A stretch of 64,000 nucleotides of DNA from Hymenobacter sp. YIM 151858-1 (GTDB lineage Bacteria; Bacteroidota; Bacteroidia; Cytophagales; Hymenobacteraceae): positions 1,302,001-1,366,000 of the forward strand of contig NZ_CP110136.1 of assembly GCF_025979705.1 (NCBI RefSeq), in the 5' to 3' direction. Under the pieces are notes generated by a model. That model was not told the DNA's origin. It worked only from the letters and a program-made list of their open reading frames with translations, and did not search any database. Below are positions 1-64,000 of this stretch, in pieces (position 1 is the first letter of the stretch; every line of letters begins with the position of its first letter). A program made the position numbers and the translations under genes.

Positions 1-1
1 C

Positions 2-1057
2 CTGGCCGAGCCGGGCGAGTTTACCAAGCGGGCCTTTCTGCACGGCGCCCTCGACCTGGCCCAGGCCGAAGCCGTAGCCGACCTGATTGCGGCCGACTCG
101 GCCTTGCAGCACCGCGTAGCCCTCAACCAAATGCGCGGTGGCTTTTCGCGCGAGCTGAAGGATTTGCGCCAGCGCCTCATCGATTTTGCTGCCTTGCTGG
201 AGCTGGAGCTGGATTTCGGCGAAGAAGACGTGGAGTTTGCCGACCGCACCGGCCTGCAGCGCCTGCTGACGGAGGTGCAAACCCTGGTGCAGCGACTGCT
301 GCGCTCGTTTGAGCTGGGCAACGTGATTAAAAACGGCGTAACCACGGTAATTGCCGGCCGGCCGAATGCCGGTAAAAGCACGCTGCTCAACGCTTTGCTA
401 AACGAGGAACGCGCCATTGTATCGGCCATACCCGGCACCACGCGCGACTTTATCGAGGACGAAGTAAGCCTCGAAGGCATCAAGTTTCGGTTTGTGGATA
501 CGGCCGGCCTACGCGAAACCACCGACACCGTGGAGGCCATGGGCGTGGAGCGCACCCGCCAGCGCGTGCAGCAAGCCGCCGTGGTGCTTTACCTGTTCGA
601 TTTGGCCACTGCCACTCCGGCCGAGGTAGCCGCCGACGTGGCTGCTTTGCCCTTGCCCGCCGGCGCGCACCTGCTGCTTGTGGGCAACAAGCTCGACGAA
701 GCACCCGCCACCGCCGTAGCTGCCATGCAAGCGGCCTACCCCGAAATGCTGCTCCTGTCGGCGGCCAGCCACCACGGCCTCGAGGCGCTCCGCCAGCGCC
801 TGCTGGCTACCGTGCGCCGCGAAGGCCTCGATGCCGGAGCCGCTACCATTGTTACCAATTTGCGCCACGCCCGCTCCCTCGAAGTTGCGTTGGAGGCCCT
901 AGGTGCCGTGCAGTCGGGTTTGCAGCATGGGCTGGGTACCGAGCTGGTGGCCTCCGACCTGCGCCGCGCCCTAGGTGCCCTGGGCGAAATTACCGGCGAC
1001 ATCAGCACCGACGATCTGCTGGGCAGCATCTTCACGCGCTTCTGCATCGGCAAATAA
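2..1057 (+). CDS. mnmE: tRNA modification GTPase MnmE (TrmE), 5' end outside window
   Basis: This is the C-terminal part of MnmE, which with MnmG builds the 5-carboxymethylaminomethyl group on wobble uridine 34 of certain tRNAs. The open frame runs in from the window edge and starts with the family signature PGEFTKRAF followed by LDLAQAEAVADLI. The embedded G domain shows the P-loop GRPNAGKS, the switch region PGTTRD, the G3 motif DTAGLR and the G4-like NKLD. The protein ends in FCIGK, the conserved C-terminus whose cysteine is characteristic of the family. About 100 or more N-terminal residues (the tetrahydrofolate-binding domain) lie upstream of the window. Two CCTAGG motifs are embedded near its 3' end. 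Identification is secure; only the start is missing. Confidence 0.97.
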   Translation: MAEPGEFTKRAFLHGALDLAQAEAVADLIAADSALQHRVALNQMRGGFSRELKDLRQRLIDFAALLELELDFGEEDVEFADRTGLQRLLTEVQTLVQRLLRSFELGNVIKNGVTTVIAGRPNAGKSTLLNALLNEERAIVSAIPGTTRDFIEDEVSLEGIKFRFVDTAGLRETTDTVEAMGVERTRQRVQQAAVVLYLFDLATATPAEVAADVAALPLPAGAHLLLVGNKLDEAPATAVAAMQAAYPEMLLLSAASHHGLEALRQRLLATVRREGLDAGAATIVTNLRHARSLEVALEALGAVQSGLQHGLGTELVASDLRRALGALGEITGDISTDDLLGSIFTRFCIGK

Positions 1058-1076
1058 CCAGTGGCGCTGGGTTTGG

Positions 1077-1973
1077 CTAGCGGTGCTGCTCGTAGGGCAG
1101 CGCGGGCACGGCTTGGCGCAGGGTTTCCAGCTCCTCAGCCGTAAGCGCCGGGGCCTGGCTGGCCGCCAGGGCCTCGCGCAGGTGCGCCGCGGTACGGATG
1201 CCGATTACCGCCGACGCAACGGCTGGCGGATGCAGCACAAAGCGCGCGGCCACACCGGCGGCAGTGTTTCGGGTGCCCGCCACGTTTCGTACTGCCCCGG
1301 CGGCCCGGGCCACCTGCTCGGCCGAATGCCCTAGGTACGATTTAGCTGCTTTGCCTAACAACAGGCCCTGAGCATAGCTGCCGCGCGCCAGCACGCTTAT
1401 TTGGTGTTGCTCCAGTAGTGGCAGGCACGTTTCCTCGGGGCGGCGGTCGAGCAGGCTGTACTGCATCATCACGCTCACGGCCTGGGAGCGCGCGGCGTAA
1501 GCGCGGATTACGTTGGGCCGGATGGAAGAAATGCCGTAGTACCTGATTTTGCCCTGCTGCTGCAGCAGCTCAAACGCTTCGATAACCTCGTCAATCGGGT
1601 CATCGAGGGTGCCGCCGTGTAGTTGGTAGAGGTCGAGGTAATCGGTTTGGAGGCGGCGCAGGCTTTGCTCGGCGGCTTCTAGGATATAGGCTTTGCGCGG
1701 GTTCCAGTCCCAGCCGCTGCCATCGGGCCGCCATTGGTTACCCACTTTGGAGGCAATTACCACCTGCTGCCGCACGCCTCGCAGGCCCCTGCCAACAGCG
1801 GTTTCGTTTTGGCCGCGGTCGTACAAATCGGCCGTGTCGAAATAGTTGATGCCCTGCTCGAAAGCAAGCCGCAGCAACCGGCCGCTTTCGGCCATATCCG
1901 GCCCGAGCGACATGCACCCAAAGCCAATTTCGCTTACCTCCAGCTTAGATTTTCCTAGGTGGTTGTATTTCAT
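1077..1973 (-). CDS. Aldo/keto reductase
   Basis: A 298-residue soluble NADPH-dependent oxidoreductase of the aldo/keto reductase superfamily (TIM barrel). Visible catalytic elements are Asp and Tyr in NYFDTADLYDRGQNET, Lys in VIASKVGNQW and His in DLYQLHGGTLDDP. These match the Asp-Tyr-Lys-His tetrad. The C-terminal cofactor region VASAVIGIRTAAHLREAL is also present. I chose the ATG at 1973 (MKYNHLGKSKLEVSEIGFG) because family members begin just before the first barrel strand. The frame stays open further upstream but that part has no family similarity. It converges on mnmE with only 19 bases between stop codons. The substrate cannot be inferred. Confidence 0.92.
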   Translation of the reverse strand: MKYNHLGKSKLEVSEIGFGCMSLGPDMAESGRLLRLAFEQGINYFDTADLYDRGQNETAVGRGLRGVRQQVVIASKVGNQWRPDGSGWDWNPRKAYILEAAEQSLRRLQTDYLDLYQLHGGTLDDPIDEVIEAFELLQQQGKIRYYGISSIRPNVIRAYAARSQAVSVMMQYSLLDRRPEETCLPLLEQHQISVLARGSYAQGLLLGKAAKSYLGHSAEQVARAAGAVRNVAGTRNTAAGVAARFVLHPPAVASAVIGIRTAAHLREALAASQAPALTAEELETLRQAVPALPYEQHR

Positions 1974-2295
1974 GTGCGTGCTACTGATCGGATAATGCAA
2001 CAAGCAATTGCACCGCCCCCATGCCGGACCGAGACCTTTGGGCCGGGAACAGGGCAACGGGCCCGCTTTTGGCTGTTGCGGGGCGAAGTTCGGCAGCGTA
2101 TTTCGGCTTAAATATTTTTTAATGCAGCTACCATTCCGGCCTAGGTTCTGGCTGGCTCTCAACAGGAAACAACCCGGCAGCTTTATTTGTACTACACATG
2201 CCCGGGTGCAATTGCATCTTTGGGTTGTACGACAACAGCCTAATTGCGTACTTCGCCTTTGTACGCACCCACTCCTGTCCACTAATCTGTTTGTA
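1974..2295. promoter_or_regulatory. Divergent intergenic region between aldo/keto reductase and citrate synthase
   Basis: This 322-bp spacer must carry the promoters of both divergent genes. In the citrate synthase direction, CATCTTTG at 2215-2222 is one base from the Bacteroidota -7 consensus TAnnTTTG and lies 74 bases before the chosen ATG. A TTTG at 2186-2189 could be an upstream element, but the spacing is longer than usual. One CCTAGG motif sits at 2140. No gene is visible; the open frames here have no recognisable protein features. Confidence 0.45.
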
Positions 2296-3588
2296 ATGGC
2301 AGAAACTGCTGAAATCATCCTCGACGGCCAAACCTATCAGCTGCCGGTCGTGGAAGGCTCCGAGAACGAAAAAGCTATTGACATCAACAAGCTCCGCGAC
2401 CAGTCGGGCTACGTCACGCTGGACTCGGGCTACAAGAACACCGGCGCTACCAAAAGCGCAATCACTTTCCTCGACGGCGAAGAGGGCATCCTGCGCTACC
2501 GCGGCTACCCCATCGAGCAGTTGGCTGAGCAGTCTACGTTCATGGAAGTGGCGTACCTGCTGATCTACGGCAAGTTGCCGAGCGAGCAGGAACTCAACGA
2601 CTTCAACAGCCAGATCATGCGCCACACCCTCGTGCACGAGGACGTACGCAAGATTTTCGACGGCTTCCCCTCGGGCGCACACCCCATGGGCGTGCTTTCG
2701 TCGCTGGTTTCGGCCCTTACCGCTTTCTACCCCGAGTCGCTCGACCCGAACCAGAGCCAGGACGAGGTAAACCTGAACATCAAGCGTCTGATTGCTAAAA
2801 TCTCGACGCTGGCGGCGTGGTCGTACAAAAACTCGGTGGGCCACCCGGTAAACTACCCCAAGAACAAGCTCGACTACGTGTCGAACTTCCTGCACATGAT
2901 GTTCGCTTTCCCGACGGAAGACTACGAAGTCAACCCGGTGGTAACGAACGCCCTCAATAAACTGCTCATCCTGCACGCCGACCACGAGCAAAACTGCTCG
3001 ACCTCGACGGTGCGCATGGTAGGCTCGGCCAACGCTTCGCTGTACTCGTCGGTTTCGGCTGGTATCTGCGCACTGTGGGGCCCGCTGCACGGCGGCGCCA
3101 ACCAGGAGGTTATCGAAATGCTGGAAGCCATTCAGCAGGACGGCGGCAACACCCAGAAGTGGGTTGACAAAGCCAAAGACCCGAACGACTCCTTCCGCCT
3201 GATGGGCTTCGGTCACCGCGTGTACAAGAACTTCGATCCGCGCGCTACCATCATCAAGAAAGCAGCCGACGAAGTGCTGGCCGCCCTAGGTCTGGAAGAC
3301 AGCCCGCTGCTGAAGATTGCCAAGGAGCTGGAGCAAGCCGCCCTTACCGATGAGTACTTCATCAAGCGCAAGCTCTACCCGAACGTGGACTTCTACTCGG
3401 GCATCATCTACAAAGCCATCGGCATCCCGACGGAGATGTTCACGGTGATGTTTGCCCTGGGCCGCCTCCCCGGCTGGATTGCCCAGTGGAAAGAAATGCG
3501 CGAGAACAAAGAGCCGATTGGCCGTCCGCGTCAGATTTACGTGGGCGAGAAAGAGCGCAACTACACCCCGCTGAACCAGCGCGGCTAA
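2296..3588 (+). CDS. gltA: Citrate synthase
   Basis: A 430-residue type I (Gram-negative-type) citrate synthase, condensing acetyl-CoA and oxaloacetate as the first step of the TCA cycle. The N-terminal strand-rich segment MAETAEIILDGQTYQLPVVEG is typical of the hexameric bacterial enzymes. Catalytic residues align with E. coli His264, His305 and Asp362: His265 in WGPLHGGAN, His307 in FGHRVYKNFDPRA and Asp365 in YPNVDFYSG. HADHEQNCSTSTVR (His227, His230) is also conserved. The ATG at 2296 was preferred over the longer open frame because it gives the normal family length and N-terminus. A strong hairpin terminator follows at 3612-3639. The gene is monocistronic. Confidence 0.97.
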   Translation: MAETAEIILDGQTYQLPVVEGSENEKAIDINKLRDQSGYVTLDSGYKNTGATKSAITFLDGEEGILRYRGYPIEQLAEQSTFMEVAYLLIYGKLPSEQELNDFNSQIMRHTLVHEDVRKIFDGFPSGAHPMGVLSSLVSALTAFYPESLDPNQSQDEVNLNIKRLIAKISTLAAWSYKNSVGHPVNYPKNKLDYVSNFLHMMFAFPTEDYEVNPVVTNALNKLLILHADHEQNCSTSTVRMVGSANASLYSSVSAGICALWGPLHGGANQEVIEMLEAIQQDGGNTQKWVDKAKDPNDSFRLMGFGHRVYKNFDPRATIIKKAADEVLAALGLEDSPLLKIAKELEQAALTDEYFIKRKLYPNVDFYSGIIYKAIGIPTEMFTVMFALGRLPGWIAQWKEMRENKEPIGRPRQIYVGEKERNYTPLNQRG

Positions 3589-3611
3589 GTACTGCAAGCC
3601 CCAAAACAGAA

Positions 3612-3639
3612 ACGCCAGCCCTACCAGGCTGGCGTTTTT
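3612..3639 (+). terminator. Rho-independent terminator after gltA
   Basis: A 9-bp perfect stem (ACGCCAGCC / GGCTGGCGT) with a 6-base loop is followed by five T residues. It lies between citrate synthase and the convergent small secreted gene and could serve both. Confidence 0.9.
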
Positions 3640-3658
3640 GCGTTTCGGCCGGTTGGTA

Positions 3659-4027
3659 TTAGCGGCTCGACGACGAGTTATCCATTGCCGTCATGTTCGC
3701 CTTGGTTTGGCGGTAGGCAACCATTTGGCGCGGCCACAAAATGGAGGCCATGTCCCACTCGTAACGATCCTGCAGCTCAGCCAGGGCAACGTCGAGCTGG
3801 GCGGGGTCGTTGGCAAATTTGTCTTTGAGGCTTAGCGTAGCCGCAAGCATATCGAGGTTGAGGCGACGCACCTTTACAAACTGGGCTTCGTTCAGCGGCA
3901 CTTTCTCGGCCAGCTGGCGCGTGAGCTTGGTAGCCCGGCCCTGCAGCGAGTTATCGTCGGAGGCGGCGGCCACCTGGGCAAAGCACAGCGGCAGAGCAAA
4001 AGCGAGCAGGTAGAGTAGCTTTTTCAT
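3659..4027 (-). CDS. Small secreted helical protein, paralogue 1
   Basis: A 122-residue predicted periplasmic protein of unknown function. It starts with a clear signal peptide (MKKLLYLLAFALPLCFAQVAAA, cleavage near residue 22). The mature part is short, charged and probably all-helical: RATKLTRQLAEKVPLNEAQF, then a Leu/Lys/Arg-rich helix and a C-terminal region ending near LWPRQMVAYRQT. It clearly resembles the next gene upstream (4118-4492): both share ATxLTRxxAxKxxLxExQ, LNLxML, DLKxxFAxDP and LxRPxQ. The alternation of helices and the C-terminal L-P-Q element resemble CpxP/Spy-type LTXXQ chaperones, but this is only a resemblance. The tandem pair is on one strand, with 90 bases between them. 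Confidence 0.75.
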   Translation of the reverse strand: MKKLLYLLAFALPLCFAQVAAASDDNSLQGRATKLTRQLAEKVPLNEAQFVKVRRLNLDMLAATLSLKDKFANDPAQLDVALAELQDRYEWDMASILWPRQMVAYRQTKANMTAMDNSSSSR

Positions 4028-4117
4028 AACGGTGGAGTTGATGTGGGTGAGAAAAATCTGAAAGAGAATTCGGAAGGTGGCTCCGCCTGTGAGCGTGGCG
4101 GAGCCCTCCTGCCTGGG

Positions 4118-4492
4118 TTACTGTTGGCTGATTGAACCTAGGGCGGTCATGCTCTCCTGGCTTTTTTGCATGGCCGTGAGCTGTGCCGGGCGTAGCATAA
4201 GAGCCAGCTCCATGTTGTAGCTCACCTGGGCTTCGGCCATGCGGGCATCCCGGATTTCGGGGTCGGCCGCGAAGCGTTCCTTCAGGTCGTCCATGGTGGC
4301 GAGCATGCGCAGGTTCAGCTGTTTCAGCTTAACGTACTGGCCTTCGTCGAGCCGAATTTTCCCGGCCATTACCCGCGTAAGTGCCGTAGCACGCGAATTC
4401 AGGCCATTGGGGGTTTCGTGCTCCGGATCAGAGGCCCGTACGGCCATATGAATCCCGAATGCCAGACCCGCGAGTAGAAGAAGCTTTTTCAT
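4118..4492 (-). CDS. Small secreted helical protein, paralogue 2
   Basis: A 124-residue tandem paralogue of the 3659-4027 product. The signal peptide is MKKLLLLAGLAFGIHMAVRA. The mature region RATALTRVMAGKIRLDEGQY aligns without gaps to its neighbour over about 85 residues, and LRPAQLTAMQ near the end is LTXXQ-like. I start at the ATG at 4492 because this gives a canonical signal peptide; the frame extends further but encodes no plausible leader. The upstream 150 bases are strongly AT-rich, which would suit a promoter. Function is unknown; a periplasmic stress or folding role is speculation from the LTXXQ-like ending. Confidence 0.75.
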   Translation of the reverse strand: MKKLLLLAGLAFGIHMAVRASDPEHETPNGLNSRATALTRVMAGKIRLDEGQYVKLKQLNLRMLATMDDLKERFAADPEIRDARMAEAQVSYNMELALMLRPAQLTAMQKSQESMTALGSISQQ

Positions 4493-4836
4493 GTGGAGTT
4501 GGTGAAGGGGGTTTGGTGACTGTTTAAAGAGAAGTGTGTGTAGCGTGTGTGCATCTAAGTGGAGTTGATTTGAAAATTCGGAGGTCAAAAGCAGCCCTTA
4601 CGGATGAGTATCGGACTGGGCCAAATGTAGAAAGAAATTTAAAATAAAAAAGAAAAATTATAACTATTCTCGCGTAAGCCTTGTACGTAAGCAATACATT
4701 AGTCTCGTTATTAGCATTTTATACTCGCTGGGTGCAATGCTCACTGCAAAGCACAATTGCACTAACGAAAGAATAAAAAAAGCCAGCCCTTTTGAGGCTG
4801 GCTTTGGTACTTAACCTAGGATGTAGAGGATCCTGA
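4493..4836. other. AT-rich intergenic region with terminator
   Basis: This 344-bp spacer separates the small secreted pair from the PorE-like gene. Positions 4620-4710 are unusually AT-rich for this genome and probably hold the promoter of the small secreted pair; I cannot place a confident -7 element. The other end holds the terminator at 4774-4806. No gene is seen. Confidence 0.5.
4774..4806 (-). terminator. Terminator after the PorE-like gene
   Basis: AAAGCCAGCC and GGCTGGCTTT form a 10-bp stem around a 7-base loop. Read on the minus strand it runs into a long T tract, as expected for the end of the queE / OmpA-family transcription unit. Confidence 0.85.
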
Positions 4837-6783
4837 CTACAGAATGCTGAGCTCGATGCGCCGGTTCTGCTGTCGGTTTTCGTCGGAGGTATTAGGTGCC
4901 AAGGGCTTGGTTTCGCCAAAACCCTTGAAACGGAGCCTTTCGGCCTTTACGCCGTGCTCAACAAGGTAGTTATACACCGATTTTGCCCGGTTTTTCGATA
5001 GCGCCAGGTTATCCGAATCGGTACCAACGTCGTCGGTATGGCCCGATATTTCTACCTGAATATCCGGGTATTGGCCCATAAATTTGATGAGCCGGTTGAG
5101 CTCCGTCTTCGAGTTGGGCTTTAAGGCGTACTGCTTGGTGTCGAAGAACAGGTTGTTGAGCACAATGCTGCGGCCGGCCTTCACGGGCTCCAGGTAAATG
5201 TCCAGCGTCAGCGGGTCGAAGCTGCGTTTATCAGAGTAGTCGAAGTTGAGGCTTTTCATCAGGTACTTGTCGGCCACGGCGTACATGCCGTACTGGTGGC
5301 CTTCGTTGAGTACCACGGTGTAGTCGCCCTCTACCGGGTCGCTCGTCACCGACTGCGTCAGCTCGTCGGTGCGCAAGTCGTAAAGCTGCACATCGGCCTG
5401 CAGCGGCTTTTTGGTCACCGCATCGAACACGCGGCCCTGCGCGTAGGTGCTTTGCTCCTGCGAGCGAACCTGCTGGGGCACCTCAAACCCAAACAGCTCC
5501 ACGGGCCGGTCGCGCTCGGCTACGGCCGCCTCGGCGGGGCGCGTGCGCGAGCAGAAGCCCCGGCGGTTATCCGACGAGATGAAAAGCGAGGCTTCGTTTT
5601 CGTAGGTATTCAGGGGGTACCCTAGGTTTTGCGGCTCCGACCACTTGCCGCCATTCAGGCTGCTTTTGTAGATGTCGAGCCCGCCCATGCCCACCAGCCC
5701 ATCGGTAACGTAGTAGAGCGTGGTGCCGCTGGCGTGGATGAACGGCGCCATGTCCTTGCCGGCCGTGTTCACGGGAGCCCCTAGGTTGCGGGCCAGGCTC
5801 CAGGTGCCGTCTTCCTGCAGGGTAGTCACGTAGATGTCCTCCTTGCCCTGCCCGCCGCGGCGGTCGGAGGTGAAATAGAGCGTGCGGCCGTCGGCCGACA
5901 AGGTAGGCTGGGAGTCCCAATTGGCCGAGTTGACGTTGCGCCCGAGGTTGCGCGGCTTGCTCCAAGCATTGCCCGTGCGGCGCGAAATGTACAAGTCGCA
6001 GTTGCCTACTGCGCCGGGCCGGTCGCAAGAGGCAAAAACCAAAGTTTTACCATCGCCGGAAATGGAGCCCGCACCCTCGTTGAACTGCGAGTTAATAGCC
6101 GCCGATATCAGCGACGGCTCCCCAAAGGAGCCATCTTTCTCGAGGCGGCTCACCACGATATCTTCATCGGAGTCGGCGGTTTTGCGTGCCGTAAACACCA
6201 AAAAGCGGTTATCGGCCGTAACAGCCGGGAAATACTGAAACCGGAAGGTATTAAGCGGCGCCCCCAAACGCTCGGGCACTTTGCCCACCGGGTTTGCCAT
6301 GGAGTTGATGGCAAAATCACAGTTCTTCAGCTGCAACTGAGCCCGCCCGATGTAGCGCTGCCCTTTGGGAGCGGCCTTAAGGTAATTTTCGTACGCAGCC
6401 TTTGCCACCTGGTACTCCCCCAGCCCGATTGCCAGCTCGCCTAGGTTAAAGTAATCGTTCATGCGGGCAGGGGCAAATGCCGCTTTTTCAACCCCTTCCC
6501 GGTAGGCTTCGTAGGCCGGTCGGGTTTCGCCCATCGCCTTGTAGAGCTGCCCTTTCAGCAGAAAACCCTCCGCCATCGACGGAAACTTCTGGTTCAGCGT
6601 GGTTAGGGTTTCCAACGCCTTCGCAAAGTCCCGGTCCTTGACTTGTTGCTGCGCCTTGTCCCACAGGTTGCGGGCCTTGGTATTGGCAATGGGTACCTGA
6701 GCTTGCGCGGCAGCGTACTGCATGGGCAGCAGGCTACCGGCAGCTACAACCGCAAGGGGTAGCAGCAAACGGCGCATGGGCAA
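4837..6783 (-). CDS. OmpA-family protein with TPR, beta-propeller and CRD domains (PorE-like)
   Basis: A 648-residue exported protein. Domain order: signal peptide (about 1-27), TPR-like helices (about 30-140), PD40/WD40-like propeller repeats (about 175-430), a carboxypeptidase-regulatory-like domain (about 445-525) and a C-terminal OmpA peptidoglycan-binding domain (about 540-648). The propeller blades show motifs such as DGRTLYFTSDRRGG and GGLDIYKS. The OmpA domain carries EISGHTDDVGTDSDNLALSK and ends NRRIELSIL. This exact order is that of PorE, the T9SS component that links the secretion machinery to peptidoglycan, so a T9SS or envelope-anchoring role is plausible. Many Bacteroidota encode several such proteins, so orthology is unproven. 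It lies 5 bases after queE and is probably co-transcribed with it. Confidence 0.88.
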   Translation of the reverse strand: MPMRRLLLPLAVVAAGSLLPMQYAAAQAQVPIANTKARNLWDKAQQQVKDRDFAKALETLTTLNQKFPSMAEGFLLKGQLYKAMGETRPAYEAYREGVEKAAFAPARMNDYFNLGELAIGLGEYQVAKAAYENYLKAAPKGQRYIGRAQLQLKNCDFAINSMANPVGKVPERLGAPLNTFRFQYFPAVTADNRFLVFTARKTADSDEDIVVSRLEKDGSFGEPSLISAAINSQFNEGAGSISGDGKTLVFASCDRPGAVGNCDLYISRRTGNAWSKPRNLGRNVNSANWDSQPTLSADGRTLYFTSDRRGGQGKEDIYVTTLQEDGTWSLARNLGAPVNTAGKDMAPFIHASGTTLYYVTDGLVGMGGLDIYKSSLNGGKWSEPQNLGYPLNTYENEASLFISSDNRRGFCSRTRPAEAAVAERDRPVELFGFEVPQQVRSQEQSTYAQGRVFDAVTKKPLQADVQLYDLRTDELTQSVTSDPVEGDYTVVLNEGHQYGMYAVADKYLMKSLNFDYSDKRSFDPLTLDIYLEPVKAGRSIVLNNLFFDTKQYALKPNSKTELNRLIKFMGQYPDIQVEISGHTDDVGTDSDNLALSKNRAKSVYNYLVEHGVKAERLRFKGFGETKPLAPNTSDENRQQNRRIELSIL

Positions 6784-6788
6784 GGTGG

Positions 6789-7466
6789 CTAAGGAATATC
6801 GAGGTACTTATGCGTTTGCAGCGACACCTGCCATTGGGGGTGCTGCTTCACGTAATCGATGATGAGCGGGGTAACGGCGGCCGCTTTGCTCCATTCGGGC
6901 TGCAAAAACAGGCGGCAGTCAGGGCCTACCAAGGCGGCGTGTTGCTCGGCCCAGGCAAAATCGCTTTTGTTGAATACCACCACTTTCAGCTCGTGGGCGT
7001 GTATCAACACCTCGGGCAGCGGCGCCTTGAATTTTTTGGGCGAAACACATATCCAGTCCCACTCGCCGGATAGCGGGTGCGCCCCGGATGTTTCAATCCA
7101 GTTTTGGCAGCCGGCCGCGTGCAACGCGCGGGTAAGCGGCCCGAGGTCGTGCATCAGCGGCTCACCGCCCGTTACCACTACATTGCGGCCGGGGTGTTGT
7201 TGCACCTCCGCAATCAGGCTTTCGATGGTCAGCCGCGGGTGCGCGTCGGCATCCCACGATTCTTTCACGTCGCACCAATGGCAGCCTACGTCGCAACCAC
7301 CCAAGCGAATAAAATAGGCCGCCCGACCAGCGTTGGCGCCTTCGCCTTGGATAGTATAAAACTGCTCCATCACGGGCAAGGCCAAGGTAGCCGATGCCAG
7401 CGGAGCAGATGATAAAACGGTAAGCGGCGGGTAAGTCAAAACGGTACGGTATGCGCAAGAAAACAA
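6789..7466 (-). CDS. queE: 7-carboxy-7-deazaguanine synthase QueE
   Basis: A radical SAM enzyme that converts 6-carboxy-tetrahydropterin to 7-carboxy-7-deazaguanine on the route to queuosine or other 7-deazapurines. The family signature FYTIQGEG is followed by the cluster motif CDVGCHWC, the CX3CX2C spacing that binds the 4Fe-4S cluster, then DVKESWD. VVVTGGEPLMH matches the SAM-binding GGE region. The start is uncertain. The ATG at 7466 gives 225 residues, a TTG at 7439 gives 216 (closer to family length), and the ATG at 7370 begins right at MEQFYT. No queC, queD or queF is visible nearby. The PorE-like gene follows after 5 bases. Confidence 0.93.
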   Translation of the reverse strand: MFSCAYRTVLTYPPLTVLSSAPLASATLALPVMEQFYTIQGEGANAGRAAYFIRLGGCDVGCHWCDVKESWDADAHPRLTIESLIAEVQQHPGRNVVVTGGEPLMHDLGPLTRALHAAGCQNWIETSGAHPLSGEWDWICVSPKKFKAPLPEVLIHAHELKVVVFNKSDFAWAEQHAALVGPDCRLFLQPEWSKAAAVTPLIIDYVKQHPQWQVSLQTHKYLDIP

Positions 7467-7584
7467 GTTGGGCCGCTGAGTAAACGGAAATCATCCTCTG
7501 CGGGATTATCTCGCCTCTTAGCGGCCCAACATTAAAATTAGAACAACCCAACGGCTTTGGCAATTCCCGAAGCCGGAGCCGTAG

Positions 7585-8496
7585 CTATTTTGCGTAAATC
7601 TCGCCCTTGGCGGCGCGCAGCGTGTTCAGTAGCAGCATGGCAATCGTCATGGGCCCCACACCGCCGGGCACGGGCGTAATGTAGCTGGTGAGCGGAGCCA
7701 CTGAGGCAAAATCCACGTCGCCGCGCAGGGCCCAGCCGCTTTTCTTGCTAGCGTCTTCCACCCGCGTGGTACCCACGTCAATCACTACCGCGCCGGGCTT
7801 TACCATGTCGGCCGTAACAAAGCCCGGCCGACCTAGGGCTGCTACCAGAATGTCGGCCGTGCGGGTAATGCTGGGCAAATCCTGGGTGCGCGAGTGGCAT
7901 AAAGTAACGGTGCAGTTGCCAGGCTCCAAGTTCTTAGCCAGCAGTATGCTAACTGGCGTACCTACGATATTGGAGCGCCCGATAACCACGCAATGTTTGC
8001 CGTCGGTGGGCAGCTCGTAGCGGCGCAGCAGCTCTACTATGCCCGAAGGCGTGGCAGGCAGCAAGGCGGGCAAGCCAGCCACCATGCGGCCAATGTTCAT
8101 CGGGTGGAAACCATCAACGTCCTTCTCAGGCTTGATGGCCTCGATAACCTTATTCGGGTCGATGTGCTTGGGCAGTGGCAGCTGCACGATGAAGCCGTCA
8201 ATTTCCGGGTCGTTGTTCAAGTCATCGACCTTCTGCAGCAGTTGGGCTTCGGTGATGTCGTCTTCGAAACGGATGAGTGTTGAGCCGAAACCAGCGGACT
8301 CGCAGGCCAGTACCTTGTTGCGCACATAGGTCTCGGAGCCGCCGTCGTGGCCGACGAGCACGGCCGCTAGGTGCGGTACTTTCTGGCCGGCTTCTTTGAA
8401 GCGCGTAACCTCGGCGGCAATTTCCTGCTTGATGTTCTCGGCGGTCTGTTTGCCGTCGATGAGGCGGTAGGTCGTAGCGTCGGGGACAGTGGTCAT
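7585..8496 (-). CDS. folD: Bifunctional methylenetetrahydrofolate dehydrogenase / cyclohydrolase FolD
   Basis: A 303-residue cytoplasmic enzyme that interconverts 5,10-methylene-, methenyl- and 10-formyl-tetrahydrofolate with NADP. Visible family motifs are ETYVRNK (containing the catalytic lysine), [14 protein letters not shown], the nucleotide-binding [14 protein letters not shown] and the C-terminal [13 protein letters not shown]. Length and termini are normal. Its start lies 8 bases after the stop of a small 60-codon gene, so the two are probably co-transcribed. One CCTAGG site is embedded in the gene at 7831. Confidence 0.97.
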
Positions 8497-8504
8497 GGTT
8501 GTTC

Positions 8505-8687
8505 CTATTCTGCCGGGTTAGGGTTATGGGTTCCGTTATTAAGAGCAATGGCCTCGCGGCCGGCCTGGAGGAGAGCGGCTTCCATCGCCGGCCAGTCGCT
8601 CCGCCACCGGAATTTTAGCTCCTGGCCGCGGCGGATTTTCTCCAATTGGGCTTCGCTCGTGCAATTCTTGGTCAAGGCGTTGTTCAT
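8505..8687 (-). CDS. Small protein of unknown function upstream of folD
   Basis: A 60-residue predicted cytoplasmic protein beginning [20 protein letters not shown] and ending GTHNPNPAE. It has no signal peptide, membrane segment or recognised domain. It contains a helix-like [11 protein letters not shown] and a [17 protein letters not shown] helix. I chose the ATG at 8687; the longer frame to 8783 would run through the lepA terminator hairpin, which argues against it. Its 8-base spacing to folD suggests an operon. Codon use is normal, so it is probably a real gene, but no function can be given. Confidence 0.55.
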
Positions 8688-8749
8688 ATCGTTTGGTTTT
8701 ATCACACAGCGCTTTTGCAAGAATTGCATGAAGTGAAAAGCAAAGGGTA

Positions 8750-8782
8750 AAAAAAACGCGCCGCTTCGGCGGCGCGTTTTCA
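8750..8782 (-). terminator. Terminator after lepA
   Basis: AACGCGCCGC and GCGGCGCGTT form a 10-bp stem with a TTCG tetraloop. On the minus strand it is followed by a run of eight T residues. It lies directly after the lepA stop codon. Confidence 0.92.
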
Positions 8783-8786
8783 AAGG

Positions 8787-10574
8787 CTAGTCGATTTTCA
8801 AAACAGCCAGGAAGGCTTCTTGCGGAATTTCCACGGAGCCCACTTGGCGCATCCGTTTCTTACCCTCCTTTTGTTTTTCGAGCAGCTTGCGCTTACGCGA
8901 GATGTCGCCGCCGTAGCACTTGGCAATTACGTTTTTGCGCAGGGCTTTCACGGTTTCGCGGGCTACGATCTTCTGACCGATGGCGGCCTGGATGGCAATT
9001 TCGAACATCTGGCGGGGCAGCAGCTCTTTCAGCTTTTCGCACAGGCGCTTGCCCCAGTCGTAGCTCTTGGAGCGGTGCACAATGGCCGACAAGGCATCTA
9101 CCTTCTCGCCGTTGAGCATCACGTCCAGCTTCACCATGTCGGACTGGCGGAAACCGATCAGCTCGTAGTCGAGCGAGGCGTAACCGCGCGAGATGGTCTT
9201 CAGCTTATCGAAGAAGTCGAACACGATTTCCGACAGCGGCAGCTCAAACGACAGCTCCACCCGCTCCGAGGTGAGGTACGACTGACCCTTGATAAGGCCG
9301 CGCTTTTCCATGCACAGCGTGATGATCGGGCCCACAAATTCGGCGGCCGTGATGATCTGCGCCTTGATGTAGGGCTCCTCGATGTGCTTGATTAGGTTGG
9401 GCTCGGGCATTTCGCTCGGGGCCGATACCATTTTGAGCTCGTCGCGGTTGCTGATTACCTTAAACTGCACCGAAGGCACAGTGGTAATCACCGTCATGTT
9501 AAACTCGCGCTCCAGGCGCTCCTGCACAATTTCCATGTGCAGCATACCCAGGAAACCGCAACGGAAGCCGAAGCCCAGAGCCGCCGAGGTTTCGGGCTCC
9601 CACACCAGCGAGGCATCGTTGAGCTGCAGCTTTTCCATGCAGGAGCGCAGCTCTTCGTATTCGGTGGTATCAACCGGGTAAATGCCGGCGAATACCATTG
9701 GTTTCACGTCCTCAAAGCCCACAATGGCCTCCTGTGTGGGGCGCGCTACGTGCGTAATGGTGTCGCCTACTTTTACCTCGCGGGCTTCTTTAATGCCCGA
9801 AATCAGGTAGCCTACGTTGCCCGCCGACATTTCGCCGCGGGGCTCCTGGTTCAGCTTCAATACCCCGATTTCATCGGCGCCGTACTCCTTGCCGGTGGCG
9901 AGGAAGCGCAGCTTGTCGCCCTTGCGCATGGTGCCGTTCTTGATGCGGAACAGCACTTCGATGCCGCGGTACGAGTTGAAAACGGAGTCGAAAATCAGGG
10001 CCTGCAGGGGAGCTTCCGGGTCGCCGGAGGGCGAAGGAATACGCTCCACAATGGCGTTCAGAATTTCTTCGATACCAATACCGGCTTTGCCCGAAGCGTG
10101 AATAATATCTTCGTGCTTGCAGCCGATCAGGTCCACGATTTCGTCCGAAACCTCCTCCGGCATGGCGTGTGGCAGGTCGATCTTGTTCAGAACCGGAATA
10201 ATTTCCAGATCGGCGCCGATGGCCAGGTACAGGTTCGAGATGGTCTGGGCTTCGATGCCTTGCGAGGCGTCAACGATCAGCAGGGCGCCTTCGCAGGCGG
10301 CTATGGAGCGCGACACTTCGTAGCTGAAGTCGACGTGGCCGGGGGTATCAATCAGGTTAAGCGTGTACATCTCCCCTTTGTAGGGGAATTGCATCTGGAT
10401 AGCGTGGCTCTTGATGGTGATGCCCCGCTCCCGCTCCAAATCCATGTTGTCGAGCAGCTGCGCCTGCATCTCGCGCTGACTCACCGTGCTGGTAAATTCC
10501 AGCAGGCGGTCGGCCAGCGTGCTTTTGCCGTGGTCGATGTGGGCGATGATGCAGAAGTTGCGAATGTTCTTCAC
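8787..10574 (-). CDS. lepA: Elongation factor 4 (LepA)
   Basis: A 595-residue translational GTPase that acts on the ribosome during initiation/elongation stress. The G domain shows P-loop AHIDHGKST, switch motif RERGITIK, G3 DTPGHVDF and G4 NKID, followed by the EF-G-like domains and the LepA-specific C-terminal domain ending in [11 protein letters not shown]. Length is typical (about 595-600). The start [20 protein letters not shown] is conserved in the family. A TACCTTCG element on the minus strand at 10604-10611 sits 30 bases upstream. This highly conserved 1.8-kb gene contains no CCTAGG. Confidence 0.98.
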
Positions 10575-10603
10575 TCGGCTTGAAATAAGGCTTTATGCAG
10601 CCA

Positions 10604-10611
10604 CGAAGGTA
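10604..10611 (-). promoter_or_regulatory. Putative -7 element of lepA
   Basis: On the minus strand this reads TACCTTCG, a TAnnTTnG element of the Bacteroidota housekeeping sigma factor, 30 bases before the lepA ATG. The upstream TTG is not at ideal spacing. Confidence 0.5.
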
Positions 10612-10855
10612 GCGTTTTGGGGCCGCAATTGCTACGGAACGCCCCAACAAGGCCGTTGGCTGTGAGTTGGCAACCGTGCTATGCGGGCCAGAGTTCCACA
10701 AAATTACGGCGGCGCGATATTCCAGGGCCGGTTGCGTAAGCCAGCATTTCGGGCTGCTGCCGAGCCACTGGAGCGGCAATGATTTCGCTCCGCAAGCACT
10801 GTCAGGCAACCTTTGCAGCGGCGGCGCACTCTTGCCTGAAATATTCTCTCAGCCC

Positions 10856-11722
10856 ATGTTTCGTAGCTCACTTTTGATTTTTGCGGCCCTAGGTGCCGGG
10901 CTGCCCTTGCAGGCCCAGCAGCTGAAAGGGCGGGTAGTAGCCGCCCAATCGGGCAGTGCGGTGGCTTTTGCTACCGTAGGCGTGAAAGGCAAACCCGTAG
11001 GCACCACCACCGATGCGGCCGGCAACTTTGTCCTGAACACGTCGGCCAGCATCACCGGTGCCGATTCCGTTATCATCTCCTGTATCGGCTACCGCGCGTG
11101 CCGCACTACCGTAGCAGGGCTGCGCAGCCAGCCCCAGGCGTGGGAGTTGCAGCCGGTGGCCCAGCCCTTGCAGGAGGTGCAGGTGAAGCACGGGCGCGTA
11201 CGCCCGGCTACCCTAGGTGGAAAAGTGGAAAAGGGCACCGCGCACTGGAACACCCAAACCCGCGACCTTGCCGCCGTAGGCGACGATGAGCGCGGCTGGG
11301 AAGTTGCCACCATTCTGCCGGTTCGGCACAACGGCTACATCGATGGCTTCCACTTTTACCTCGAGGACAATGAGTTTAAGCTGGTGCGCCTGCGGTTTAT
11401 GCTCTACGAAGTAGCAAACGGCAAACCCACTAAGCCCCTACTCACGCAGGACATTCAGTTTACCGTGCCGAGCGGGCAAACCGGCTGGGCCAGCGTCGAT
11501 CTGCGCCAGTACAACCTGCAGCTGCACAAAGGACAAACCGTGGCGGCGGGCATTCAGTGGTTGCAGGGCGAAAAGCTACACCCCGAGAGCAGCAGGTTTG
11601 GCGGGCCCGGGGCCTTTCCGTCGGCTACGCACCGGGCCGTAGTGCGCGACAAAAGCGAAGCGGAGTGGCGCACCTTCCCCGTCAATGCCAGCATGTATCT
11701 GGCCGTGCAGGAGTACGACTAG
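10856..11722 (+). CDS. Secreted carboxypeptidase-regulatory-like protein, tandem copy 1
   Basis: A 288-residue exported protein. A signal peptide (MFRSSLLIFAALGAGLPLQA) is followed by a carboxypeptidase-regulatory-like beta-sandwich at about 22-110, with LKGRVVAAQSGSAVAFATV and GTTTDAAGNFVL. A second domain of unknown type follows from about residue 125, containing VRPATLGGKVEKGT, DERGWEVATIL, FHFYLEDNEFKLVRLRF and GWASVDLRQYNLQL. The same two-part architecture occurs in the next two genes. Such N-terminal domains usually occur on TonB-dependent receptors and secreted proteins, but no receptor barrel is present here. Function is unknown. The ATG at 10856 gives the signal peptide. Confidence 0.8.
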   Translation: MFRSSLLIFAALGAGLPLQAQQLKGRVVAAQSGSAVAFATVGVKGKPVGTTTDAAGNFVLNTSASITGADSVIISCIGYRACRTTVAGLRSQPQAWELQPVAQPLQEVQVKHGRVRPATLGGKVEKGTAHWNTQTRDLAAVGDDERGWEVATILPVRHNGYIDGFHFYLEDNEFKLVRLRFMLYEVANGKPTKPLLTQDIQFTVPSGQTGWASVDLRQYNLQLHKGQTVAAGIQWLQGEKLHPESSRFGGPGAFPSATHRAVVRDKSEAEWRTFPVNASMYLAVQEYD

Positions 11723-11863
11723 CCCCTGCGGCACCTACACGCCGCAATATTTTTCGGAGGCAACCCAAGCGGCAGCGCAGGACAATAACTTTGCCCTAGG
11801 TCAGGAGAGCCCGACGGGTGCGCATGGGGTGCACTACGCCTGCAGGCTTCTGTTTGCAGGCTG

Positions 11864-12718
11864 ATGATTCGACGGCTACTCGCCACCCTATACCTAGGTG
11901 CTTTATCGGTAACGGCCCATGGGCAGCACTTGCCCGTGGAGGGCCAGGTGCTGAATGCGCGCACGGGCCAGCCCGTGCCCTTTGCCACCCTGGGCGTGCC
12001 GCGCCGCGGGCTGGGCACCGTAGCCGACGAAAACGGCCGCTACCTCCTGCGCCTGCCCGATAACTTCGCCGATACGGTGGTGGTAACGAGCATCGGGTTT
12101 TCGCGCGCGCTGCTCTTGCCCGCTCACGTGGCCGCCGGGCAGCGCGTGGTGCGGTTGATGCCCCAGGAGCAAACCCTCGAAAACGTGGTGGTGGCGCACC
12201 GAAGGGTCAGGCCCGCTACCCTAGGTCGGAAAACCGCTAAGGGCGACCTGCGCTGGGTGGCGGGCTCAAGCGGCAAGAACACCGTCGACGATGAATGGGG
12301 CTGGGAACTCGGCGCCGTGCTGCACCCCGCCAAACCGGCCGTGCTGGAGGAGTTTCACGTGTATTTGCACGACAACAACTACGAGCTGTTGCGCTTCCGC
12401 CTGAATCTGTACGCCTACGAGCAGGGCAAGCCCGGCAAGGCCTTGTTGCAGCAAGATGTGCAATTAAAAGTGTGGCCCAAGCAGAAGGGCTGGCTCACGG
12501 TTGATCTGCGCTCCTATAATATAAACCTCGAGGCGCAGCCCGTGGCGGCTACCATTCAGTGGCTGCAAAGCGAAACTGCCGAGCCCCAGAAGAAATATTT
12601 TTCGGTGCCGGTGAAGCGCCAGCCCAAGCAGGTGATGCTGGAGCGCGAAAACAGCGAAGCCGCCTGGACGATTCATGCCATGCAACCTAGCCTGTACTTC
12701 GAGCTGCTCACGGAGTAA
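11864..12718 (+). CDS. Secreted carboxypeptidase-regulatory-like protein, tandem copy 2
   Basis: A 284-residue paralogue of the preceding gene. A signal peptide ending ALSVTAHG is followed by the regulatory-like domain (VEGQVLNARTGQPVPFATLG, GTVADENGRYLL). Then comes the shared C-terminal domain with RVRPATLGRKTAKGD, DEWGWELGAVL, EFHVYLHDNNYELLRFRL and GWLTVDLRSYNINL. The conserved spacing and motifs across the pair show tandem duplication. Two CCTAGG sites (11893 and 12221) lie inside it; the second is in the same position as one in copy 1 (11213), at the shared PATLG. Function is unknown. Confidence 0.8.
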   Translation: MIRRLLATLYLGALSVTAHGQHLPVEGQVLNARTGQPVPFATLGVPRRGLGTVADENGRYLLRLPDNFADTVVVTSIGFSRALLLPAHVAAGQRVVRLMPQEQTLENVVVAHRRVRPATLGRKTAKGDLRWVAGSSGKNTVDDEWGWELGAVLHPAKPAVLEEFHVYLHDNNYELLRFRLNLYAYEQGKPGKALLQQDVQLKVWPKQKGWLTVDLRSYNINLEAQPVAATIQWLQSETAEPQKKYFSVPVKRQPKQVMLERENSEAAWTIHAMQPSLYFELLTE

Positions 12719-12845
12719 CCGACAACGCGAAGCGGGCTAGCTTTCGGGGCAAGCACATTTGCTACTCACCCGAAGGAGTGCCTGCATGCAACCAGCCGAG
12801 CTTGTTGCTGACTCCCGACAGGGCAAGCCAATTGCTACCCTGCCT

Positions 12846-13721
12846 ATGATTATTGCCTGGCTCAAGCCCAGCAGCCTGCTTTATGCCCTGCTGTCCTGCG
12901 CGCACGTTTCGCCGCAACAACCCCAGCCACAAGTGCTCGATGCCCGAACCGGTGCAGCGGTGCCCTTTGCTTCCGTAGGTGTCAAGCTGAAGCCCCTAGG
13001 TACGGTGGCCGATGCCGAAGGCCAATTCAGCCTCAGGGCACTTGCCGCCGCCCTGCCTTCTGATACCGTAGTCGTGACGTGCGTAGGCTACGCGCCGCGC
13101 AAACTCCTGCTTAGCCAGTTGCAGCAGCAAGCCACCGTGCGCCTCACGCCGCTCACGCATGAGTTAAGCACCGTAACCGTTCGCGGATCGGGTTGGAAGC
13201 GCCGACGCATAGGCCACGATGGCTCGTTTAGCATTACGTACTACAACTTTCACATCAACGGCGACACCGATCCGGCCCGCAAATTAGGCCGCGAAGTGGG
13301 CGCGGTACTGCGCATTCGGCCGCTGAGCGAGATTGAAGACGTGCACTTTTACATCGGCGAAAACACCTTCCGCAGCGTACGATTGCGCTTAAATGTGCGG
13401 AGCTTGGATGCCGACGATAACCCCGCTGCTTCCCTGCTCACCCAAGATGTGCACTACGTGTTGCCCGATAATGCCAAAGGCTGGCAGCACCTCGACTTAC
13501 GCCCCTACCACATTGCCACCGGCAACCACAACCGGGTAGCCGTGACGCTGGAGTGGCTGGAAGGCTCGCCCGACCCGCAACGCCCCTGGCAAAGCTTGCT
13601 GATGCCCGCTCCCCTAGGCCCCTTGCATCGCATGGTGTACCGCGACAAATCGGCCGACAAATGGCATAGCCTGCGGGCGAGCCTGAGCCTTTACGTAACG
13701 GCCGCGAGCCCCGCAGAGTAA
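12846..13721 (+). CDS. Secreted carboxypeptidase-regulatory-like protein, tandem copy 3
   Basis: A 291-residue third paralogue, more diverged. The regulatory-like domain shows VLDARTGAAVPFASVGVKL and GTVADAEGQFSL. The C-terminal domain keeps LGREVGAVLRI, EDVHFYIGENTFRSVRLRL and GWQHLDLRPYHIATG, but the PATLG hinge is replaced by WKRRRIGHDGSFSITYYNFH. The start is uncertain: the ATG at 12846 gives a leader-like MIIAWLKPSSLLYALLSCAH, and an ATG at 12786 would add 20 residues. A terminator-like hairpin follows at 13911-13940. Confidence 0.72.
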   Translation: MIIAWLKPSSLLYALLSCAHVSPQQPQPQVLDARTGAAVPFASVGVKLKPLGTVADAEGQFSLRALAAALPSDTVVVTCVGYAPRKLLLSQLQQQATVRLTPLTHELSTVTVRGSGWKRRRIGHDGSFSITYYNFHINGDTDPARKLGREVGAVLRIRPLSEIEDVHFYIGENTFRSVRLRLNVRSLDADDNPAASLLTQDVHYVLPDNAKGWQHLDLRPYHIATGNHNRVAVTLEWLEGSPDPQRPWQSLLMPAPLGPLHRMVYRDKSADKWHSLRASLSLYVTAASPAE

Positions 13722-13910
13722 CCGAGGGTTAACCAGTTGAAGTCAGGGTTTCTTAAGCCTACCTCAAATACTGCTCTTGCGCTCTGAAGCACCAGCTTAG
13801 TAAGTTACTGCCCCTAAACTCTATCTGCTTAGGCAAGTCTGCGCCATGCGCTGAAACCTTTCGAAAACCTGTTTTGCTTACGAGCTAAGAACGGTTGGCT
13901 AACACTTGTA

Positions 13911-13940
13911 AGCCCCGCGCCTACCCCGCCGGGGCTTTTT
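13911..13940 (+). terminator. Terminator-like hairpin upstream of icmF
   Basis: AGCCCCG and CGGGGCT form a 7-bp stem followed by five T residues. It is the first terminator candidate after the three tandem secreted genes, about 190 bases after the last stop. Confidence 0.65.
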
Positions 13941-13942
13941 CG

Positions 13943-13950
13943 TACTTTAG
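13943..13950 (+). promoter_or_regulatory. Putative -7 element of icmF
   Basis: TACTTTAG fits TAnnTTnG and lies 34 bases before the icmF ATG, directly after the preceding terminator. Confidence 0.45.
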
Positions 13951-13983
13951 CCACTCCAAAATCCCACTCGTTCGGAATCTACC

Positions 13984-16900
13984 ATGCACCCAGCTCCCGT
14001 AGCTCCTTATAAACCACAAAACCACGTCCGCATCGTAACGGCGGCGGCGTTGTTCGACGGCCACGACGCGGCCATCAACATCATGCGCCGCATCATCCAA
14101 GCCTCAGGTGCCGAAGTAATTCACCTAGGGCACAACCGTTCGGTGCAGGAAATCGTCGACTGCGCCATTCAGGAAGACGCCCAAGCCATTGCTATTACCT
14201 CGTACCAGGGCGGCCACAACGAGTTCTTCAAATACATGTACGACCTGCTCAAGGAGCGGGGCGCCGGCCACATCAAAATATTTGGTGGCGGCGGCGGGGT
14301 AATTCTGCCCTCCGAAATTGAAGAGCTGCACGGCTACGGCATTACGCGCATCTACTCGCCCGACGACGGCCGCGCCATGGGCCTGCAGGGCATGATCAAC
14401 GACCTGCTCGAAAAGGCCGACTTCCCGACGGGCAAAAACCTGAACGGCGAAGCCAAGCACGTAAAGGAGAAAGACGCCCTGAGCCTAGGTCGCCTCATCT
14501 CGGCTGCCGAGAACTTCCCCGAGGAGTACGAGAAGGTGAAGCAACAGCTGGTTGCCGAGTTCCAGCAGAGCGAGAACGGAGCTGAGTCGAACAACTCACA
14601 AACTCCCACCCTCGCTAACTCTCAAACTAAGAAGGCTCCCATCCTAGGTATCACCGGTACCGGCGGTGCCGGTAAGTCGTCGTTGGTGGATGAGCTGGTG
14701 CGCCGCTTCCTGCTCGACTTCCCCGACAAGACCATTGCCATCATTTCGGTCGACCCCTCGAAGCGCAAAACCGGCGGCGCCCTCCTTGGCGACCGTATCC
14801 GGATGAACGCCATCAACAACCCGCGCGTGTATATGCGCAGCCTTGCCACCCGCCAGAGCAACCTGGCCCTGAGCAAGTATGTGCAGGACGCCGTGGACGT
14901 GGTGCGCGCCGCCGATTTCGACCTGATCATTCTCGAAACTTCGGGCATTGGCCAGAGCGATACCGAAATCATCGAGCACTCCGATGCCAGCCTCTACGTG
15001 ATGACGCCCGAGTACGGCGCCGCCACGCAGCTGGAGAAAATCGATATGCTCGATTTCGCCGATGTCATCGCGCTAAACAAGTTCGATAAGCGCGGCGCTC
15101 AGGATGCCCTGCGCGACGTACGCAAGCAGTACCAGCGCAACCACCAGCTCTGGGACCGTCCGACGGACGAGTTGCCCGTATACGGCACCATTGCTTCGCA
15201 ATTCAACGACCCGGGCATGAACCGCCTGTACCGGGCCGTGCTGGCAACCATCGAGCGGAAAACCGGGGCTACTTTCAGCTCGCAGCTCGAAACTTCGGAG
15301 GCTGCCAGCGAAAAGGTGTATATCATTCCGCCCCACCGCACGCGTTATCTCTCCGAAATCACCGAAACGATTCGTCAGTATGACCAGTGGGTCGATAAAC
15401 AAGCCGAAACCGCTCAGCAACTCTACGGAATCCAGCGAAGCATCGAAGCCGTTCGAAGCCTCGGCAGCGGAGGAGCAACCGCTCACGGAGCCGGGGGGAG
15501 CAGCAGCCACGGACCCCAACCAGCCGAACTCGCAACCGGCCTGGAGAAAGCCTTCGAGGAAATCAAGCTCCGGCTGGACGGGCAAAACTGGCGACTCCTG
15601 GAGACCTGGCCGCAAAAAGTAGCCGCCTACAAAGCCCCGGAGTTCATCTTTAAGGTGCGCGACAAGGAAATCCGCATCAAAACGCACTCCGAAACCCTCT
15701 CGCACCTGCAAGTGCCCAAAGTGGCCACCCCACGCTACGAGGCCTGGGGCGACCTGCTGAAGTGGATGCTGCAGGAAAACGTACCGGGCGAGTTTCCCTA
15801 CACCGCCGGCGTGTTCCCCTTCAAGCGCGAAGGCGAAGACCCCACGCGTATGTTTGCCGGCGAAGGTGGCCCCGAGCGCACTAACCGCCGCTTCCACTAC
15901 GTATCGGCTGGCCTGCCCGCCAAGCGCCTGAGCACGGCGTTTGACTCGGTAACGCTCTACGGCGAAGACCCCGACCTGCGCCCCGACATTTACGGCAAGA
16001 TTGGCAACTCGGGCGTGAGCATCTGCTGCCTCGACGACGCCAAGAAGCTGTACTCCGGCTTCAACCTCGCCGACCCGGTTACCTCGGTGTCGATGACCAT
16101 CAACGGCCCGGCCGCTACGCTAGCTGCTTTCTTTATGAACGCCGCCATCGATCAGCAGTGCGAGCTGTACATCAAGCAGCATGGCTTGGAGGCTGAGGTT
16201 GACGAGAAGATCAAACAGATCTACCAGGCCCTGGGTCAGGAGCGCCCGCGCTACCAAGGCCAGCTGCCCGAGGGCAACGACGGCCTAGGTCTGATGCTGC
16301 TCGGCGTAACCGGCGACCAGGTGCTGCCCGCCGAGGTGTACCAGGAAATCAAAGCCCGCACGCTCTCGCAAGTACGCGGCACCGTGCAGGCCGACATCCT
16401 GAAGGAAGACCAGGCCCAGAACACCTGCATCTTCTCCACGGAGTTCTCGCTGCGCCTCATGGGCGACGTGCAGCAGTACTTCATCACCAATAAGGTGCGG
16501 AACTTCTACTCCGTATCGATTTCGGGCTACCACATTGCCGAGGCCGGCGCCAACCCCATTACCCAGCTGGCCCTCACGCTCTCCAACGGCTTCACCTTCG
16601 TGGAGTACTACGTGAGCCGCGGCATGGATGTGAACGACTTCGCTCCCAACCTGTCGTTCTTCTTCTCGAACGGCATGGACCCCGAGTACTCGGTGATGGG
16701 CCGCGTGGCACGCCGCATCTGGGCCAAGGCCATGAAGCTGAAGTACAGCGCCAACTCCCGCTCGCAGATGTTGAAATACCACATCCAGACCTCGGGCCGC
16801 TCCTTGCACGCGCAGGAAATCGACTTCAACGATATCCGCACCACGCTGCAGGCGCTGTACGCCATCTACGACAACTGCAACTCGCTGCACACCAACGCCT

Positions 16901-17475
16901 ACGACGAGGCCATTACCACGCCTACCGAAGAGTCGGTGCGCCGGGCCATGGCCATTCAGCTCATCATCAACCGCGAGCTGGGCTTGGCCAAGAACGAGAA
17001 CCCGCTGCAGGGCTCGTTCATCATCGAGGAACTGACCGACCTGGTGGAGGAAGCCGTAATGGCCGAGTTCGACCGCATCACGGAGCGCGGCGGCGTGCTG
17101 GGCGCCATGGAAACCATGTACCAGCGCGGCAAAATCCAGGAGGAAAGCCTCTACTACGAGATGCAGAAGCACACCGGCGAGCTGCCCATCATCGGCGTGA
17201 ACACCTTCCTCTCTTCGAAAGGCTCGCCCACGGTGCAGCCGGCCGAGGTTATCCGCGCCACCGAGGAGGAAAAGCAGTACCAGATTTCGATGCTGCAGAA
17301 CCTGCACACCCGCAACCGCGACACGGCAGATAATGCCCTGAAGCGCCTGCAGCAGAAGGCCGTGCAGAACGAGAACCTCTTTGAGGAGCTGATGGAAACG
17401 GTGAAGTCCTGCTCGCTTGGGCAGATTACCAATGCGCTGTTTGAAGTTGGCGGTCAGTACCGGCGGAATATGTAG
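13984..17475 (+). CDS. icmF: Fused isobutyryl-CoA mutase IcmF (B12 domain, G-protein chaperone, mutase)
   Basis: A 1163-residue adenosylcobalamin-dependent acyl-CoA mutase with its chaperone built in. It interconverts isobutyryl-CoA and n-butyryl-CoA (some members also act on pivalyl/isovaleryl-CoA). Order: B12-binding domain at about 12-145 with FDGHDAA (His27 as lower axial ligand); a MeaB/ArgK-like GTPase from about 220 with P-loop GTGGAGKSS; a linker; then the TIM-barrel mutase from about 600 to the end, with [20 protein letters not shown] and [10 protein letters not shown]. The domain order and length fit IcmF rather than two-subunit methylmalonyl-CoA mutase. Two linkers are low-complexity: about residues 195-218 (Ser/Asn/Thr-rich) and about 485-515 (Gly/Ser/His-rich). 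A strong terminator follows. Confidence 0.95.
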
Positions 17476-17490
17476 GCTGCTCCGGCAGCT

Positions 17491-17549
17491 TTGGCTGAAA
17501 TGAAACGGGTGCTACCTTGCTGAGGTGGCACCCGTTTCCGTTCAGCCAA
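17491..17549 (+). terminator. Long hairpin terminator after icmF
   Basis: AAACGGGTGCTACC pairs with GGTGGCACCCGTTT (one G-U), and the flanking GGCTGAA / TTCAGCC extend the stem. The T tract is weak, so the termination role is inferred from position. Confidence 0.65.
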
Positions 17550-17611
17550 AATAAGAGGAATTTACGCACACACCTCAAGCAAATCCTGTCACGTCACCGA
17601 CAAACCGTAAA

Positions 17612-18274
17612 ATGAGTATTTTCAAAAGGAGTTTAGACCGACTCATCAATAAGGCTGATATTTTGAAGCTCAAAAACACGCTAACTGACACTCAATGGCT
17701 ATTGCTCAGCCAAGAGCAAGAAAAGACTGTTTACTCTTTTCTTGATGACAAAAGGTTAGTGATATCCATAAATGGGGAAGGCACATCCGGCAAATGGGAA
17801 TTTATAGTTGACAACGATACTCTTGTCATAGAAACTATCTCAATTAATGTCTTCAACTGCTACATGATATCAGACGATTTTTTAATATTGCACAAGGACA
17901 ATGATTTAAATTTTAATATTCTAGCTAATTTATCCAAACACAAAAACAATGCAAAAGATAATTTATTAAATAATTTTTACAATAAGTATTTCAGTAAAAT
18001 AAACTCAACAACAGATAGTCAGAAGCTATATGCGATAAAAGTACATGAGATAAATGAACTTATCAAAGATGGAAAAAACAAAAAAAGAACCGCAAGAGCT
18101 ATACAAAAAATGGTGTATGATGCGCAAAGCGCTCAGTTGTTTAATCACACATTTCAGCAAATATTCGGAACTAAGATTGCTGACAATTTGAACAACTCAA
18201 ATTTCACTCCTAGTGAAGCCTATGAAATTGCCGAGCCACTAATAAATTTTGGCATCATAAAAAGAAGGAGATAA
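17612..18274 (+). CDS. AT-rich orphan gene, unknown function
   Basis: A 220-residue protein, probably cytoplasmic, rich in Asn, Lys, Ile and Asp. The gene is roughly one third GC against about 60% for its neighbours, and it uses AT-rich codons throughout. The first half is beta-rich (LDDKRLVISINGEGTSGKWEF, then VIETISINVFNCYMISDDFLIL). The second half is helical and Lys/Asn-rich and ends in KRRR. The GKWEF and 'dd.LILhkD' pattern recalls small Bacteroidota proteins of unknown function; I cannot assign a family. It has no signal peptide and no CCTAGG. It sits directly before a REP array and a transposase-like gene, so recent transfer is likely. Confidence 0.7.
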   Translation: MSIFKRSLDRLINKADILKLKNTLTDTQWLLLSQEQEKTVYSFLDDKRLVISINGEGTSGKWEFIVDNDTLVIETISINVFNCYMISDDFLILHKDNDLNFNILANLSKHKNNAKDNLLNNFYNKYFSKINSTTDSQKLYAIKVHEINELIKDGKNKKRTARAIQKMVYDAQSAQLFNHTFQQIFGTKIADNLNNSNFTPSEAYEIAEPLINFGIIKRRR

Positions 18275-18285
18275 ATCGCTCAATG

Positions 18286-18905
18286 TGGCGCGAGTTTAGT
18301 GAAACGTAACTCGTGACCCATTCTGGCGCGAGTTTAGCGCAGCGTAACACGTGACCAGTCTTGATGTGGGGGCTGTGCCTCCACTGCCGCCAACAGCGGC
18401 AAGCCGGAACCGCGCCGCTTGGTAGTGTGCTATCTGAGCGGCGTTGCTCGTTCTGATGGGGCAGGCGCAGCCCCCCTCTGGCGCGAGTTTAGCGTAGCGT
18501 AACTCTCCCAACTGGTACGAGTTCAGCGTAGCGTAACTCGTACCAGTCATCCTACAGAAGCCTCAGCCGCCCCGGCGACAAGCCGGTACCGCGCCGCTTG
18601 GATTCATCCGGGCGGCGCTGCTTTAATATAGTGCTCATTAGGCCGCCAGCGGCAGCGTTACTTCTCGTTTCAGCTGCGGCAGGTGTTGCACCACTATGCT
18701 CCCCATCTGGCGCGAGTTTAGCGCAGCGTAACTCGTGACCAGCTATGAGGTGGAGGCTGCGCCTCCACTGCCGCCAACAGCGGCAAACCGGCCACGCGCC
18801 GCTTGGATAACCTGTTAATCCGGGAGGCGTTGGTCGTTCTGACGAGGGAGGCGCAGCCTCCCGGCAAGGCTGGTCACGAGTTACGCTACGCTAAACTCGC
18901 GCCAG
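18286..18905. repeat. REP/BIME array upstream of the REP-associated transposase
   Basis: At least six imperfect palindromes of about 33-37 bases share the core GCGAGTTTAGCG...CGTAACTCGTG: 18286-18320, 18323-18358, 18478-18510, 18511-18547, 18707-18742 and, inverted, 18870-18905. Between the heads, two longer segments match each other: about 18359-18477 and 18743-18869, sharing ACTGCCGCCAACAGCGGCAA and CGCGCCGCTTGGAT-like strings. A third, partial copy is at about 18555-18625. The units are thus composite BIME-like elements. Several heads end in CCAG and could fold into the hairpins recognised by the adjacent transposase. No gene is present here. Confidence 0.88.
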
Positions 18906-18935
18906 CTAAAGCCGGCAAACGGCTACCTTATCGGC

Positions 18936-19484
18936 ATGAGTGAGAAATACAAGATTCGGGATTCGCGGCAGCTCTACTTTGTGTCCTTCGCCACCGTCAA
19001 CTGGATTGATGTCTTTACGCGGCGACTTTATAACGACATCTTCGTGGACAGCCTGCGCTACTGCCAGCGGCACAAAGGGCTGGAGGTGTACGCGTGGTGC
19101 CTGATGACCAATCATGCCCATCTGATTATCAGCAGCGAGAAGGACAGCCTGTCGGCCATCCTGCGTGACTTGAAGCGGCACACCGCCAAAACCATTCTGC
19201 AAGCCATCCAGCAAAACCAGCAGGAAAGCCGCCGCGAGTGGATGCTGTGGATGTTCGAACGCGCCGGCCAGCGCAACAGCCACAACGAGCAGTACCAGTT
19301 TTGGCAGCAGGGCAACCACCCCATCGAGCTTTATTCCAATGAGCTGCGCCACCAACGACTCGATTATTTACATCGTAATCCGGTAGTTGCTGGGTTCGTG
19401 GACGCACCCGAAGACTTTCAGTACAGCAGTGCTCGTAACTATGCCGGTCGCTCCGGCTTATTGGATGTATTGCTGATTCAGTAG
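18936..19484 (+). mobile_element. REP-associated tyrosine transposase (RAYT, Y1/HUH family)
   Basis: A 182-residue single-domain Y1 transposase related to IS200/IS605 TnpA. The metal-binding HUH motif is seen as TNHAHLI (His60, His62), and the candidate nucleophile is Tyr144 in RLDYLHRNPVVAGFV, a signature typical of RAYTs. It has no associated tnpB. The REP palindromes immediately upstream are its presumed substrates, and the nearest one (18870-18905) ends 30 bases before the ATG. RAYTs are usually single-copy and domesticated, and are thought to disperse REPs. Length and motifs are intact, so it may be active. Confidence 0.92.
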
Positions 19485-19548
19485 CGAAGACTAAATAGAG
19501 CAAACCTGCCGCACAACTCAGCAGCTCCAAAACCGGTACCCTTGGAAC

Positions 19549-20979
19549 ATGAACGTTCCAGAAAAGTCAGCCGATGCGGCTCCCGTAACGCTAGTCAGAG
19601 CCTTTGGTGCCGTGAGCGGCATGATGCTGGTTGCCGGTATCGTAATCGGCTCCGGCGTATTCAAGAAGATAGTACCGCTGGCGCAGAGCGGCTTGAGCGA
19701 GGAATGGATACTCGTGGCCTGGGTTGCGGGCGGCCTCGTTACCCTCTGCGGAGCCCTGAACCTGTCGGGCATGGCTTCGCTCACCGAAGAATCGGGCGGC
19801 GTGTACGAATACCTGCGCCTCTCCTTCGGCAACTTCGCGTCGTTTCTGTTCGGCTGGACGGACTTCTCCATTATCGGCTCGGCTTCGGTGGCGGCGCTGG
19901 CCTTCATCTTCGCGCAATCCGTCAACTCGCTGCTGCCGCTGCCCAACCCGGCGCAGGATTTGGCGCATCTATCCATTGGCGGGCTCATCTACCCCTTCGC
20001 CGATTCGGGCATTAAGCTGCTAGCCATCGGCACGGCGGCGGCGCTTACCTGGGTAAACTATCGGGGCGTGAGCGGCAGCGGGCACCTGAGCAACGCGTTT
20101 ACGGCCGCCAAAATCGCGGGCATTCTGCTGCTGGTGCTGGCGGGTACTTTCCTGGCGGCGCCTAGGTCGGCGGAGGTGGCTGCGGTGGCGGCGCCCGTGC
20201 GCGAGGTGCCGTTGGCCAGCGCTTTTTTTGGGGCCTTGCTCAGCGTGTTCTGGGCCTACGATGGCTGGGTTGACCTGTCCTTTGTGACAGGCGAAATCAA
20301 GAACCCGCGCCGGAATGTACCCAGGGCCATTATTGGTGGCGTTACGGTGGCCGTGCTGCTGTACGTGCTCGTCAACTACGCCTACCTGCGGGCGTTGCCG
20401 CTGCCCCAGCTGGCCGCCATTGGCCCGAACGAGATTGGCGCCGCTGTGGTGGCCGAAGCCCTGCTGGGCAAGTGGGGCAAAACGGGGGTGTCGCTGCTGA
20501 TACTAATGAGCGTATTCGGCACGCTGAATGCGGTGCTGCTCTCGCACAGCCGGGTGCATTTCCGCATGGCCCAGGAGCAGTTTTTCTTCCGGTCGGCGGC
20601 GGCAGTGCATCCGCGCTACCGCACCCCCTACCGGGCCTTGTTCTTCACCATGGCCTGGAGCACGGTGCTTATCATCTCCGGCACCTTCGAGCGCCTGACC
20701 GATTTGGTCATCTTTGCCACCTTTTTGTTTTATGGCCTGATGGCCGCGGCCGTGGTCAAGATGAAGCGGCAAGGGCGTATTCCGGGGCCGCCGGGTTATC
20801 CGTACGTGCAAATCGTGCTGCTGCTGTTTGCCCTCACCTTTACCTGCCACACGGTGGTAACGCAGCCGCTGCAGTCATTGCTGGGCCTAGGGCTGATCCT
20901 GACCGGGCTGCCGTTCTACCTGTATTTCGTGCGACAGGCTCGGGCACAAGTCGCCAGGGCTTCGGCCATCAAAGCCTAG
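19549..20979 (+). CDS. APC-family amino acid permease
   Basis: A 476-residue integral membrane transporter of the amino acid-polyamine-organocation superfamily, with about 12 hydrophobic segments. The first helix shows the family's GMMLVAGIVIGSGVFK (unwound helix with GSG substrate-binding turn). LSVFWAYDGWVDLSFVTGEIKNPRRNVPRAI is the helix 6 / loop signature. The overall length matches LAT/SteT-like exchangers. It probably moves amino acids across the inner membrane by exchange or proton coupling; the substrate cannot be read. It starts 65 bases after the RAYT and is not obviously part of an operon. Confidence 0.92.
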   Translation: MNVPEKSADAAPVTLVRAFGAVSGMMLVAGIVIGSGVFKKIVPLAQSGLSEEWILVAWVAGGLVTLCGALNLSGMASLTEESGGVYEYLRLSFGNFASFLFGWTDFSIIGSASVAALAFIFAQSVNSLLPLPNPAQDLAHLSIGGLIYPFADSGIKLLAIGTAAALTWVNYRGVSGSGHLSNAFTAAKIAGILLLVLAGTFLAAPRSAEVAAVAAPVREVPLASAFFGALLSVFWAYDGWVDLSFVTGEIKNPRRNVPRAIIGGVTVAVLLYVLVNYAYLRALPLPQLAAIGPNEIGAAVVAEALLGKWGKTGVSLLILMSVFGTLNAVLLSHSRVHFRMAQEQFFFRSAAAVHPRYRTPYRALFFTMAWSTVLIISGTFERLTDLVIFATFLFYGLMAAAVVKMKRQGRIPGPPGYPYVQIVLLLFALTFTCHTVVTQPLQSLLGLGLILTGLPFYLYFVRQARAQVARASAIKA

Positions 20980-21085
20980 GTGCTGGGCGGCGCTTTCAGG
21001 TAAAACAGGCAGTGGTTGAGCTACCGAAAGCATACGCTTGCCTAGGTGCAACTGGGCAAGCCCGGCAATTGCCTAGCTTTACCTC

Positions 21086-22918
21086 ATGCGTACGGTTTAC
21101 ACTTTCGCGAAACGGGCCGGGTTGGCGGTGCTCTGGCTGTTAGCGGCCTGCTCCTCGCCCGATCAGCAAACCGGCGGCCCAACGGCCGGCCAAAACGTAA
21201 GCGTGCGTTACACCGCCAAGCGCGTGGTATTGCCCGACGAGCCCCACCGCGGCCGCATCCTCGACCGCCACGATTCCGTGCTGGTTGACACCCGCACGCA
21301 GTACCTGCTGAAACTGCCCAGCCGCGGCAAGCTCGATACCCTGGCCCTAGGTGAGCTGCTGGGTTGGGACTCCACCACCGTACGCCGGCGCATAACCGAT
21401 GCCCTGCCCTACGGCCAAGCCTCGCGCGGCTACCAGGTGCAGCTGAGCCTTACCAAGGCCGAGGCCGAGCGCGTGCGGCGCGACAGCAGCACCACTGTGC
21501 CCCAGCTTACTTTGTGGGAAAGACCCAGGCGCACCTACACCACCCCGGCCGCCGCGCCCGTGCTAGGCTACCTAGGGGCCGAAGCACAAGCCTTCTACAA
21601 CCAGGCCAAGCGCTACCGCCGCGGCCGCTTTTACCGCCTGCGCAACGGCGGCATCGAGACGTATTACAACGGCTTGCTGGCGGGGCACCGCGGCTATCTG
21701 CACCCGTTGCTGGATGCCCAGGGCAAGCAGCACGGCAGTTGGGCCAAGGATACAGCTTTTCAGCAGGGCCAGGATTTGCACCTGACCCTTGATGCGAAGC
21801 TGCAGACCTACGCCGAGAAGCTAATGGGCGGCCGCAAGGGCTACCTGGTGGCGCTCGACCCGCGTACCGGCGAAATTCTGGCGTATGTGTCGGGGCCGGT
21901 GTACAAGGCCAGCACCATTACCGCGCCCGACCAGGCCGGCGTGCGCACCAAGCTGCTGGAGCACGACGACATGCCGCTGCTAAACCGACCGGCCATGCTG
22001 GCCAACCCGCCCGGCTCGGTGTTCAAGCTCGTCAACGCGGCCATCGCGCTGCAGATGCACGCCTTTACGCCGGCCTCGGCTTTCCGCTGCGACCAGTCGC
22101 TGGTGAACTGCGTACACCACCACCCGCCCGGCAAAAACCTCACGGCGGCCCTTAAGTACAGCTGCAACCCGTACTTCTACCGGGTAATGCAAAGCCTGAT
22201 CGACTGCGTGCCCGATACGCTGGCGGGTGATACCGTGGGGGCACGCCACGCCAACCTGGCCATGTGGCACCGCTACGCCCGCTCGTTCGGCCTGGCCGCG
22301 CCCCTAGGTGTTGATTTGCCCCGCGAGGCGCCGGGGCACCTGCCCACCCCGGCTTACTACGACAAAGCCCGACGTACGCGCAACTGGGCCTACCGCTCCA
22401 TTTACTCGCTCAGCATCGGGCAGGGCGAAATCAACCTAACCGGCTTGCAGATGGCCAACATGGCCGCCATTATTGCCAACCGCGGCTGGTACTACACGCC
22501 CCATCTGGTGCGCAGCGTGGGCAGCAGCGGGCCGTTGCCGCGTTTCACCCAAAAACACCGCACCCTCGTCGACAGCGTACATTTCGCGGCGCTGGTGCCC
22601 GGCATGGTGGCCGTGATGCAGCGCGGCGGCACGGCCGATGCTTCGAGCCTGGCGGATGTGGGAATTAAAGTGGCGGGCAAAACCGGGACCGTTGAAAACG
22701 ACGAAGGCGACGACCACGCGGCTTTTGTGGGCTTCGCGCCGGCCGACAACCCCAAGATTGCCGTGGCCGTGTACCTCGAAAACGCTGGGTTTGGCGCCAC
22801 TGCCGCCGCCCCCTGTGCCGTGCTGGTGATGGAGAAGTACCTGCGCGGCAGCATCGCGCCTAAGCGCAAGCGCTGGGAAAAGCGCATCCAGAACCGGGCC
22901 CGGCGCGAGGAATATTAG
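21086..22918 (+). CDS. Lipoprotein penicillin-binding transpeptidase (class B PBP-like)
   Basis: A 610-residue D,D-transpeptidase that should cross-link peptidoglycan. All three active-site motifs are present: SxxK as Ser311-Val-Phe-Lys314 in PPGSVFKL, SxN as Ser359-Cys-Asn361 in YSCNPYF, and KTG at 532-534 in VAGKTGTVEN. The N-terminal half includes the class B dimerisation features RGRILDRHDSVLVDT. The N-terminus ends in a lipobox (WLLAACSS) rather than the usual uncleaved transmembrane anchor, so the protein may be lipid-anchored. It resembles PBP2/MrdA-type enzymes but stands alone, without rodA or mreC. Two CCTAGG sites lie just upstream and several inside. Confidence 0.9.
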   Translation: MRTVYTFAKRAGLAVLWLLAACSSPDQQTGGPTAGQNVSVRYTAKRVVLPDEPHRGRILDRHDSVLVDTRTQYLLKLPSRGKLDTLALGELLGWDSTTVRRRITDALPYGQASRGYQVQLSLTKAEAERVRRDSSTTVPQLTLWERPRRTYTTPAAAPVLGYLGAEAQAFYNQAKRYRRGRFYRLRNGGIETYYNGLLAGHRGYLHPLLDAQGKQHGSWAKDTAFQQGQDLHLTLDAKLQTYAEKLMGGRKGYLVALDPRTGEILAYVSGPVYKASTITAPDQAGVRTKLLEHDDMPLLNRPAMLANPPGSVFKLVNAAIALQMHAFTPASAFRCDQSLVNCVHHHPPGKNLTAALKYSCNPYFYRVMQSLIDCVPDTLAGDTVGARHANLAMWHRYARSFGLAAPLGVDLPREAPGHLPTPAYYDKARRTRNWAYRSIYSLSIGQGEINLTGLQMANMAAIIANRGWYYTPHLVRSVGSSGPLPRFTQKHRTLVDSVHFAALVPGMVAVMQRGGTADASSLADVGIKVAGKTGTVENDEGDDHAAFVGFAPADNPKIAVAVYLENAGFGATAAAPCAVLVMEKYLRGSIAPKRKRWEKRIQNRARREEY

Positions 22919-23010
22919 CGGCTGCAGCACCCGGAGCGGTAATGCAGCGCCTGCCGTTCATTACAGATTATCTATATAGCTTGCCGCGTCTTTACCATAT
23001 TTCAACTTCT

Positions 23011-23961
23011 ATGTTTATCAGTCGTTCCGTTCTTCTGACCGTGCTTCCGGTTGCCGCTGTGCTGATGTCGGCTGGCACTTCGCCCGCTCCCACTGCGGCG
23101 CCGCCTACCAACTTCACGCAGGGCGTCATCACGACCCGGGTATCGTTGCCGGGCAACCCCTACGACAAGTTTTTAAACCAACTGGACCCCACCAAAGGCA
23201 ATTTGCAGGCGCAGATTCAGCAGTTGGCCATGCGCATGACTCCGGCCGAGCAGCAGCGCTTTCAGGCGGAGGCCGCTCAGCTAAATCCGGCACTGGTAAT
23301 GGGAGCCATGATGCTGCCGCGCAAGGGCACCATTTACTACCGGGGCCAGGAGGCGCGCGTAAGCACCGATGCCCTGACGTATCACCTGGAAAACTACTTC
23401 GATGGCGCGAAAAAAGCCGGCACCATGCTGCTGGCCGCGCAGAGTGGCGCGGAGCGTGTGGCCTACACCTACAATGCCGCTACGCTTACTAAAACCTGGC
23501 AAACCATTGTAGTTACCGAAGAAGACTACGCGCTAAAAACCACCACCGAAACCAGCATGGTGGCCGGCTACCCCAGCCAGAAAACTACTTATACCCTGAA
23601 GCCGGGTGCGGCCCCCAACCCCGAAGCCCCGGGCCAGATGAGCCAGAAGCCGGTAGCCCTGGATGTGTGGACCTCTGCTCAGATTCCGCAGATGCTCAAT
23701 TTTGCGCACCCCGTGTACGTGAAGGAAAAGAACGGCATCACGAAGCTGGTGGTGTACTTCGATAAGGAGCGCAAGCAGCAGATGGTGTACGAGTTTGCCA
23801 GCGTGCAGACCAAGCCGGTTACGCCGCAGGAATTGCAGATTAAGGCCAACACCCCGCTCCTCGACTACGCCAAGGATGAGATGCAGATTGGCATGAAATC
23901 GTTGGCTATTATGCTTGGCGGCATGCCGAAGCAAACCGACGCTGCCGACGACAGCGAGTAG
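23011..23961 (+). CDS. Secreted protein of unknown function
   Basis: A 316-residue exported protein. The start at 23011 gives a signal peptide (MFISRSVLLTVLPVAAVLMSAG). The mature protein begins with a Pro/Ala/Thr-rich spacer and a helical segment (QAQIQQLAMRMTPAEQQRFQ). A beta-rich domain follows with LPRKGTIYYRGQEARV, VAYTYNAATLTKTWQTIVV and YPSQKTTYTL, resembling the DUF4412-type fold in secreted Bacteroidota proteins. It is close to the preceding PBP gene (92 bases) and ends before a hairpin at 23992. Function is unknown. Confidence 0.72.
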   Translation: MFISRSVLLTVLPVAAVLMSAGTSPAPTAAPPTNFTQGVITTRVSLPGNPYDKFLNQLDPTKGNLQAQIQQLAMRMTPAEQQRFQAEAAQLNPALVMGAMMLPRKGTIYYRGQEARVSTDALTYHLENYFDGAKKAGTMLLAAQSGAERVAYTYNAATLTKTWQTIVVTEEDYALKTTTETSMVAGYPSQKTTYTLKPGAAPNPEAPGQMSQKPVALDVWTSAQIPQMLNFAHPVYVKEKNGITKLVVYFDKERKQQMVYEFASVQTKPVTPQELQIKANTPLLDYAKDEMQIGMKSLAIMLGGMPKQTDAADDSE

Positions 23962-23991
23962 GTATTTGGCCTGCGCCTATTCCTACACGCT

Positions 23992-24027
23992 ACGGCCCGT
24001 TCCTGCTCCGGAACGGGCCGTTGTTCG
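23992..24027 (+). terminator. Hairpin after the secreted protein gene
   Basis: ACGGCCCGTTCC pairs perfectly with GGAACGGGCCGT around a 6-base loop, followed by TTGTTCGTT. A terminator role is likely although the T tract is interrupted. Confidence 0.7.
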
Positions 24028-24369
24028 TTAAGATGATCAGGGCATAGAGGATTGTCCACGCCTGCTGGAGCACTGTTGATCAGGCATCGGGAAGCATCGA
24101 ATAATTCAGGTTCCGAACCGATTTGCTTGACCTTGAAAACGCGCGTGTGTTTCTCACGGGCATGCTGCGCATCAGCAGTGGCCTAGGTGCTTTGGTGATG
24201 GACGACAAAGGCGAGTTAGTGGAGCCCAGCTTTTCATCGGTACTGCCATCAATAAATAAATCCAGGGCAGTTGCTTCCTGACCCGCGAGAATTTGTTGCA
24301 CCCGTACTTTGAGAGCATCCCGAATCCTAGCCCCTGCTCCTATCTTATTCGCTGTAGATACCTGGCCTT
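24028..24369. other. Intergenic region, possible gene remnant
   Basis: This 342-bp region has no complete gene. Around 24110-24285 the plus strand has an uninterrupted frame reading LDLENARVFLTGMLRIS and MDDKGELVEPSFSSVLP with no suitable start. The minus strand also has an open frame (24080-24301). One of these may be a decayed gene; I cannot tell which. One CCTAGG lies at 24181. Confidence 0.3.
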
Positions 24370-25245
24370 ATGCCCGCAACCATCACCATCGCGCAACACT
24401 CCGCTCGCCCGCTCACGGTTAACCGCCTGGGTTACGGAACCATGCGCCTACCCGGGCCCGATGTGTGGGGCGAGCCCGCCGACCGCGCCGAGGCTTTGCA
24501 AATTCTGCGGACGGCTGAGGAGCACGGGGTAAATTTCCTCGACACGGCCGATTATTACGGCCAGGATGTAACGAACCGCCTCATTCGGGAAGCGCTGTAC
24601 CCCTACCCGCCCGAGTTGCTGATTTGCACCAAAGTGGGTGCCGCCCGCCTCCCCGATAAAAGCTGGGTACCCTACAACCGCCCCGAACAGCTGCGCGCCA
24701 GCATCGATAACAACCTGCGCACCCTGGGCCAGGAGCAAATTCAGCTGGTGCACTACCGCGTGATGCCCAAGAGCGACGTGCCCCTGAGCGAGGCCCTAGG
24801 TGCCATGTACGAGATGCAGCGCGAGGGCAAGATTTTGCACGTAGGCCTGAGCAACGTAACGCGCGAAGAGCTGACAACCGGCCTGCAGCTGGGCCCGATT
24901 GCCACCGTTGAGAACATGTATAGTTACGCCCAGCGCACCACCCACCGCACCCCGCACTTCGAAAGCCGGGGCGGCGAAGAAGTGCTGGACCTGTGCGAGC
25001 AGCACGGCATTCCCCTTATTCCGTACTTCTCGCTCTTGCACGCCCTGCCCAAACACTCCGAGCAGGTGGCCGAAATAGCCCGCAAGCACCAGGCCACGCC
25101 GGCCCAGGTAAACATTGCCTGGCTGCTGCACCGCTCGCCCTGGCTGTTGCCCATCCCCGGCACTTCCAGGCTGGCGCACCTGCGCGAGAACCTGGCGGCC
25201 GCGCATATCCGCCTCAGCCCCGACGACATGGCGCACCTAGGGTAG
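24370..25245 (+). CDS. Aldo/keto reductase
   Basis: A 291-residue NADPH-dependent oxidoreductase of the aldo/keto reductase superfamily, unrelated in detail to the one at 1077-1973. Tetrad candidates are Asp and Tyr in NFLDTADYYGQD, Lys in LICTKVGAA and His in IQLVHYR. LPIPGTSRLAHLREN is the cofactor-binding C-terminal segment. It is similar to the oxidoreductase group that includes YdbC-like proteins, but the substrate is unknown. The ATG at 24370 gives MPATITIAQHSARPLTVNRLGYG, a typical start. The stop codon overlaps one of three CCTAGG motifs clustered at 25236-25287. Confidence 0.92.
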   Translation: MPATITIAQHSARPLTVNRLGYGTMRLPGPDVWGEPADRAEALQILRTAEEHGVNFLDTADYYGQDVTNRLIREALYPYPPELLICTKVGAARLPDKSWVPYNRPEQLRASIDNNLRTLGQEQIQLVHYRVMPKSDVPLSEALGAMYEMQREGKILHVGLSNVTREELTTGLQLGPIATVENMYSYAQRTTHRTPHFESRGGEEVLDLCEQHGIPLIPYFSLLHALPKHSEQVAEIARKHQATPAQVNIAWLLHRSPWLLPIPGTSRLAHLRENLAAAHIRLSPDDMAHLG

Positions 25246-25287
25246 CGCCCCGCTGCCCTAGGTGCTGCTGCTCTGCTGCTACCTAGG
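25236..25287. repeat. Cluster of three CCTAGG motifs
   Basis: CCTAGG at 25236, 25257 and 25282 within 52 bases, at the end of the aldo/keto reductase gene and start of the spacer. All are in the CCCTAGGT/ACCTAGGG context. No comparable cluster is present elsewhere in the window. Confidence 0.8.
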
Positions 25288-25363
25288 GCAATTGTTTCGG
25301 GTTGCTGCTACGCTCAGGCCCATTGGGTTTGACGCAAACCGGCTCCGGGGTTTACATTGGGGC

Positions 25364-26437
25364 ATGATGAAATACGGCGCGTGGTTAGGCCTGCTGGGTT
25401 GGCTGCTGGCAGGCAATGCAAATGCCCAATCGTTGGCGGGCATTTGGCAAGGCGTAGAAACCGACCCCGAAGAGCCCGGTGCCACCTGGCCGGCCCTGCT
25501 GCGCGTGCAGGAGGCCAAAGGCACGGGCATGTTTGGCGTGCTGTACCAGGAGGCCACGGGCCGGCCCAACGTAACGGTTACGTTTCAGGTGCGGGCCACG
25601 CGCACGGCCACCGGGCTGGCGCTGGAGCACGTGCGCAAGCTCAACGAAACCGGGGCCACCCCCTTCAGCTACTGGTGCGAGGGCTCCATTGCCTTTACCT
25701 ACGACGCGAAGGAGGAAAAGCTAACCGGGCGCGCCGCCTACGCCCCCGTGGGCGACTGCGACAAAGGCAGCTTCACGCTTTACCGCGTCAAGCTTAAGTC
25801 GGCCGCCAAGGTGCAGGCCGGCGCCGAAACCACCATTCGGGTTTCGGGCCGCGACGTGCGCTGGTACGCCGATGCCGACCTGAAGCAGCCCGTGAACACC
25901 GGCAACAGCTACCGTACCAGGCTCAGCAAAACCACTACTTTTTACATCACGCAAGGCTACTACCGCACCCGCGAAAGCGCCGTGGTGCCCATTACCGTGC
26001 AGGTGAGCGGCGCGGCTCCCAAGCCCAAGCCAGCCCCGGCCCCGGCGCCCAAACCCGCCCCGCCCGACACCGCCCGCCCTACGCCCCCGCCGGCCCCCGT
26101 CATCAGCCAACAACCCGTGGTGCTGCCCACCGTGCTCTTTAAGCTTGGCACGCCCGAGCTGCTGCCCGAAGCCTTGCCCGCCCTCGATCAGCTGGCCGCC
26201 GAGCTGCAGGCCCGCCCTAGCTTACGCGTGCTGGTGGCCGGCCATACCGACCGCATCGGCGAGCCCGACAAAAACCAGGCACTATCCGAGCAACGGGCCG
26301 AGGCGGTGAAGGCGTACCTCGTGAAAGCGGGCGTGGCGCCCGAGCGCATCAGCACCGCCGGGTACGGCGACACGCGCCCGCTCTACGCCTCGCCCGATGC
26401 CCGCAACCGGCGCGTGGAGGTTTCGGAGGCGAAATAG
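25364..26437 (+). CDS. OmpA-family secreted protein with N-terminal lipocalin-like region
   Basis: A 357-residue exported protein. The signal peptide (MMKYGAWLGLLGWLLAGNANA) precedes a beta-rich region starting SLAGIWQGVETDP, which resembles small 'GxW' lipocalin-like or DUF2147-like beta domains. A second beta segment with TTIRVSGRDVRWYADADLKQP looks Ig-like. It is joined by a Pro/Ala/Lys linker (about 225-255) to a C-terminal OmpA domain with VLFKLGTPELLPEAL, VAGHTDRIGEPDKNQALSEQRAE and the ending RNRRVEVSEAK. It should bind peptidoglycan in the periplasm. I start at 25364 because it gives the signal peptide. The partner of the N-terminal domain is unknown. Confidence 0.85.
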   Translation: MMKYGAWLGLLGWLLAGNANAQSLAGIWQGVETDPEEPGATWPALLRVQEAKGTGMFGVLYQEATGRPNVTVTFQVRATRTATGLALEHVRKLNETGATPFSYWCEGSIAFTYDAKEEKLTGRAAYAPVGDCDKGSFTLYRVKLKSAAKVQAGAETTIRVSGRDVRWYADADLKQPVNTGNSYRTRLSKTTTFYITQGYYRTRESAVVPITVQVSGAAPKPKPAPAPAPKPAPPDTARPTPPPAPVISQQPVVLPTVLFKLGTPELLPEALPALDQLAAELQARPSLRVLVAGHTDRIGEPDKNQALSEQRAEAVKAYLVKAGVAPERISTAGYGDTRPLYASPDARNRRVEVSEAK

Positions 26438-26522
26438 GCGGTGAGGCCATATCTGTATGACAGGATTTGGGTACCTCGCCTATGGCTTATGAAGCAAGGC
26501 ATGTGTATTATATCAATTAAGT

Positions 26523-26553
26523 ATTGTATATTATTTATACAATGATTATCATT
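26523..26553. promoter_or_regulatory. AT-rich palindromes including a Fur-box-like site
   Basis: AATGATTATCATT (26541-26553) is a palindrome around one central base and resembles half or more of the classical Fur box. Directly before it, ATTGTATA (26523-26530) and TATACAAT (26536-26543) form an 8-bp inverted repeat. The 80 bases around them are very AT-rich for this genome. They lie about 150 bases upstream of the OmpA gene at 26700. Iron-dependent control is an inference from the motif only. Confidence 0.45.
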
Positions 26554-26699
26554 ACCATCAGACGCTTGGCTTTGCAGACGCCTAGGGCGCTGCCTGGCTG
26601 ATGCGGTGCGGCGCCTTGTTGGCTAACCTTTCGCGGCATTGCGGGTATACGTGCGTACCTGCTCCTGTGCAGCTTACTCCTTCACCCCGACTCCACCTG

Positions 26700-28412
26700 A
26701 TGAAGCAGTTTGTACAAACGTTTAGGTTGCTGGCTCTGCCCCTGGCGTTGCTGCCTGCCCTACCGCACGCCGCCCAGGCCCAAACCCCCGACCGCAGAGC
26801 GAGCCTGGGGCTGAACCTGAGTGCGTTGCAATACCAAGGCAACTTCGGTTCGGATTACTGGAAGTTCGACCGCAGCTCGTACGCGCCCGGCCTGGCCGTA
26901 AACCTGTACCTGGGCCGCGGTATCGACCTGAACACCCAGGTGTTTTACGGCGAGCTTACCGGCAACCGCAGCCCCAAAACGCGCTTCACCACCACGCTCG
27001 TCAACGCCAACCTGGGCTTTAAGCTGAAGCTGAACAACGGCTGGGCCCTCAAGGAAAACGCCTTTTTTCAGCCCTACCTGCTGGTGGGCTCGGGGTGGTC
27101 GTACGCCAGCCGCACGGGCCTGAACGACGGCCAGCGCATCGATGAGGACAAAGGCTACATCGATGTGATGGGCGGCGCGGGCATCAACCTGCGCCTGGGT
27201 GGCGGCGTGGGCTTGTTCGTGCAGAGCACCCAGCACATGCCCATGGAGGCCAACTTCGACGGCGTGCCCGAAACCAACGTGCCGCGCTGGGCCGACCGCT
27301 TTTTGCAGCATACCGTGGGCCTCACGTTTAACCTGGGCCAGGCGGCCGATGCCGACGAAGACGGCGTGCCCGACCGCCAGGATCGTTGCGCCAACACGCC
27401 GCCCGGCGTGGAGGTTGACGAAAAAGGCTGCCCGCCCGATACCGATAACGACGGCGTGGCCGACTACCGCGACAACTGCCCCAACGAGCAAGGCACCGCC
27501 GACCTGCAAGGCTGCCCCGACAAGGACGGCGACGGCGTAGCCGACGCCAACGACACCTGCCCCGACGTAGCCGGTAAGGAAGAGCTAAGCGGCTGCCCCG
27601 ATACCGATAACGACGGCATTCCGGACGCCGAGGACAAGTGCCCCGATACGCCCGCCGGCACCCAGGTAGATGCCAGCGGCTGCTCGGCCGCTGCCAACGC
27701 CACCGAAACCGACTCGGATGCCGACGGCGTGCCCAACACCACCGACCGCTGCCCCAACAGCGCCGGCCCGGCCTCGAACAACGGCTGCCCCGAGATTAAG
27801 GAAGAAACGCGCAAGCGCCTGCAGGAGGCCACCCAGTTCATCGGCTTCGAGCGCAACAAGGCTACCCTGCTGGCTACCTCGTACGCCACCCTCGACACGG
27901 TTGCCCAAATCCTGGCGCGCTACCCCGATTACACCCTCAGCATTACGGGGCACACGGATAGCCAGGGCCCGGCCGCGTTCAACCTGCGCCTCTCGCGCGA
28001 GCGGGCCGCTGCCGCCCGCAGCTACCTCGTGGGCAAAGGCATTGCCGCAAGCCGCGTTCAGCAGCGCGGCTACGGCCCCCTGCACCCCGTGGCCGACAAT
28101 GCCACCGAGGCCGGCCGGGTGCGCAACCGCCGCGTCGAGTTCGACTTGTTCCTGAATGGCGCGGCCAACCCAGCCGATGCCAAATATGGCTCGGAGCCAA
28201 CCACCGCGCCGGCTACTACTCCGGCCAAACCCACCAAAGCAGCCCCGGCCAAAAAAGCCGCCGTTCGCAAAGCACCGGCCCGCAAGCCCGCTGCCCGGCG
28301 CCCCCCGGCCGCTGCCAAGGCCACGGCACCTAGGGCCGGCACTGCTAAAAAGCCAGCCGCCAAAACCCCGGCCAAGGCCCCGGTGCGCAAGCCAGCCCCG
28401 CGCAAGCCGTAA
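26700..28412 (+). CDS. OmpA-family outer membrane protein with TSP3 repeats and a histone H1-like tail
   Basis: A 570-residue protein. A signal peptide (cleaved near AAQA) is followed by an 8-stranded-barrel-like N-terminal region (about 28-215, alternating hydrophobic strands such as LAVNLYLGRGIDLNTQVFYG). Then come about five thrombospondin type 3-like calcium-binding repeats (about 218-360, DADEDGVPDRQDRC, DTDNDGVADYRDNC). An OmpA peptidoglycan-binding domain (about 375-485) has LSITGHTDSQGPAAFN and VRNRRVEFDL. The last 70 residues are Lys/Ala/Pro/Arg-rich with repeated AKKAAVRKAPARKPAARR-like units, unlike a normal OmpA ending. The start at 26700 gives the leader. A Fur-like site lies upstream. 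Confidence 0.9.
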   Translation: MKQFVQTFRLLALPLALLPALPHAAQAQTPDRRASLGLNLSALQYQGNFGSDYWKFDRSSYAPGLAVNLYLGRGIDLNTQVFYGELTGNRSPKTRFTTTLVNANLGFKLKLNNGWALKENAFFQPYLLVGSGWSYASRTGLNDGQRIDEDKGYIDVMGGAGINLRLGGGVGLFVQSTQHMPMEANFDGVPETNVPRWADRFLQHTVGLTFNLGQAADADEDGVPDRQDRCANTPPGVEVDEKGCPPDTDNDGVADYRDNCPNEQGTADLQGCPDKDGDGVADANDTCPDVAGKEELSGCPDTDNDGIPDAEDKCPDTPAGTQVDASGCSAAANATETDSDADGVPNTTDRCPNSAGPASNNGCPEIKEETRKRLQEATQFIGFERNKATLLATSYATLDTVAQILARYPDYTLSITGHTDSQGPAAFNLRLSRERAAAARSYLVGKGIAASRVQQRGYGPLHPVADNATEAGRVRNRRVEFDLFLNGAANPADAKYGSEPTTAPATTPAKPTKAAPAKKAAVRKAPARKPAARRPPAAAKATAPRAGTAKKPAAKTPAKAPVRKPAPRKP

Positions 28413-28576
28413 GCCCAAGTAAGTAAGCCTGTTCCGTGGTTTGCGGGAGCAAAGCGCCGGAGCTGCCTTCAGGTGGCGGCCGGTGGCTTCGCTCCCGCTT
28501 GCTTTGGCAAGCACAGCGTACCTAGGGCGCAACCAAAGAATGATGCATGCATAACAACTAATTAACATTTAAGCCG

Positions 28577-28584
28577 TATCTTTG
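28577..28584 (+). promoter_or_regulatory. Bacteroidota -7 element of the 45-residue gene
   Basis: TATCTTTG is a perfect TAnnTTTG match, 40 bases before the small ORF at 28624 and within an AT-rich stretch. No clear -33 TTG is seen. Confidence 0.65.
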
Positions 28585-28623
28585 CATCAATAATCTGAAC
28601 ATCACTTACATACAACATAGGCT

Positions 28624-28761
28624 ATGAAAAAGACCACCGCCGTTTCGACGTTGTTGCTGCTGGGTGGCCTGGGGTCCTTGGGGCTGTGGGCGGCCCGCAC
28701 GCTTAAGTTCAACCTCTACATCGATTCGCTCGACGAAGACCTGAGCGAGTACTGCTGCTAA
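28624..28761 (+). CDS. Small exported or membrane peptide ending in Cys-Cys
   Basis: A 45-residue ORF beginning MKKTTAVSTLLLLGGLGSLG, a single hydrophobic segment typical of a signal anchor or signal peptide. A short acidic tail follows (IDSLDEDLSEYCC). It is bracketed by a perfect TAnnTTTG promoter element at 28577 and a rho-independent terminator at 28792-28826, so it forms a complete small transcription unit. It is too short to match a family from sequence alone. It may be a small membrane protein; function is unknown. Confidence 0.65.
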   Translation: MKKTTAVSTLLLLGGLGSLGLWAARTLKFNLYIDSLDEDLSEYCC

Positions 28762-29271
28762 GCGGCCATTTTCCGGGTTTGCTGATTTGATAAGCCGGCT
28801 CCGCATTGCGTGGGGCCGGCTTTTTTGCTGGCCCGTAGTGGCCATATCCGGCGTTCGGGCCAGCGCAAGCCGGCAGCTTGTGCTGCGCGCCCGGCACCAG
28901 CGGCTTAGCTGGGCGCTTGCGGCTAGCCACGGCAGCTGCACAACGGCCGCCGTACAGGCACCAGGTAAGGCGTATCGGCTGGCGCGAAGGCGGCCTGCCC
29001 TAGGTGCCCTTGGCCTGAGGTGCGCCCAGCAGCCCACAAATCGTTGCCGAAAACGAATGGCTTTGCTGAAAGCTGATTTTCAGGGAGGTGCTAATGGCCT
29101 GCCGGACGACGGCGCATGATTCGGCCCAGCCAGCCCGCACGACCTGCAATTTTTCTGCACCTTCGCCCCGCCGGGCGCGTACTGCCCGGTAGCCGCACCG
29201 TTGTTCTTCGCTGGGCGGGCGGCTTGGCAACCACAGCGAATTCAGAGTAATCAGACGTAACTCCGCGATTC
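28762..29271. other. Intergenic region without a supported gene
   Basis: This 510-bp stretch starts with the terminator at 28792-28826. The remainder is GC-rich with open frames on both strands (for example 28787-29119 plus), but these are rich in Ala, Arg and Gln without domain character and look like chance frames. One CCTAGG at 28999. I see no RNA gene. Confidence 0.5.
28792..28826 (+). terminator. Terminator of the 45-residue gene
   Basis: AGCCGGCTCC pairs with GGGGCCGGCT (one G-U) and is followed by six T residues, 31 bases after the small ORF's stop. Confidence 0.88.
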
Positions 29272-29895
29272 ATGGAACTGACCTCGCTTAAGCAGCAAAT
29301 CAGCTACATCATCGGCCGCGACCTGGCCCGCAACTTCGCCCAACAGGGCATCGACCTCGACATCGACACGCTGGCGCAAAGCCTGAAAGAGGCCCTGAGC
29401 GGCCAGCAAAGCCGCCTTTCGCCGCAGCAAATGCAGGCCGCCATGCAGCAGTTTCAGCAGCAAATGGCCGCCGAGCAGCCGCAGGGCGGTGGGCAATCGG
29501 CCGAGCAAAACCAGCAGGAAGGCGCCGCTTTCCTGGCCGAAAACAAAAACAAAGCCGGCGTGCACACGCTACCCAGCGGCCTGCAGTACGAGGTGCTCAG
29601 CGAGGGCTCGGGCAAAAAGCCTTCGCTCAAGAGCTCGGTAACCACGCACTACCACGGCACGCTCATCGACGGCACCGTGTTCGACAGCAGCTACGAGCGC
29701 GGCCAGCCCGCCACCTTCCCGGTGAACGGCGTAATTGCCGGCTGGACGGAGGCCCTGCAGCTGATGAGCGAAGGCTCGAAGTACCGCCTCTACATCCCGT
29801 CGGAGCTGGCCTACGGCACCCGCGGCGCCGGCTCGGATATCGGCCCGAACGCCACCCTCATTTTCGACGTGGAGCTGCTGAAAGTGAATAATTAA
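29272..29895 (+). CDS. FKBP-type peptidyl-prolyl cis-trans isomerase (FklB/Mip-like)
   Basis: A 207-residue prolyl isomerase. The N-terminal half (about 1-85) is a helical dimerisation region of the FkpA/FklB type: SLKQQISYIIGRDLARNFAQ, then a Gln-rich helix. The C-terminal FKBP domain (about 95-207) contains VTTHYHGTLIDGTVFDSSYERGQPATF, GVIAGWTEALQLMSEGSKYRLYIPSELAYGTRG and the end LIFDVELL. No signal peptide is visible, so it is probably cytoplasmic like FklB; many Bacteroidota homologues are exported. The ATG at 29272 is the natural start. Confidence 0.93.
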   Translation: MELTSLKQQISYIIGRDLARNFAQQGIDLDIDTLAQSLKEALSGQQSRLSPQQMQAAMQQFQQQMAAEQPQGGGQSAEQNQQEGAAFLAENKNKAGVHTLPSGLQYEVLSEGSGKKPSLKSSVTTHYHGTLIDGTVFDSSYERGQPATFPVNGVIAGWTEALQLMSEGSKYRLYIPSELAYGTRGAGSDIGPNATLIFDVELLKVNN

Positions 29896-29902
29896 GCTTG
29901 GG

Positions 29903-30067
29903 GTAACAGGTGACAGGTAACACGTGACACGTCAGACGTGATAAGTAGAAAGCAACAGCTCACAAGCTCGTAGACGCTTAAGCTCGTTGGGGCACTGGCC
30001 ATTGGGCCCCACTAAGCTTAAAGGTTTCGCCCCAAACCTGTCACGTGTTACCTGTTCCCTGTCACCT
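29903..30067. repeat. Intergenic inverted repeat between FKBP and membrane protein genes
   Basis: ACAGGTAACACGTGACA (about 29913-29929) is the inverse of TGTCACGTGTTACCTGT near 30039-30055. Degenerate repeats of 'GGTAACAGGTGACA' flank both arms. Inner segments (TTAAGCTCGTTGGGGC and GCCCCACTAAGCTTAA) also pair. It fills most of the 180-base spacer and looks like a non-coding mobile or REP-like element. Confidence 0.6.
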
Positions 30068-30076
30068 AGCAACCCC

Positions 30077-30610
30077 ATGGAACCCATTACCCACCCTGGC
30101 TTCGCGCCACCGCAGCTCCCGCCTCCCCGGCCGCCCATGCAAAGCCCGGATGGCCGCTGGCTGCTTACCGACGATGAGCTGACCCTGGAGGGCCGCAGCT
30201 ACAGCCTGCTGGAGCTGGAGCGCGTGTCGGTACAGCCGGTGCGCTGGCTGCTCTGGATTATGCTCGGGGCCTTGGTGTTGGGCGGTTTCACGCTGGCGTT
30301 TCTGCAAAACTGGATTCGTACGCCTACGGCCATGGTGGGCATGAGCCTCGGGGTGCTGCTGCTGGCCTGGGGCCGGCGCGGCGCTATGCGGGTGCGCCTG
30401 CACCGCCTGGGCCGCGAAGAATCGCACCATGCCCTAGGGGGCGAGCTGCAAACCTGGCAGCCCCTGGCCACCGAAACCAACGTGCGCATTTACCTGCGTC
30501 ACCAACGCGCCGCCGCCGAGGCCACGGCCCTGCTGGCCGCCGAGCAAGCCAACGCCCCTGCCCCCGCCGGGCCCGAACCCGGCCCCGACCCTATCCCGCC
30601 CACATCCTGA
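30077..30610 (+). CDS. Membrane protein of unknown function
   Basis: A 177-residue protein with a Pro-rich N-terminus (HPGFAPPQLPPPRPPM), a short beta-like segment (GRWLLTDDELTLEGRSYSLLELERV) and two adjacent transmembrane helices (about 55-77 and 87-103). An Arg/His-rich cytoplasmic-type segment and a Pro/Ala/Gly-rich tail follow. The 'lEgrsYsLleLeRV' stretch followed by two helices resembles the DUF6232-type small membrane protein group, but I am not certain. It starts 181 bases after the FKBP gene. Confidence 0.6.
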   Translation: MEPITHPGFAPPQLPPPRPPMQSPDGRWLLTDDELTLEGRSYSLLELERVSVQPVRWLLWIMLGALVLGGFTLAFLQNWIRTPTAMVGMSLGVLLLAWGRRGAMRVRLHRLGREESHHALGGELQTWQPLATETNVRIYLRHQRAAAEATALLAAEQANAPAPAGPEPGPDPIPPTS

Positions 30611-30658
30611 GAAAGCTGCTTTGCGGCGGCCGTGCGCACACGGCTGCCCGGCGCTTAC

Positions 30659-30666
30659 TACCTTTG
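30659..30666 (+). promoter_or_regulatory. Putative -7 element of kup
   Basis: TACCTTTG, a perfect TAnnTTTG, lies 50 bases before the chosen ATG at 30716. It argues against longer upstream starts. Confidence 0.6.
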
Positions 30667-30715
30667 CCCGCCTCTTTCCGAGGGGGTGTATGTTTATTCA
30701 TGTTGTCGCGATTGT

Positions 30716-32686
30716 ATGAGTGACACCAAAACCTTGTCCGAGGCTCCGACCGCAACCTCGCACCACGCGCACACCGCCGTATCCACGGCGGGCCTGCTTA
30801 TCGCCCTGGGTATCATCTACGGCGACATCGGCACCTCGCCTTTGTACGTGATGAAGGCCATCGTGCCGGGCCGCATCGAAGCCGACCTGGTGTACGGCGG
30901 CATTTCGTGCGTGCTCTGGACGCTCACGCTCCAAACCACCATCAAGTACGTGCTGCTCACCCTCAACGCCGATAACAACGGCGAGGGCGGCATTTTCTCG
31001 CTCTACGCGTTGGTGCGCCGCCGCGGCACCTGGCTTTCGGCCGTGGCCATTGTGGGCGGCGCGGCCCTGCTGGCCGACGGCGTAATCACGCCCCCGATTT
31101 CGGTATCGTCGGCCATCGAGGGGCTGGAGCGCCTCTACCCCGAAATCCAGACGGTGCCCATCGTTATTGCCATTCTGGTGATGCTGTTTCTGCTGCAAAG
31201 CTTCGGCACCCAAATCGTGGGCAAGGCGTTCGGGCCCATTATGTTTCTGTGGTTCTCGATGCTGGCCACGCTGGGCGTAACCGGCATTGTGCAGCACCCC
31301 GAAATCCTGCGGGCCGCCAACCCCTACTACGCCTACAACCTGCTCGTGAACACGCCGGGCGGCTTCTGGCTGTTGGGGGCTGTGTTTCTGTGCACCACCG
31401 GAGCCGAGGCCCTGTACTCCGACCTAGGGCACTGCGGCAAAGGCAACATCCGCATCAGCTGGGTGTTCGTGAAAACCTGCCTGCTGCTCAACTACTTCGG
31501 GCAGGGTGCCTGGCTGATTACCCACCAAGGCGAGCAGCTGAACGGGCGCAACCCCTTCTTCGAGATGATGCCTTCGTGGTTCTTGCTGATTGGTATTGGC
31601 ATTGCCACCATTGCGGCCATTATTGCCTCGCAGGCGCTGATTACGGGCTCGTTTACGCTGGTGGCCGAGGCCATCCGCCTGAATATGTGGCCCAAAGTAA
31701 AGCTGAACTACCCCACCGACGTGAAGGGCCAGCTGTACGTGCCCTCCATGAACCGCCTGCTGCTGCTGGGCTGCATAGCGGTGGTGCTGTACTTCCGCAA
31801 GTCCGAAAACATGGAAGCGGCCTACGGCCTGGCCATTACCGTAACCATGCTCATGACCACGCTGCTGCTCTCGATGTGGCTGCGAACCAAGCGCGTGGCC
31901 ATGCCGCTGGTAGTGCTGTTTTTGGTGGTGTACCTCGCTATTGAAGGCTCGTTCCTGATTGCCAACCTCATCAAGTTTCCGCACGGCGGCTGGGTGTCGG
32001 TGGCCATTAGCTTGTGCTTGATTTCGGTGATGTACGTGTGGATGCGCGCCTTTTACATCAAGCGCCGCCTCACCGAGTTCGTGAAAATCGACCCGTACAT
32101 GGACGCGCTCAAGCAGCTTTCGGCCGACGAATCGGTACCGAAATACGCCACGCACCTCGTGTTCATGACCTCGGCCGAGCGCCAGACGGAAATCGAGTCG
32201 AAAATCATCTACTCCATCTTCCAGAAGCGCCCCAAACGAGCTGATATCTACTGGTTTGTGCACGTAGATACCACCGACGAGCCGTACACGATGGAGTACA
32301 AGGTAACGGAGCTGGCCAACGACGACGCCTACCGCATTACCTTCCGCCTGGGCTTCCGCGTCGAGCAGCGCATCAACCTGTACTTCCGCAAAGTGGTGGA
32401 AGACCTGGTACGCAACAAGGAAGTGGACATTACCTCGCGCTACGAATCCTTGAGCAAGCAGCACGTAACCGGCGACTTCCGCTTTGTGGTGCTCGAGAAG
32501 TTTTTGTCGGTCGAAAACGAATTCCCCTTCGTGGAGAACATCGTGATGCAGGCCTACTTCTACATCAAGCAGTTCATCGCCTCCGAAGACAAGTACTTCG
32601 GGCTCGATACCTCGTCGGTGAAAATTGAAAAGGTGCCGCTCATCATTACGCCCCCGAAAAGCGTCGATCTGAAGCGCGTGTACTAA
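30716..32686 (+). CDS. kup: KUP-family potassium uptake protein
   Basis: A 656-residue inner-membrane potassium/proton symporter. The family signature GIIYGDIGTSPLYVM lies in the first transmembrane helix. About 12 helices follow to about residue 455, and the C-terminal roughly 200 residues form the soluble cytoplasmic domain. Other Kup motifs are NADNNGEGGIFSLYALVRR, TTGAEALYSDLGHCG and SQALITGSFTLVAEAI. I chose the ATG at 30716 because it follows a good -7 element and gives MSDTKTLSEAP before the first helix. A strong terminator follows at 32711-32742. Confidence 0.96.
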   Translation: MSDTKTLSEAPTATSHHAHTAVSTAGLLIALGIIYGDIGTSPLYVMKAIVPGRIEADLVYGGISCVLWTLTLQTTIKYVLLTLNADNNGEGGIFSLYALVRRRGTWLSAVAIVGGAALLADGVITPPISVSSAIEGLERLYPEIQTVPIVIAILVMLFLLQSFGTQIVGKAFGPIMFLWFSMLATLGVTGIVQHPEILRAANPYYAYNLLVNTPGGFWLLGAVFLCTTGAEALYSDLGHCGKGNIRISWVFVKTCLLLNYFGQGAWLITHQGEQLNGRNPFFEMMPSWFLLIGIGIATIAAIIASQALITGSFTLVAEAIRLNMWPKVKLNYPTDVKGQLYVPSMNRLLLLGCIAVVLYFRKSENMEAAYGLAITVTMLMTTLLLSMWLRTKRVAMPLVVLFLVVYLAIEGSFLIANLIKFPHGGWVSVAISLCLISVMYVWMRAFYIKRRLTEFVKIDPYMDALKQLSADESVPKYATHLVFMTSAERQTEIESKIIYSIFQKRPKRADIYWFVHVDTTDEPYTMEYKVTELANDDAYRITFRLGFRVEQRINLYFRKVVEDLVRNKEVDITSRYESLSKQHVTGDFRFVVLEKFLSVENEFPFVENIVMQAYFYIKQFIASEDKYFGLDTSSVKIEKVPLIITPPKSVDLKRVY

Positions 32687-32710
32687 GCCCGCGGTTCCCT
32701 AGGTTCCTGA

Positions 32711-32742
32711 AAGCCGCTCCGCCCGCCGGAGCGGCTTTTTTG
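32711..32742 (+). terminator. Terminator after kup
   Basis: AAGCCGCTCC and GGAGCGGCTT form a perfect 10-bp stem with a 7-base loop followed by seven T residues in a row. Confidence 0.93.
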
Positions 32743-32864
32743 TGCTTGATGCGCCAAGGCAACCGGGCTGGTTCGGCCGACCCATAACTTGCATAATTCA
32801 AATATTATCATAGCTTTATCTACGCAACCCGAACCATGCTACCCACTCAACCAAACACCCCGCT

Positions 32865-34439
32865 ATGCCCAAATTTACCCCCGCCGCCGCGGCGCTTCTG
32901 GCGCTGCTGGGCTGCAGCCGCACGCCCGATGCCGAGCTGGCCCAACCCAACCCCGCCCTAGGTGGCGAAGCCCTCAGCACCCAGCAGCTCGATGAGCACA
33001 TCTGGGAAAAGGTAAAAGCCACCAACGCTCCTTACTCTTGGGCCGACGCCACCGACCACGTGGTATGGAGCGCCCTGCAACGCTCCGACCAGGTGCTGAG
33101 CGTGGGCTACGCCCCCGCCGACCAGTGCAGCCCCCAAGCCGCCCTGCCACCTAGGGCTGCCGCCGATGCCGCCTACCAGCAAGCCCGCGAGCAGGTGTTG
33201 CGCCTGATTTTGAGCAGCGAGCAACAGGCCGACCCTACCCTCACGCCGGAGCAGCTGGTGGTGTTTGCCGATGAAACCCTGCCCGTGCTGAGCGTGCGGG
33301 TGCGGCAGCTGAGCACCGTGCAGCGCCTGCGCCGCTCGCCCTTGGTGCGCTACGCCGAGCCCATGGGCTACGACCCCTACCGCCCGCGCACCAGCACGGC
33401 CGCCCAGCGCAGCCTGAGCAGCAGCGGCTGCGGCTCGAACACCGCCACGCCCAACCTGGTAGCCGGCTCCGATTACACCGTGCTCAGCAACGGCAGCAAA
33501 TCGTCGTGGAACCAGGCCGATGTATACCACGGCGTGCGCTCGGCGTGGTCGCAGAGCACGGGCCAGGGCATTAAGCTCGTGGTTATCGATACCGGCTCGT
33601 CGGATGCGCAGGAAAACCTGGGCAGCGCGTTCAACCAAGGCCTGAGTGCGGGCCGCACCGTGGAGCGGCTGGTAACGCTGCCGCGCTCCACGTTCTTCGG
33701 CATTCCTACGGGCCCCGTTGAAACGCCCAACGACCAGTGCGGCCACGGCACCAGCATGGCCGGGGCAGCCGCCGCCCCGCGCGGCACCGATGGCGCCTCG
33801 GTGGGCATTGCCTACAACAGCAACCTGATTACCATTCGGGCCGCCGCCGATGTGTTTCTGGATGAAAGCCGCGAGGTGAAGGGCGTGTCGGATGCCTTTG
33901 TACTGGCGGCCAACCGTGCCGATGTGCGCATCATCAGCATGAGCATGGGCCGCGTTACCGGCAGCTCGCAAATGGCCGATGCCATCCGGTACGCCCACGC
34001 GCGGGGCAAGCTCATCTTTTGCGCGGCCGGCACCTCGTTCGATTGGTCGGCGGGTTGGGTCGGGGTTATTTTCCCGGCCAACCTGGCCGAGGCAGTGGCT
34101 GTTACCGGCATCAAGGACAACCTGACCTCGCGCTGCGACGAGTGCCACGTGGGCTCCGACGTGGAGTTTACGGTGGTAATGCAGCGCAGCAGCAACAACC
34201 TGCGGCCCCTGTCGCTGGCCATGAGCGGCGACGCGCCCAGCACCGTGGGCGGCTCGTCGGTTTCTACCGCTTCCATGGCTGGCATGGCCGCGGTAGTATG
34301 GAGCAAGTACCCCACCGAAACCCGCGAGCAGATAAAGCAGCGCCTGGTAGCCGCCAGCACCAACGCCACCAACCGCGACCCTAGCTTCGGCTACGGCCGC
34401 GTGAACCTGGCCAAAGCAGTGGGTGCGCTGGCGCAATAG
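32865..34439 (+). CDS. Subtilisin-like (S8) serine peptidase lipoprotein
   Basis: A 524-residue exported protease. A lipobox (LLALLGCSR) indicates a lipoprotein. A propeptide-like region (about 45-165) precedes the S8 catalytic domain. The catalytic Asp242 is in LVVIDTGSS, His294 in CGHGTSMAGAAAAP and Ser470 in STASMAGMAAVVW. The serine motif is T-A-S-M-A rather than canonical G-T-S-M-A. The His motif is canonical. The ending VNLAKAVGAL is typical of the last helix. It is convergent with a flavodoxin-fold gene and the two share a terminator. It probably degrades extracellular or periplasmic protein. Confidence 0.9.
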   Translation: MPKFTPAAAALLALLGCSRTPDAELAQPNPALGGEALSTQQLDEHIWEKVKATNAPYSWADATDHVVWSALQRSDQVLSVGYAPADQCSPQAALPPRAAADAAYQQAREQVLRLILSSEQQADPTLTPEQLVVFADETLPVLSVRVRQLSTVQRLRRSPLVRYAEPMGYDPYRPRTSTAAQRSLSSSGCGSNTATPNLVAGSDYTVLSNGSKSSWNQADVYHGVRSAWSQSTGQGIKLVVIDTGSSDAQENLGSAFNQGLSAGRTVERLVTLPRSTFFGIPTGPVETPNDQCGHGTSMAGAAAAPRGTDGASVGIAYNSNLITIRAAADVFLDESREVKGVSDAFVLAANRADVRIISMSMGRVTGSSQMADAIRYAHARGKLIFCAAGTSFDWSAGWVGVIFPANLAEAVAVTGIKDNLTSRCDECHVGSDVEFTVVMQRSSNNLRPLSLAMSGDAPSTVGGSSVSTASMAGMAAVVWSKYPTETREQIKQRLVAASTNATNRDPSFGYGRVNLAKAVGALAQ

Positions 34440-34456
34440 CTGCGCACGTGCTCCCG

Positions 34457-34503
34457 AAACACCGCGGCCCGCCCCAGTTGCTGGAGCGGGCCGCGGTGTT
34501 TTT
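34457..34503. terminator. Bidirectional terminator
   Basis: AAACACCGCGGCCCGC pairs with GCGGGCCGCGGTGTTT around a short loop, with T and A runs on either side. It separates the convergent peptidase and flavodoxin-fold genes. Confidence 0.88.
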
Positions 34504-34517
34504 GGGCCAGGTGCGAC

Positions 34518-35162
34518 CTAGGGCAAGAAGATACGCTTGCGCGTGTCGAGCTGCTGCAGCATGCGCACGAACTCGGCATCGGCGGCGGCGCGCTGCTCGG
34601 GCCCTAGGTGCTTGGCGCTGCCAATCATAAAGGGCTCGTACACCTCCATGCCGCAGAAGGCGAACGTGCCGCGCAGCAAGTGGCTCAAGGTCGATTCGAG
34701 CGTGGGCAGGGTTACGCCGTCCCACAGCTCGTTGGGCGTGCCCGAGGTAAGCGACACCAGCGCCTTTTTGCCGGCCAGCTCCTTGGTGCCTCCGTAGGCA
34801 AAGCCCACGGCCAGCACGCGGTCGATCCAGCCCTTGAGGATAGCCGGTACCGAGTGCCACCACAGCGGAAATTGCAGCATGAGCAAATCGGCGCGGCGCA
34901 GCTTCTCCATTTCGGCCTCGATGCCGGGCTCAAAACTATCGGCCGCCACGCCCGCCCGCTGGGCCGCCTGCAGGTCGAAAAAATCGGTCGCGTAGGCGGG
35001 CTCCAGGTCGGCGGGGCCGGCCACGGCCGCAAAGCGTTGGCGGTACAGGTCGGAAACCTCCACGGTGTGGCCGGCCGCGGTAAGGGTTTCGACAGCGAGG
35101 CGGGCCAGGTGCCCGTTGTACGACGCCGGCTCGGGATGAGCCAGCACAAGCAGAACATTCAT
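34518..35162 (-). CDS. NAD(P)H-dependent flavin oxidoreductase (MdaB/KefF/NQO family)
   Basis: A 214-residue flavodoxin-like-fold quinone reductase. The N-terminus MNVLLVLAHPEPASYNGHLA contains the HPxxxSxN-like FMN/FAD phosphate-binding loop. LLMLQFPLWWHSVPAILKGWIDRVLAVGFAYGG is the family's central signature with the flavin-contacting PLWW. Members reduce quinones or electrophiles with NAD(P)H, and some regulate potassium efflux channels. No kefC-like gene is nearby; kup is 2 kb away but not linked. Length and termini are normal. Confidence 0.92.
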   Translation of the reverse strand: MNVLLVLAHPEPASYNGHLARLAVETLTAAGHTVEVSDLYRQRFAAVAGPADLEPAYATDFFDLQAAQRAGVAADSFEPGIEAEMEKLRRADLLMLQFPLWWHSVPAILKGWIDRVLAVGFAYGGTKELAGKKALVSLTSGTPNELWDGVTLPTLESTLSHLLRGTFAFCGMEVYEPFMIGSAKHLGPEQRAAADAEFVRMLQQLDTRKRIFLP

Positions 35163-35238
35163 GATCAGTTAAACTACAACCGCCGCTGCCCCATTGGGCA
35201 GCGGCGGGCAATGGAACCTAGGGAAAATTTACGGCTAC

Positions 35239-37044
35239 CTAGCTCGGCAATTGCAGCCACTTGCGGCGCACGGCCAGCTGCTCCGGCGTGGCGTTGTCGG
35301 CCATTTCGATGCGGTACTTGGCGGCGGTGCTGGCCAGCAGCGGAAACGACAGTTCGCGCAGCTGCCCGTCGCGCGCTACCAGCAGCTTCACGGTGCTGCC
35401 CACGGGGCGGGCGGCCATGTAGCGGTTGATGTCGTCGGTTACGCGCATGCCGTCGAGGGCCAGAATTTCGTCGCCCACGTTCAGGCCGCCCTGCCACGCG
35501 CTGCCGTCGCGCACCACGCCGGTTACCGTGGGCCGGCCGTTGTTGGCCGACACGCTGGCACCTAGGGCGGCTTCGGGCTGGCCGGCGGTGTTTGTCAGGC
35601 GCAGGCCCGCATAACCCAGGGCGCCTTCGTAATCGAGGCGCACGGTGCCGTACACCGAGCGTTTAAAGAAATCGTCGAAACGGCGGCCGGCTACTTTGGC
35701 CACGGCATCCTGAAACTCCTCGTCGCGGAAGCCGCGCTTTTGCTTCACGTAGTACTCGTCGTAGAGGTAGCGCATCACGTCGTCGAGGCTTTTCTGGCCT
35801 TTCGTGGCGTTGATAATCATCAGATCGAGCACGGCCCCGATAACCTCGCCCTTGTCGTAGTAGCTGATGCCGGTGTTGGCCGAGTTCTCGTTGGGCCGGT
35901 AGTACTTAATCCAGGCATCAAAGCTCGACTCGGCTGCCGATTGCTCGCGGTTGCCGGGCGTGTTCTCCACGCGCGTAATGCCGGTGGCCAGCTGATCGAG
36001 GTACTGCTGCGGCTTCTGGAAGCCGGCGCGCTGCACAATCAGGTTCGAGAAATACTCGGTGCCGCCTTCGCTCAGCCACAGCATGCGCGTGTAGTTCTCC
36101 TGGTCGTAGTCGAACGGACCCAGGGCGATGGGGCGGATGCGCTTCACGTTCCAGAGGTGGAAGTACTCGTGCGCCGCCAGGCCCAGCAGGCCCATGTAGC
36201 CGGCCTCGGAGTTGTAGGCGTTGCGCGATACTTGCAGCGTAGTCGAGAACAAGTGCTCCAGGCCGCCGCCCCCGCGCTCCAGGTTGTGCACGATAAACAG
36301 GTACCGGTCGAGCGGATTGCGGCCCACCACCTTCTGCGAGGTTTCGCAAATGCGCTTGAAGTCCTCGGTGATGCGCTGCTCGTCGTAGTTGCCGGGGCCG
36401 TACATGGCAATGCGGTGCGGCGTGCCGTTGGCCTCAAACGTCAGCTCCTTGTGGTTGCCGATTTCGATGGGCGAATCGGCCAGCTCGTCGTAGTTGCTCG
36501 ACTGGAACGTGAACGTGGGCCCGTTGCCGGCCGGCTTCAGGCTCGTCGATACTTTGCTCCAGCCCTGGGCCGGGCGCACCTCCAGCGTGCTCGGCAGCTG
36601 CTTTTGCTGCGCCGGGTACATAAACACGCTCGAGCCGTTGAGGTAGCCGTGCGAGGCATCCACGAAGCTGGTACGCACGCTCAGCTCGTTGGCGTACACG
36701 CGGTAGCGCACCGTAATGTTCTTTTGGCCGGCGTGCTCAATCCGCCAGGTATTCTTATCGATTTTGCTGACGCCCAGGTTTTTGCCACCCGCGCTGGCCG
36801 CAAAGCCCTCCACGTTTTTGGCAAACTCGCGCACCAGGTACGAGCCCGGTGCCCACACCGGCATTTTTACATCGGTGCTGCGGCCCGTAAAGCCGCTCAG
36901 TTGCATTTCGACCTCGAAGTAGTGCGTTTGCGGCGCCGGCATGGCCAGCACGTAGCGCAGGGCCGGCGCAGCCAGCACGGGTGCGCTGCCCAATAGCACC
37001 ACCAGGGCGGTGGCACCTAGGCGGCGCTTGGTTAATTGAAACAT
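35239..37044 (-). CDS. M61 family metallopeptidase with PDZ domain
   Basis: A 601-residue exported zinc aminopeptidase of the glycyl aminopeptidase family. A signal peptide (ALVVLLGSAPVLAAP) is followed by the N-terminal beta domain (YVLAMPAPQTHYFEVEMQL). The catalytic domain carries His292-Glu293-x-x-His296 in AAHEYFHLWNVKRIRP, with the third ligand probably the Glu in LSEGGTEYF. A C-terminal PDZ domain (about 490-580) shows GLNVGDEILALDG. I start at 37044 for the signal peptide. The next gene diverges after 188 bases. It probably acts in the periplasm or at the cell surface. Confidence 0.94.
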   Translation of the reverse strand: MFQLTKRRLGATALVVLLGSAPVLAAPALRYVLAMPAPQTHYFEVEMQLSGFTGRSTDVKMPVWAPGSYLVREFAKNVEGFAASAGGKNLGVSKIDKNTWRIEHAGQKNITVRYRVYANELSVRTSFVDASHGYLNGSSVFMYPAQQKQLPSTLEVRPAQGWSKVSTSLKPAGNGPTFTFQSSNYDELADSPIEIGNHKELTFEANGTPHRIAMYGPGNYDEQRITEDFKRICETSQKVVGRNPLDRYLFIVHNLERGGGGLEHLFSTTLQVSRNAYNSEAGYMGLLGLAAHEYFHLWNVKRIRPIALGPFDYDQENYTRMLWLSEGGTEYFSNLIVQRAGFQKPQQYLDQLATGITRVENTPGNREQSAAESSFDAWIKYYRPNENSANTGISYYDKGEVIGAVLDLMIINATKGQKSLDDVMRYLYDEYYVKQKRGFRDEEFQDAVAKVAGRRFDDFFKRSVYGTVRLDYEGALGYAGLRLTNTAGQPEAALGASVSANNGRPTVTGVVRDGSAWQGGLNVGDEILALDGMRVTDDINRYMAARPVGSTVKLLVARDGQLRELSFPLLASTAAKYRIEMADNATPEQLAVRRKWLQLPS

Positions 37045-37232
37045 GTGTTCAGGGAAAGGAGGAGTGAAATGGGTGCGGAAGGCGAAATGTGCTACTGACA
37101 ACCCCACGCACCCGGGGGCTGCAAAGCCGGCGTGAATATACCCAGCCCGGCCGTGCGCAACGCACTTGCCGGCGGCTTCGTTAGCAGCTTCAGCCGCCGC
37201 ACCTGCAACCACACCGGGCGGTTGGCACGATT

Positions 37233-37790
37233 ATGCGTTACATCTGGCTGATGTTTGGAATTTGCATGACCCTGCTGCTGGCCCTGTGGGCCTGGCCGCG
37301 CCTCAGCCCCACCGCGCCCGTACCCGCCTCCGGCGACTTGCCCCCCGTGCGGGCCGTGGTGTACCGCGCCGCCACCGGCACTGCCCCCGTTACCCGCCCC
37401 GATAGCGTGGTGCGCTTTGCCCTGCGCCAGCTCGGCAAGCCCTATTGCTACGCCGGCACCACGCCCCAAGGCGGTTTCGACTGCTCGGGCTTCCTGACGT
37501 ACGTGTACAACCAGTTTGGTGTGGAGGTACCGCACTCCTCGGCCCTTCAGTACAAAACCGGCCAGCCCGTAGCCCGGCAGCAGGCCCGCAAAGGCGACCT
37601 GATCATTTTTACGGGCACGGCGCAGGGCAGCACCACGCCCGGCCACGCGGGCATCGTTATTTCGGAACCCGGCCAGCCCTTGCGCTTCGTGCACTCGTCC
37701 TCGTCGCGCCGCGACCCGGGCGTAAAAATCAGCCAGGTCGACGGCACCGACTACGAGCGCCGCTTCCTGGGTGTGAGGCGGGTACTATAG
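37233..37790 (+). CDS. NlpC/P60 family cell-wall hydrolase
   Basis: A 185-residue peptidoglycan endopeptidase. An N-terminal hydrophobic segment (WLMFGICMTLLLALWAW) is a signal anchor or signal peptide. The catalytic domain (about 60-185) has Cys84 in GGFDCSGFLTYVYNQ, His in TPGHAGIVIS and a third polar residue in FVHSSSSRRDPGV. GKPYCYAGTTPQGGFDCSG is the standard NlpC entry motif. It diverges from the M61 peptidase gene. It is followed by the second REP pair. Confidence 0.93.
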   Translation: MRYIWLMFGICMTLLLALWAWPRLSPTAPVPASGDLPPVRAVVYRAATGTAPVTRPDSVVRFALRQLGKPYCYAGTTPQGGFDCSGFLTYVYNQFGVEVPHSSALQYKTGQPVARQQARKGDLIIFTGTAQGSTTPGHAGIVISEPGQPLRFVHSSSSRRDPGVKISQVDGTDYERRFLGVRRVL

Positions 37791-37867
37791 CGGTGCTCGG
37801 CGCTGACGCGGCACGCGCCAAGGCGCGCTTCCGGGTAGCTGAGGAGTGGCACTAGGGAACAATGGCA

Positions 37868-38096
37868 CTGGCGCGAGTCTTAGCGCCTTCGGCGCGCGAC
37901 TCGTGCCAGCAACATGGAAAGGAGTCTCCAGACTCCCGGGCGTTGCACGGCACCTAGGGAACAGCTTGCCTGCACAGGCTGCCTAACGTTATCATTGCTG
38001 ATGGCACCTAGGCCACGTCGTTCACGGCACGGGAGTTAGAAACTCCCCTCCATGCTGCGGCACGAGTAGCGCGCTTCGCGCTAAAACTCGCGCCAG
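37868..38096. repeat. Second REP pair forming a large interrupted palindrome
   Basis: Two REP hairpins, 37868-37909 and, inverted, 38057-38096, share the GGCGCGAGT...ACTCG...CCAG core of the array at 18.3-18.9 kb. Between them, a further inverted segment (GGAGTCTCCAGACTCCCG with GGGAGTTAGAAACTCCCC) makes the whole 230-bp element an imperfect palindrome. Two CCTAGG sites lie within it. No transposase is adjacent, so it was probably moved in trans. Confidence 0.75.
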
Positions 38097-38701
38097 TAGC
38101 CTAGCAAGCTGCTAAATCAAGCCGACCAACGAGCGGTATACAAACAGCGAGGCCCGGTTGCCTTCACAGGTAACCGGGCCTCTAATCCTGTGGCCATCTT
38201 ACCAAGCGACCAGCCCGGGGACACCGGAGTGGTCATCTTAGGCGAAGACCTGCCGTAATGTGAGAGTGCATACGCATCCCCACGACACTTGAGTGTTACG
38301 CGCGTCCGGCGGTGAGGCGGACAACATTACTCAGGCTTGGCAGGATGGATTTGGGACTACTGGACATTGTACACCTCCTTTCTCGTTAGTAAAACATCTC
38401 CCCAGGGGCGCTACCGACAACACGGGTCCGCTAGCTGGGGCTGTAGCACTCGCTACGGTCACTAAAGTTATATGGGATACGTTTGGTTCAAAATAAAAAC
38501 CGCTTTTTCTAACCCATTGAGCCAACTTTTATAGCATGCGGCTGAATGTCAGCCCATTTATTTTTTCTGGTTGCCGCGCACCAGCTTCGGGCCCTAGGTA
38601 TTGGTACGCTACTTGTGTATCTATGCCCAGCCTGCATGTTGCAGAGTTGAGTTTCTTTTGCATATTTTTCCCTCCCAACCCCTTTTCACACCCTTATTTT
38701 A
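38097..38701. other. Intergenic region of unknown content, lower GC
   Basis: This 605-bp region has no recognised gene. A perfect 11-bp hairpin (GAGGCCCGGTT / AACCGGGCCTC) spans 38149-38182. A short GTG-initiated frame at 38293-38496 would encode 67 residues with a hydrophobic stretch (GPLAGAVALATVTKVIW). The minus strand also has an open frame of 64 codons (38331-38525). From 38460 onward it becomes AT-rich and likely holds the promoter of the DUF2147 gene. A structured RNA, a small peptide gene or a decayed mobile element are all possible. Confidence 0.4.
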
Positions 38702-39148
38702 ATGATGAAGAAACTGCTCCTGTGCCTGGCCTTACTGCTGGGCTTTGTAGGTGTAGCCTCGGCGCAAAGCCTGTCCCCGCTTGGGGTATGGACGAACAGC
38801 GAGAAGAAGGCCACCTTCGAGATTTACCAGTGCGGCAACGGCAAAAAACTCTGCGGCAAAATCGTGTCGCTGACCACGCCCAACGACCCCAAAACCGGCA
38901 AGCCCAAAACCGACTCGCAGAACCCCGACCCCAAGCTGCGCAGCCGCCCGCGCCTGGGCCTGGTATTCATGCAAGGGTTTGAGTACGACGAAGCCAACAA
39001 GTGGGACGACGGCAAGATTTACGACCCCGAAACGGGCAAAACCTACTCCTGCTACATGAAGATGCTCAACGCCAACACCATGGAAGTGAAGGGCTACATC
39101 GGTATTTCGATGATTGGCCGCTCGCAAACCTGGACGCGCGTGAAGTAA
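38702..39148 (+). CDS. Secreted DUF2147 family protein
   Basis: A 148-residue exported protein of the DUF2147 family. The signal peptide (MMKKLLLCLALLLGFVGVASA) precedes the single domain, which begins LGVWTNSEKKATFEIYQCG and contains KLCGKIVSL, NPDPKLRSRPRLGLVFM, KWDDGKIYDPETGKTYSCYM and a C-terminal GYIGISMIGRSQTWTR. The family is a small beta-barrel of unknown function found in many Gram-negative bacteria. A paralogue follows 121 bases downstream, after its own hairpin and promoter element. Confidence 0.92.
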   Translation: MMKKLLLCLALLLGFVGVASAQSLSPLGVWTNSEKKATFEIYQCGNGKKLCGKIVSLTTPNDPKTGKPKTDSQNPDPKLRSRPRLGLVFMQGFEYDEANKWDDGKIYDPETGKTYSCYMKMLNANTMEVKGYIGISMIGRSQTWTRVK

Positions 39149-39170
39149 GCCCGCTGAACTTACGGCCGAT

Positions 39171-39211
39171 GCCGCCCGTTTCGGAGTACCGGAGCGGGCG
39201 GCTTCTGCTTT
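39171..39211 (+). terminator. Weak terminator between DUF2147 genes
   Basis: GCCGCCCG and CGGGCGGC form an 8-bp stem; the downstream T tract (TTCTGCTTTT) is imperfect. Confidence 0.6.
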
Positions 39212-39230
39212 TAATAGGCCCGCAGTTTCT

Positions 39231-39238
39231 TACCTTGG
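39231..39238 (+). promoter_or_regulatory. Putative -7 element of the second DUF2147 gene
   Basis: TACCTTGG fits TAnnTTnG and lies 32 bases before the GTG start at 39270, supporting that start over the TTG at 39249. Confidence 0.5.
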
Positions 39239-39269
39239 CCTTACGCCCTTGACCAAACCCCTACCCCTC

Positions 39270-39749
39270 GTGAAAGCCATTCGAGTACTTCCGCTGCTGC
39301 TGGCCCTGGCGCTGGCACCGTGGGGGCAGCTGTTTGCCCAGCCGGCGGCCATGCCCCTGGGCGTGTGGGCCGATGAGCAGGGCGAAAGCCACATCGAGCT
39401 CTACCGCTGCGGCGAGCAGCTGTGCGGCAAAATCGTGAACCTGCAGCAGCCCAACGACGCCGAGGGCCACCCCCGCCTCGATGTGCACAACCCCGACCCC
39501 AAAAAACGCACCCAGCCGCACCTAGGGCTGGTGGTGCTGCAAAACCTGCGCTACGACGCCGGCAGCAACCGCTGGGACGGCGGCGAAATCTACGACCCCG
39601 AAAACGGCCGCACCTACTCCTGCTTTGTGCGCCAACTAGGCCCCGATAAGCTCGAAGTGAAAGGCTACATCGGTTTTGCGCTGGTGGGCCGCTCGCAGTA
39701 CTGGACGCGCGTACGCAAAGCCACTGCCGAGGAAGCAGCGCCGAAGTAA
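39270..39749 (+). CDS. Secreted DUF2147 family protein, tandem paralogue
   Basis: A 159-residue DUF2147 protein paralogous to the gene just upstream. I propose a GTG start at 39270, giving a compact signal peptide (KAIRVLPLLLALALAPWGQLFA). A TTG at 39249 would add 7 residues but lies only 11 bases after the -7 element. Shared motifs are LGVWADEQGESHIELYRCG, QLCGKIVNL, NPDPKKRTQPHLGLVVL, GEIYDPENGRTYSCF and GYIGFALVGRSQYWTR. The two may act together or be differently regulated, since a terminator and promoter lie between them. Confidence 0.88.
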   Translation: MKAIRVLPLLLALALAPWGQLFAQPAAMPLGVWADEQGESHIELYRCGEQLCGKIVNLQQPNDAEGHPRLDVHNPDPKKRTQPHLGLVVLQNLRYDAGSNRWDGGEIYDPENGRTYSCFVRQLGPDKLEVKGYIGFALVGRSQYWTRVRKATAEEAAPK

Positions 39750-39795
39750 ACGGTTTAAACTATTTGGCTGAGCGGGTGTTTTTGGCCTGTTCGAC

Positions 39796-40401
39796 GTGCT
39801 TTATACCGGCTTGTTTCGCTTCCTCCAACAACTACTCAAGGGCCAGTCGGCCCCTACCGACTGGCACCCGCTCCAACGCTCGGCGGCGGAGCTAAAGGCC
39901 TATGCGCAGTGGGTGCAGGAGAAGGTGTACCTGAATTGGCTTAACCCCTATTTCAAGGCCTACCACTACACCAAAGCCGGCCTGCCCCCCGGCCCCAAGG
40001 GCCTGCGCGTGCAGCTCGTGGAGGGCTGCGGCCAACAGGGCGCCCTGCTGTTCTACGACCCCAGTATCGGCCCGCACAACTTCCGGCACCTGTTCGATTT
40101 GATCCGCGACCGTACGCTGCCGCTCGGCTACCACCTTTCTACCTCCGATGTGCGCACGCGCAAGCACCCGCGCTACACCGAAACCATTGCCAAGCACTTC
40201 CTCAAGCCCAACCCCACCTGCTGCCCCGATACCGGCCGCTGCGAACAACGCTTCGGCACCGTAGCGGTCGATATGATCAGCCTGAACGGCCACCCGGGCT
40301 TTATCCGGCTGGTGTGCAACCCCATCCAGGATGCCATGTTTTGCCCGGCCGAGTCGTTCGACAAGCTGATGGAAGCCGTGTTTCACGTGCCTATCGTGTA
40401 G
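39796..40401 (+). CDS. Protein of unknown function with cysteine-rich centre
   Basis: A 201-residue predicted cytoplasmic protein, GTG start. It has no signal peptide or membrane helix. The N-terminal part is helical with aromatic residues (YAQWVQEKVYLNWLNPYFKAYHYT). The middle has a beta-like GLRVQLVEGCGQQGALLFYDPS and a positively charged helix. A motif CCPDTGRCEQRFGTV lies near residue 145, followed by HPGFIRLVCNPIQDAMFCP. The cysteines could bind a metal. I do not recognise the family. The inverted repeat at 40447 follows. Confidence 0.65.
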   Translation: MLYTGLFRFLQQLLKGQSAPTDWHPLQRSAAELKAYAQWVQEKVYLNWLNPYFKAYHYTKAGLPPGPKGLRVQLVEGCGQQGALLFYDPSIGPHNFRHLFDLIRDRTLPLGYHLSTSDVRTRKHPRYTETIAKHFLKPNPTCCPDTGRCEQRFGTVAVDMISLNGHPGFIRLVCNPIQDAMFCPAESFDKLMEAVFHVPIV

Positions 40402-40446
40402 CGCCCGCAGCCGGCACATAAAGCGTGTGGACAGTAAGTAAAAAGG

Positions 40447-40539
40447 CGTCATGCTGAGCTTGTCGAAGCATCTCTACCGCTTCGCCAGATACTAATCCCA
40501 ACGAAGCGGGAGAGATGCTTCGACAAGCTCAGCATGACG
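40447..40539. repeat. Near-perfect 38-bp inverted repeat (MITE/REP-like family 2)
   Basis: The arm 40447-40484, starting CGTCATGCTGAGCTTGTCGA, is matched by its reverse complement at 40502-40539 with one mismatch and a 17-base spacer. The same arm sequence recurs in altered form at 50731, 50901 and 53078. A hairpin of this length at a gene end would form in transcripts and might protect or terminate them. Confidence 0.88.
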
Positions 40540-40642
40540 GACTAATGGAGGCGAATGCCTATTGATCTGGCGTACCACACGCCCTAGGGCTTGGCCGCGG
40601 CGGCCCTAGGTGCGGGCCGCAGTTGGCCCGGCCGGCAGGTAA

Positions 40643-42667
40643 TTAGTCGAGCTTAACGAAGCGCATCCATTGCTCGTCGGTGGTCAGGCGCACGAAGTAC
40701 ACGCCCGCGGCCAGCCCCCGCACGCTTACGGTTGGGTTGGCCGGTTGCAGGGTTTGGCGGCGCACCACCCGGCCGCGCACATCCACCACCAGCACCTCGG
40801 CGGCCTGCCGCAAGCCGGCTTGCACCACCACGTTGTCGGTGGCGGGGTTGGGGAAGAGCTGCAAGCCGCCGGCCTCGGGCTCGGCCGTGCTCAGGTGGTC
40901 GAGTATCCATTGGTTGGGGTCAACCTCCACGCCCGTAACCGTTTGGCCGGCTGCCACTGGCACCTCAAAGGTTTGCACCGGTTGCGTTTGCCGCAGCCGC
41001 ACCACCGTCGATTGCCCCGAGGCGTACCGGATCAGGTAATCCACCTCGGTATCGAAAAACGGCGTAACGGTGGGCATGCTCACAGTTTCGGTTACGCGCA
41101 GCGCGAGGTTGTTGCCGGTTTGCCGCCAGCTGGCTTTAAACGTGGGGTAGCCCTCGCCGCGGTACCACTGATCGAAGAAGTATTGCAGCGGGCGGCCGGC
41201 CTCTTGCTCAAAGATGCGCTGCAAATCGCGGGTGCGGGCCGTGCGGTTGCCGTAGGTGCTTTGATAGGTGCGCAAGGCCCTGAAAAACCTGGCGTCGTCG
41301 TTGAGCAGGTAGCGCAGCATGTGCACCACCATGGCGCCTTTTTTGTAGCTCAGCCGCGAGCTGAAGATGCGGCCCACGTTGGTGGTATCGGTGGCGCGCA
41401 CCGAGCCGCCGGGCTGAAACACGTTGGTGCGCGTGGCGGGGTCGAGGGTGTAGCGGGCGGCGGTGCTGGCCTGATCAATCCACTGCCGGGCCTCGGTGGC
41501 CGAGGCAAAGCGCGACAGGGCCAGATACTCGCCGTAGCTGGCAAAGCCTTCGTTCAGCCAGATATCCTCCCAGGCCCCGCAGGTAACGTTGTCGCCAAAC
41601 CATTGGTGGAACAGCTCGTGCGCCGTAAGCGTGAAGGTGAAGCGGTCCTGCGTGGTCATGGTTTGGTGCTCCATGCCCCCGCCGATGGGCGCCATGGCAT
41701 GCCCGTATTTTTCGGCGGCAAACGGGTACAAGCCCACCGGGCCCGAAAAATGCTCGATAAACCCGGGCGTGCGGTCGATTTCGGCCTTGGCGTTGTCGAG
41801 CGTGGCTTGGTTGTAGATGTAGTTGACCACCGGAATGCGCGGCCCGCCCGCCGGGTTGGCGTAATTCACGTACTCCACGTAGGGCCCCACGGCTACCGAA
41901 ATCAGGTAGTAGGCAATGGGGTAGCGCGAGTGCCACTCGTAGCGGCTGCGGCCGTCGGGCAGGGGCGTAACGCGCTTCAGCACCCCGTTGGAGCCTACTT
42001 TGTTGGTGCTGGCCGTGGTAACCCACACCGCGCACGAGTCGGCCTTATCGGTGAGCACCTGCTTGCACGGAAACCACTCGTGGGCGCTGTACGGCTCCGA
42101 TAAGCTCCAGGTAACGTTGGTGCCCGCTACCACGGCCGTGTTCAGGGCGTTGCCGATGGCCGCGGTGTTGCCGTTGGGCGCGGTGCCGCGGTAATAAATG
42201 CGGGCCTCGAACTGCGCGCCCGCGGCCACGGCCTGCGGCAGGGCGGCGGTTACGTCGTGGCCGGCGCGGCGCCAGCCCGGGCTGCGCCGGCCCCCCACCA
42301 CCACCGAGTCGATGAGGTAGCCGCTGCCGTCGGTGGCGTTGCGGTTGTAGAGCTCAAAGGCCAGCGAATCGAGCGGCCGGCCGCTTTTGTTGCGCGCCCG
42401 CAGCAGCACATTCCCGCTCACGGCGCGCGAGTTGTTTTGGAGCGTCAGATCGAGCTTGTAAAACTGCACGTCGTAGCGCTCCATGTTGTCGCGGTGCCGC
42501 AGCGTGGCGCTGGGCCGGCCGAGCGCCGGGCCAGCCAGGCGCGTGCGCACGCACTCCTCGCCGCCGGCGGCCAAATCGGCGGCGCTCAGGCGCGGGGCGG
42601 GTGTTTGAGCCGGGGCAGGCACCACGGTACCTAGGGCCAGCAATAGTAAGGTATGGGTAGCGCGCAT
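40643..42667 (-). CDS. M1 family aminopeptidase with type IX secretion C-terminal domain
   Basis: A 674-residue secreted zinc peptidase. A signal peptide (MRATHTLLLLALGTVVPAPAQ) is followed by the M1 N-terminal beta domain. The catalytic domain has the GGGMEH substrate-recognition motif (GAMEN-like) and His350-Glu351-x-x-His354 with the third ligand Glu373 (HELFHQWFG-x14-NEGFA). The last roughly 75 residues are a type A T9SS sorting domain: LQLFPNPATDNVVV, VVDVRGRVV and GLAAGVYFVRL. It should be exported through the T9SS and attached at the surface or released. The start at 42667 gives the cleaner leader; 42700 is possible. It diverges from another T9SS-type cargo. Confidence 0.94.
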   Translation of the reverse strand: MRATHTLLLLALGTVVPAPAQTPAPRLSAADLAAGGEECVRTRLAGPALGRPSATLRHRDNMERYDVQFYKLDLTLQNNSRAVSGNVLLRARNKSGRPLDSLAFELYNRNATDGSGYLIDSVVVGGRRSPGWRRAGHDVTAALPQAVAAGAQFEARIYYRGTAPNGNTAAIGNALNTAVVAGTNVTWSLSEPYSAHEWFPCKQVLTDKADSCAVWVTTASTNKVGSNGVLKRVTPLPDGRSRYEWHSRYPIAYYLISVAVGPYVEYVNYANPAGGPRIPVVNYIYNQATLDNAKAEIDRTPGFIEHFSGPVGLYPFAAEKYGHAMAPIGGGMEHQTMTTQDRFTFTLTAHELFHQWFGDNVTCGAWEDIWLNEGFASYGEYLALSRFASATEARQWIDQASTAARYTLDPATRTNVFQPGGSVRATDTTNVGRIFSSRLSYKKGAMVVHMLRYLLNDDARFFRALRTYQSTYGNRTARTRDLQRIFEQEAGRPLQYFFDQWYRGEGYPTFKASWRQTGNNLALRVTETVSMPTVTPFFDTEVDYLIRYASGQSTVVRLRQTQPVQTFEVPVAAGQTVTGVEVDPNQWILDHLSTAEPEAGGLQLFPNPATDNVVVQAGLRQAAEVLVVDVRGRVVRRQTLQPANPTVSVRGLAAGVYFVRLTTDEQWMRFVKLD

Positions 42668-42848
42668 AGCATTTGAGGGTGCGGTGGCGCGGGTTGCCAC
42701 CCTTCTTCCTGACCAATGACCCGGCAGCCTTGGCCGGGCTGCAATCTTAAGGCTATTTGGCTATGCAATAAACTACTGATTCTGTTATATTTTGCTGAAG
42801 AAGCTGGCGCTGGCCGGCATTCTGCCTCCCACCCATCGGCTGCTTTGT

Positions 42849-45086
42849 ATGATCCTGTACCGCTACTTCCTGCTCCTGTTGCTGCTGTTGTTGCTCGTAC
42901 CTAGGGCCCGGGCCACGCACATTGTGGGCGGCGAGCTGGATTTGCAGTACCAGTCGGGCTCCATGTACCGCCTCACGCTCACGCTGTATTTCGATGCCAT
43001 CAACGGCAGCACCGGCGCCCTCGACAACGATGCCACGGCCGGCATTTTTGAGCGCGGCAGCAACCGGCGCGTGCGCGACGTTACGCTGCCGCTGGTGGGC
43101 AACACTTTTGTGCCCTACACCAACGTGGCCTGCACCATCGGCTCGCTGAGCACGCGCCGGCTGGTGTATTCGAGCCTGATTGAGATGACCCCGGCCCAGT
43201 ACGGCGCCGCCAGCGGCTACTACGTGGCCGTGGAGCGCTGCTGCCGCAACGGCGTCATCAACAACATAGCGCTGCCCGGCGACGCCGGCCAGACCTACTA
43301 CCTCGAGTTTCCGGCGGTGGTGCGCAACGGGCAGGCCTTCCGCAACTCCTCGCCCCGCATCTTTCCGCCCCTGAGCGACTACGCCTGCATCAACGAGCTG
43401 TTTTACTTTGATTTCGGCGGGCAGGACGCCGACGGCGACTCGCTGGTGTACGAAATGGCCACCCCCCTGAATGGCCACGCCAACACCCTGATACCGCGCC
43501 CGGAGCAGGCCCAGCCCGCGCCCTACCGCGAAATAACCTGGCTGCCCGGCCTGAGCGTGAACAACCAAATGCCCGGCGCGCCCACGCTCTCGGTGGGCCG
43601 CACCACCGGCCGCCTCACCGTGCGGCCCACGCGGCAGGGGCTGTTTGTGTTTGCCGTGAAGTGCTCGGAGTACCGCCGGGGCCTGAAGATCGGCGAGGTG
43701 CGCCGCGACTTTCAGCTGCTGGTTATCAACTGCCCGCGCAACCAAACGCCGCAGCTGGTGGTGCGCCCGCCCGGCACCCCCCGCGGCACCTACCGCGAAG
43801 GCCGCGACACGCTGCGGCTGCGGGCAGGGCAAAACCGCTGCCTTCGCTTTAATTTTACCGACGTGGACCCCGCTTCGGCGCTGCAGCTGGAGCTTCGCGC
43901 CATCAACTTCCCGCAAAACCTGGTGCCCGCCCCCACGCTGCGGCAGGGCACGGTGCGCGCCCCGGGCCAGCCCGATACGCTCACGTCCGAAATCTGCTTT
44001 CCGGAGTGCTTCAGCAGCGGCGGCAAGGTGTTTCTGCTCGATGTGATTGTGGCCGACAACGGCTGCAGCCTGCCCCGGCGCGATACCGTGCGCGTGGCTT
44101 TCACGGCCGACGCCCCGCCCAACCAGCTGCCCACGGTAGCGTGGGTAGGCGCCGCCCCGCCGCTGCCGGTGCAGGCCAAAGTGGGCGACCTGCTGGAGTT
44201 TGAGATTCTGGGGCTGGATGCCGACCTGGATGCCGTAACGCTGGAGCTTACCGGCCGCGGCTTTACGCCCGCGCAGGTTGGGGCGCAGCTGGTGGCCGTA
44301 AGCAACGCCCCCGGGCGCAGCGTGGCCCGGTTTAGGTGGCAGGTTGATTGCCGCGCCGTGGAGCGCGGCTTGCACGAGTTTCAGATAATAGCGGCGGCCA
44401 ACCCCTGCCAGCAACGGCAAGCCAGCGCGCCGCTGCTGCTGCCGGTGCAGGTAAACTACCGCAACGCGGCGCCCCGGCTGGCCACTACCTTCCCGCCGGC
44501 TTCGCCCAGCCCCGCCGACCCGCCCGTGGTGATACGCATGCGCCTAGGTGGTGTGTACGAGGCCACCCTCGACGGCACCGACCCTGACCTCGACGGCCTT
44601 ACGCTCACGGCCGCGGGCACCAACTTCGAGCTAGCGGCCATGGGCATGTCGATGAGCAGCAGCGGCTCGCCGGGCTCGGCTACGGGCAAGTTCAGGTGGC
44701 AGGCCTCGTGCGCCGGAGTAAACCAGGAGCCACTGGAGGTAACCTTTACCCTCGCCGACAATACCTGCCGCCCGGTGCCGCAGCAGCGGGTGGTGCGCTT
44801 TGAGGTGGAGCGCCCCACCGCGCCCGAGTTTTTGCCGCCCAACGTGTTCACGCCCAACAACGACGGCCGCAACGACTACTTCGAGCTGCCCACCCTGCCC
44901 CCCGATTTCTGCGAGCAGCGCTTTGCCTCCGTCACGGTGTTCAGCCGCTGGGGCAACAAAGTATACCGCTCCGCCGACCGCACGTTCCGCTGGAACGGCA
45001 AAGGCGTACCCGAGGGCGTGTACTATTACCTGGTGGAGTACACCGATGGGCGCGCTTTCAAAGGCACCGTTACGGTTATTCCCTAG
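42849..45086 (+). CDS. Large secreted protein with gliding-motility-type C-terminal domain (T9SS type B)
   Basis: A 745-residue secreted protein. The signal peptide contains a run of nine leucines (LLLLLLLLLVPRARA). The mature part begins THIVGGELDLQYQSG, typical of a Bacteroidota surface-protein family, and continues with several beta-sandwich segments. Ig-like repeats rich in 'D.DLD.v.L...G' follow at about 440-660, for example LGLDADLDAVTLELTGRGF. The C-terminal roughly 85 residues match the gliding motility-associated (CHU_C) domain: NVFTPNNDGRNDYFELP, VFSRWGNKVYRS and GVYYYLVEYTDG. It is likely a cell-surface adhesin or structural protein. Confidence 0.92.
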   Translation: MILYRYFLLLLLLLLLVPRARATHIVGGELDLQYQSGSMYRLTLTLYFDAINGSTGALDNDATAGIFERGSNRRVRDVTLPLVGNTFVPYTNVACTIGSLSTRRLVYSSLIEMTPAQYGAASGYYVAVERCCRNGVINNIALPGDAGQTYYLEFPAVVRNGQAFRNSSPRIFPPLSDYACINELFYFDFGGQDADGDSLVYEMATPLNGHANTLIPRPEQAQPAPYREITWLPGLSVNNQMPGAPTLSVGRTTGRLTVRPTRQGLFVFAVKCSEYRRGLKIGEVRRDFQLLVINCPRNQTPQLVVRPPGTPRGTYREGRDTLRLRAGQNRCLRFNFTDVDPASALQLELRAINFPQNLVPAPTLRQGTVRAPGQPDTLTSEICFPECFSSGGKVFLLDVIVADNGCSLPRRDTVRVAFTADAPPNQLPTVAWVGAAPPLPVQAKVGDLLEFEILGLDADLDAVTLELTGRGFTPAQVGAQLVAVSNAPGRSVARFRWQVDCRAVERGLHEFQIIAAANPCQQRQASAPLLLPVQVNYRNAAPRLATTFPPASPSPADPPVVIRMRLGGVYEATLDGTDPDLDGLTLTAAGTNFELAAMGMSMSSSGSPGSATGKFRWQASCAGVNQEPLEVTFTLADNTCRPVPQQRVVRFEVERPTAPEFLPPNVFTPNNDGRNDYFELPTLPPDFCEQRFASVTVFSRWGNKVYRSADRTFRWNGKGVPEGVYYYLVEYTDGRAFKGTVTVIP

Positions 45087-45108
45087 GTGCCCCAGGGGCC
45101 CAGCAGCA

Positions 45109-45144
45109 AAAAGGCCCGACGGCGTTTGCCGTCGGGCCTTTTGT
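45109..45144. terminator. Bidirectional terminator between CHU_C protein and cox3
   Basis: AAAAGGCCCGACGGC and GCCGTCGGGCCTTTT form a perfect 15-bp stem with a GTTT loop, flanked by A and T tracts. Confidence 0.92.
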
Positions 45145-45161
45145 ATGGGGTTGATGCCGGG

Positions 45162-45806
45162 TTAAAACAGGAACAGAAACATCATGAACAGGGCCACCCA
45201 AAGCCCGTCGATGAAGTGCCAGTAAATGTTGAGCAGCCGGAGCTGCAGGCGGCGGTACGGGTTGCGGATGAACACGAGGGTGCGCACGCCGTCGCGGGCG
45301 GCGTACACGGTGCGCACCAGCAGCACCAGCAAAAACAGCATACCCCCGAGCAGGTGCACCACGTGCAGGGCCGAAATCAGGTATACGTAGGTGCCCGATG
45401 GCTCGCCCGTAAAGAAGATGCCCTGCTGATCCAGCTCGCGCCAGCCGAGTATCTGCAGCCCGGCAAAGATGCCGCCCAGTATCAGCGTTGCGCCAAGACA
45501 GCGCGTAAGGCCCGGCACGTCGTCGGCGCGGTAGAGGCGCTGGGCCTGGCTGAGCACGTAGCTGCTGACCACCAGCACCACCGTGCTCAGCGAAAACCAC
45601 CTAGGAAACGGGTGCACGCTGCCCACCGAGCCGTTGTTGGCGCGGGTTTGCAGGTACAGCACCACCAAAATGCCAAACAGCACCGTTATGCCCACCAGGC
45701 TCAGGTACAGCAGCATCACCAGCGGCGGCACTTTCTCGATGCGCGCGAAGGCCGGCGCCGGCCGCCCCGCTCCCACTTTATCCTTACGTTCCTTGTCTGA
45801 ATTCAT
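45162..45806 (-). CDS. Cytochrome c oxidase subunit III-like protein
   Basis: A 214-residue integral membrane protein of the haem-copper oxidase subunit III family, with about five hydrophobic helices. The motifs HVVHLLGGMLFLLVLLVRTVY and NIYWHFIDGLWVALFMMFLF are the conserved helices near the C-terminus. YWHFIDGLW is the family hallmark. The length fits the short (5-helix) type found in alternative oxidases and in Cytophagales. No subunit I or II gene lies nearby, so it is encoded apart from the core operon. Convergent with the CHU_C gene. Confidence 0.92.
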   Translation of the reverse strand: MNSDKERKDKVGAGRPAPAFARIEKVPPLVMLLYLSLVGITVLFGILVVLYLQTRANNGSVGSVHPFPRWFSLSTVVLVVSSYVLSQAQRLYRADDVPGLTRCLGATLILGGIFAGLQILGWRELDQQGIFFTGEPSGTYVYLISALHVVHLLGGMLFLLVLLVRTVYAARDGVRTLVFIRNPYRRLQLRLLNIYWHFIDGLWVALFMMFLFLF

Positions 45807-45954
45807 GGCCTGAAGCAGTGCTAAAGCACCGCCTGCCTAAGACCGCCAGAACCGCAAATGGTTTTGCGGGGCTTTTTGCGAGAGGTGCTTCTTACAAGGT
45901 ACGCAAAAACAGGGGCAGCGGCCAGCCGATTCAGGGCTTTTTCACGGGGTCGCC

Positions 45955-46296
45955 TCAGCCCTTAAAAAACGCGCCAATCTTGCCCAAAACGGCGTTTAGG
46001 GTGATTTTAGGCCCCCGGCCGGCCCCAAACGTTACCCAGGTTTTGCCGGCCACGCGCAAATCGAGCACCAGCCCGAGGCGTAGCATCAAATCGTTGAGCT
46101 GCTGCAGCGGATCGGGCGCGCCGGGCGGTTTGGGCTTCTTGGGGCCGCTGTTTTTGCCCGAGCCGGTAAGCTCGTCGAGCACCTGCGCGCTGGGCAAATT
46201 AAGGATGAGGTAGGTACCGGCCGCAGCCAGCTGGATGTCGTTGCCGTTCCAGGTAATCACCAGCCGGGCCTCCAGGTCGAGCCCCTTAGCCACCAA
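45955..46296 (-). CDS. Protein of unknown function, overlapping pair member 2
   Basis: A 113-residue protein with a probable TTG start at 46296 (a GTG at 46293 is also possible). It shows no signal peptide; LEARLVITWNGNDIQLAAAGTYLILNL is beta-rich. A Lys/Pro-rich stretch (GPKKPKPPGAPDP) is followed by a short helix. It overlaps the end of the upstream gene by 11 bases in another frame, which suggests translational coupling. Probably an accessory of its partner; no family recognised. Confidence 0.55.
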   Translation of the reverse strand: MVAKGLDLEARLVITWNGNDIQLAAAGTYLILNLPSAQVLDELTGSGKNSGPKKPKPPGAPDPLQQLNDLMLRLGLVLDLRVAGKTWVTFGAGRGPKITLNAVLGKIGAFFKG

Positions 46297-46528
46297 TGCC
46301 GGGGTTGGGGTTGGCGGCGGGCAGCTGGGGGGCGGGCGGGTTGTCGCCTTTGGTGCGGATGCGCACCGAGCCGTTGATGCGCAGCGTGGTGGTATCGGCG
46401 GGGTTCTTGGGGTTGGGCAGCTGCACTTCCATTTGCTCGAAGGTACAGGCCAGCTCTACCCCACCCGAAAGCTTGGAGAGCAGCGAAGCGGCCATATCGG
46501 CCCAGTTGGATTGCGAAGAATCAGCCAT
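46286..46528 (-). CDS. Small protein of unknown function, overlapping pair member 1
   Basis: An 80-residue protein starting MADSSQSNWADMAASLLSKL. It has a helical first half and a beta-like second (TFEQMEVQLPNP, TTTLRINGSVRI), ending in a Pro/Asn-rich tail. I chose the ATG at 46528. It shares theme and charge with the overlapping gene after it, so the two may form one small operon. The region is only weakly supported as coding. Confidence 0.5.
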   Translation of the reverse strand: MADSSQSNWADMAASLLSKLSGGVELACTFEQMEVQLPNPKNPADTTTLRINGSVRIRTKGDNPPAPQLPAANPNPGIGG

Positions 46529-46697
46529 GCGAAGCGGCAATAATGAAACGCGTTGATGCGAAGCGGCCGCAAGAAAGGAACTCGGCCGCATACCACCATA
46601 CGTTGGGGCGGGCGCGGTGGTGCATTATCCTAGGTCGGGGTTTTGCGTATGCAAGCAGGGCCGTAAGCCCATCCATTGTACCACACTGCTCTAAACC

Positions 46698-47525
46698 ATG
46701 CCACACAACCTGTTGCGCCTGCTGGTGTTGCCCGCAGCGGCGCTGGGCCTCGCCGCCGCCTGCACCCGGCCCGACGCGGCGGCACCGCCCGTAGACGCCA
46801 CCTCGGCGGCACCTGCAGCAGCCCCGGCTGCCCAACCTGCATCCACCACCCCGCCCGACTGCGCCCACCCCTTCGGCCTGTACCCCGAAACGGAGCTTAC
46901 CTACCAGCTCACCAACGAGAAGCGGCAGCCCGAGGGCATTCAGATCCTGAAAGTGGCCACCATTGGCGAAAAGCCCGCCGAAAAAAAGGCGCCCGCTTTT
47001 ACCCAGGTGCTGCTGAAGAGCACCCTTTACGACAACAACAACCGCCTGCAGCGCAACGACGAATACCAGTACCTGTGCCGCAACGACACCGTGCTGACCG
47101 ACGGCCGCCTGCTGCTCGACCCGGGCATGCTCCGCTCCTTCCGCGACCGGCGCTTTGCCTTTGAGCCCGTGCCCTTGGCCTGGCCCAACCAACCCACCGC
47201 CGGCGCCTTGCCCGGCGGCAGCCTTACGGTGCAGGTAAGCAGCCCCAGCGTGGATATTGCCAAAGTGATGACCACCGTGACGAACCGCCGCGTGAGCGGC
47301 CCCGAAAACGTAACCGTGCCGGCCGGCACTTTCAGCTGCTACAAGGTGGAGTCGCGCTACGAGTACGTGACGCAAGCCCGCCCCGACCTGATCCGGCGCA
47401 CCGTAAAGCAAGTGGTTGATTACTACGCCCCCAACCTAGGGATTGTGCGCACCGAAATGCGCGACCCCGACGGCGAGCTTGACCACACCGCCGAGCTGAT
47501 AAAGCGCGCCCCCGGCCGCCGATAG
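46698..47525 (+). CDS. TapB/DUF3108-like lipoprotein
   Basis: A 275-residue predicted lipoprotein. The lipobox LAAACTR gives Cys22. An Ala/Pro/Thr-rich linker (about 25-52) is followed by a beta-rich domain: YPETELTYQLTNEKRQPEGIQIL, RNDEYQYLCRNDTVLTDGR and VTVPAGTFSCYKVESRYEY. The ending VVDYYAPNLGIVRTEMRDPDGELDHTAELI matches the TapB/DUF3108-like group, in which 'vPAGtF.cykv' and 'yYapnvGiVr' are typical. The mature protein probably sits in the periplasm or outer membrane. Its role is unknown. Confidence 0.82.
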   Translation: MPHNLLRLLVLPAAALGLAAACTRPDAAAPPVDATSAAPAAAPAAQPASTTPPDCAHPFGLYPETELTYQLTNEKRQPEGIQILKVATIGEKPAEKKAPAFTQVLLKSTLYDNNNRLQRNDEYQYLCRNDTVLTDGRLLLDPGMLRSFRDRRFAFEPVPLAWPNQPTAGALPGGSLTVQVSSPSVDIAKVMTTVTNRRVSGPENVTVPAGTFSCYKVESRYEYVTQARPDLIRRTVKQVVDYYAPNLGIVRTEMRDPDGELDHTAELIKRAPGRR

Positions 47526-47540
47526 CCTGCCGCATTTGCG

Positions 47541-47548
47541 TATGTTTG
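47541..47548 (+). promoter_or_regulatory. Putative -7 element of the DUF4920 gene
   Basis: TATGTTTG is a perfect TAnnTTTG match, 31 bases before the ATG at 47579. Confidence 0.55.
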
Positions 47549-47578
47549 CGCCAACCCGCTAACCCTTAGTTGCCGCCC

Positions 47579-50229
<2,651 letters not shown>

Positions 50230-50275
50230 GCACAATTTAATATAGCGCGGCACGAATTTGCGGTGGGGCTTTGTT

Positions 50276-50283
50276 TACCTTGG
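50276..50283 (+). promoter_or_regulatory. Putative -7 element of the rhodanese gene
   Basis: TACCTTGG lies 33 bases before the ATG at 50309, with a TTTG at 50257-50260 upstream (short spacing). Confidence 0.5.
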
Positions 50284-50308
50284 CAAAGCCTCACCTCCTT
50301 TCCCGTTT

Positions 50309-50695
50309 ATGGCCATGCACAAGCTGTTTTCCCTAGCCTTTTTGCTGCTGGTGCTGGGTTGCTCCAGCCCGTCGTCGGCACAGGCACCCCGCACCGTTAC
50401 GCCCAAAGAAACGCAGCAGCTGCTGGCGCAACCGGGCGTGGTGCTGCTCGATGTGCGCACGCCCGTGGAGTTTGGCGCCGGCCACCTCAAGGGCGCCCGC
50501 AACGTCAACTTTCTGTCGACTGACTTTGCCGATGTGGTAGCCAAACTCGACCCCAACGCCACCTACGTGCTGTACTGCGCCTCGGGCAACCGCTCGGGCA
50601 AAGCCGCGGCCCTCATGCAGGAAAAAGGCTTTAAGAACGTGGTAAACGCCGGCGGCTTCTCGTCGTTGAAAGAAGGCGGATTGCCGACGGAGTAA
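50309..50695 (+). CDS. Rhodanese-like domain lipoprotein
   Basis: A 128-residue exported lipoprotein. The leader MAMHKLFSLAFLLLVLGCSS ends in a lipobox. The single rhodanese domain contains LLDVRTPVEFGAGHLKGARNVNF and the active-site loop YCASGNRSGKAA with catalytic Cys. It should transfer sulfane sulfur or act as a thiol sensor in the periplasm. The gene ends before a group of inverted repeats and faces a convergent polysaccharide deacetylase. Confidence 0.92.
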   Translation: MAMHKLFSLAFLLLVLGCSSPSSAQAPRTVTPKETQQLLAQPGVVLLDVRTPVEFGAGHLKGARNVNFLSTDFADVVAKLDPNATYVLYCASGNRSGKAAALMQEKGFKNVVNAGGFSSLKEGGLPTE

Positions 50696-50730
50696 GCTGC
50701 TCGTGGCTGCGCGATAACCCTAGGTCGTTG

Positions 50731-50936
50731 TCATGTCGAGCTTGTCGAGACATCTCGCTTGCTGACTTTGGATAGTGTTGTCATTCTGAGCCAGGCGAAG
50801 GACCTCCTCACGCCTGCACAACACGCCTAGGTCGTCGAGTTCTTATGGGCTCCTTACGGGGCAAGTTCCGCTCCAAGAGGAAGGTAGATTACTATCCAAC
50901 GTCAGCACGCGAGATGTCTCGGCAAGCTCGACATGG
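50731..50936. repeat. Large inverted repeat (family 2) between rhodanese and deacetylase genes
   Basis: The 46-base arm 50731-50776 (TCATGTCGAGCTTGTCGAGA...TTGGATAGT) is mirrored at 50891-50936 with a handful of mismatches. It is a relative of the 40447-40539 element. Between the arms is a related 'TCATTCTGAGCCAGGCGAAGGA' segment and a CCTAGG. No gene lies here. Confidence 0.82.
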
Positions 50937-50974
50937 CGGGCAACTTTAGAATTAAGTGTGGTTCCCTCCGTAGC

Positions 50975-51010
50975 AAAAAAGCCCGGCCACCTAGGTGGCC
51001 GGGCTTTTTT
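50975..51010. terminator. Bidirectional terminator with CCTAGG core
   Basis: A perfect palindrome with GCCCGGCCACC / GGTGGCCGGGC arms is flanked by A and T tracts. Its centre is CCTAGG itself. It terminates the deacetylase transcript on the minus strand. Confidence 0.92.
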
Positions 51011-51028
51011 ATTGGCAAGCAGTTCGGC

Positions 51029-51961
51029 TTACTTGCCGTCGAAGCTCTGCACCATGCTGTTATGCAGGGTTTTGGGGCTCCAGTAACCGCTGGCAATAAT
51101 GCGGCGGATAGTGAACAGCGGGTCTTGCTCGTCGCGCTTTTCAGCCAGTACAAAGGCCGATACCATGCCGCGCTTCTTCAGCTCCGGAATGGCTTCCTTG
51201 TTCCAGAGGCCGAAGGGATACGCGAAGTACTTGATTTCCTTGCCGGTAATTTCCTGCAGGGTTTTGGTGGGTTTCTCGATCTGCGTTACCCAGTCCTCGC
51301 CCTGGTATTTCTTCACGTTGTGGTGGTCCCAGGTGTGCGAGCCGATAACGTGGCCTTCGTCGGAGAGCTGCTTTACCTGCGCCTTGCTCATGTAGTTCGG
51401 CCGACCTAGGCTTACCGTCATTACGAAGAACACGCCCTTGAAGCCGTGCTTGTCCATCTCGGGTTTGGCTACGGTAAACTGGTCGAGGTCGGTGTCGTCG
51501 AAGGTCAGCATCACCGGCTTCGAGGGTAGTTTGGCGCCGGTGGTGAGGTAGGCGTACAGCTGATCGGGCAGAATGGTGTGGTAGCCGGAGTCGGCCAGCA
51601 TCTGCATCTGCTTCTTGAACTCAGCCACCGGAACGATGTAATCCTTAGCACCTTTTGAGTCCTTGGCGCGCCAGTCGCGGATTTGGTGGTAGCACAAAAT
51701 CGGCACCTGCGGGCGGGCCAGAATTTCGGCGGCCGACGCGATTTTGCCCGCCGGAATGCTGCTGGGGTCGGGGGCGGCCGTGGTGGTGGCCGCCTGCTCG
51801 GCCTCGGCCGTGGCGGCCGCGCCCGACATGGCGGTGGCAGCGGCCTCGCTCGTGGGCGAAGCGCCTTCGGTAGCCGAGGCTTTTTCGGTGTTACAAGCGG
51901 GCAAAGCAATGCCGGCGGCTACGGCAGCACCGAGCAGAAGAGTGGAGAAGCGGTGAGACAT
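51029..51961 (-). CDS. Polysaccharide deacetylase lipoprotein
   Basis: A 310-residue exported carbohydrate esterase family 4 (NodB-like) enzyme. The lipobox ALPACNT gives Cys23. A Thr/Ala/Ser-rich spacer (about 25-65) is followed by the NodB domain, with the metal-binding Asp155-Asp156 in MLTFDD and His in GSHTWDHH. YPFGLWNKEAIPELKKRGM is the later catalytic segment. It likely deacetylates a cell-surface or extracellular glycan. The start at 51961 gives a clean leader. The gene diverges from dapA, 125 bases away. Confidence 0.93.
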   Translation of the reverse strand: MSHRFSTLLLGAAVAAGIALPACNTEKASATEGASPTSEAAATAMSGAAATAEAEQAATTTAAPDPSSIPAGKIASAAEILARPQVPILCYHQIRDWRAKDSKGAKDYIVPVAEFKKQMQMLADSGYHTILPDQLYAYLTTGAKLPSKPVMLTFDDTDLDQFTVAKPEMDKHGFKGVFFVMTVSLGRPNYMSKAQVKQLSDEGHVIGSHTWDHHNVKKYQGEDWVTQIEKPTKTLQEITGKEIKYFAYPFGLWNKEAIPELKKRGMVSAFVLAEKRDEQDPLFTIRRIIASGYWSPKTLHNSMVQSFDGK

Positions 51962-52036
51962 GCGGAGGAAAAGTGACCCAGAAGGCCAGAATAGAGGAAA
52001 TAAAACCCAGAGACCAACCGAACACGGCCGCTTTTG

Positions 52037-52044
52037 TACCTTCG
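52037..52044 (+). promoter_or_regulatory. Putative -7 element of dapA
   Basis: TACCTTCG fits TAnnTTnG and lies 49 bases before the dapA ATG. Confidence 0.45.
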
Positions 52045-52085
52045 CGCGGCCGGTTCTTCTTACAAAACAACGGTTTCTGCTCCTC

Positions 52086-52952
52086 ATGGACAAATTTCGC
52101 GGTACGGGCGTTGCGCTCGTTACGCCCTTCGCTCCTACCGATTTCTCGGTTGATTACCCCGCCCTGCGTCGTCTGCTCGATTTCGTGATTGATGGCGGCG
52201 TAGAGTACATCGTGATTAACGGCACCACGGCCGAGTCGCCGACTACCTCGGCCGAAGAAAAGGCCGAAATCTTGCGCGTGGCCAAGGAGCACGTAGCCGG
52301 CCGCGTACCGCTCGTGTACGGCATCGGCGGCAACGATACCGCTGCGGTGGTGCGCACCATCCAGAGCACCGACCTAACGGGCATCGACGCTATTCTGTCG
52401 GCCTCGCCTTACTACAACAAGCCTACGCAGCGCGGCATTGTAGCGCACTACCAGCGCCTGGCCGATGCCTCGCCGGTGCCCGTCATCCTCTACAACGTGC
52501 CCGGCCGCACGTCGTCGAACATGACGGCCGAAACGACCCTGACGCTGGCCCAGCACCCGAACATCATCGGTATTAAAGAAGCCAGCGGCAACATGGAGCA
52601 GTGCATGCAGATAGCCGCCGGCAAACCCGACGACTTCCTGCTCATCTCCGGCGACGACGTGCTGACCTCATCTTTGGTGAGCTTCGGCGGTGTAGGCGTC
52701 ATTTCAGTATTAGCCAATGCCTTCCCTGAGCCCTTCACCGACATGGTGCGCCAAGCTTTGGCCGGCGACTTTGCGGCTTCCACCAAACGCTTGTTCAAGT
52801 TGCTCCCGTTGAACCCGCTGATGTACGAAGAGGCAAACCCCGTGGGAGTGAAAACGGCGCTGGAGCTGCTGGACGTATGCTCGGGCGCTGTACGTTTGCC
52901 GCTAGTGGAAGCCTCAGAAGGATTGAAAGGGCGTATCAAGGCGCTACTGTAG
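52086..52952 (+). CDS. dapA: 4-hydroxy-tetrahydrodipicolinate synthase DapA
   Basis: A 288-residue TIM-barrel enzyme that condenses pyruvate and aspartate semialdehyde, the first committed step of the diaminopimelate/lysine pathway. The N-terminus MDKFRGTGVALVTPFAP is conserved. NGTTAESPT corresponds to the substrate-binding GTTGES motif with Gly replaced by Ala. The active-site Tyr is in YNVPGRTSSN and the Schiff-base Lys in GIKEASGN. The length is normal. A perfect terminator follows at 53024-53067. It probably stands alone. Confidence 0.97.
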   Translation: MDKFRGTGVALVTPFAPTDFSVDYPALRRLLDFVIDGGVEYIVINGTTAESPTTSAEEKAEILRVAKEHVAGRVPLVYGIGGNDTAAVVRTIQSTDLTGIDAILSASPYYNKPTQRGIVAHYQRLADASPVPVILYNVPGRTSSNMTAETTLTLAQHPNIIGIKEASGNMEQCMQIAAGKPDDFLLISGDDVLTSSLVSFGGVGVISVLANAFPEPFTDMVRQALAGDFAASTKRLFKLLPLNPLMYEEANPVGVKTALELLDVCSGAVRLPLVEASEGLKGRIKALL

Positions 52953-52953
52953 G

Positions 52954-53225
52954 GGCCTCACCCCCCGGCCCCCTCTCCGTAGAGAGGGGGAGCCAGCCGT
53001 CAGCAACGATTCCGTGCAACGACAGCGGGGCCACCGAACTCTCGTTCGGTGGCCCCGCTTTGTTTTTACTCTGGGGCGTCATGCTGAGCTTGCCGAAGCA
53101 TCTCTCCCGCTTCGCCTACGCTTTACCAGCTCACCATATTAAGCCCGAGCGAGACATCTCGCATGCTGACATCTGTTAGCATACACTCCCCCTCTCCCTT
53201 TGGAGAGGGGGCCGGGGGTGAGGCC
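52954..53225. repeat. Nested inverted repeats flanking a family 2 element
   Basis: Outer arms GGCCTCACCCCCCGGCCCCC... (52954-52978) and its inverse ending at 53225 enclose the spacer. Inside are the dapA terminator (53024-53067), a family 2 repeat arm at 53078-53118 (CGTCATGCTGAGCTTGCCGA) and a degenerate partner near 53148-53172. One intergenic element thus seems inserted within another. Confidence 0.72.
53024..53067 (+). terminator. Terminator after dapA
   Basis: AGCGGGGCCACCGAAC and GTTCGGTGGCCCCGCT form a perfect 16-bp stem followed by TTGTTTTT. Confidence 0.93.
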
Positions 53226-53229
53226 ACCC

Positions 53230-53967
53230 CTACCAACCACTAGCCAGCACATCGGCTACGTGCAAGGTTCGCAGCGGCAGCTGCTCACGTCGAATGTAAG
53301 CATCCAAATGCATCAGGCAGCTGGTATCGGTGCTAATGAGATACTCGGCGCCGGTAGCCAGTGCGTGCTCTACTTTCTGCTGCGCCATGGCCACCGAAAT
53401 CGGCTCGAACTTAACGGCAAACGTGCCTCCAAAGCCGCAGCAGGTTTCGGTTTCGGCCATTTCGAGGCGCTCCAGCCCGGCCACCGAATCGAGCAGTTGG
53501 CGCGGCTCCTCACGGATGTGGCACTCGCGCAGGGCCGAGCACGAGTCGTGGTAGGTGTATTTGCCCGCCAGCTTGGCCCCCGCAATGCTCGTGACACCTA
53601 GCACGCCAACCAGGAACTCCGTGAACTCGAACACGCGCCGCTGCAGGGCCGGAAACTCGCCGCAGCGCGGCGAGCCTTCGAGCAACTCGCCGTAGTGGTT
53701 GCGCACCATGCCCACGCACGAGGCCGAGGGGCCCACTACGTAGCGCTCAGGAGCCCCGGCAAAGTCGGTCAGGAATTTCTCGGCTACCTGCTGGCTCTCC
53801 TGCCGGTAGCCCGCGTTGTAGGCCGGCTGCCCGCAGCAGGTTTGGTTGGGGTTATAGTTTACTTGGCAACCAACGCTTTCCAGCACCTTTACCATGTTCA
53901 TGGCGGTTTCGGGGAAAAGCTGATCGACAAAGCAGGGTATGAAAAGGTCGACGAGGGCAGCAGGCAT
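53230..53967 (-). CDS. lutA: LutA/LldE-like cysteine-rich (CCG) protein
   Basis: A 245-residue protein of the LutA/LldE group, the cysteine-rich subunit of the lactate-utilisation iron-sulfur oxidase, related to heterodisulfide reductase subunit B. Two CCG domains show as TCCGQPAYNAGY and ETCCGFGGTFAVK, with IPCFVDQLFPE at the start and ISTDTSCLMHL at the end as further Cys ligands. The start at 53967 is the family start (MPAALVDLFIPC). No lutB or lutC is nearby; an HMG-CoA-lyase-like gene lies upstream. Symbol by family; lactate substrate is not shown. Confidence 0.85.
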   Translation of the reverse strand: MPAALVDLFIPCFVDQLFPETAMNMVKVLESVGCQVNYNPNQTCCGQPAYNAGYRQESQQVAEKFLTDFAGAPERYVVGPSASCVGMVRNHYGELLEGSPRCGEFPALQRRVFEFTEFLVGVLGVTSIAGAKLAGKYTYHDSCSALRECHIREEPRQLLDSVAGLERLEMAETETCCGFGGTFAVKFEPISVAMAQQKVEHALATGAEYLISTDTSCLMHLDAYIRREQLPLRTLHVADVLASGW

Positions 53968-54083
53968 AGGTGGTAAGTAGGGCAATTGGCAATTGAGGGT
54001 GTGCAGCACCTAGGGCGCGGCAACTCTTGCAGGCAGGCATCGGTTTGCGCACCGCGCGGCCACCGCCAACGCGAGTTTACGGT

Positions 54084-54935
54084 TTAATGCCCAACAAACA
54101 CCCGCTGGCACAGTAGCTGAGCTTCGCGGAAGGCTTCCATGTTCAGGCCGGTGGGCACGCCAGTAGCTTCCAGGTAAGTCACCAGGTTTTCGGTAGCCAT
54201 GTTGCCGGTAAGCTGGTCGGCGGCCATGGGGCAACCGCCAATGCCACCTAGGGCACCGTCGAAACGGCGGCAGCCAGCTTCGAAAGCGGCATCCACTTTC
54301 TCGCGCCAGCTGTTGGGCGTGGTGTGCAGGTGGGCGCCAAACTCAATGTTCGGAAAAGCCGGAATCAGCTCGCGGAACGGCGGAATGATGGTTTCGGGCG
54401 TGGAGGCCCCGATGGTGTCGGACAGAGCTACCACGCGCACACCTAGGGCGGCCAGCTTTGCGGTGAACTCGCCCAGCACTTCGGGGTTCCAAGGGTCGCC
54501 GTAGGGGTTGCCGAAACCCATGCTCAGGTACACCACCAGGGTTTTGCCGCGCTGCTCGCAGCGGTTCTGCATTTCGGCTACTTCGGTAAGCGCCTCGGCA
54601 ATGCTTTTGTTGGTGTTGCGCTGCTGAAACGTTTCGGACACCGACAGCGGAAAGCCTAGGTACTGAATTTCGTGGTAGCCCAAGGCGGTTTCGGCGCCGC
54701 GCAGGTTGGCCACAATGGCCAGCAGTTTGGTGCGCGTGCTGCCCAAATCGAGGCCGGCCATCACTTCGGCGGTATCGCGCAGCTGCGGAATGGCTTTCGG
54801 CGACACAAACGAGCCAAAATCAAGCGTATCGAACCCTACCCGCAGCAAGGCATTGAGGTACTCGGTTTTGGTTTCGGTCGGGATGAAGTCGGCCCAGCCT
54901 TGCATGGCGTCGCGGGGGCACTCGATTAGTTTCAT
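54084..54935 (-). CDS. Hydroxymethylglutaryl-CoA lyase-like enzyme
   Basis: A 283-residue TIM-barrel enzyme of the HMG-CoA lyase / pyruvate-carboxyltransferase-like (DRE-TIM) superfamily. MKLIECPRDAMQGWADFIPTE contains the Arg-Asp pair (ECPRDAMQG) that binds divalent metal and catalyses cleavage. FGAHLHTTPNSW supplies two metal-binding His. The active-site loop GALGGIGGCPMA carries the conserved Cys. HMG-CoA lyases form acetyl-CoA and acetoacetate in leucine or ketone metabolism. The downstream LutA gene follows after 116 bases, and a -7 element at 54969 precedes it. Confidence 0.9.
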   Translation of the reverse strand: MKLIECPRDAMQGWADFIPTETKTEYLNALLRVGFDTLDFGSFVSPKAIPQLRDTAEVMAGLDLGSTRTKLLAIVANLRGAETALGYHEIQYLGFPLSVSETFQQRNTNKSIAEALTEVAEMQNRCEQRGKTLVVYLSMGFGNPYGDPWNPEVLGEFTAKLAALGVRVVALSDTIGASTPETIIPPFRELIPAFPNIEFGAHLHTTPNSWREKVDAAFEAGCRRFDGALGGIGGCPMAADQLTGNMATENLVTYLEATGVPTGLNMEAFREAQLLCQRVFVGH

Positions 54936-54968
54936 GGGCGGGTGGAGGTGCAGGTGATGGGGCAGCAG

Positions 54969-54976
54969 CAAAGGTA
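54969..54976 (-). promoter_or_regulatory. Putative -7 element of the HMG-CoA lyase-like gene
   Basis: On the minus strand this reads TACCTTTG, a perfect TAnnTTTG, 34 bases before the ATG at 54935. Confidence 0.6.
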
Positions 54977-55011
54977 ACGGCCGAAGCAACATACGCGCAC
55001 CGGCCAGCAGG

Positions 55012-55989
55012 CTACCGGCGCACTACACCGAAGCGCTTGCCCGGCACATCCAGCACCACGGTATGCCCGGCAAACGGCTGGTTTCCGAGCATGCCCTCCA
55101 TGCCGCTAAAGCGCATCAGGGCAGTTTGCCACCAGCTCATGCCCTCGATGTAAGATACCGTGTGCAGCGGCAAAGCGGCCGGCCCGAAGCCTAGCTTGAT
55201 GGCGGTTGGGGCCGTGTAGGAAGTCAGCGTTTTGCCCCACGAGTTTACCGGCCGCACGGCAACTGCCGCCGCTGGCTGGCTGAGCTCCTGCCAGCGGCTT
55301 TGGCTCGTTAGCAAAGCAAAGGCACTGCTGCCCGAATCGAAAAGCAGCTGGCGTGGCTCGCCCTGCAACGTTGCGCTCAGCAGCACGCGCCGGCTGGTAA
55401 AGGCAAGCGGTACAAAATTGGTGCGGCTGGCCAGGCTGTCGGGCACTTGCTCGCACAGGGTAAACCGCCGACGAGCGTAGTCGACTATCAGCACCCGGCC
55501 CTCGAGCACATCGGCACCTAGGGTCCCGATGATAAACGGCTGCGTGCTATCGGCGGGCAGCTGATGCGCGCCGTAGCGCAGCACCGGAAGTTTGCGCACC
55601 TGCACCTGCCCTTGCCCAAGCGCAAACCGGAAGTCCCGAACGGAATCGGCCCGAAGCGTTAGCGTGCGCCCGGTAGCGGGGTACCGCTCGCGCAGCGCGG
55701 CCAGTGGGTGCTCGTAGAGCAGCGTGTACGGGGCCCCGGTATCAAACTGCAGGTAGCAGGTGCGCGGGCAGCCAGGCACCGTTATGGGCACGAGTTGCTG
55801 GGCATGCGCCACGGTTGGGCGGGCAGTGGTATCGGCCTTCCACTCGAAAGCGCAGGTGGCGGGCAGCTGCGTAACGGCAAGCTGATTGGCCCCCGGCTCG
55901 AACTTTTGACGAGCATAGAAGTAGCCACCAACGCCACCAGCTACAAGCAGGGCTAGCACCAGCAGAAGGATTTTGCGAAAGGTTTTCAT
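55012..55989 (-). CDS. Membrane-anchored aspartyl protease-like protein
   Basis: A 325-residue protein with an N-terminal membrane anchor (ILLLVLALLVAGGVGGYFYA). Two aspartyl protease motifs lie in the same chain: FDTGAPYTLL near residue 95 and FDSGSSAFALL near residue 220. Each is followed by hydrophobic-hydrophobic-Gly type strands (IIGTLGADVLEG, and GMLGNQPFAGHTVVLDV). The arrangement implies two retropepsin-like lobes that could form one active site, or a single-lobe enzyme and a pseudo-lobe. The start at 55989 is preceded by TAGGTTTG at 56020. Confidence 0.82.
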   Translation of the reverse strand: MKTFRKILLLVLALLVAGGVGGYFYARQKFEPGANQLAVTQLPATCAFEWKADTTARPTVAHAQQLVPITVPGCPRTCYLQFDTGAPYTLLYEHPLAALRERYPATGRTLTLRADSVRDFRFALGQGQVQVRKLPVLRYGAHQLPADSTQPFIIGTLGADVLEGRVLIVDYARRRFTLCEQVPDSLASRTNFVPLAFTSRRVLLSATLQGEPRQLLFDSGSSAFALLTSQSRWQELSQPAAAVAVRPVNSWGKTLTSYTAPTAIKLGFGPAALPLHTVSYIEGMSWWQTALMRFSGMEGMLGNQPFAGHTVVLDVPGKRFGVVRR

Positions 55990-56019
55990 GACGCGACAGG
56001 TCGGGTTTGTTTGTGAAGC

Positions 56020-56027
56020 CAAACCTA
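56020..56027 (-). promoter_or_regulatory. Putative -7 element of the aspartyl protease gene
   Basis: On the minus strand TAGGTTTG matches TAnnTTTG, 31 bases before the ATG at 55989. Confidence 0.5.
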
Positions 56028-56100
56028 CCCTAGCCCCCTTCTCGTGCTTGCGTCATTTTGCCGCCACTTACGTCAAGTAGCTAAATATCAGCAACAAACA

Positions 56101-56706
56101 TTACAACCGGATCGGGTACACATCCAGCTCACCCTGGCGTATGCGCCGGGCATAGTAGAGCACGGCAAGCACATTTACGGTGTAGCTCAGGATGAATACC
56201 CCTAGGTAAGTACCCGGCACCACCACCTGAAAATAGCGTGCGGCAAGCCAGTGGCCCAGCACCAGCCCCATGTAAGCGAAAAAGCACACCACCTGCCACA
56301 GTATCTGAAACCCAAGTACCCGCCGGCCAAGCTCGGCCACGTGCGCTACCTGGTGCCGCCGGGCGCGCCACAGCAACAAGGGCACCACCACGTTTAGCAG
56401 CGGCAACACCAGAAAGCTGAGGGCACTAAGGTTGAGCAGCTGCAGAAACTGTGGGTCGGAGCGCAAGGCCGGCGTGGCCGCCGGTGGTGGGGCAGTGGGC
56501 AGCAGGGGCGCTGGCTCCGGGGCAAAGTCCTCGAGCGAAACACCTAGGGCCGTGGCCAGGGCCTGCAGGGTATGTCCGCGCGGCACCGTTTCGCCCTGCT
56601 CCACCCGCTGAATGGTGCGCAGGCTTACGCCCGAGTGCTCCGCCAGCAGCTCCTGCGAGTAACCTTTTCTTTTTCGGATTGACTGAATGCGGGTAGCGGA
56701 AAACAT
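56101..56706 (-). CDS. Helix-turn-helix / DUF4870-like membrane fusion protein
   Basis: A 201-residue protein joining a DNA-binding domain to a membrane domain. The N-terminal HTH (about 1-65, IQSIRKRKGYSQELLAEHSGVSLRTIQRVEQGETVPRG) is an XRE-type helix-turn-helix. A Pro/Ala-rich linker (about 68-90) leads to four hydrophobic segments (about 97-190) of the DUF4870 type: LSALSFLVLPLLNVVVPLLLW, FQILWQVVCFFAYM. The start at 56706 gives MFSATRIQSIRK. It could be a membrane-tethered regulator. It diverges from the M23 peptidase gene. Confidence 0.85.
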   Translation of the reverse strand: MFSATRIQSIRKRKGYSQELLAEHSGVSLRTIQRVEQGETVPRGHTLQALATALGVSLEDFAPEPAPLLPTAPPPAATPALRSDPQFLQLLNLSALSFLVLPLLNVVVPLLLWRARRHQVAHVAELGRRVLGFQILWQVVCFFAYMGLVLGHWLAARYFQVVVPGTYLGVFILSYTVNVLAVLYYARRIRQGELDVYPIRL

Positions 56707-56872
56707 ATACGGGCAGCAACAACGGGGCAAGCAGCGGCCAATAATACTGCTTCTGCCGCAGCCGCCCGCGCGGTGCTTGCAGGGCCGGCGCAGCGCGGGC
56801 TACGCCCGCCCCATGGAAGTACCCACCGGCGCGCTGGCCGAACCTCTGCCATCAACCTCGTGTTTGTCAGCT

Positions 56873-58225
56873 ATGCACCTACCCACGACGATTCGCCGGA
56901 CCCTGAGCCGGCTTTTCATTATAGTTCTGCCAGTTTTGTTGTTCGCCTGCGGCAAGCAGCAAACGCTGCAGGGCATTTTCAGCCAGCCCCGCACGCCGCA
57001 CGAGGCCTACGCGCGCAAGCTGCGCCAGGCCCGCCTCGACCGAACGGCCCTAGGTAAGGATTGGCTGGCTGCGGCCGACCAGGCCCTGAGCGACTCGCTG
57101 GTGGTGACGCTGCCCTTTAAGGAAACCGGCATTTTCCGGGCCGACAAGGCGTTTGCCGCTTCGTACCGGTACGCCGTGCGGGCCGGCGAAAAAATCAATA
57201 TTTCGCTGACGCTTCAGCCCGCCACCGCCGACGTGCATGTGTTTCTGGATGCCTTTGAGCTCGACCCGGCCGACCGCCGCCTGCGCCCCTTAGCCTCGGC
57301 CGATACCGTTTCGCGTTCCTTTAGCTATGTGGCCGAAGACGACCGCCAACACTTGCTGCGCGTGCAGCCCGAGCTGCTGCGCAGCGGGCGCTTTACCATT
57401 CGTATTCAGCGCACGCCTTCGTTAGCCTTCCCCGTGCAGGGCAAAAACGACGTAGCGGTGGGCTCGTTTTGGGGTGCCGAGCGCGACCGGGGTGCCCGCC
57501 GCCACGAGGGCATCGACATTTTTGCGAAGCGCGGTACGCCGGCCGTGGCCGTGGCGCCGGGCATGATTACCCGCGTAAACGAAACGCCCCTAGGTGGTTT
57601 GGTGGTGTGGCTGGCCGATGCCCGGCACGGGCAGCACATTTATTACGCCCACCTCGACAAGCAGCTGGTGCAACCCGGTCAGATTGTGAAAATCGGTGAT
57701 ACGCTGGGCCTGGTGGGCAATAGCGGCAATGCCCGCACTACCAAGCCGCACCTGCACTTTGGCGTGTACCGCAGCGGCCGCGGCGCCGTCGACCCCTACC
57801 CCTTCGTGCGCCGGGCTGATAAAGAACCTGCCGCGCCCCGCACTGCGCCTGAGCGCCTTGGCGAGTGGGTGCGCCTTACAGCCAGCAACACCGCCCTGCG
57901 CCCCGTGCCCACCGAAGCCCGCGGCAAACAATCGGGTATGCCCAAAAACACGCCCCTGCTGGTGGTGGGCGCCACCGCCAATTGGCTGCGTGTTCAAGCC
58001 CCCAACGGCAAGCTCGGCTACGTGCCGGCCAAAGCCGTGGCTACCGAGGCACTGCGCCGCGAAGCCCTGGCCACCACCGCCGACCTGCTGGCCCACCCCA
58101 CTCCCGCCGCTGCCCCGCTCGATACCTTGCCGGCCAACACCAGCGTGGCCGTGCTGGGCGAGTGGAGCGGCTACCGCCTGGTGCGGAACGCCTTGGGGCA
58201 AGTTGGGTGGGTACGGACCACCTAG
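56873..58225 (+). CDS. M23 family peptidase lipoprotein with C-terminal SH3 domains
   Basis: A 450-residue exported peptidoglycan hydrolase. The lipobox VLLFACGK gives a lipoprotein. An N-terminal region (about 30-200) has a beta-sandwich-like PPC-type segment (GEKINISLTLQPATADVHVFLDAFEL). The LytM/M23 domain (about 205-310) has the zinc-binding HEGIDIFAKRGTPAVA and HLHFGVYRSG. The C-terminal region has two SH3-like repeats (about 330-450), each with the WxRV/W.rt.a.nGklGYV style (LRVQAPNGKLGYVPAKAV; SGYRLVRNALGQVGWVRTT). It starts at 56873 for the leader. Confidence 0.92.
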   Translation: MHLPTTIRRTLSRLFIIVLPVLLFACGKQQTLQGIFSQPRTPHEAYARKLRQARLDRTALGKDWLAAADQALSDSLVVTLPFKETGIFRADKAFAASYRYAVRAGEKINISLTLQPATADVHVFLDAFELDPADRRLRPLASADTVSRSFSYVAEDDRQHLLRVQPELLRSGRFTIRIQRTPSLAFPVQGKNDVAVGSFWGAERDRGARRHEGIDIFAKRGTPAVAVAPGMITRVNETPLGGLVVWLADARHGQHIYYAHLDKQLVQPGQIVKIGDTLGLVGNSGNARTTKPHLHFGVYRSGRGAVDPYPFVRRADKEPAAPRTAPERLGEWVRLTASNTALRPVPTEARGKQSGMPKNTPLLVVGATANWLRVQAPNGKLGYVPAKAVATEALRREALATTADLLAHPTPAAAPLDTLPANTSVAVLGEWSGYRLVRNALGQVGWVRTT

Positions 58226-58245
58226 GACTCCCTCTTGGCCCAAAA

Positions 58246-58288
58246 CACAACGGCCCGCTCCACAACCTAGGTGGAGCGGGCCGTTTGG
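58246..58288. terminator. Bidirectional terminator with CCTAGG in loop
   Basis: AACGGCCCGCTCCAC pairs with GTGGAGCGGGCCGTT. The loop is AACCTAG, so CCTAGG spans the loop and the first base of the closing arm. Convergent genes flank it. Confidence 0.9.
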
Positions 58289-58309
58289 CGTTGGCAGCAG
58301 CCGGGCAGG

Positions 58310-58915
58310 TTACTCGGCAATTACCACGGCTTTGTTGAGTTTGCGAGCGTAAGCAATGCGCTTCTCGCGGCCCGAGGCATCGGTGTAGTCGAAGCCCACG
58401 GCGCGCTTGTCGGTTTGCACGGCGCTCCAGCCTTCGGAGTCGATTTCGGCGGGCGGCGAGGTAATGGTGCGCGGAATAGCCGGCGAGGTAAACTTGTCTT
58501 CGGCGAAAAACTTGTTCATGCCCTGCAGAATAGCCAGCTCGCGGGCCCGCACCGAACCGGCCTGCGGGTCGTCCTGCAAAGTGCGCTCGTCAATCAGGGT
58601 TTTGGCGGGCATCACCTCGTTGCGGAGCGTGTCGCCTTTGGCCGAGATAATCAGGAAGCGGGCGTTGGCATCGAGGATTTTCGGGCCTTGCAGCAGCAGC
58701 ACGAAATTGTCTTTGCTTTTGGGGTCGGAGAAGCTGCGCTGCACGGCCACCGTGCGCAGCACGGTGCGGCTGTTGAGGCGGCTGCGGTTGGCTTCGGGCT
58801 TGGGCGTGAAGAGCTTGTCGGCGTTGCTGGAGGTGCCCACCTCGCGGTCGGTAGTGACGCACGCGGCCTGCATCAGCAACAACAGCAAAGCAATAGGAGA
58901 AAATATTTTTTTCAT
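58310..58915 (-). CDS. Lipoprotein of unknown function
   Basis: A 201-residue lipoprotein: MKKIFSPIALLLLLMQAACV with a lipobox (Cys19). The mature protein is alpha/beta with SRTVLRTVAVQRSFSDPKSKDNFVLLLQGPKIL, RFLIISAKGDTLRNEVMPA and a C-terminal SEGWSAVQTDKRAVGFDYTDASGREKRIAY. I do not recognise the family; many Cytophagales carry similar small lipoproteins. Convergent with the M23 peptidase gene through a shared terminator. Confidence 0.75.
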   Translation of the reverse strand: MKKIFSPIALLLLLMQAACVTTDREVGTSSNADKLFTPKPEANRSRLNSRTVLRTVAVQRSFSDPKSKDNFVLLLQGPKILDANARFLIISAKGDTLRNEVMPAKTLIDERTLQDDPQAGSVRARELAILQGMNKFFAEDKFTSPAIPRTITSPPAEIDSEGWSAVQTDKRAVGFDYTDASGREKRIAYARKLNKAVVIAE

Positions 58916-59057
58916 GGGTGTGGAGTAGAGAGAAGGGAGGCAAATGAAAACCACAGCGCCCGGCCTCGGCGGGCAGTTGGTTGCCGGATATTTCATACCG
59001 GCTTTGCATGTTGCACCTACGCAGGCACGGGGGGGCATGGTTGCACCTCAACAGCTA

Positions 59058-59777
59058 TTAGAAGAGGCCAATTTCCAGACCAAGCTGCCACGGGGGTAGT
59101 TCGGGGTACAAAGCGGCCCGCTCGCCCCGGAACGTGTCGGATAAGCGGTAGCGCACCACGGCGGCGTAGCGGTTGGCCCCTACCCTGCCCGCAAGCCCGT
59201 ACGACCACTTTTGCAGGTACGGCAGACCGTGCTCCACCACGCTCACGCGGCGCGCCGAGTTGGTGTTGGGCCGGTCTTCGGTGCGGTGCGAGGTGCCGAT
59301 AACCCGGCCCCCCCAGGCGCCCACATCGATGTACCGACCCAGGATGTTGCCGCGCCGGCCCAGGTTCAGGCGCAGCCAGGCTTCGAGGTCGGCGCGCTGC
59401 ACCACCAACGCCTCGCGGTAGTGCAGCTCGGGGGTGGGCAGCACCTTGGCGTCGTTTTGGGCGAGGCTGTACTGCAGGCGGGCATAGCGCACATCAAACC
59501 CCACGGCCAGGTGCTCGGCCAGCCGGTGCTTTTGCCGCAAGCCCAGGCTTAGCTCGGCCGAGGCACCGCTGCGCAACTCCGCCCCGCTTTGTTTGGGCTG
59601 CCCCAGCACAAAGCCATAGCCCACGTACACATGGCGAAACAGCTGCCGGTTGGGGCCGAAGCGTTGCCGGACCGTATCGGCGGCTACGTCGGTGCTCAGC
59701 AGGGGCCGTTGCGCCGCGGCGGGCAGTGCGGCACCCGCCAGCATGGCCATCAGCAGTGAAGTGGAGAAAGGCTTCAT
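59058..59777 (-). CDS. Predicted secreted beta-barrel-like protein
   Basis: A 239-residue exported protein with signal peptide MKPFSTSLLMAMLAGAALPAAA. The mature part has alternating strands typical of a small outer-membrane barrel (HVYVGYGFVLG, HLAVGFDVRYARLQYSLAQ, WSYGLAGRVGANRYAAVVRYRLSD), ending in LGLEIGLF with a C-terminal Phe as in barrel proteins. Its ATG overlaps the stop of the upstream subtilase gene by 4 bases (59774-59777), so the two are translationally coupled and may act together. Confidence 0.78.
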   Translation of the reverse strand: MKPFSTSLLMAMLAGAALPAAAQRPLLSTDVAADTVRQRFGPNRQLFRHVYVGYGFVLGQPKQSGAELRSGASAELSLGLRQKHRLAEHLAVGFDVRYARLQYSLAQNDAKVLPTPELHYREALVVQRADLEAWLRLNLGRRGNILGRYIDVGAWGGRVIGTSHRTEDRPNTNSARRVSVVEHGLPYLQKWSYGLAGRVGANRYAAVVRYRLSDTFRGERAALYPELPPWQLGLEIGLF

Positions 59778-61618
59778 GGCAAGGGGTAATGCAGCGTATA
59801 GCCGCGGTAGTGCACGCGCAGCACGTCGCCGGGTTGCCAGGTGCCGGCTGGTAGCTCCAACACGGCGCGCTGGCTTACCTCCAGCACCTCGTAGCGCCGC
59901 AGGCGGCCCCGGGCATCGGCCACTTGCCAGTAGCAGTACTCCGGGTTGGGGGCGGGCAGCGGAATACCGTCGGGCTCGGCGTTCGGTTGCGAAGTGGCCG
60001 TACGCTCGCGGCCGGTGCGGGGCATCTCCGGGCGTCCGTCGGGCAGGGGCTGCCTAGGTGCCGCCGCGGCCGAATCGGCACGGAGCGGCAGCGGGCGCAG
60101 CACCAGCGTAGCCTCGGGCCGGATGTTTACCTGCACCCCATCGGCCGTTGCCACTGCATCGAGCGTTGGGGCTGCCGCCGTGGTTTGGCCCGGCACCAGG
60201 CACTTGGCGGCTTGCGGCAACCCATAGCCATGGGCGTAATCGAAGTACGGGTACAACCGCCCCGATTGCTCGAGGGTGCGGAACAGCTCCATGGCTTTTA
60301 GCCCGCGCTGCTGCTGCCACACGCAGGCGGCCAGGCCGGCCACCAACGGGCTGGCAAACGAGGTGCCTTCGGTGCGCTCGTAGCGCCCGCCCGGCACGGC
60401 GGCTACCACGCTGCCGAAAGCGGCTACGTTGGGCTTGCGGCGCCCGCCGGCGGCCGGCCCGCGCGAGCTGTATTCGGTAGCCAGCCAGGTATCGGCATCA
60501 ATTCCGCCCACGGCCAGCACCGAATCCACGTCGGCGGGGGTGCCCACGGTGCGCCACTGCGGGTCGTCGCCGTCGTTGCCGGCGGCGCATACCACCAGCA
60601 TGCCTTTGCGCACGGCCATGGCGGCAGCCCGCGCTACCAGCGAGGTGCGGCCGTTCATTTGCTCCCGGAAGTAGCGGGTATCGGTGTAACCTAGGGATGA
60701 GTTCAGGATGTCGGCGCCGTTGCGGTCGGCCCACTCGGCCGCGGCCAGCCAGGCTTCCTCTTCGCCGAAGGTTTCGCGGCCGGTGCGCTCGGTGCGGGCC
60801 AGCAGGTACTCGGCTTGCGGGGCCAGCCCCAGGGGCGTACCATCGGGCAGCCGGCCGGCCAGGCACGAGAGCACCTCGGTGCCGTGCATGCCGCCGCCGT
60901 ACACAAACGCATCCTTTTTGATGAAATCGTAGGTGGCCACCACGCGCTGCCCCTCCTGCAGATGCGCCAGGCCGGGGTGGCGGCTGGCGCCGGTAAAGCC
61001 CACATCCAGAATAGCAATGCGGATTCCTTTGCCATCGAGCCCGGCCCGGCGCAGGGTCTCGGCACCTAGGGAGCTGGTTTGGCGGTGGGCCAGCTGCCGC
61101 TCCGCAGCGGTTAGCTCGTCGGTGGCGGGCGCAAGGTTGGGAGCGCGGTGCGCGGCGGGCAGCAGTTCCTGCGCGGTCATCGGCTCAACGGCGCGCACGC
61201 CCGGCAGGCGGCGCAGCGCGGCTACCTGGCTGGGTTTGGCCCAGCAGGCTACCGCGTTAAACCAACGGCTCGTGCCGGCTACCGAGTCCACGGCTTGCCG
61301 CACCTGCCCCAGGTAATCGGGGCGCAGCGGAAAATCGGAGGTATCGGCCAGCGGCAAACCCTGGCGGCGGCGGCGCTCCATGGCCTGGGGCGTAAAGTAC
61401 GCGTCGGGCTTAAAATTGACGCCGTGCTTATCGCGCAGAAACACCCAATACTTGGTCGGCTGGGGCGGCACGGCTTTCGGTACTGCCGTGGCCGAAACCG
61501 CTGCACCCAGGTAGCCCATTGATGCGGCAGAAAGCAGGGCAGGAAGCAGAGGTAGTAGCAGCAACGGAAAAGCAGTAAATGGGCCCCGAAAAATACAGCA
61601 GATAGCGGCCACGGGCAA
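59774..61618 (-). CDS. Secreted subtilisin-like (S8) serine peptidase
   Basis: A 614-residue exported protease. A hydrophobic N-terminus (FPLLLLPLLPALLSAASMGY) acts as signal peptide. TKYWVFLRDKHGVNFKP begins the propeptide-like region. The catalytic triad is Asp in IRIAILDVGFT, His in GGGMHGTEVLS and Ser in EGTSFASPLVAGLAACVW (canonical GTSxAxP). The oxyanion Asn is in VVCAAGNDG. The C-terminal 130 residues hold a Pro/Ala-rich linker and a beta-rich segment (YCYWQVADARGRLRRYEVLEV). The start is uncertain. Its stop overlaps the start of the barrel-like gene. Confidence 0.93.
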   Translation of the reverse strand: MPVAAICCIFRGPFTAFPLLLLPLLPALLSAASMGYLGAAVSATAVPKAVPPQPTKYWVFLRDKHGVNFKPDAYFTPQAMERRRRQGLPLADTSDFPLRPDYLGQVRQAVDSVAGTSRWFNAVACWAKPSQVAALRRLPGVRAVEPMTAQELLPAAHRAPNLAPATDELTAAERQLAHRQTSSLGAETLRRAGLDGKGIRIAILDVGFTGASRHPGLAHLQEGQRVVATYDFIKKDAFVYGGGMHGTEVLSCLAGRLPDGTPLGLAPQAEYLLARTERTGRETFGEEEAWLAAAEWADRNGADILNSSLGYTDTRYFREQMNGRTSLVARAAAMAVRKGMLVVCAAGNDGDDPQWRTVGTPADVDSVLAVGGIDADTWLATEYSSRGPAAGGRRKPNVAAFGSVVAAVPGGRYERTEGTSFASPLVAGLAACVWQQQRGLKAMELFRTLEQSGRLYPYFDYAHGYGLPQAAKCLVPGQTTAAAPTLDAVATADGVQVNIRPEATLVLRPLPLRADSAAAAPRQPLPDGRPEMPRTGRERTATSQPNAEPDGIPLPAPNPEYCYWQVADARGRLRRYEVLEVSQRAVLELPAGTWQPGDVLRVHYRGYTLHYPLP

Positions 61619-61719
61619 GCCTTGCTACCCGGGCACCTACAACTTGGCCCGGGCAGGCTGCGTACGGTGCGGCAAGTGCGCAACCCTCGGGTTGCGCGCC
61701 GGTATCAACCCACCGCACC

Positions 61720-62550
61720 ATGAAAACCACCCTTCGCAACCTATTGCCGGCCACCGCTTTGGTAGCCGCGCTGGCCTTTACTCCAGGCTGCGTTTCGCAG
61801 AAAAAATACTCGGCCCTGCAAAGCCAGAACTCCGAGCTGACCCGCTCGCGCGACCAGCTGCAAGCCGAAAAGAACGCCCTGGAGCAGGAAAAAAACCGCT
61901 CCGAGGAAGAGCTGCGCCAACGTCTGCTTTCGCGCAGCCAGCAAGTAAACCGCCTCAACGAAACCCTGAGCGGCGCCGAAAAGGAAAACACGCAGCTTTC
62001 GGCCGATTTGAAGGAGCGCGAGCAGCGCCTGGCCGAGCTGCAAACCAAACTGGCCGAAAAAGACCGCGCCGTGCAGGCTTTGCGCAAGCGCGTGGCCGAT
62101 GCGCTCCTGGGGTTCAACGCCCAGGATTTGCAAGTGAACCTGCGCAACGGCAAAGTGTACGTGTCGTTGTCGGAGCAACTGCTGTTTAAATCGGGCTCGA
62201 CGAAGGTAGACCCGCGCGGCCAGGAAGCCCTGCGCAAGCTGGCAACGGCCCTCAAAGGCAACCAGGACGTGAACGTGCTCGTGGAAGGCCACACCGACAA
62301 CGTGCCCATCCTGAAGGGTACCGCCGGCATTCGCGACAACTGGGATTTGAGCGTGCTGCGCGCCACCGAAATCACGCGCATTCTCACCGAAGCCGGCATG
62401 GCGCCGGGCCAGGTTACGCCCTCGGGCCGCTCGCAGTACGTGCCGGTAGCCCAAAACGATACCCCGCAAAACAAATCCCTGAACCGCCGCACCGAAATCA
62501 TTCTCACGCCCAAGCTCGACGAGCTGTTCCAGATTCTGGAGCAGAACTAA
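61720..62550 (+). CDS. OmpA-family lipoprotein with coiled coil
   Basis: A 276-residue lipoprotein. The lipobox AFTPGCVSQ gives Cys24. A long coiled coil (about 28-125) is rich in Glu, Gln, Lys and Leu heptads (LQAEKNALEQEKNRSEEEL). The C-terminal OmpA/MotB-like domain (about 135-265) has NVLVEGHTDNVPI and ends in RRTEIILTPKL. Such proteins tether the outer membrane to peptidoglycan across the periplasm. The gene is followed by a strong terminator. Confidence 0.92.
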   Translation: MKTTLRNLLPATALVAALAFTPGCVSQKKYSALQSQNSELTRSRDQLQAEKNALEQEKNRSEEELRQRLLSRSQQVNRLNETLSGAEKENTQLSADLKEREQRLAELQTKLAEKDRAVQALRKRVADALLGFNAQDLQVNLRNGKVYVSLSEQLLFKSGSTKVDPRGQEALRKLATALKGNQDVNVLVEGHTDNVPILKGTAGIRDNWDLSVLRATEITRILTEAGMAPGQVTPSGRSQYVPVAQNDTPQNKSLNRRTEIILTPKLDELFQILEQN

Positions 62551-62566
62551 CCTAGGCGGCTTCAGC

Positions 62567-62607
62567 AAAAACGCCGCGTGCCCAAATGGGTGCGCGGCGT
62601 TTTTTTT
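62567..62607. terminator. Terminator after the OmpA lipoprotein gene
   Basis: AAAACGCCGCG-TGCCC pairs with GGGTG-CGCGGCGTTTT and is followed by seven or more T residues. Confidence 0.9.
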
Positions 62608-62625
62608 AGTGATGGCAAGCTGCCG

Positions 62626-63201
62626 CTACTCGCGCCCTAGGTGAAACTCCTGCACGGGTTGCCACTGCCGCCCATCGTGGCGGAACAGCACCAGCGAGGT
62701 TACTGGGAACGTGGCCGCGTAGCTGCGCTGGGCGAAGTCCTGCTTTAGCGCGGGCACTTGCTCGGGCGGCAAGTCGCGGGTGGCCAGCGTCATGTGGGGC
62801 GTAAAGGGGCGCTTTTCGTGCGGAATGGCGGGCAGCTCGGCCTTGCAGTAGCGCACCAGCTCGGCGTGCAGGTGCTTAAGTGGCTCGGCCCCCGCCACGT
62901 GCACAAACAAGGTGCGGTTGCCAAACCAGGCAAAATCGTGCAGCCCCACCTCCACCGCGGCGTGCGCGGCCGCAAAGCGGGCCAGCGCCGGCAGTGCCTG
63001 CGGCTCGAACTCGGCGGGCACCAGCCGAAAAGGCGGAATCAGGGTGATGTGCGGCGGCAGGCGCACGGCGTTGCATGAGCCGGTGCGGCGGTTTACTTCC
63101 TGCTTCAGGGCCCACACCTCCGAAAACACGGGCTCGGGCGGCAAGGTAGCCAACAGGTAAAGCGAAGGCGGCGTGCGAGTGGAGGTTGGCTGTTCGTTCA
63201 C
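62626..63201 (-). CDS. 2'-5' RNA ligase family protein (2H phosphoesterase)
   Basis: A 191-residue member of the 2H phosphoesterase superfamily (LigT/ThpR and cyclic phosphodiesterases). The paired catalytic motifs are PPHITLIPPF (HxT) and TPHMTLATRD (HxT), each followed by conserved hydrophobic strands. Such enzymes hydrolyse 2',3'-cyclic phosphate or act as RNA 2'-5' ligases. The length is typical. The substrate is unknown. The ATG at 63201 gives the natural start. Confidence 0.92.
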   Translation of the reverse strand: MNEQPTSTRTPPSLYLLATLPPEPVFSEVWALKQEVNRRTGSCNAVRLPPHITLIPPFRLVPAEFEPQALPALARFAAAHAAVEVGLHDFAWFGNRTLFVHVAGAEPLKHLHAELVRYCKAELPAIPHEKRPFTPHMTLATRDLPPEQVPALKQDFAQRSYAATFPVTSLVLFRHDGRQWQPVQEFHLGRE

Positions 63202-63248
63202 AGCTACTCCAACGCACGCCGCCGGCTTCGGGGTTACAGCCCTAGGTA

Positions 63249-64000
63249 CTACAGGCCGTATTTGCTCAGCAGGTAAATCATGCTGGCCATGGCCGCGCCG
63301 CCCAGCTCCAGCTCGCGCTTGTGCACCTTATCGAAGGTATCGGCGGCGGTGTGGTGGATGTCGAAGTAGCGCTGCGAGTCGCAGTCGTAGCCGATCAGCA
63401 CCTTGGCCTGGTCTTTCAGGGGGCCGATATCGGTGCCGCCGTGGCCGGGCTGCAGGTTGCCCGCGTTGTAGGGCTGCAGCAGCGGGCTCCACTTCTGCAT
63501 TTGCGCAATAGTGGCTGTGTTGTTGGTTTCGAGGCCAAAGCCGCGCGGGGTAAAGCCGCCGCCATCCGACTCAATGGCCGCTAAGTGCTTTTCGCCGGCG
63601 GCTTTGGCCAGTTCGGCGTACTTAATGCCGCCGCGGTTGCCGTTTTCCTCGTTCATGAAGAGCACCGCCCGCACCGTGCGCTCGGGCCTCAGGCCCGAGG
63701 CCAGCAGCAGGCGCAAAGCCTCGATGCTTTGCACGCAGCCGGTGCCGTCGTCGTGGGCGCCCTGGGCCAGGTCCCAGGAGTCGAGGTGGCCGCCCACGGT
63801 TATGATTTCATCGGGCTGCTTGCTGCCCTTGATTTCGCCCACCACGTTGTAGGATTTCACGTCGGGCAGGGTTTGGCAGCCCATTTCCAGCTCAAATGTC
63901 AGGCCGGGCTCCTGCTTCAGCTGCTCGCTCAGGCGGTTGGCCGCCAGGGTGCTCAGGGCCGCGGCCGGCACCTGGGTTACACCCTCTTCGTAGCGCATGG
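63249..64000 (-). CDS. M28 family metallopeptidase, 5' end outside window
   Basis: The C-terminal roughly 250 residues of an exported zinc peptidase of family M28. Metal ligands are visible in order: GGHLDSWD (His, Asp), GAHDDGTGC (bridging Asp), MNEENGNRGG (Glu-Glu, general base and ligand), ESDGGGF (Asp) and DIHHTAADT (His). The pattern and length match the secreted M28 peptidases (carboxypeptidase Q-like) with PA-domain insert, whose N-terminus lies outside the window. The frame runs to the edge without a supported start. Confidence 0.93.
   Translation of the reverse strand, partial: MRYEEGVTQVPAAALSTLAANRLSEQLKQEPGLTFELEMGCQTLPDVKSYNVVGEIKGSKQPDEIITVGGHLDSWDLAQGAHDDGTGCVQSIEALRLLLASGLRPERTVRAVLFMNEENGNRGGIKYAELAKAAGEKHLAAIESDGGGFTPRGFGLETNNTATIAQMQKWSPLLQPYNAGNLQPGHGGTDIGPLKDQAKVLIGYDCDSQRYFDIHHTAADTFDKVHKRELELGGAAMASMIYLLSKYGL

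Follow-up and report, generated by a model that had tools for sequence, protein, structure and literature searches.

Why the hexamer CCTAGG recurs so densely in a 64,000-base stretch of the Hymenobacter sp. YIM 151858-1 genome (hereafter the window) is the question considered here; CTAG is usually a rare tetranucleotide in bacteria. We report that CCTAGG, together with lineage-specific flanking bases, is a highly iterated chromosomal word, dense in a few lineages scattered through the Hymenobacter family, and we weigh its possible causes. The likeliest, in our tentative judgement, is a bias of repair or conversion that acts locally and is specific to the word.

Abundance and chromosomal placement of CCTAGG

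The first-pass annotation put the number of CCTAGG sites in the window at about 86, with about 21 expected from composition. An exact count gives exactly 86, and mononucleotide arithmetic from the base counts agrees with the expectation; an order-2 Markov model predicts 10.7, and the observation, now confirmed, was if anything understated. The more than 50 extended octamers claimed comprise 30 CCCTAGGT and 26 ACCTAGGG, together 56 of the 86 hexamers, and the share of CTAG lying inside CCTAGG, given as about three quarters, is 72% of 120. The word does not stand out in a maximal-order Markov ranking of window words because it raises the counts of its own 5-mers and 4-mers. Restriction site avoidance was rejected, as CCTAGG is not depleted but stands at 7.1 times its order-2 expectation.

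The hexamers start at positions 898, 970, 1330, 1954, 2140, 3285, 4137, 4815, 5621, 5780, 6440, 7832, 10888, 11212, 11795, 11893, 12220, 12995, 13613, 14124, 14484, 14643, 16284, 20161, 20886, 20975, 21041, 21346, 21571, 22303, 24182, 24795, 25236, 25257, 25282, 26581, 28329, 28521, 28999, 30433, 31423, 32698, 32957, 33150, 34517, 34603, 35217, 35561, 37016, 37953, 38007, 38593, 39521, 40583, 40605, 42630, 42900, 44543, 45082, 45600, 46629, 47435, 47620, 49117, 49590, 50719, 50826, 50990, 51405, 54009, 54247, 54442, 54655, 55517, 56201, 56543, 57049, 57589, 58221, 58266, 60053, 60690, 61065, 62551, 62636 and 63241.

The enrichment holds elsewhere in the genome, with 469 CCTAGG in 400 kb from 20 other chromosome stretches, and it exceeds what codon usage yields. 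In 30 synonymous-codon shuffles of 382 heuristic ORFs (464 kb; at least 90 aa with GC3 contrast, no annotation used), 357 CCTAGG are observed vs 36.1 +/- 6.5, and 208 CCCTAGGT vs 3.3 +/- 1.5. Genome-wide there are 5,325 CCTAGG (1,152 per Mb) and 3,106 CCCTAGGT/ACCTAGGG. The two strands carry CCCTAGGT equally (1,551 and 1,555), and in thousands of copies, as is expected of uptake sequences, while the same octamer read backwards, used as a control, has 2 and 0 copies. A single mismatch to the perfect word cuts the over-representation steeply: one-mismatch octamers are mostly near background, with a modest excess at a few positions.

As the first-pass annotation had also noted, the word lies outside genes too: its density is 2.19/kb in non-coding vs 0.92/kb in coding DNA, where both gene orientations carry it, and among intergenic regions it is 3.15/kb in convergent, 2.97/kb in co-directional and 1.70/kb in divergent ones. 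The TAG within CCTAGG serves as the stop codon of 34 of the 165 TAG-ending heuristic ORFs in the 464 kb, as is seen in the sequence at 20975..20980 (+ strand), which ends the ORF 19549-20979.

Chromosome organisation had been proposed as a cause, and neither its regular nor its oriented form finds support. Mean spacing is about 770-820 nt and near random (CV 0.963 vs 0.987 +/- 0.042 for random placement), the spacing table gives no strong preferred distance between CCTAGG sites, and in 21 stretches 265 words run with the G-rich strand and 266 against it. With near-random spacing, one 3.9-kb gap among about 86 is, by our own arithmetic, not unusual; taken alone, therefore, neither the site-free interval at 16.3-20.1 kb nor the lepA gene without CCTAGG (8787..10574, - strand) is remarkable. 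Within that interval, 17612..19484 (+ strand) holds a 220-aa ORF that matches nothing in Pfam at E 0.001 and, at 18936-19484, a gene of the Y1_Tnp (IS200-like transposase) family.

Among 501 intervals, 33 pairs lie closer than 80 nt, 25 inverted and 8 direct (p 0.005), and some of the inverted pairs sit in stem-loops; in the window, three alternating sites at 25235..25288 (25236 -, 25257 +, 25282 -) form two close inverted pairs, and another spans 58220..58272 (58221 -, 58266 +). Two plasmid-sized extra contigs carry 10 sites in 120 kb vs the 469 in 400 kb of chromosome. A word-poor stretch (L018) spans 1.10-1.12 Mb of the chromosome, with 1 site in 20 kb; it was kept in the 400-kb, flank, shuffling, spacing-table, one-mismatch and orientation counts and excluded from the mismatch-load and spacing-CV counts. 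Two of the genome's own methyltransferase candidates flank this stretch, L010 near 1.09 Mb and L012 near 1.18 Mb.

Carriers, dialects and turnover of sites

More than 5,000 CCTAGG sites occur in only nine of 200 Hymenobacter-family genomes, the carriers, which belong to two genera and have densities of 745-1,481 per Mb (lowest in G226, 745, and G224, 788); 187 of the family genomes have fewer than 900. Outside the family, no genome in a phylum sample of 395 exceeds 734 sites. One genus holds both carriers and non-carriers, which are 81-83% identical in nucleotide sequence over one aligned region, and on one gene tree the carrier state needs at least four gains or losses; in that tree G218 (GGCCTA) owes its group label to a CCTAGG count that is high and to a trace of the word, and G032 and G049 were labelled from 20-26 kb. 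Related genomes are without the enrichment or have alternate words, as expected of the class of highly iterated palindromes (HIPs), and the words of relatives may be either related or different. Raised CCCTAGGT counts were seen in three genomes of other families (G112, 167; G084, 98; G117, 95).

The carriers share the CCTAGG core and differ in its flanks, giving the dialects CCCTAGGT, CCCTAGGG and ACCTAGGT, two of which are full palindromes. In the window's clade the strict octamer CCCTAGGT is not palindromic, its flanks being asymmetric around the palindromic core: T stands on at least one side, on either strand read, in 522 of 555 sites, and ACCTAGGT is seen 9 times vs 127 expected under independent flanks. 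The dialect comparison omits L111 (490 bases, G224) and, in one count, L107 (G125, 13.6 kb, 3 sites); L130 (G028) is masked as N.

Codon occupancy, counted in six of the nine carriers, separates them sharply from their relatives. Leu-Gly pairs preceded by C read CTA-GG in 54% of 582 cases in the window's genome (G000), 56% of 166 in G005, 66% of 121 in G007, 66.5% of 176 in G226, 69% of 155 in G183 and 46% of 195 in G058, vs 0-1.4% in five low congeners (98, 91, 72, 76 and 95 pairs), in which CTAG is depleted. Sites of G000 aligned to these five congeners are present at 0 of 14, 18, 21, 17 and 22 positions, where other bases stand, most commonly CCTGGG, CCTCGG or CCCAGG; differences from relatives are base substitutions with hardly any gaps. 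Four sites in the window's 1163-aa ORF (13984-17475) illustrate this. The ACCTAGGG at 14123..14130 (- strand) corresponds to ACCTTGGC in the low congeners G002 and G006 and to ACCTCGGC in G001 and G003, and the GCCTAGGT at 14483..14490 (+) to CCCTCGGC, CGCTGGGC, GCCTGGGC and GCCTCGGC in four of them. At 14642..14649 (+), TCCTAGGT is matched by TCCTGGGC, TCCTCGGC, TTCTGGGC or TTCTCGGC in low congeners, and by TCCTCGGC and TTCTAGGC in the carriers G007 and G005. A second GCCTAGGT, at 16283..16290 (+), is GCCTGGGC or GCCTCGGC in low congeners and GCCTGGGT in G007, while the site is present in G005.

Existing sites are also better retained than comparable codon pairs. Where two genomes agree, the third keeps 75 of 90 sites, compared with 402 of 605 Leu-[GAVTP] hexamers of other sequence (Fisher p 0.001) and with 54 of 81 among the remaining Leu-Gly hexamers (p 0.013), in tests that demand identical amino acids and whose comparisons are not mutually independent. 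Sites shared by three, two or one of G000, G005 and G007 stand at 38:31:26, and loss alone is rejected on a star tree (p 0.009); judging from these patterns, sites appear to have been gained after the last common ancestor of the three. For the 115 aligned Leu-Gly pairs alone, steady turnover has little advantage over a pure-loss relic (negative log-likelihood 137.5 vs 138.3), and the force may therefore have been strong in the past and weaker since. Direct conversion of CCTGGG was rejected as the main route of gain: it accounts for a gain in only 2 of 62 comparisons and the reverse is seen in 12 of 145 site comparisons, hence CCTGGG at variable sites mostly reflects losses.

Candidate causes of the enrichment

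A methyltransferase target, another suggested cause, found no support in the families searched. None of five Pfam DNA-methyltransferase families is present in all nine carriers (PF00145 in 2, PF01555 in 4, PF02086 in 0, PF02384 in 8, PF07669 in 8), and none tracks CCTAGG; non-carriers, too, often have PF02384 and PF07669, which occur overall in 33 of 38 and 16 of 18 genomes. The first four were searched in 38 genomes (9 carriers, 9 with intermediate or slightly raised counts and 20 with low ones) and PF07669 in 18, all hand-picked from the 200 of the family. The congeners G005 and G007, which use the same word, have none of the five in common: G007 gave a single hit in all (PF01555), from an assembly of eight contigs in which a gap could hide a methyltransferase gene, and G005 has no PF01555 and reaches PF07669 only below the cut-off. 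As none of the five families tracks the word, the candidates of the window's genome (L009-L012) are unlikely to be the common cause.

The local bias that we tentatively favour is suggested by the filling of about half or more of a permissive codon class, the random spacing and the lack of orientation bias. Since positions fill singly and at random, the force would act on each site by itself. It would be a bias in which of two alleles survives when mismatched DNA is repaired or converted, be it during replication or during homologous recombination, and not a function for which one site in each kilobase would be enough; we infer this preference over a spaced function from occupancy and spacing. 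The putative recogniser, for which the searches turned up no gene, would be a protein that binds DNA or processes mismatches and reads the CCTAGG core, its flank preference drifting between species; it would, as far as the searches reach, fall outside the five families. Against local bias, per-site selection would likewise yield random spacing, but by a rough calculation the enrichment is too large for modest retention. It is conceivable, though doubtful, that a methylation-independent, sequence-specific process rewrites permissive positions into a self word, switches dialect, and arose or was lost several times around the CCTAGG core.

The close inverted pairs and the scarcity of sites on plasmid-sized contigs fit a DNA uptake word equally well or better. 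A competence receptor preferring CCCTAGGT fragments, with uptake and recombination acting as molecular drive, is a rather unlikely cause but one with several features in its favour: the word is asymmetric, with a fixed core and lineage-specific flanks, is equal on both strands and denser in non-coding DNA, and some of its inverted pairs lie in stem-loops. Parts of Frye et al. 2013 (PMC3630211) describe, for uptake words, dialects that vary about a short core, a location in the core genome and inverted pairs at terminators. Two fully palindromic dialects speak against this reading, as does an occupancy of about half or above that, with random spacing, exceeds one site per fragment; in the part of the literature covered, the sole match joining Hymenobacter, natural transformation and competence concerns the SOS response. 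Somewhat less probable is the model given in sections of Elhai 2015 (PMC4390886), in which methylation-directed mismatch repair ratchets the word up; here the enzyme would be an orphan methyltransferase that recognises all or part of CCTAGG and either belongs to none of the five families or was missed. The palindromic core, density, patchiness and word switching do match HIPs, but the family distribution described above and a spacing without a set point do not favour this cause.

That selection favours the word as a chromosomal site for protein binding or recombination, Chi-like or nucleoid, we consider improbable: a GC-rich word, strongly over-represented and rare on plasmid-sized contigs, would suit this reading, and the absence of orientation bias, regular spacing and a strong preferred distance, together with the high codon occupancy, would not. 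The chance that codon usage, amino-acid composition or an assembly artefact produced the word is negligible. CTA-GG Leu-Gly pairs do make up most coding sites, but the count is tenfold above synonymous shuffles, the word is denser in non-coding DNA and occurs in both gene orientations, and an artefact would have to recur in nine genomes of two genera.

Relation to known iterated words

If a methylation-independent rewriting process of this kind does exist in Hymenobacter-family bacteria, HIP-like genome writing would have arisen a second time, independently and outside the cyanobacteria; in cyanobacteria the word and methyltransferases go together, whereas the Hymenobacter-family carriers share none of the five families. 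CTAG, usually rare in bacteria, can evidently underlie a self word, and we speculate that it would make a good marker because foreign DNA seldom has it. With carriers and non-carriers in one genus, at least four changes of state on one gene tree and none of the five methyltransferase families in all carriers, comparisons of gene content, mutation accumulation and uptake should be both decisive and feasible.

Like Chi, CCTAGG is an over-represented, GC-rich word; Chi is usually oriented with replication, unlike CCTAGG with its 265:266 ratio. In parts of PMC1939737, the uptake-enhancing sequences of H. influenzae and N. gonorrhoeae show a similarly steep drop once the perfect word is altered at one position but a significant excess at one mismatch too, unlike the near-background octamers here. 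The Neisseriaceae dialects, in the portions of PMC3630211 cited above, resemble CCTAGG in their fixed core, varying flanks, permissive positions and some inverted pairs; CCTAGG is also equal on the strands and scarce on plasmid-sized contigs, and differs in its palindromic core and in having no known competence system or receptor.

HIPs reach 1,000-2,000 per Mb according to parts of Elhai 2015 (PMC4390886), a paper whose main text does not mention CCTAGG; as a palindrome at 1,152 per Mb in G000, the hexamer falls within the class, while G224 and G226 lie below its range and the octamer is non-palindromic. The same source notes some HIP1 genomes without a CGATCG enzyme and terms the relationship a mystery, the cause of HIP1 being unsettled. 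CCTAGG differs from cyanobacterial HIP1 in its Bacteroidota host, its asymmetric flanks in the window's clade and the lack of a shared methyltransferase among the five families. The parallel with HIP1 drawn in the first-pass annotation thus stands as an analogy, in density, coding and non-coding placement, both strands and word switching; the methyltransferase expected in every carrier did not appear among the five families searched. Like HIP1 and the alternate HIPs, the word is GC-rich with a palindromic core, lies within and between genes, is patchy and is replaced in relatives; by analogy, it appears to work like a HIP or an uptake-sequence dialect.

Abundance and anatomy of the CCTAGG word

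The by-eye tally in the first-pass annotation agreed with exact counts for the window (86 CCTAGG, 30 CCCTAGGT, 26 ACCTAGGG and 120 CTAG), and the enrichment extends beyond it, at 1.17 CCTAGG sites per kb in 20 further chromosome stretches of the source genome, G000. This genome of 4.62 Mb in three contigs, with the window at C1:1302001-1366000, contains 5,325 CCTAGG sites (1,152 per Mb). The octamer CCCTAGGT occurs 1,551 times on one strand and 1,555 times on the other, compared with only 2 and 0 for the control octamer read backwards. Two further G000 contigs of 158 and 101 kb, called plasmid-like purely from their size, yielded 10 sites over the 120 kb read, a density fourteen times lower than on the chromosome; the G000 stretch at 1.10-1.12 Mb has one site, as do 20 kb of a 42-kb contig of G005. 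Recent arrival would account for such word-poor DNA under any model. At window positions 18280-18940, beside an IS200-like transposase gene, short repeats like GGCGCGAGTTTAGCG were seen by eye in both orientations, looking like REP-type repeats.

The strict unit in G000 is CCTAGGT preceded on the left by C, G or T. Among 555 sites, with complements merged, the flank pairs are A..G (327), A..C (145), A..A (41), A..T (9) and others (33), where independence of both sides would give 127 A..T pairs; G is preferred next to CCCTAGGT on either side (67% and 52%). One-mismatch octamers are mostly near the masked order-3 background, with a modest excess at a few positions, and thus recognition of the word looks sharp. 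In a mismatch-load count that omitted stretch L018, the octamer reached 18.9 times expectation at zero mismatches and 0.98 times at one in G000, versus 0.06 and 0.35 times in the low congeners, the one-mismatch class being inflated because accepted left-base variants are counted in it. In L030:14882-14942, which is terminator-like, and L031:7114-7148, the word lies in the arms of long inverted repeats.

The annotation had proposed a check against codon and dinucleotide usage; in 382 heuristic G000 ORFs (393 kb), synonymous shuffling gave 36.1 +/- 6.5 CCTAGG sites versus 357 present, and 3.3 copies of CCCTAGGT versus 208. The abundance of CCTAGG is not due to codon usage. Site density is 2.19 per kb in non-coding versus 0.92 per kb in coding DNA. 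Both gene orientations are used, with CCTAGGT and ACCTAGG encoding 164 and 133 Leu-Gly pairs and 15 and 25 Pro-Arg pairs, and the stop codon lies inside the word in 34 of 165 TAG-ending ORFs. As regards other hexamers in these ORFs, TGCGCA too exceeds the shuffles (371 vs 227.5 +/- 9), and GCTAGC (35 vs 72.6) and GGATCC (5 vs 54.3) fall under them.

Distribution and dialects

More than 5,000 CCTAGG sites were found in nine of 200 family genomes, three from the genus of the window (G000, G005, G007) and six from another genus (G058, G125, G183, G224, G226, G230). Four genomes are intermediate (G208, G209, G217 and G218; 1,209-2,331 sites) and the other 187 have 54-888, including 123-249 in five congeners of the window. 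Outside the family, the maximum among 395 genomes drawn over the phylum is 734; CCCTAGGT is raised in three other-family genomes of the same order (G112, 167 copies; G084, 98; G117, 95), still far under carrier level. A tree built from a single conserved protein of 1163 aa, presumably methylmalonyl-CoA mutase-like, with 27 rows including all nine carriers, requires at least four changes of carrier state (bootstrap range 4-5). In genus g5, GGATCC is bimodal, with 0-20 sites in many genomes and 100-300 in others, which looks like restriction-site avoidance coming and going; G000 has 75 in 4.6 Mb.

The carriers differ in dialect: CCCTAGGT in G000, G005 and G007; CCCTAGGG in G058, with independent flanks (C..G 84 vs 82 expected, n=179); and ACCTAGGT, also with independent flanks, in G226 and G125, which have a second word, ACCTAGCT. 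G224 appears similar to the latter two in the 20 kb sampled, and G183 and G230 are mixed. In G208, G209 and G217 a GGCCTA word replaces the CCTAGG dialect (TAGGCCA, CTAGGCC and GTGGCCTA in L116-L119, L122 and L123), and in 46 kb of G218, the fourth member of their clade, it occurs only as a trace. A further CTAG word is possible in G032 and G049, where GGCTAGCC is weakly present, GGCTAGCC and GCTAGCCC being enriched in L131 and L134. Since the samples span 20-66 kb, the GGCCTA and GGCTAGCC words are leads. Separately, CCTACCCCC is enriched in L135 (G052:C32:500001-520000; 11 vs 0.2 expected), and 21 kb of L182 (Pontibacter sp. FD36) hold 19 copies of AGGTATAG where 0.7 would be expected, which could represent either a repeat family or one more iterated word.

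Gain, loss and saturation

None of the aligned G000 sites is present in the five low congeners (0/14, 0/18, 0/21, 0/17 and 0/22, at 81-83% identity). Their states, most commonly CCTGGG, CCTCGG and CCCAGG, differ at one to four hexamer bases, transversions included, with 0 to 2 gapped cases. Among G000, G005 and G007 (86-87% identity), 38 sites are common to three genomes, 31 to two and 26 are in one, a pattern by which pure loss is rejected, given a star tree (p 0.009). At fourfold sites these three genomes lie 0.27-0.31 apart and carriers differ from low congeners by 0.32-0.41, so a gain of the word on the carrier stem would have been fast. Such distances may also be compatible with a loss in the low branch, but low counts prevail in most of the family.

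Where the amino acids are identical, 75 of 90 comparisons show the hexamer kept, versus 402 of 605 for the controls; among all 6-mers with at least 30 comparisons it ranks only 198 of 888 for retention, so the protein-matched control matters. By rough arithmetic, Leu-Gly sites are lost at about 0.45 of the control rate, and selection alone at that effect would give about fourfold higher site odds, whereas the odds at C-preceded Leu-Gly pairs rose from about 0.01 to more than 1. Hence either gains were elevated as well, or the force used to be stronger; for the Leu-Gly pairs, a relic of such a force fits nearly as well as steady turnover. In five of the six carriers counted, 54-69% of C-preceded Leu-Gly pairs are spelled with the word, the figure for G058 being 46%, versus 0-1.4% in five low congeners; spacing of the word is random. 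This saturation and spacing suggest a force that would act on single sites, because a one-per-kilobase function should leave permissive positions mostly empty and sites evenly spaced.

Comparison with known iterated words

A search of the nine carriers for five Pfam methyltransferase families gave one PF02384 match and one PF07669 match below the cut-off in G005, and one PF01555 match in G007; none of these families is common to both, although a methyltransferase gene might lie undetected in a gap of the G007 assembly, which is 99% complete in 8 contigs. No earlier report of an iterated CCTAGG word was found in the literature searched, which excluded most subscription papers. The CCTAGG word behaves like the cyanobacterial HIP described by Elhai (PMC4390886), but it falls outside the HIP class on the methyltransferase criterion, within the five Pfam families tested. 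Like uptake sequences (Frye et al., PMC3630211), it has dialects, is symmetric between strands and includes some inverted pairs.
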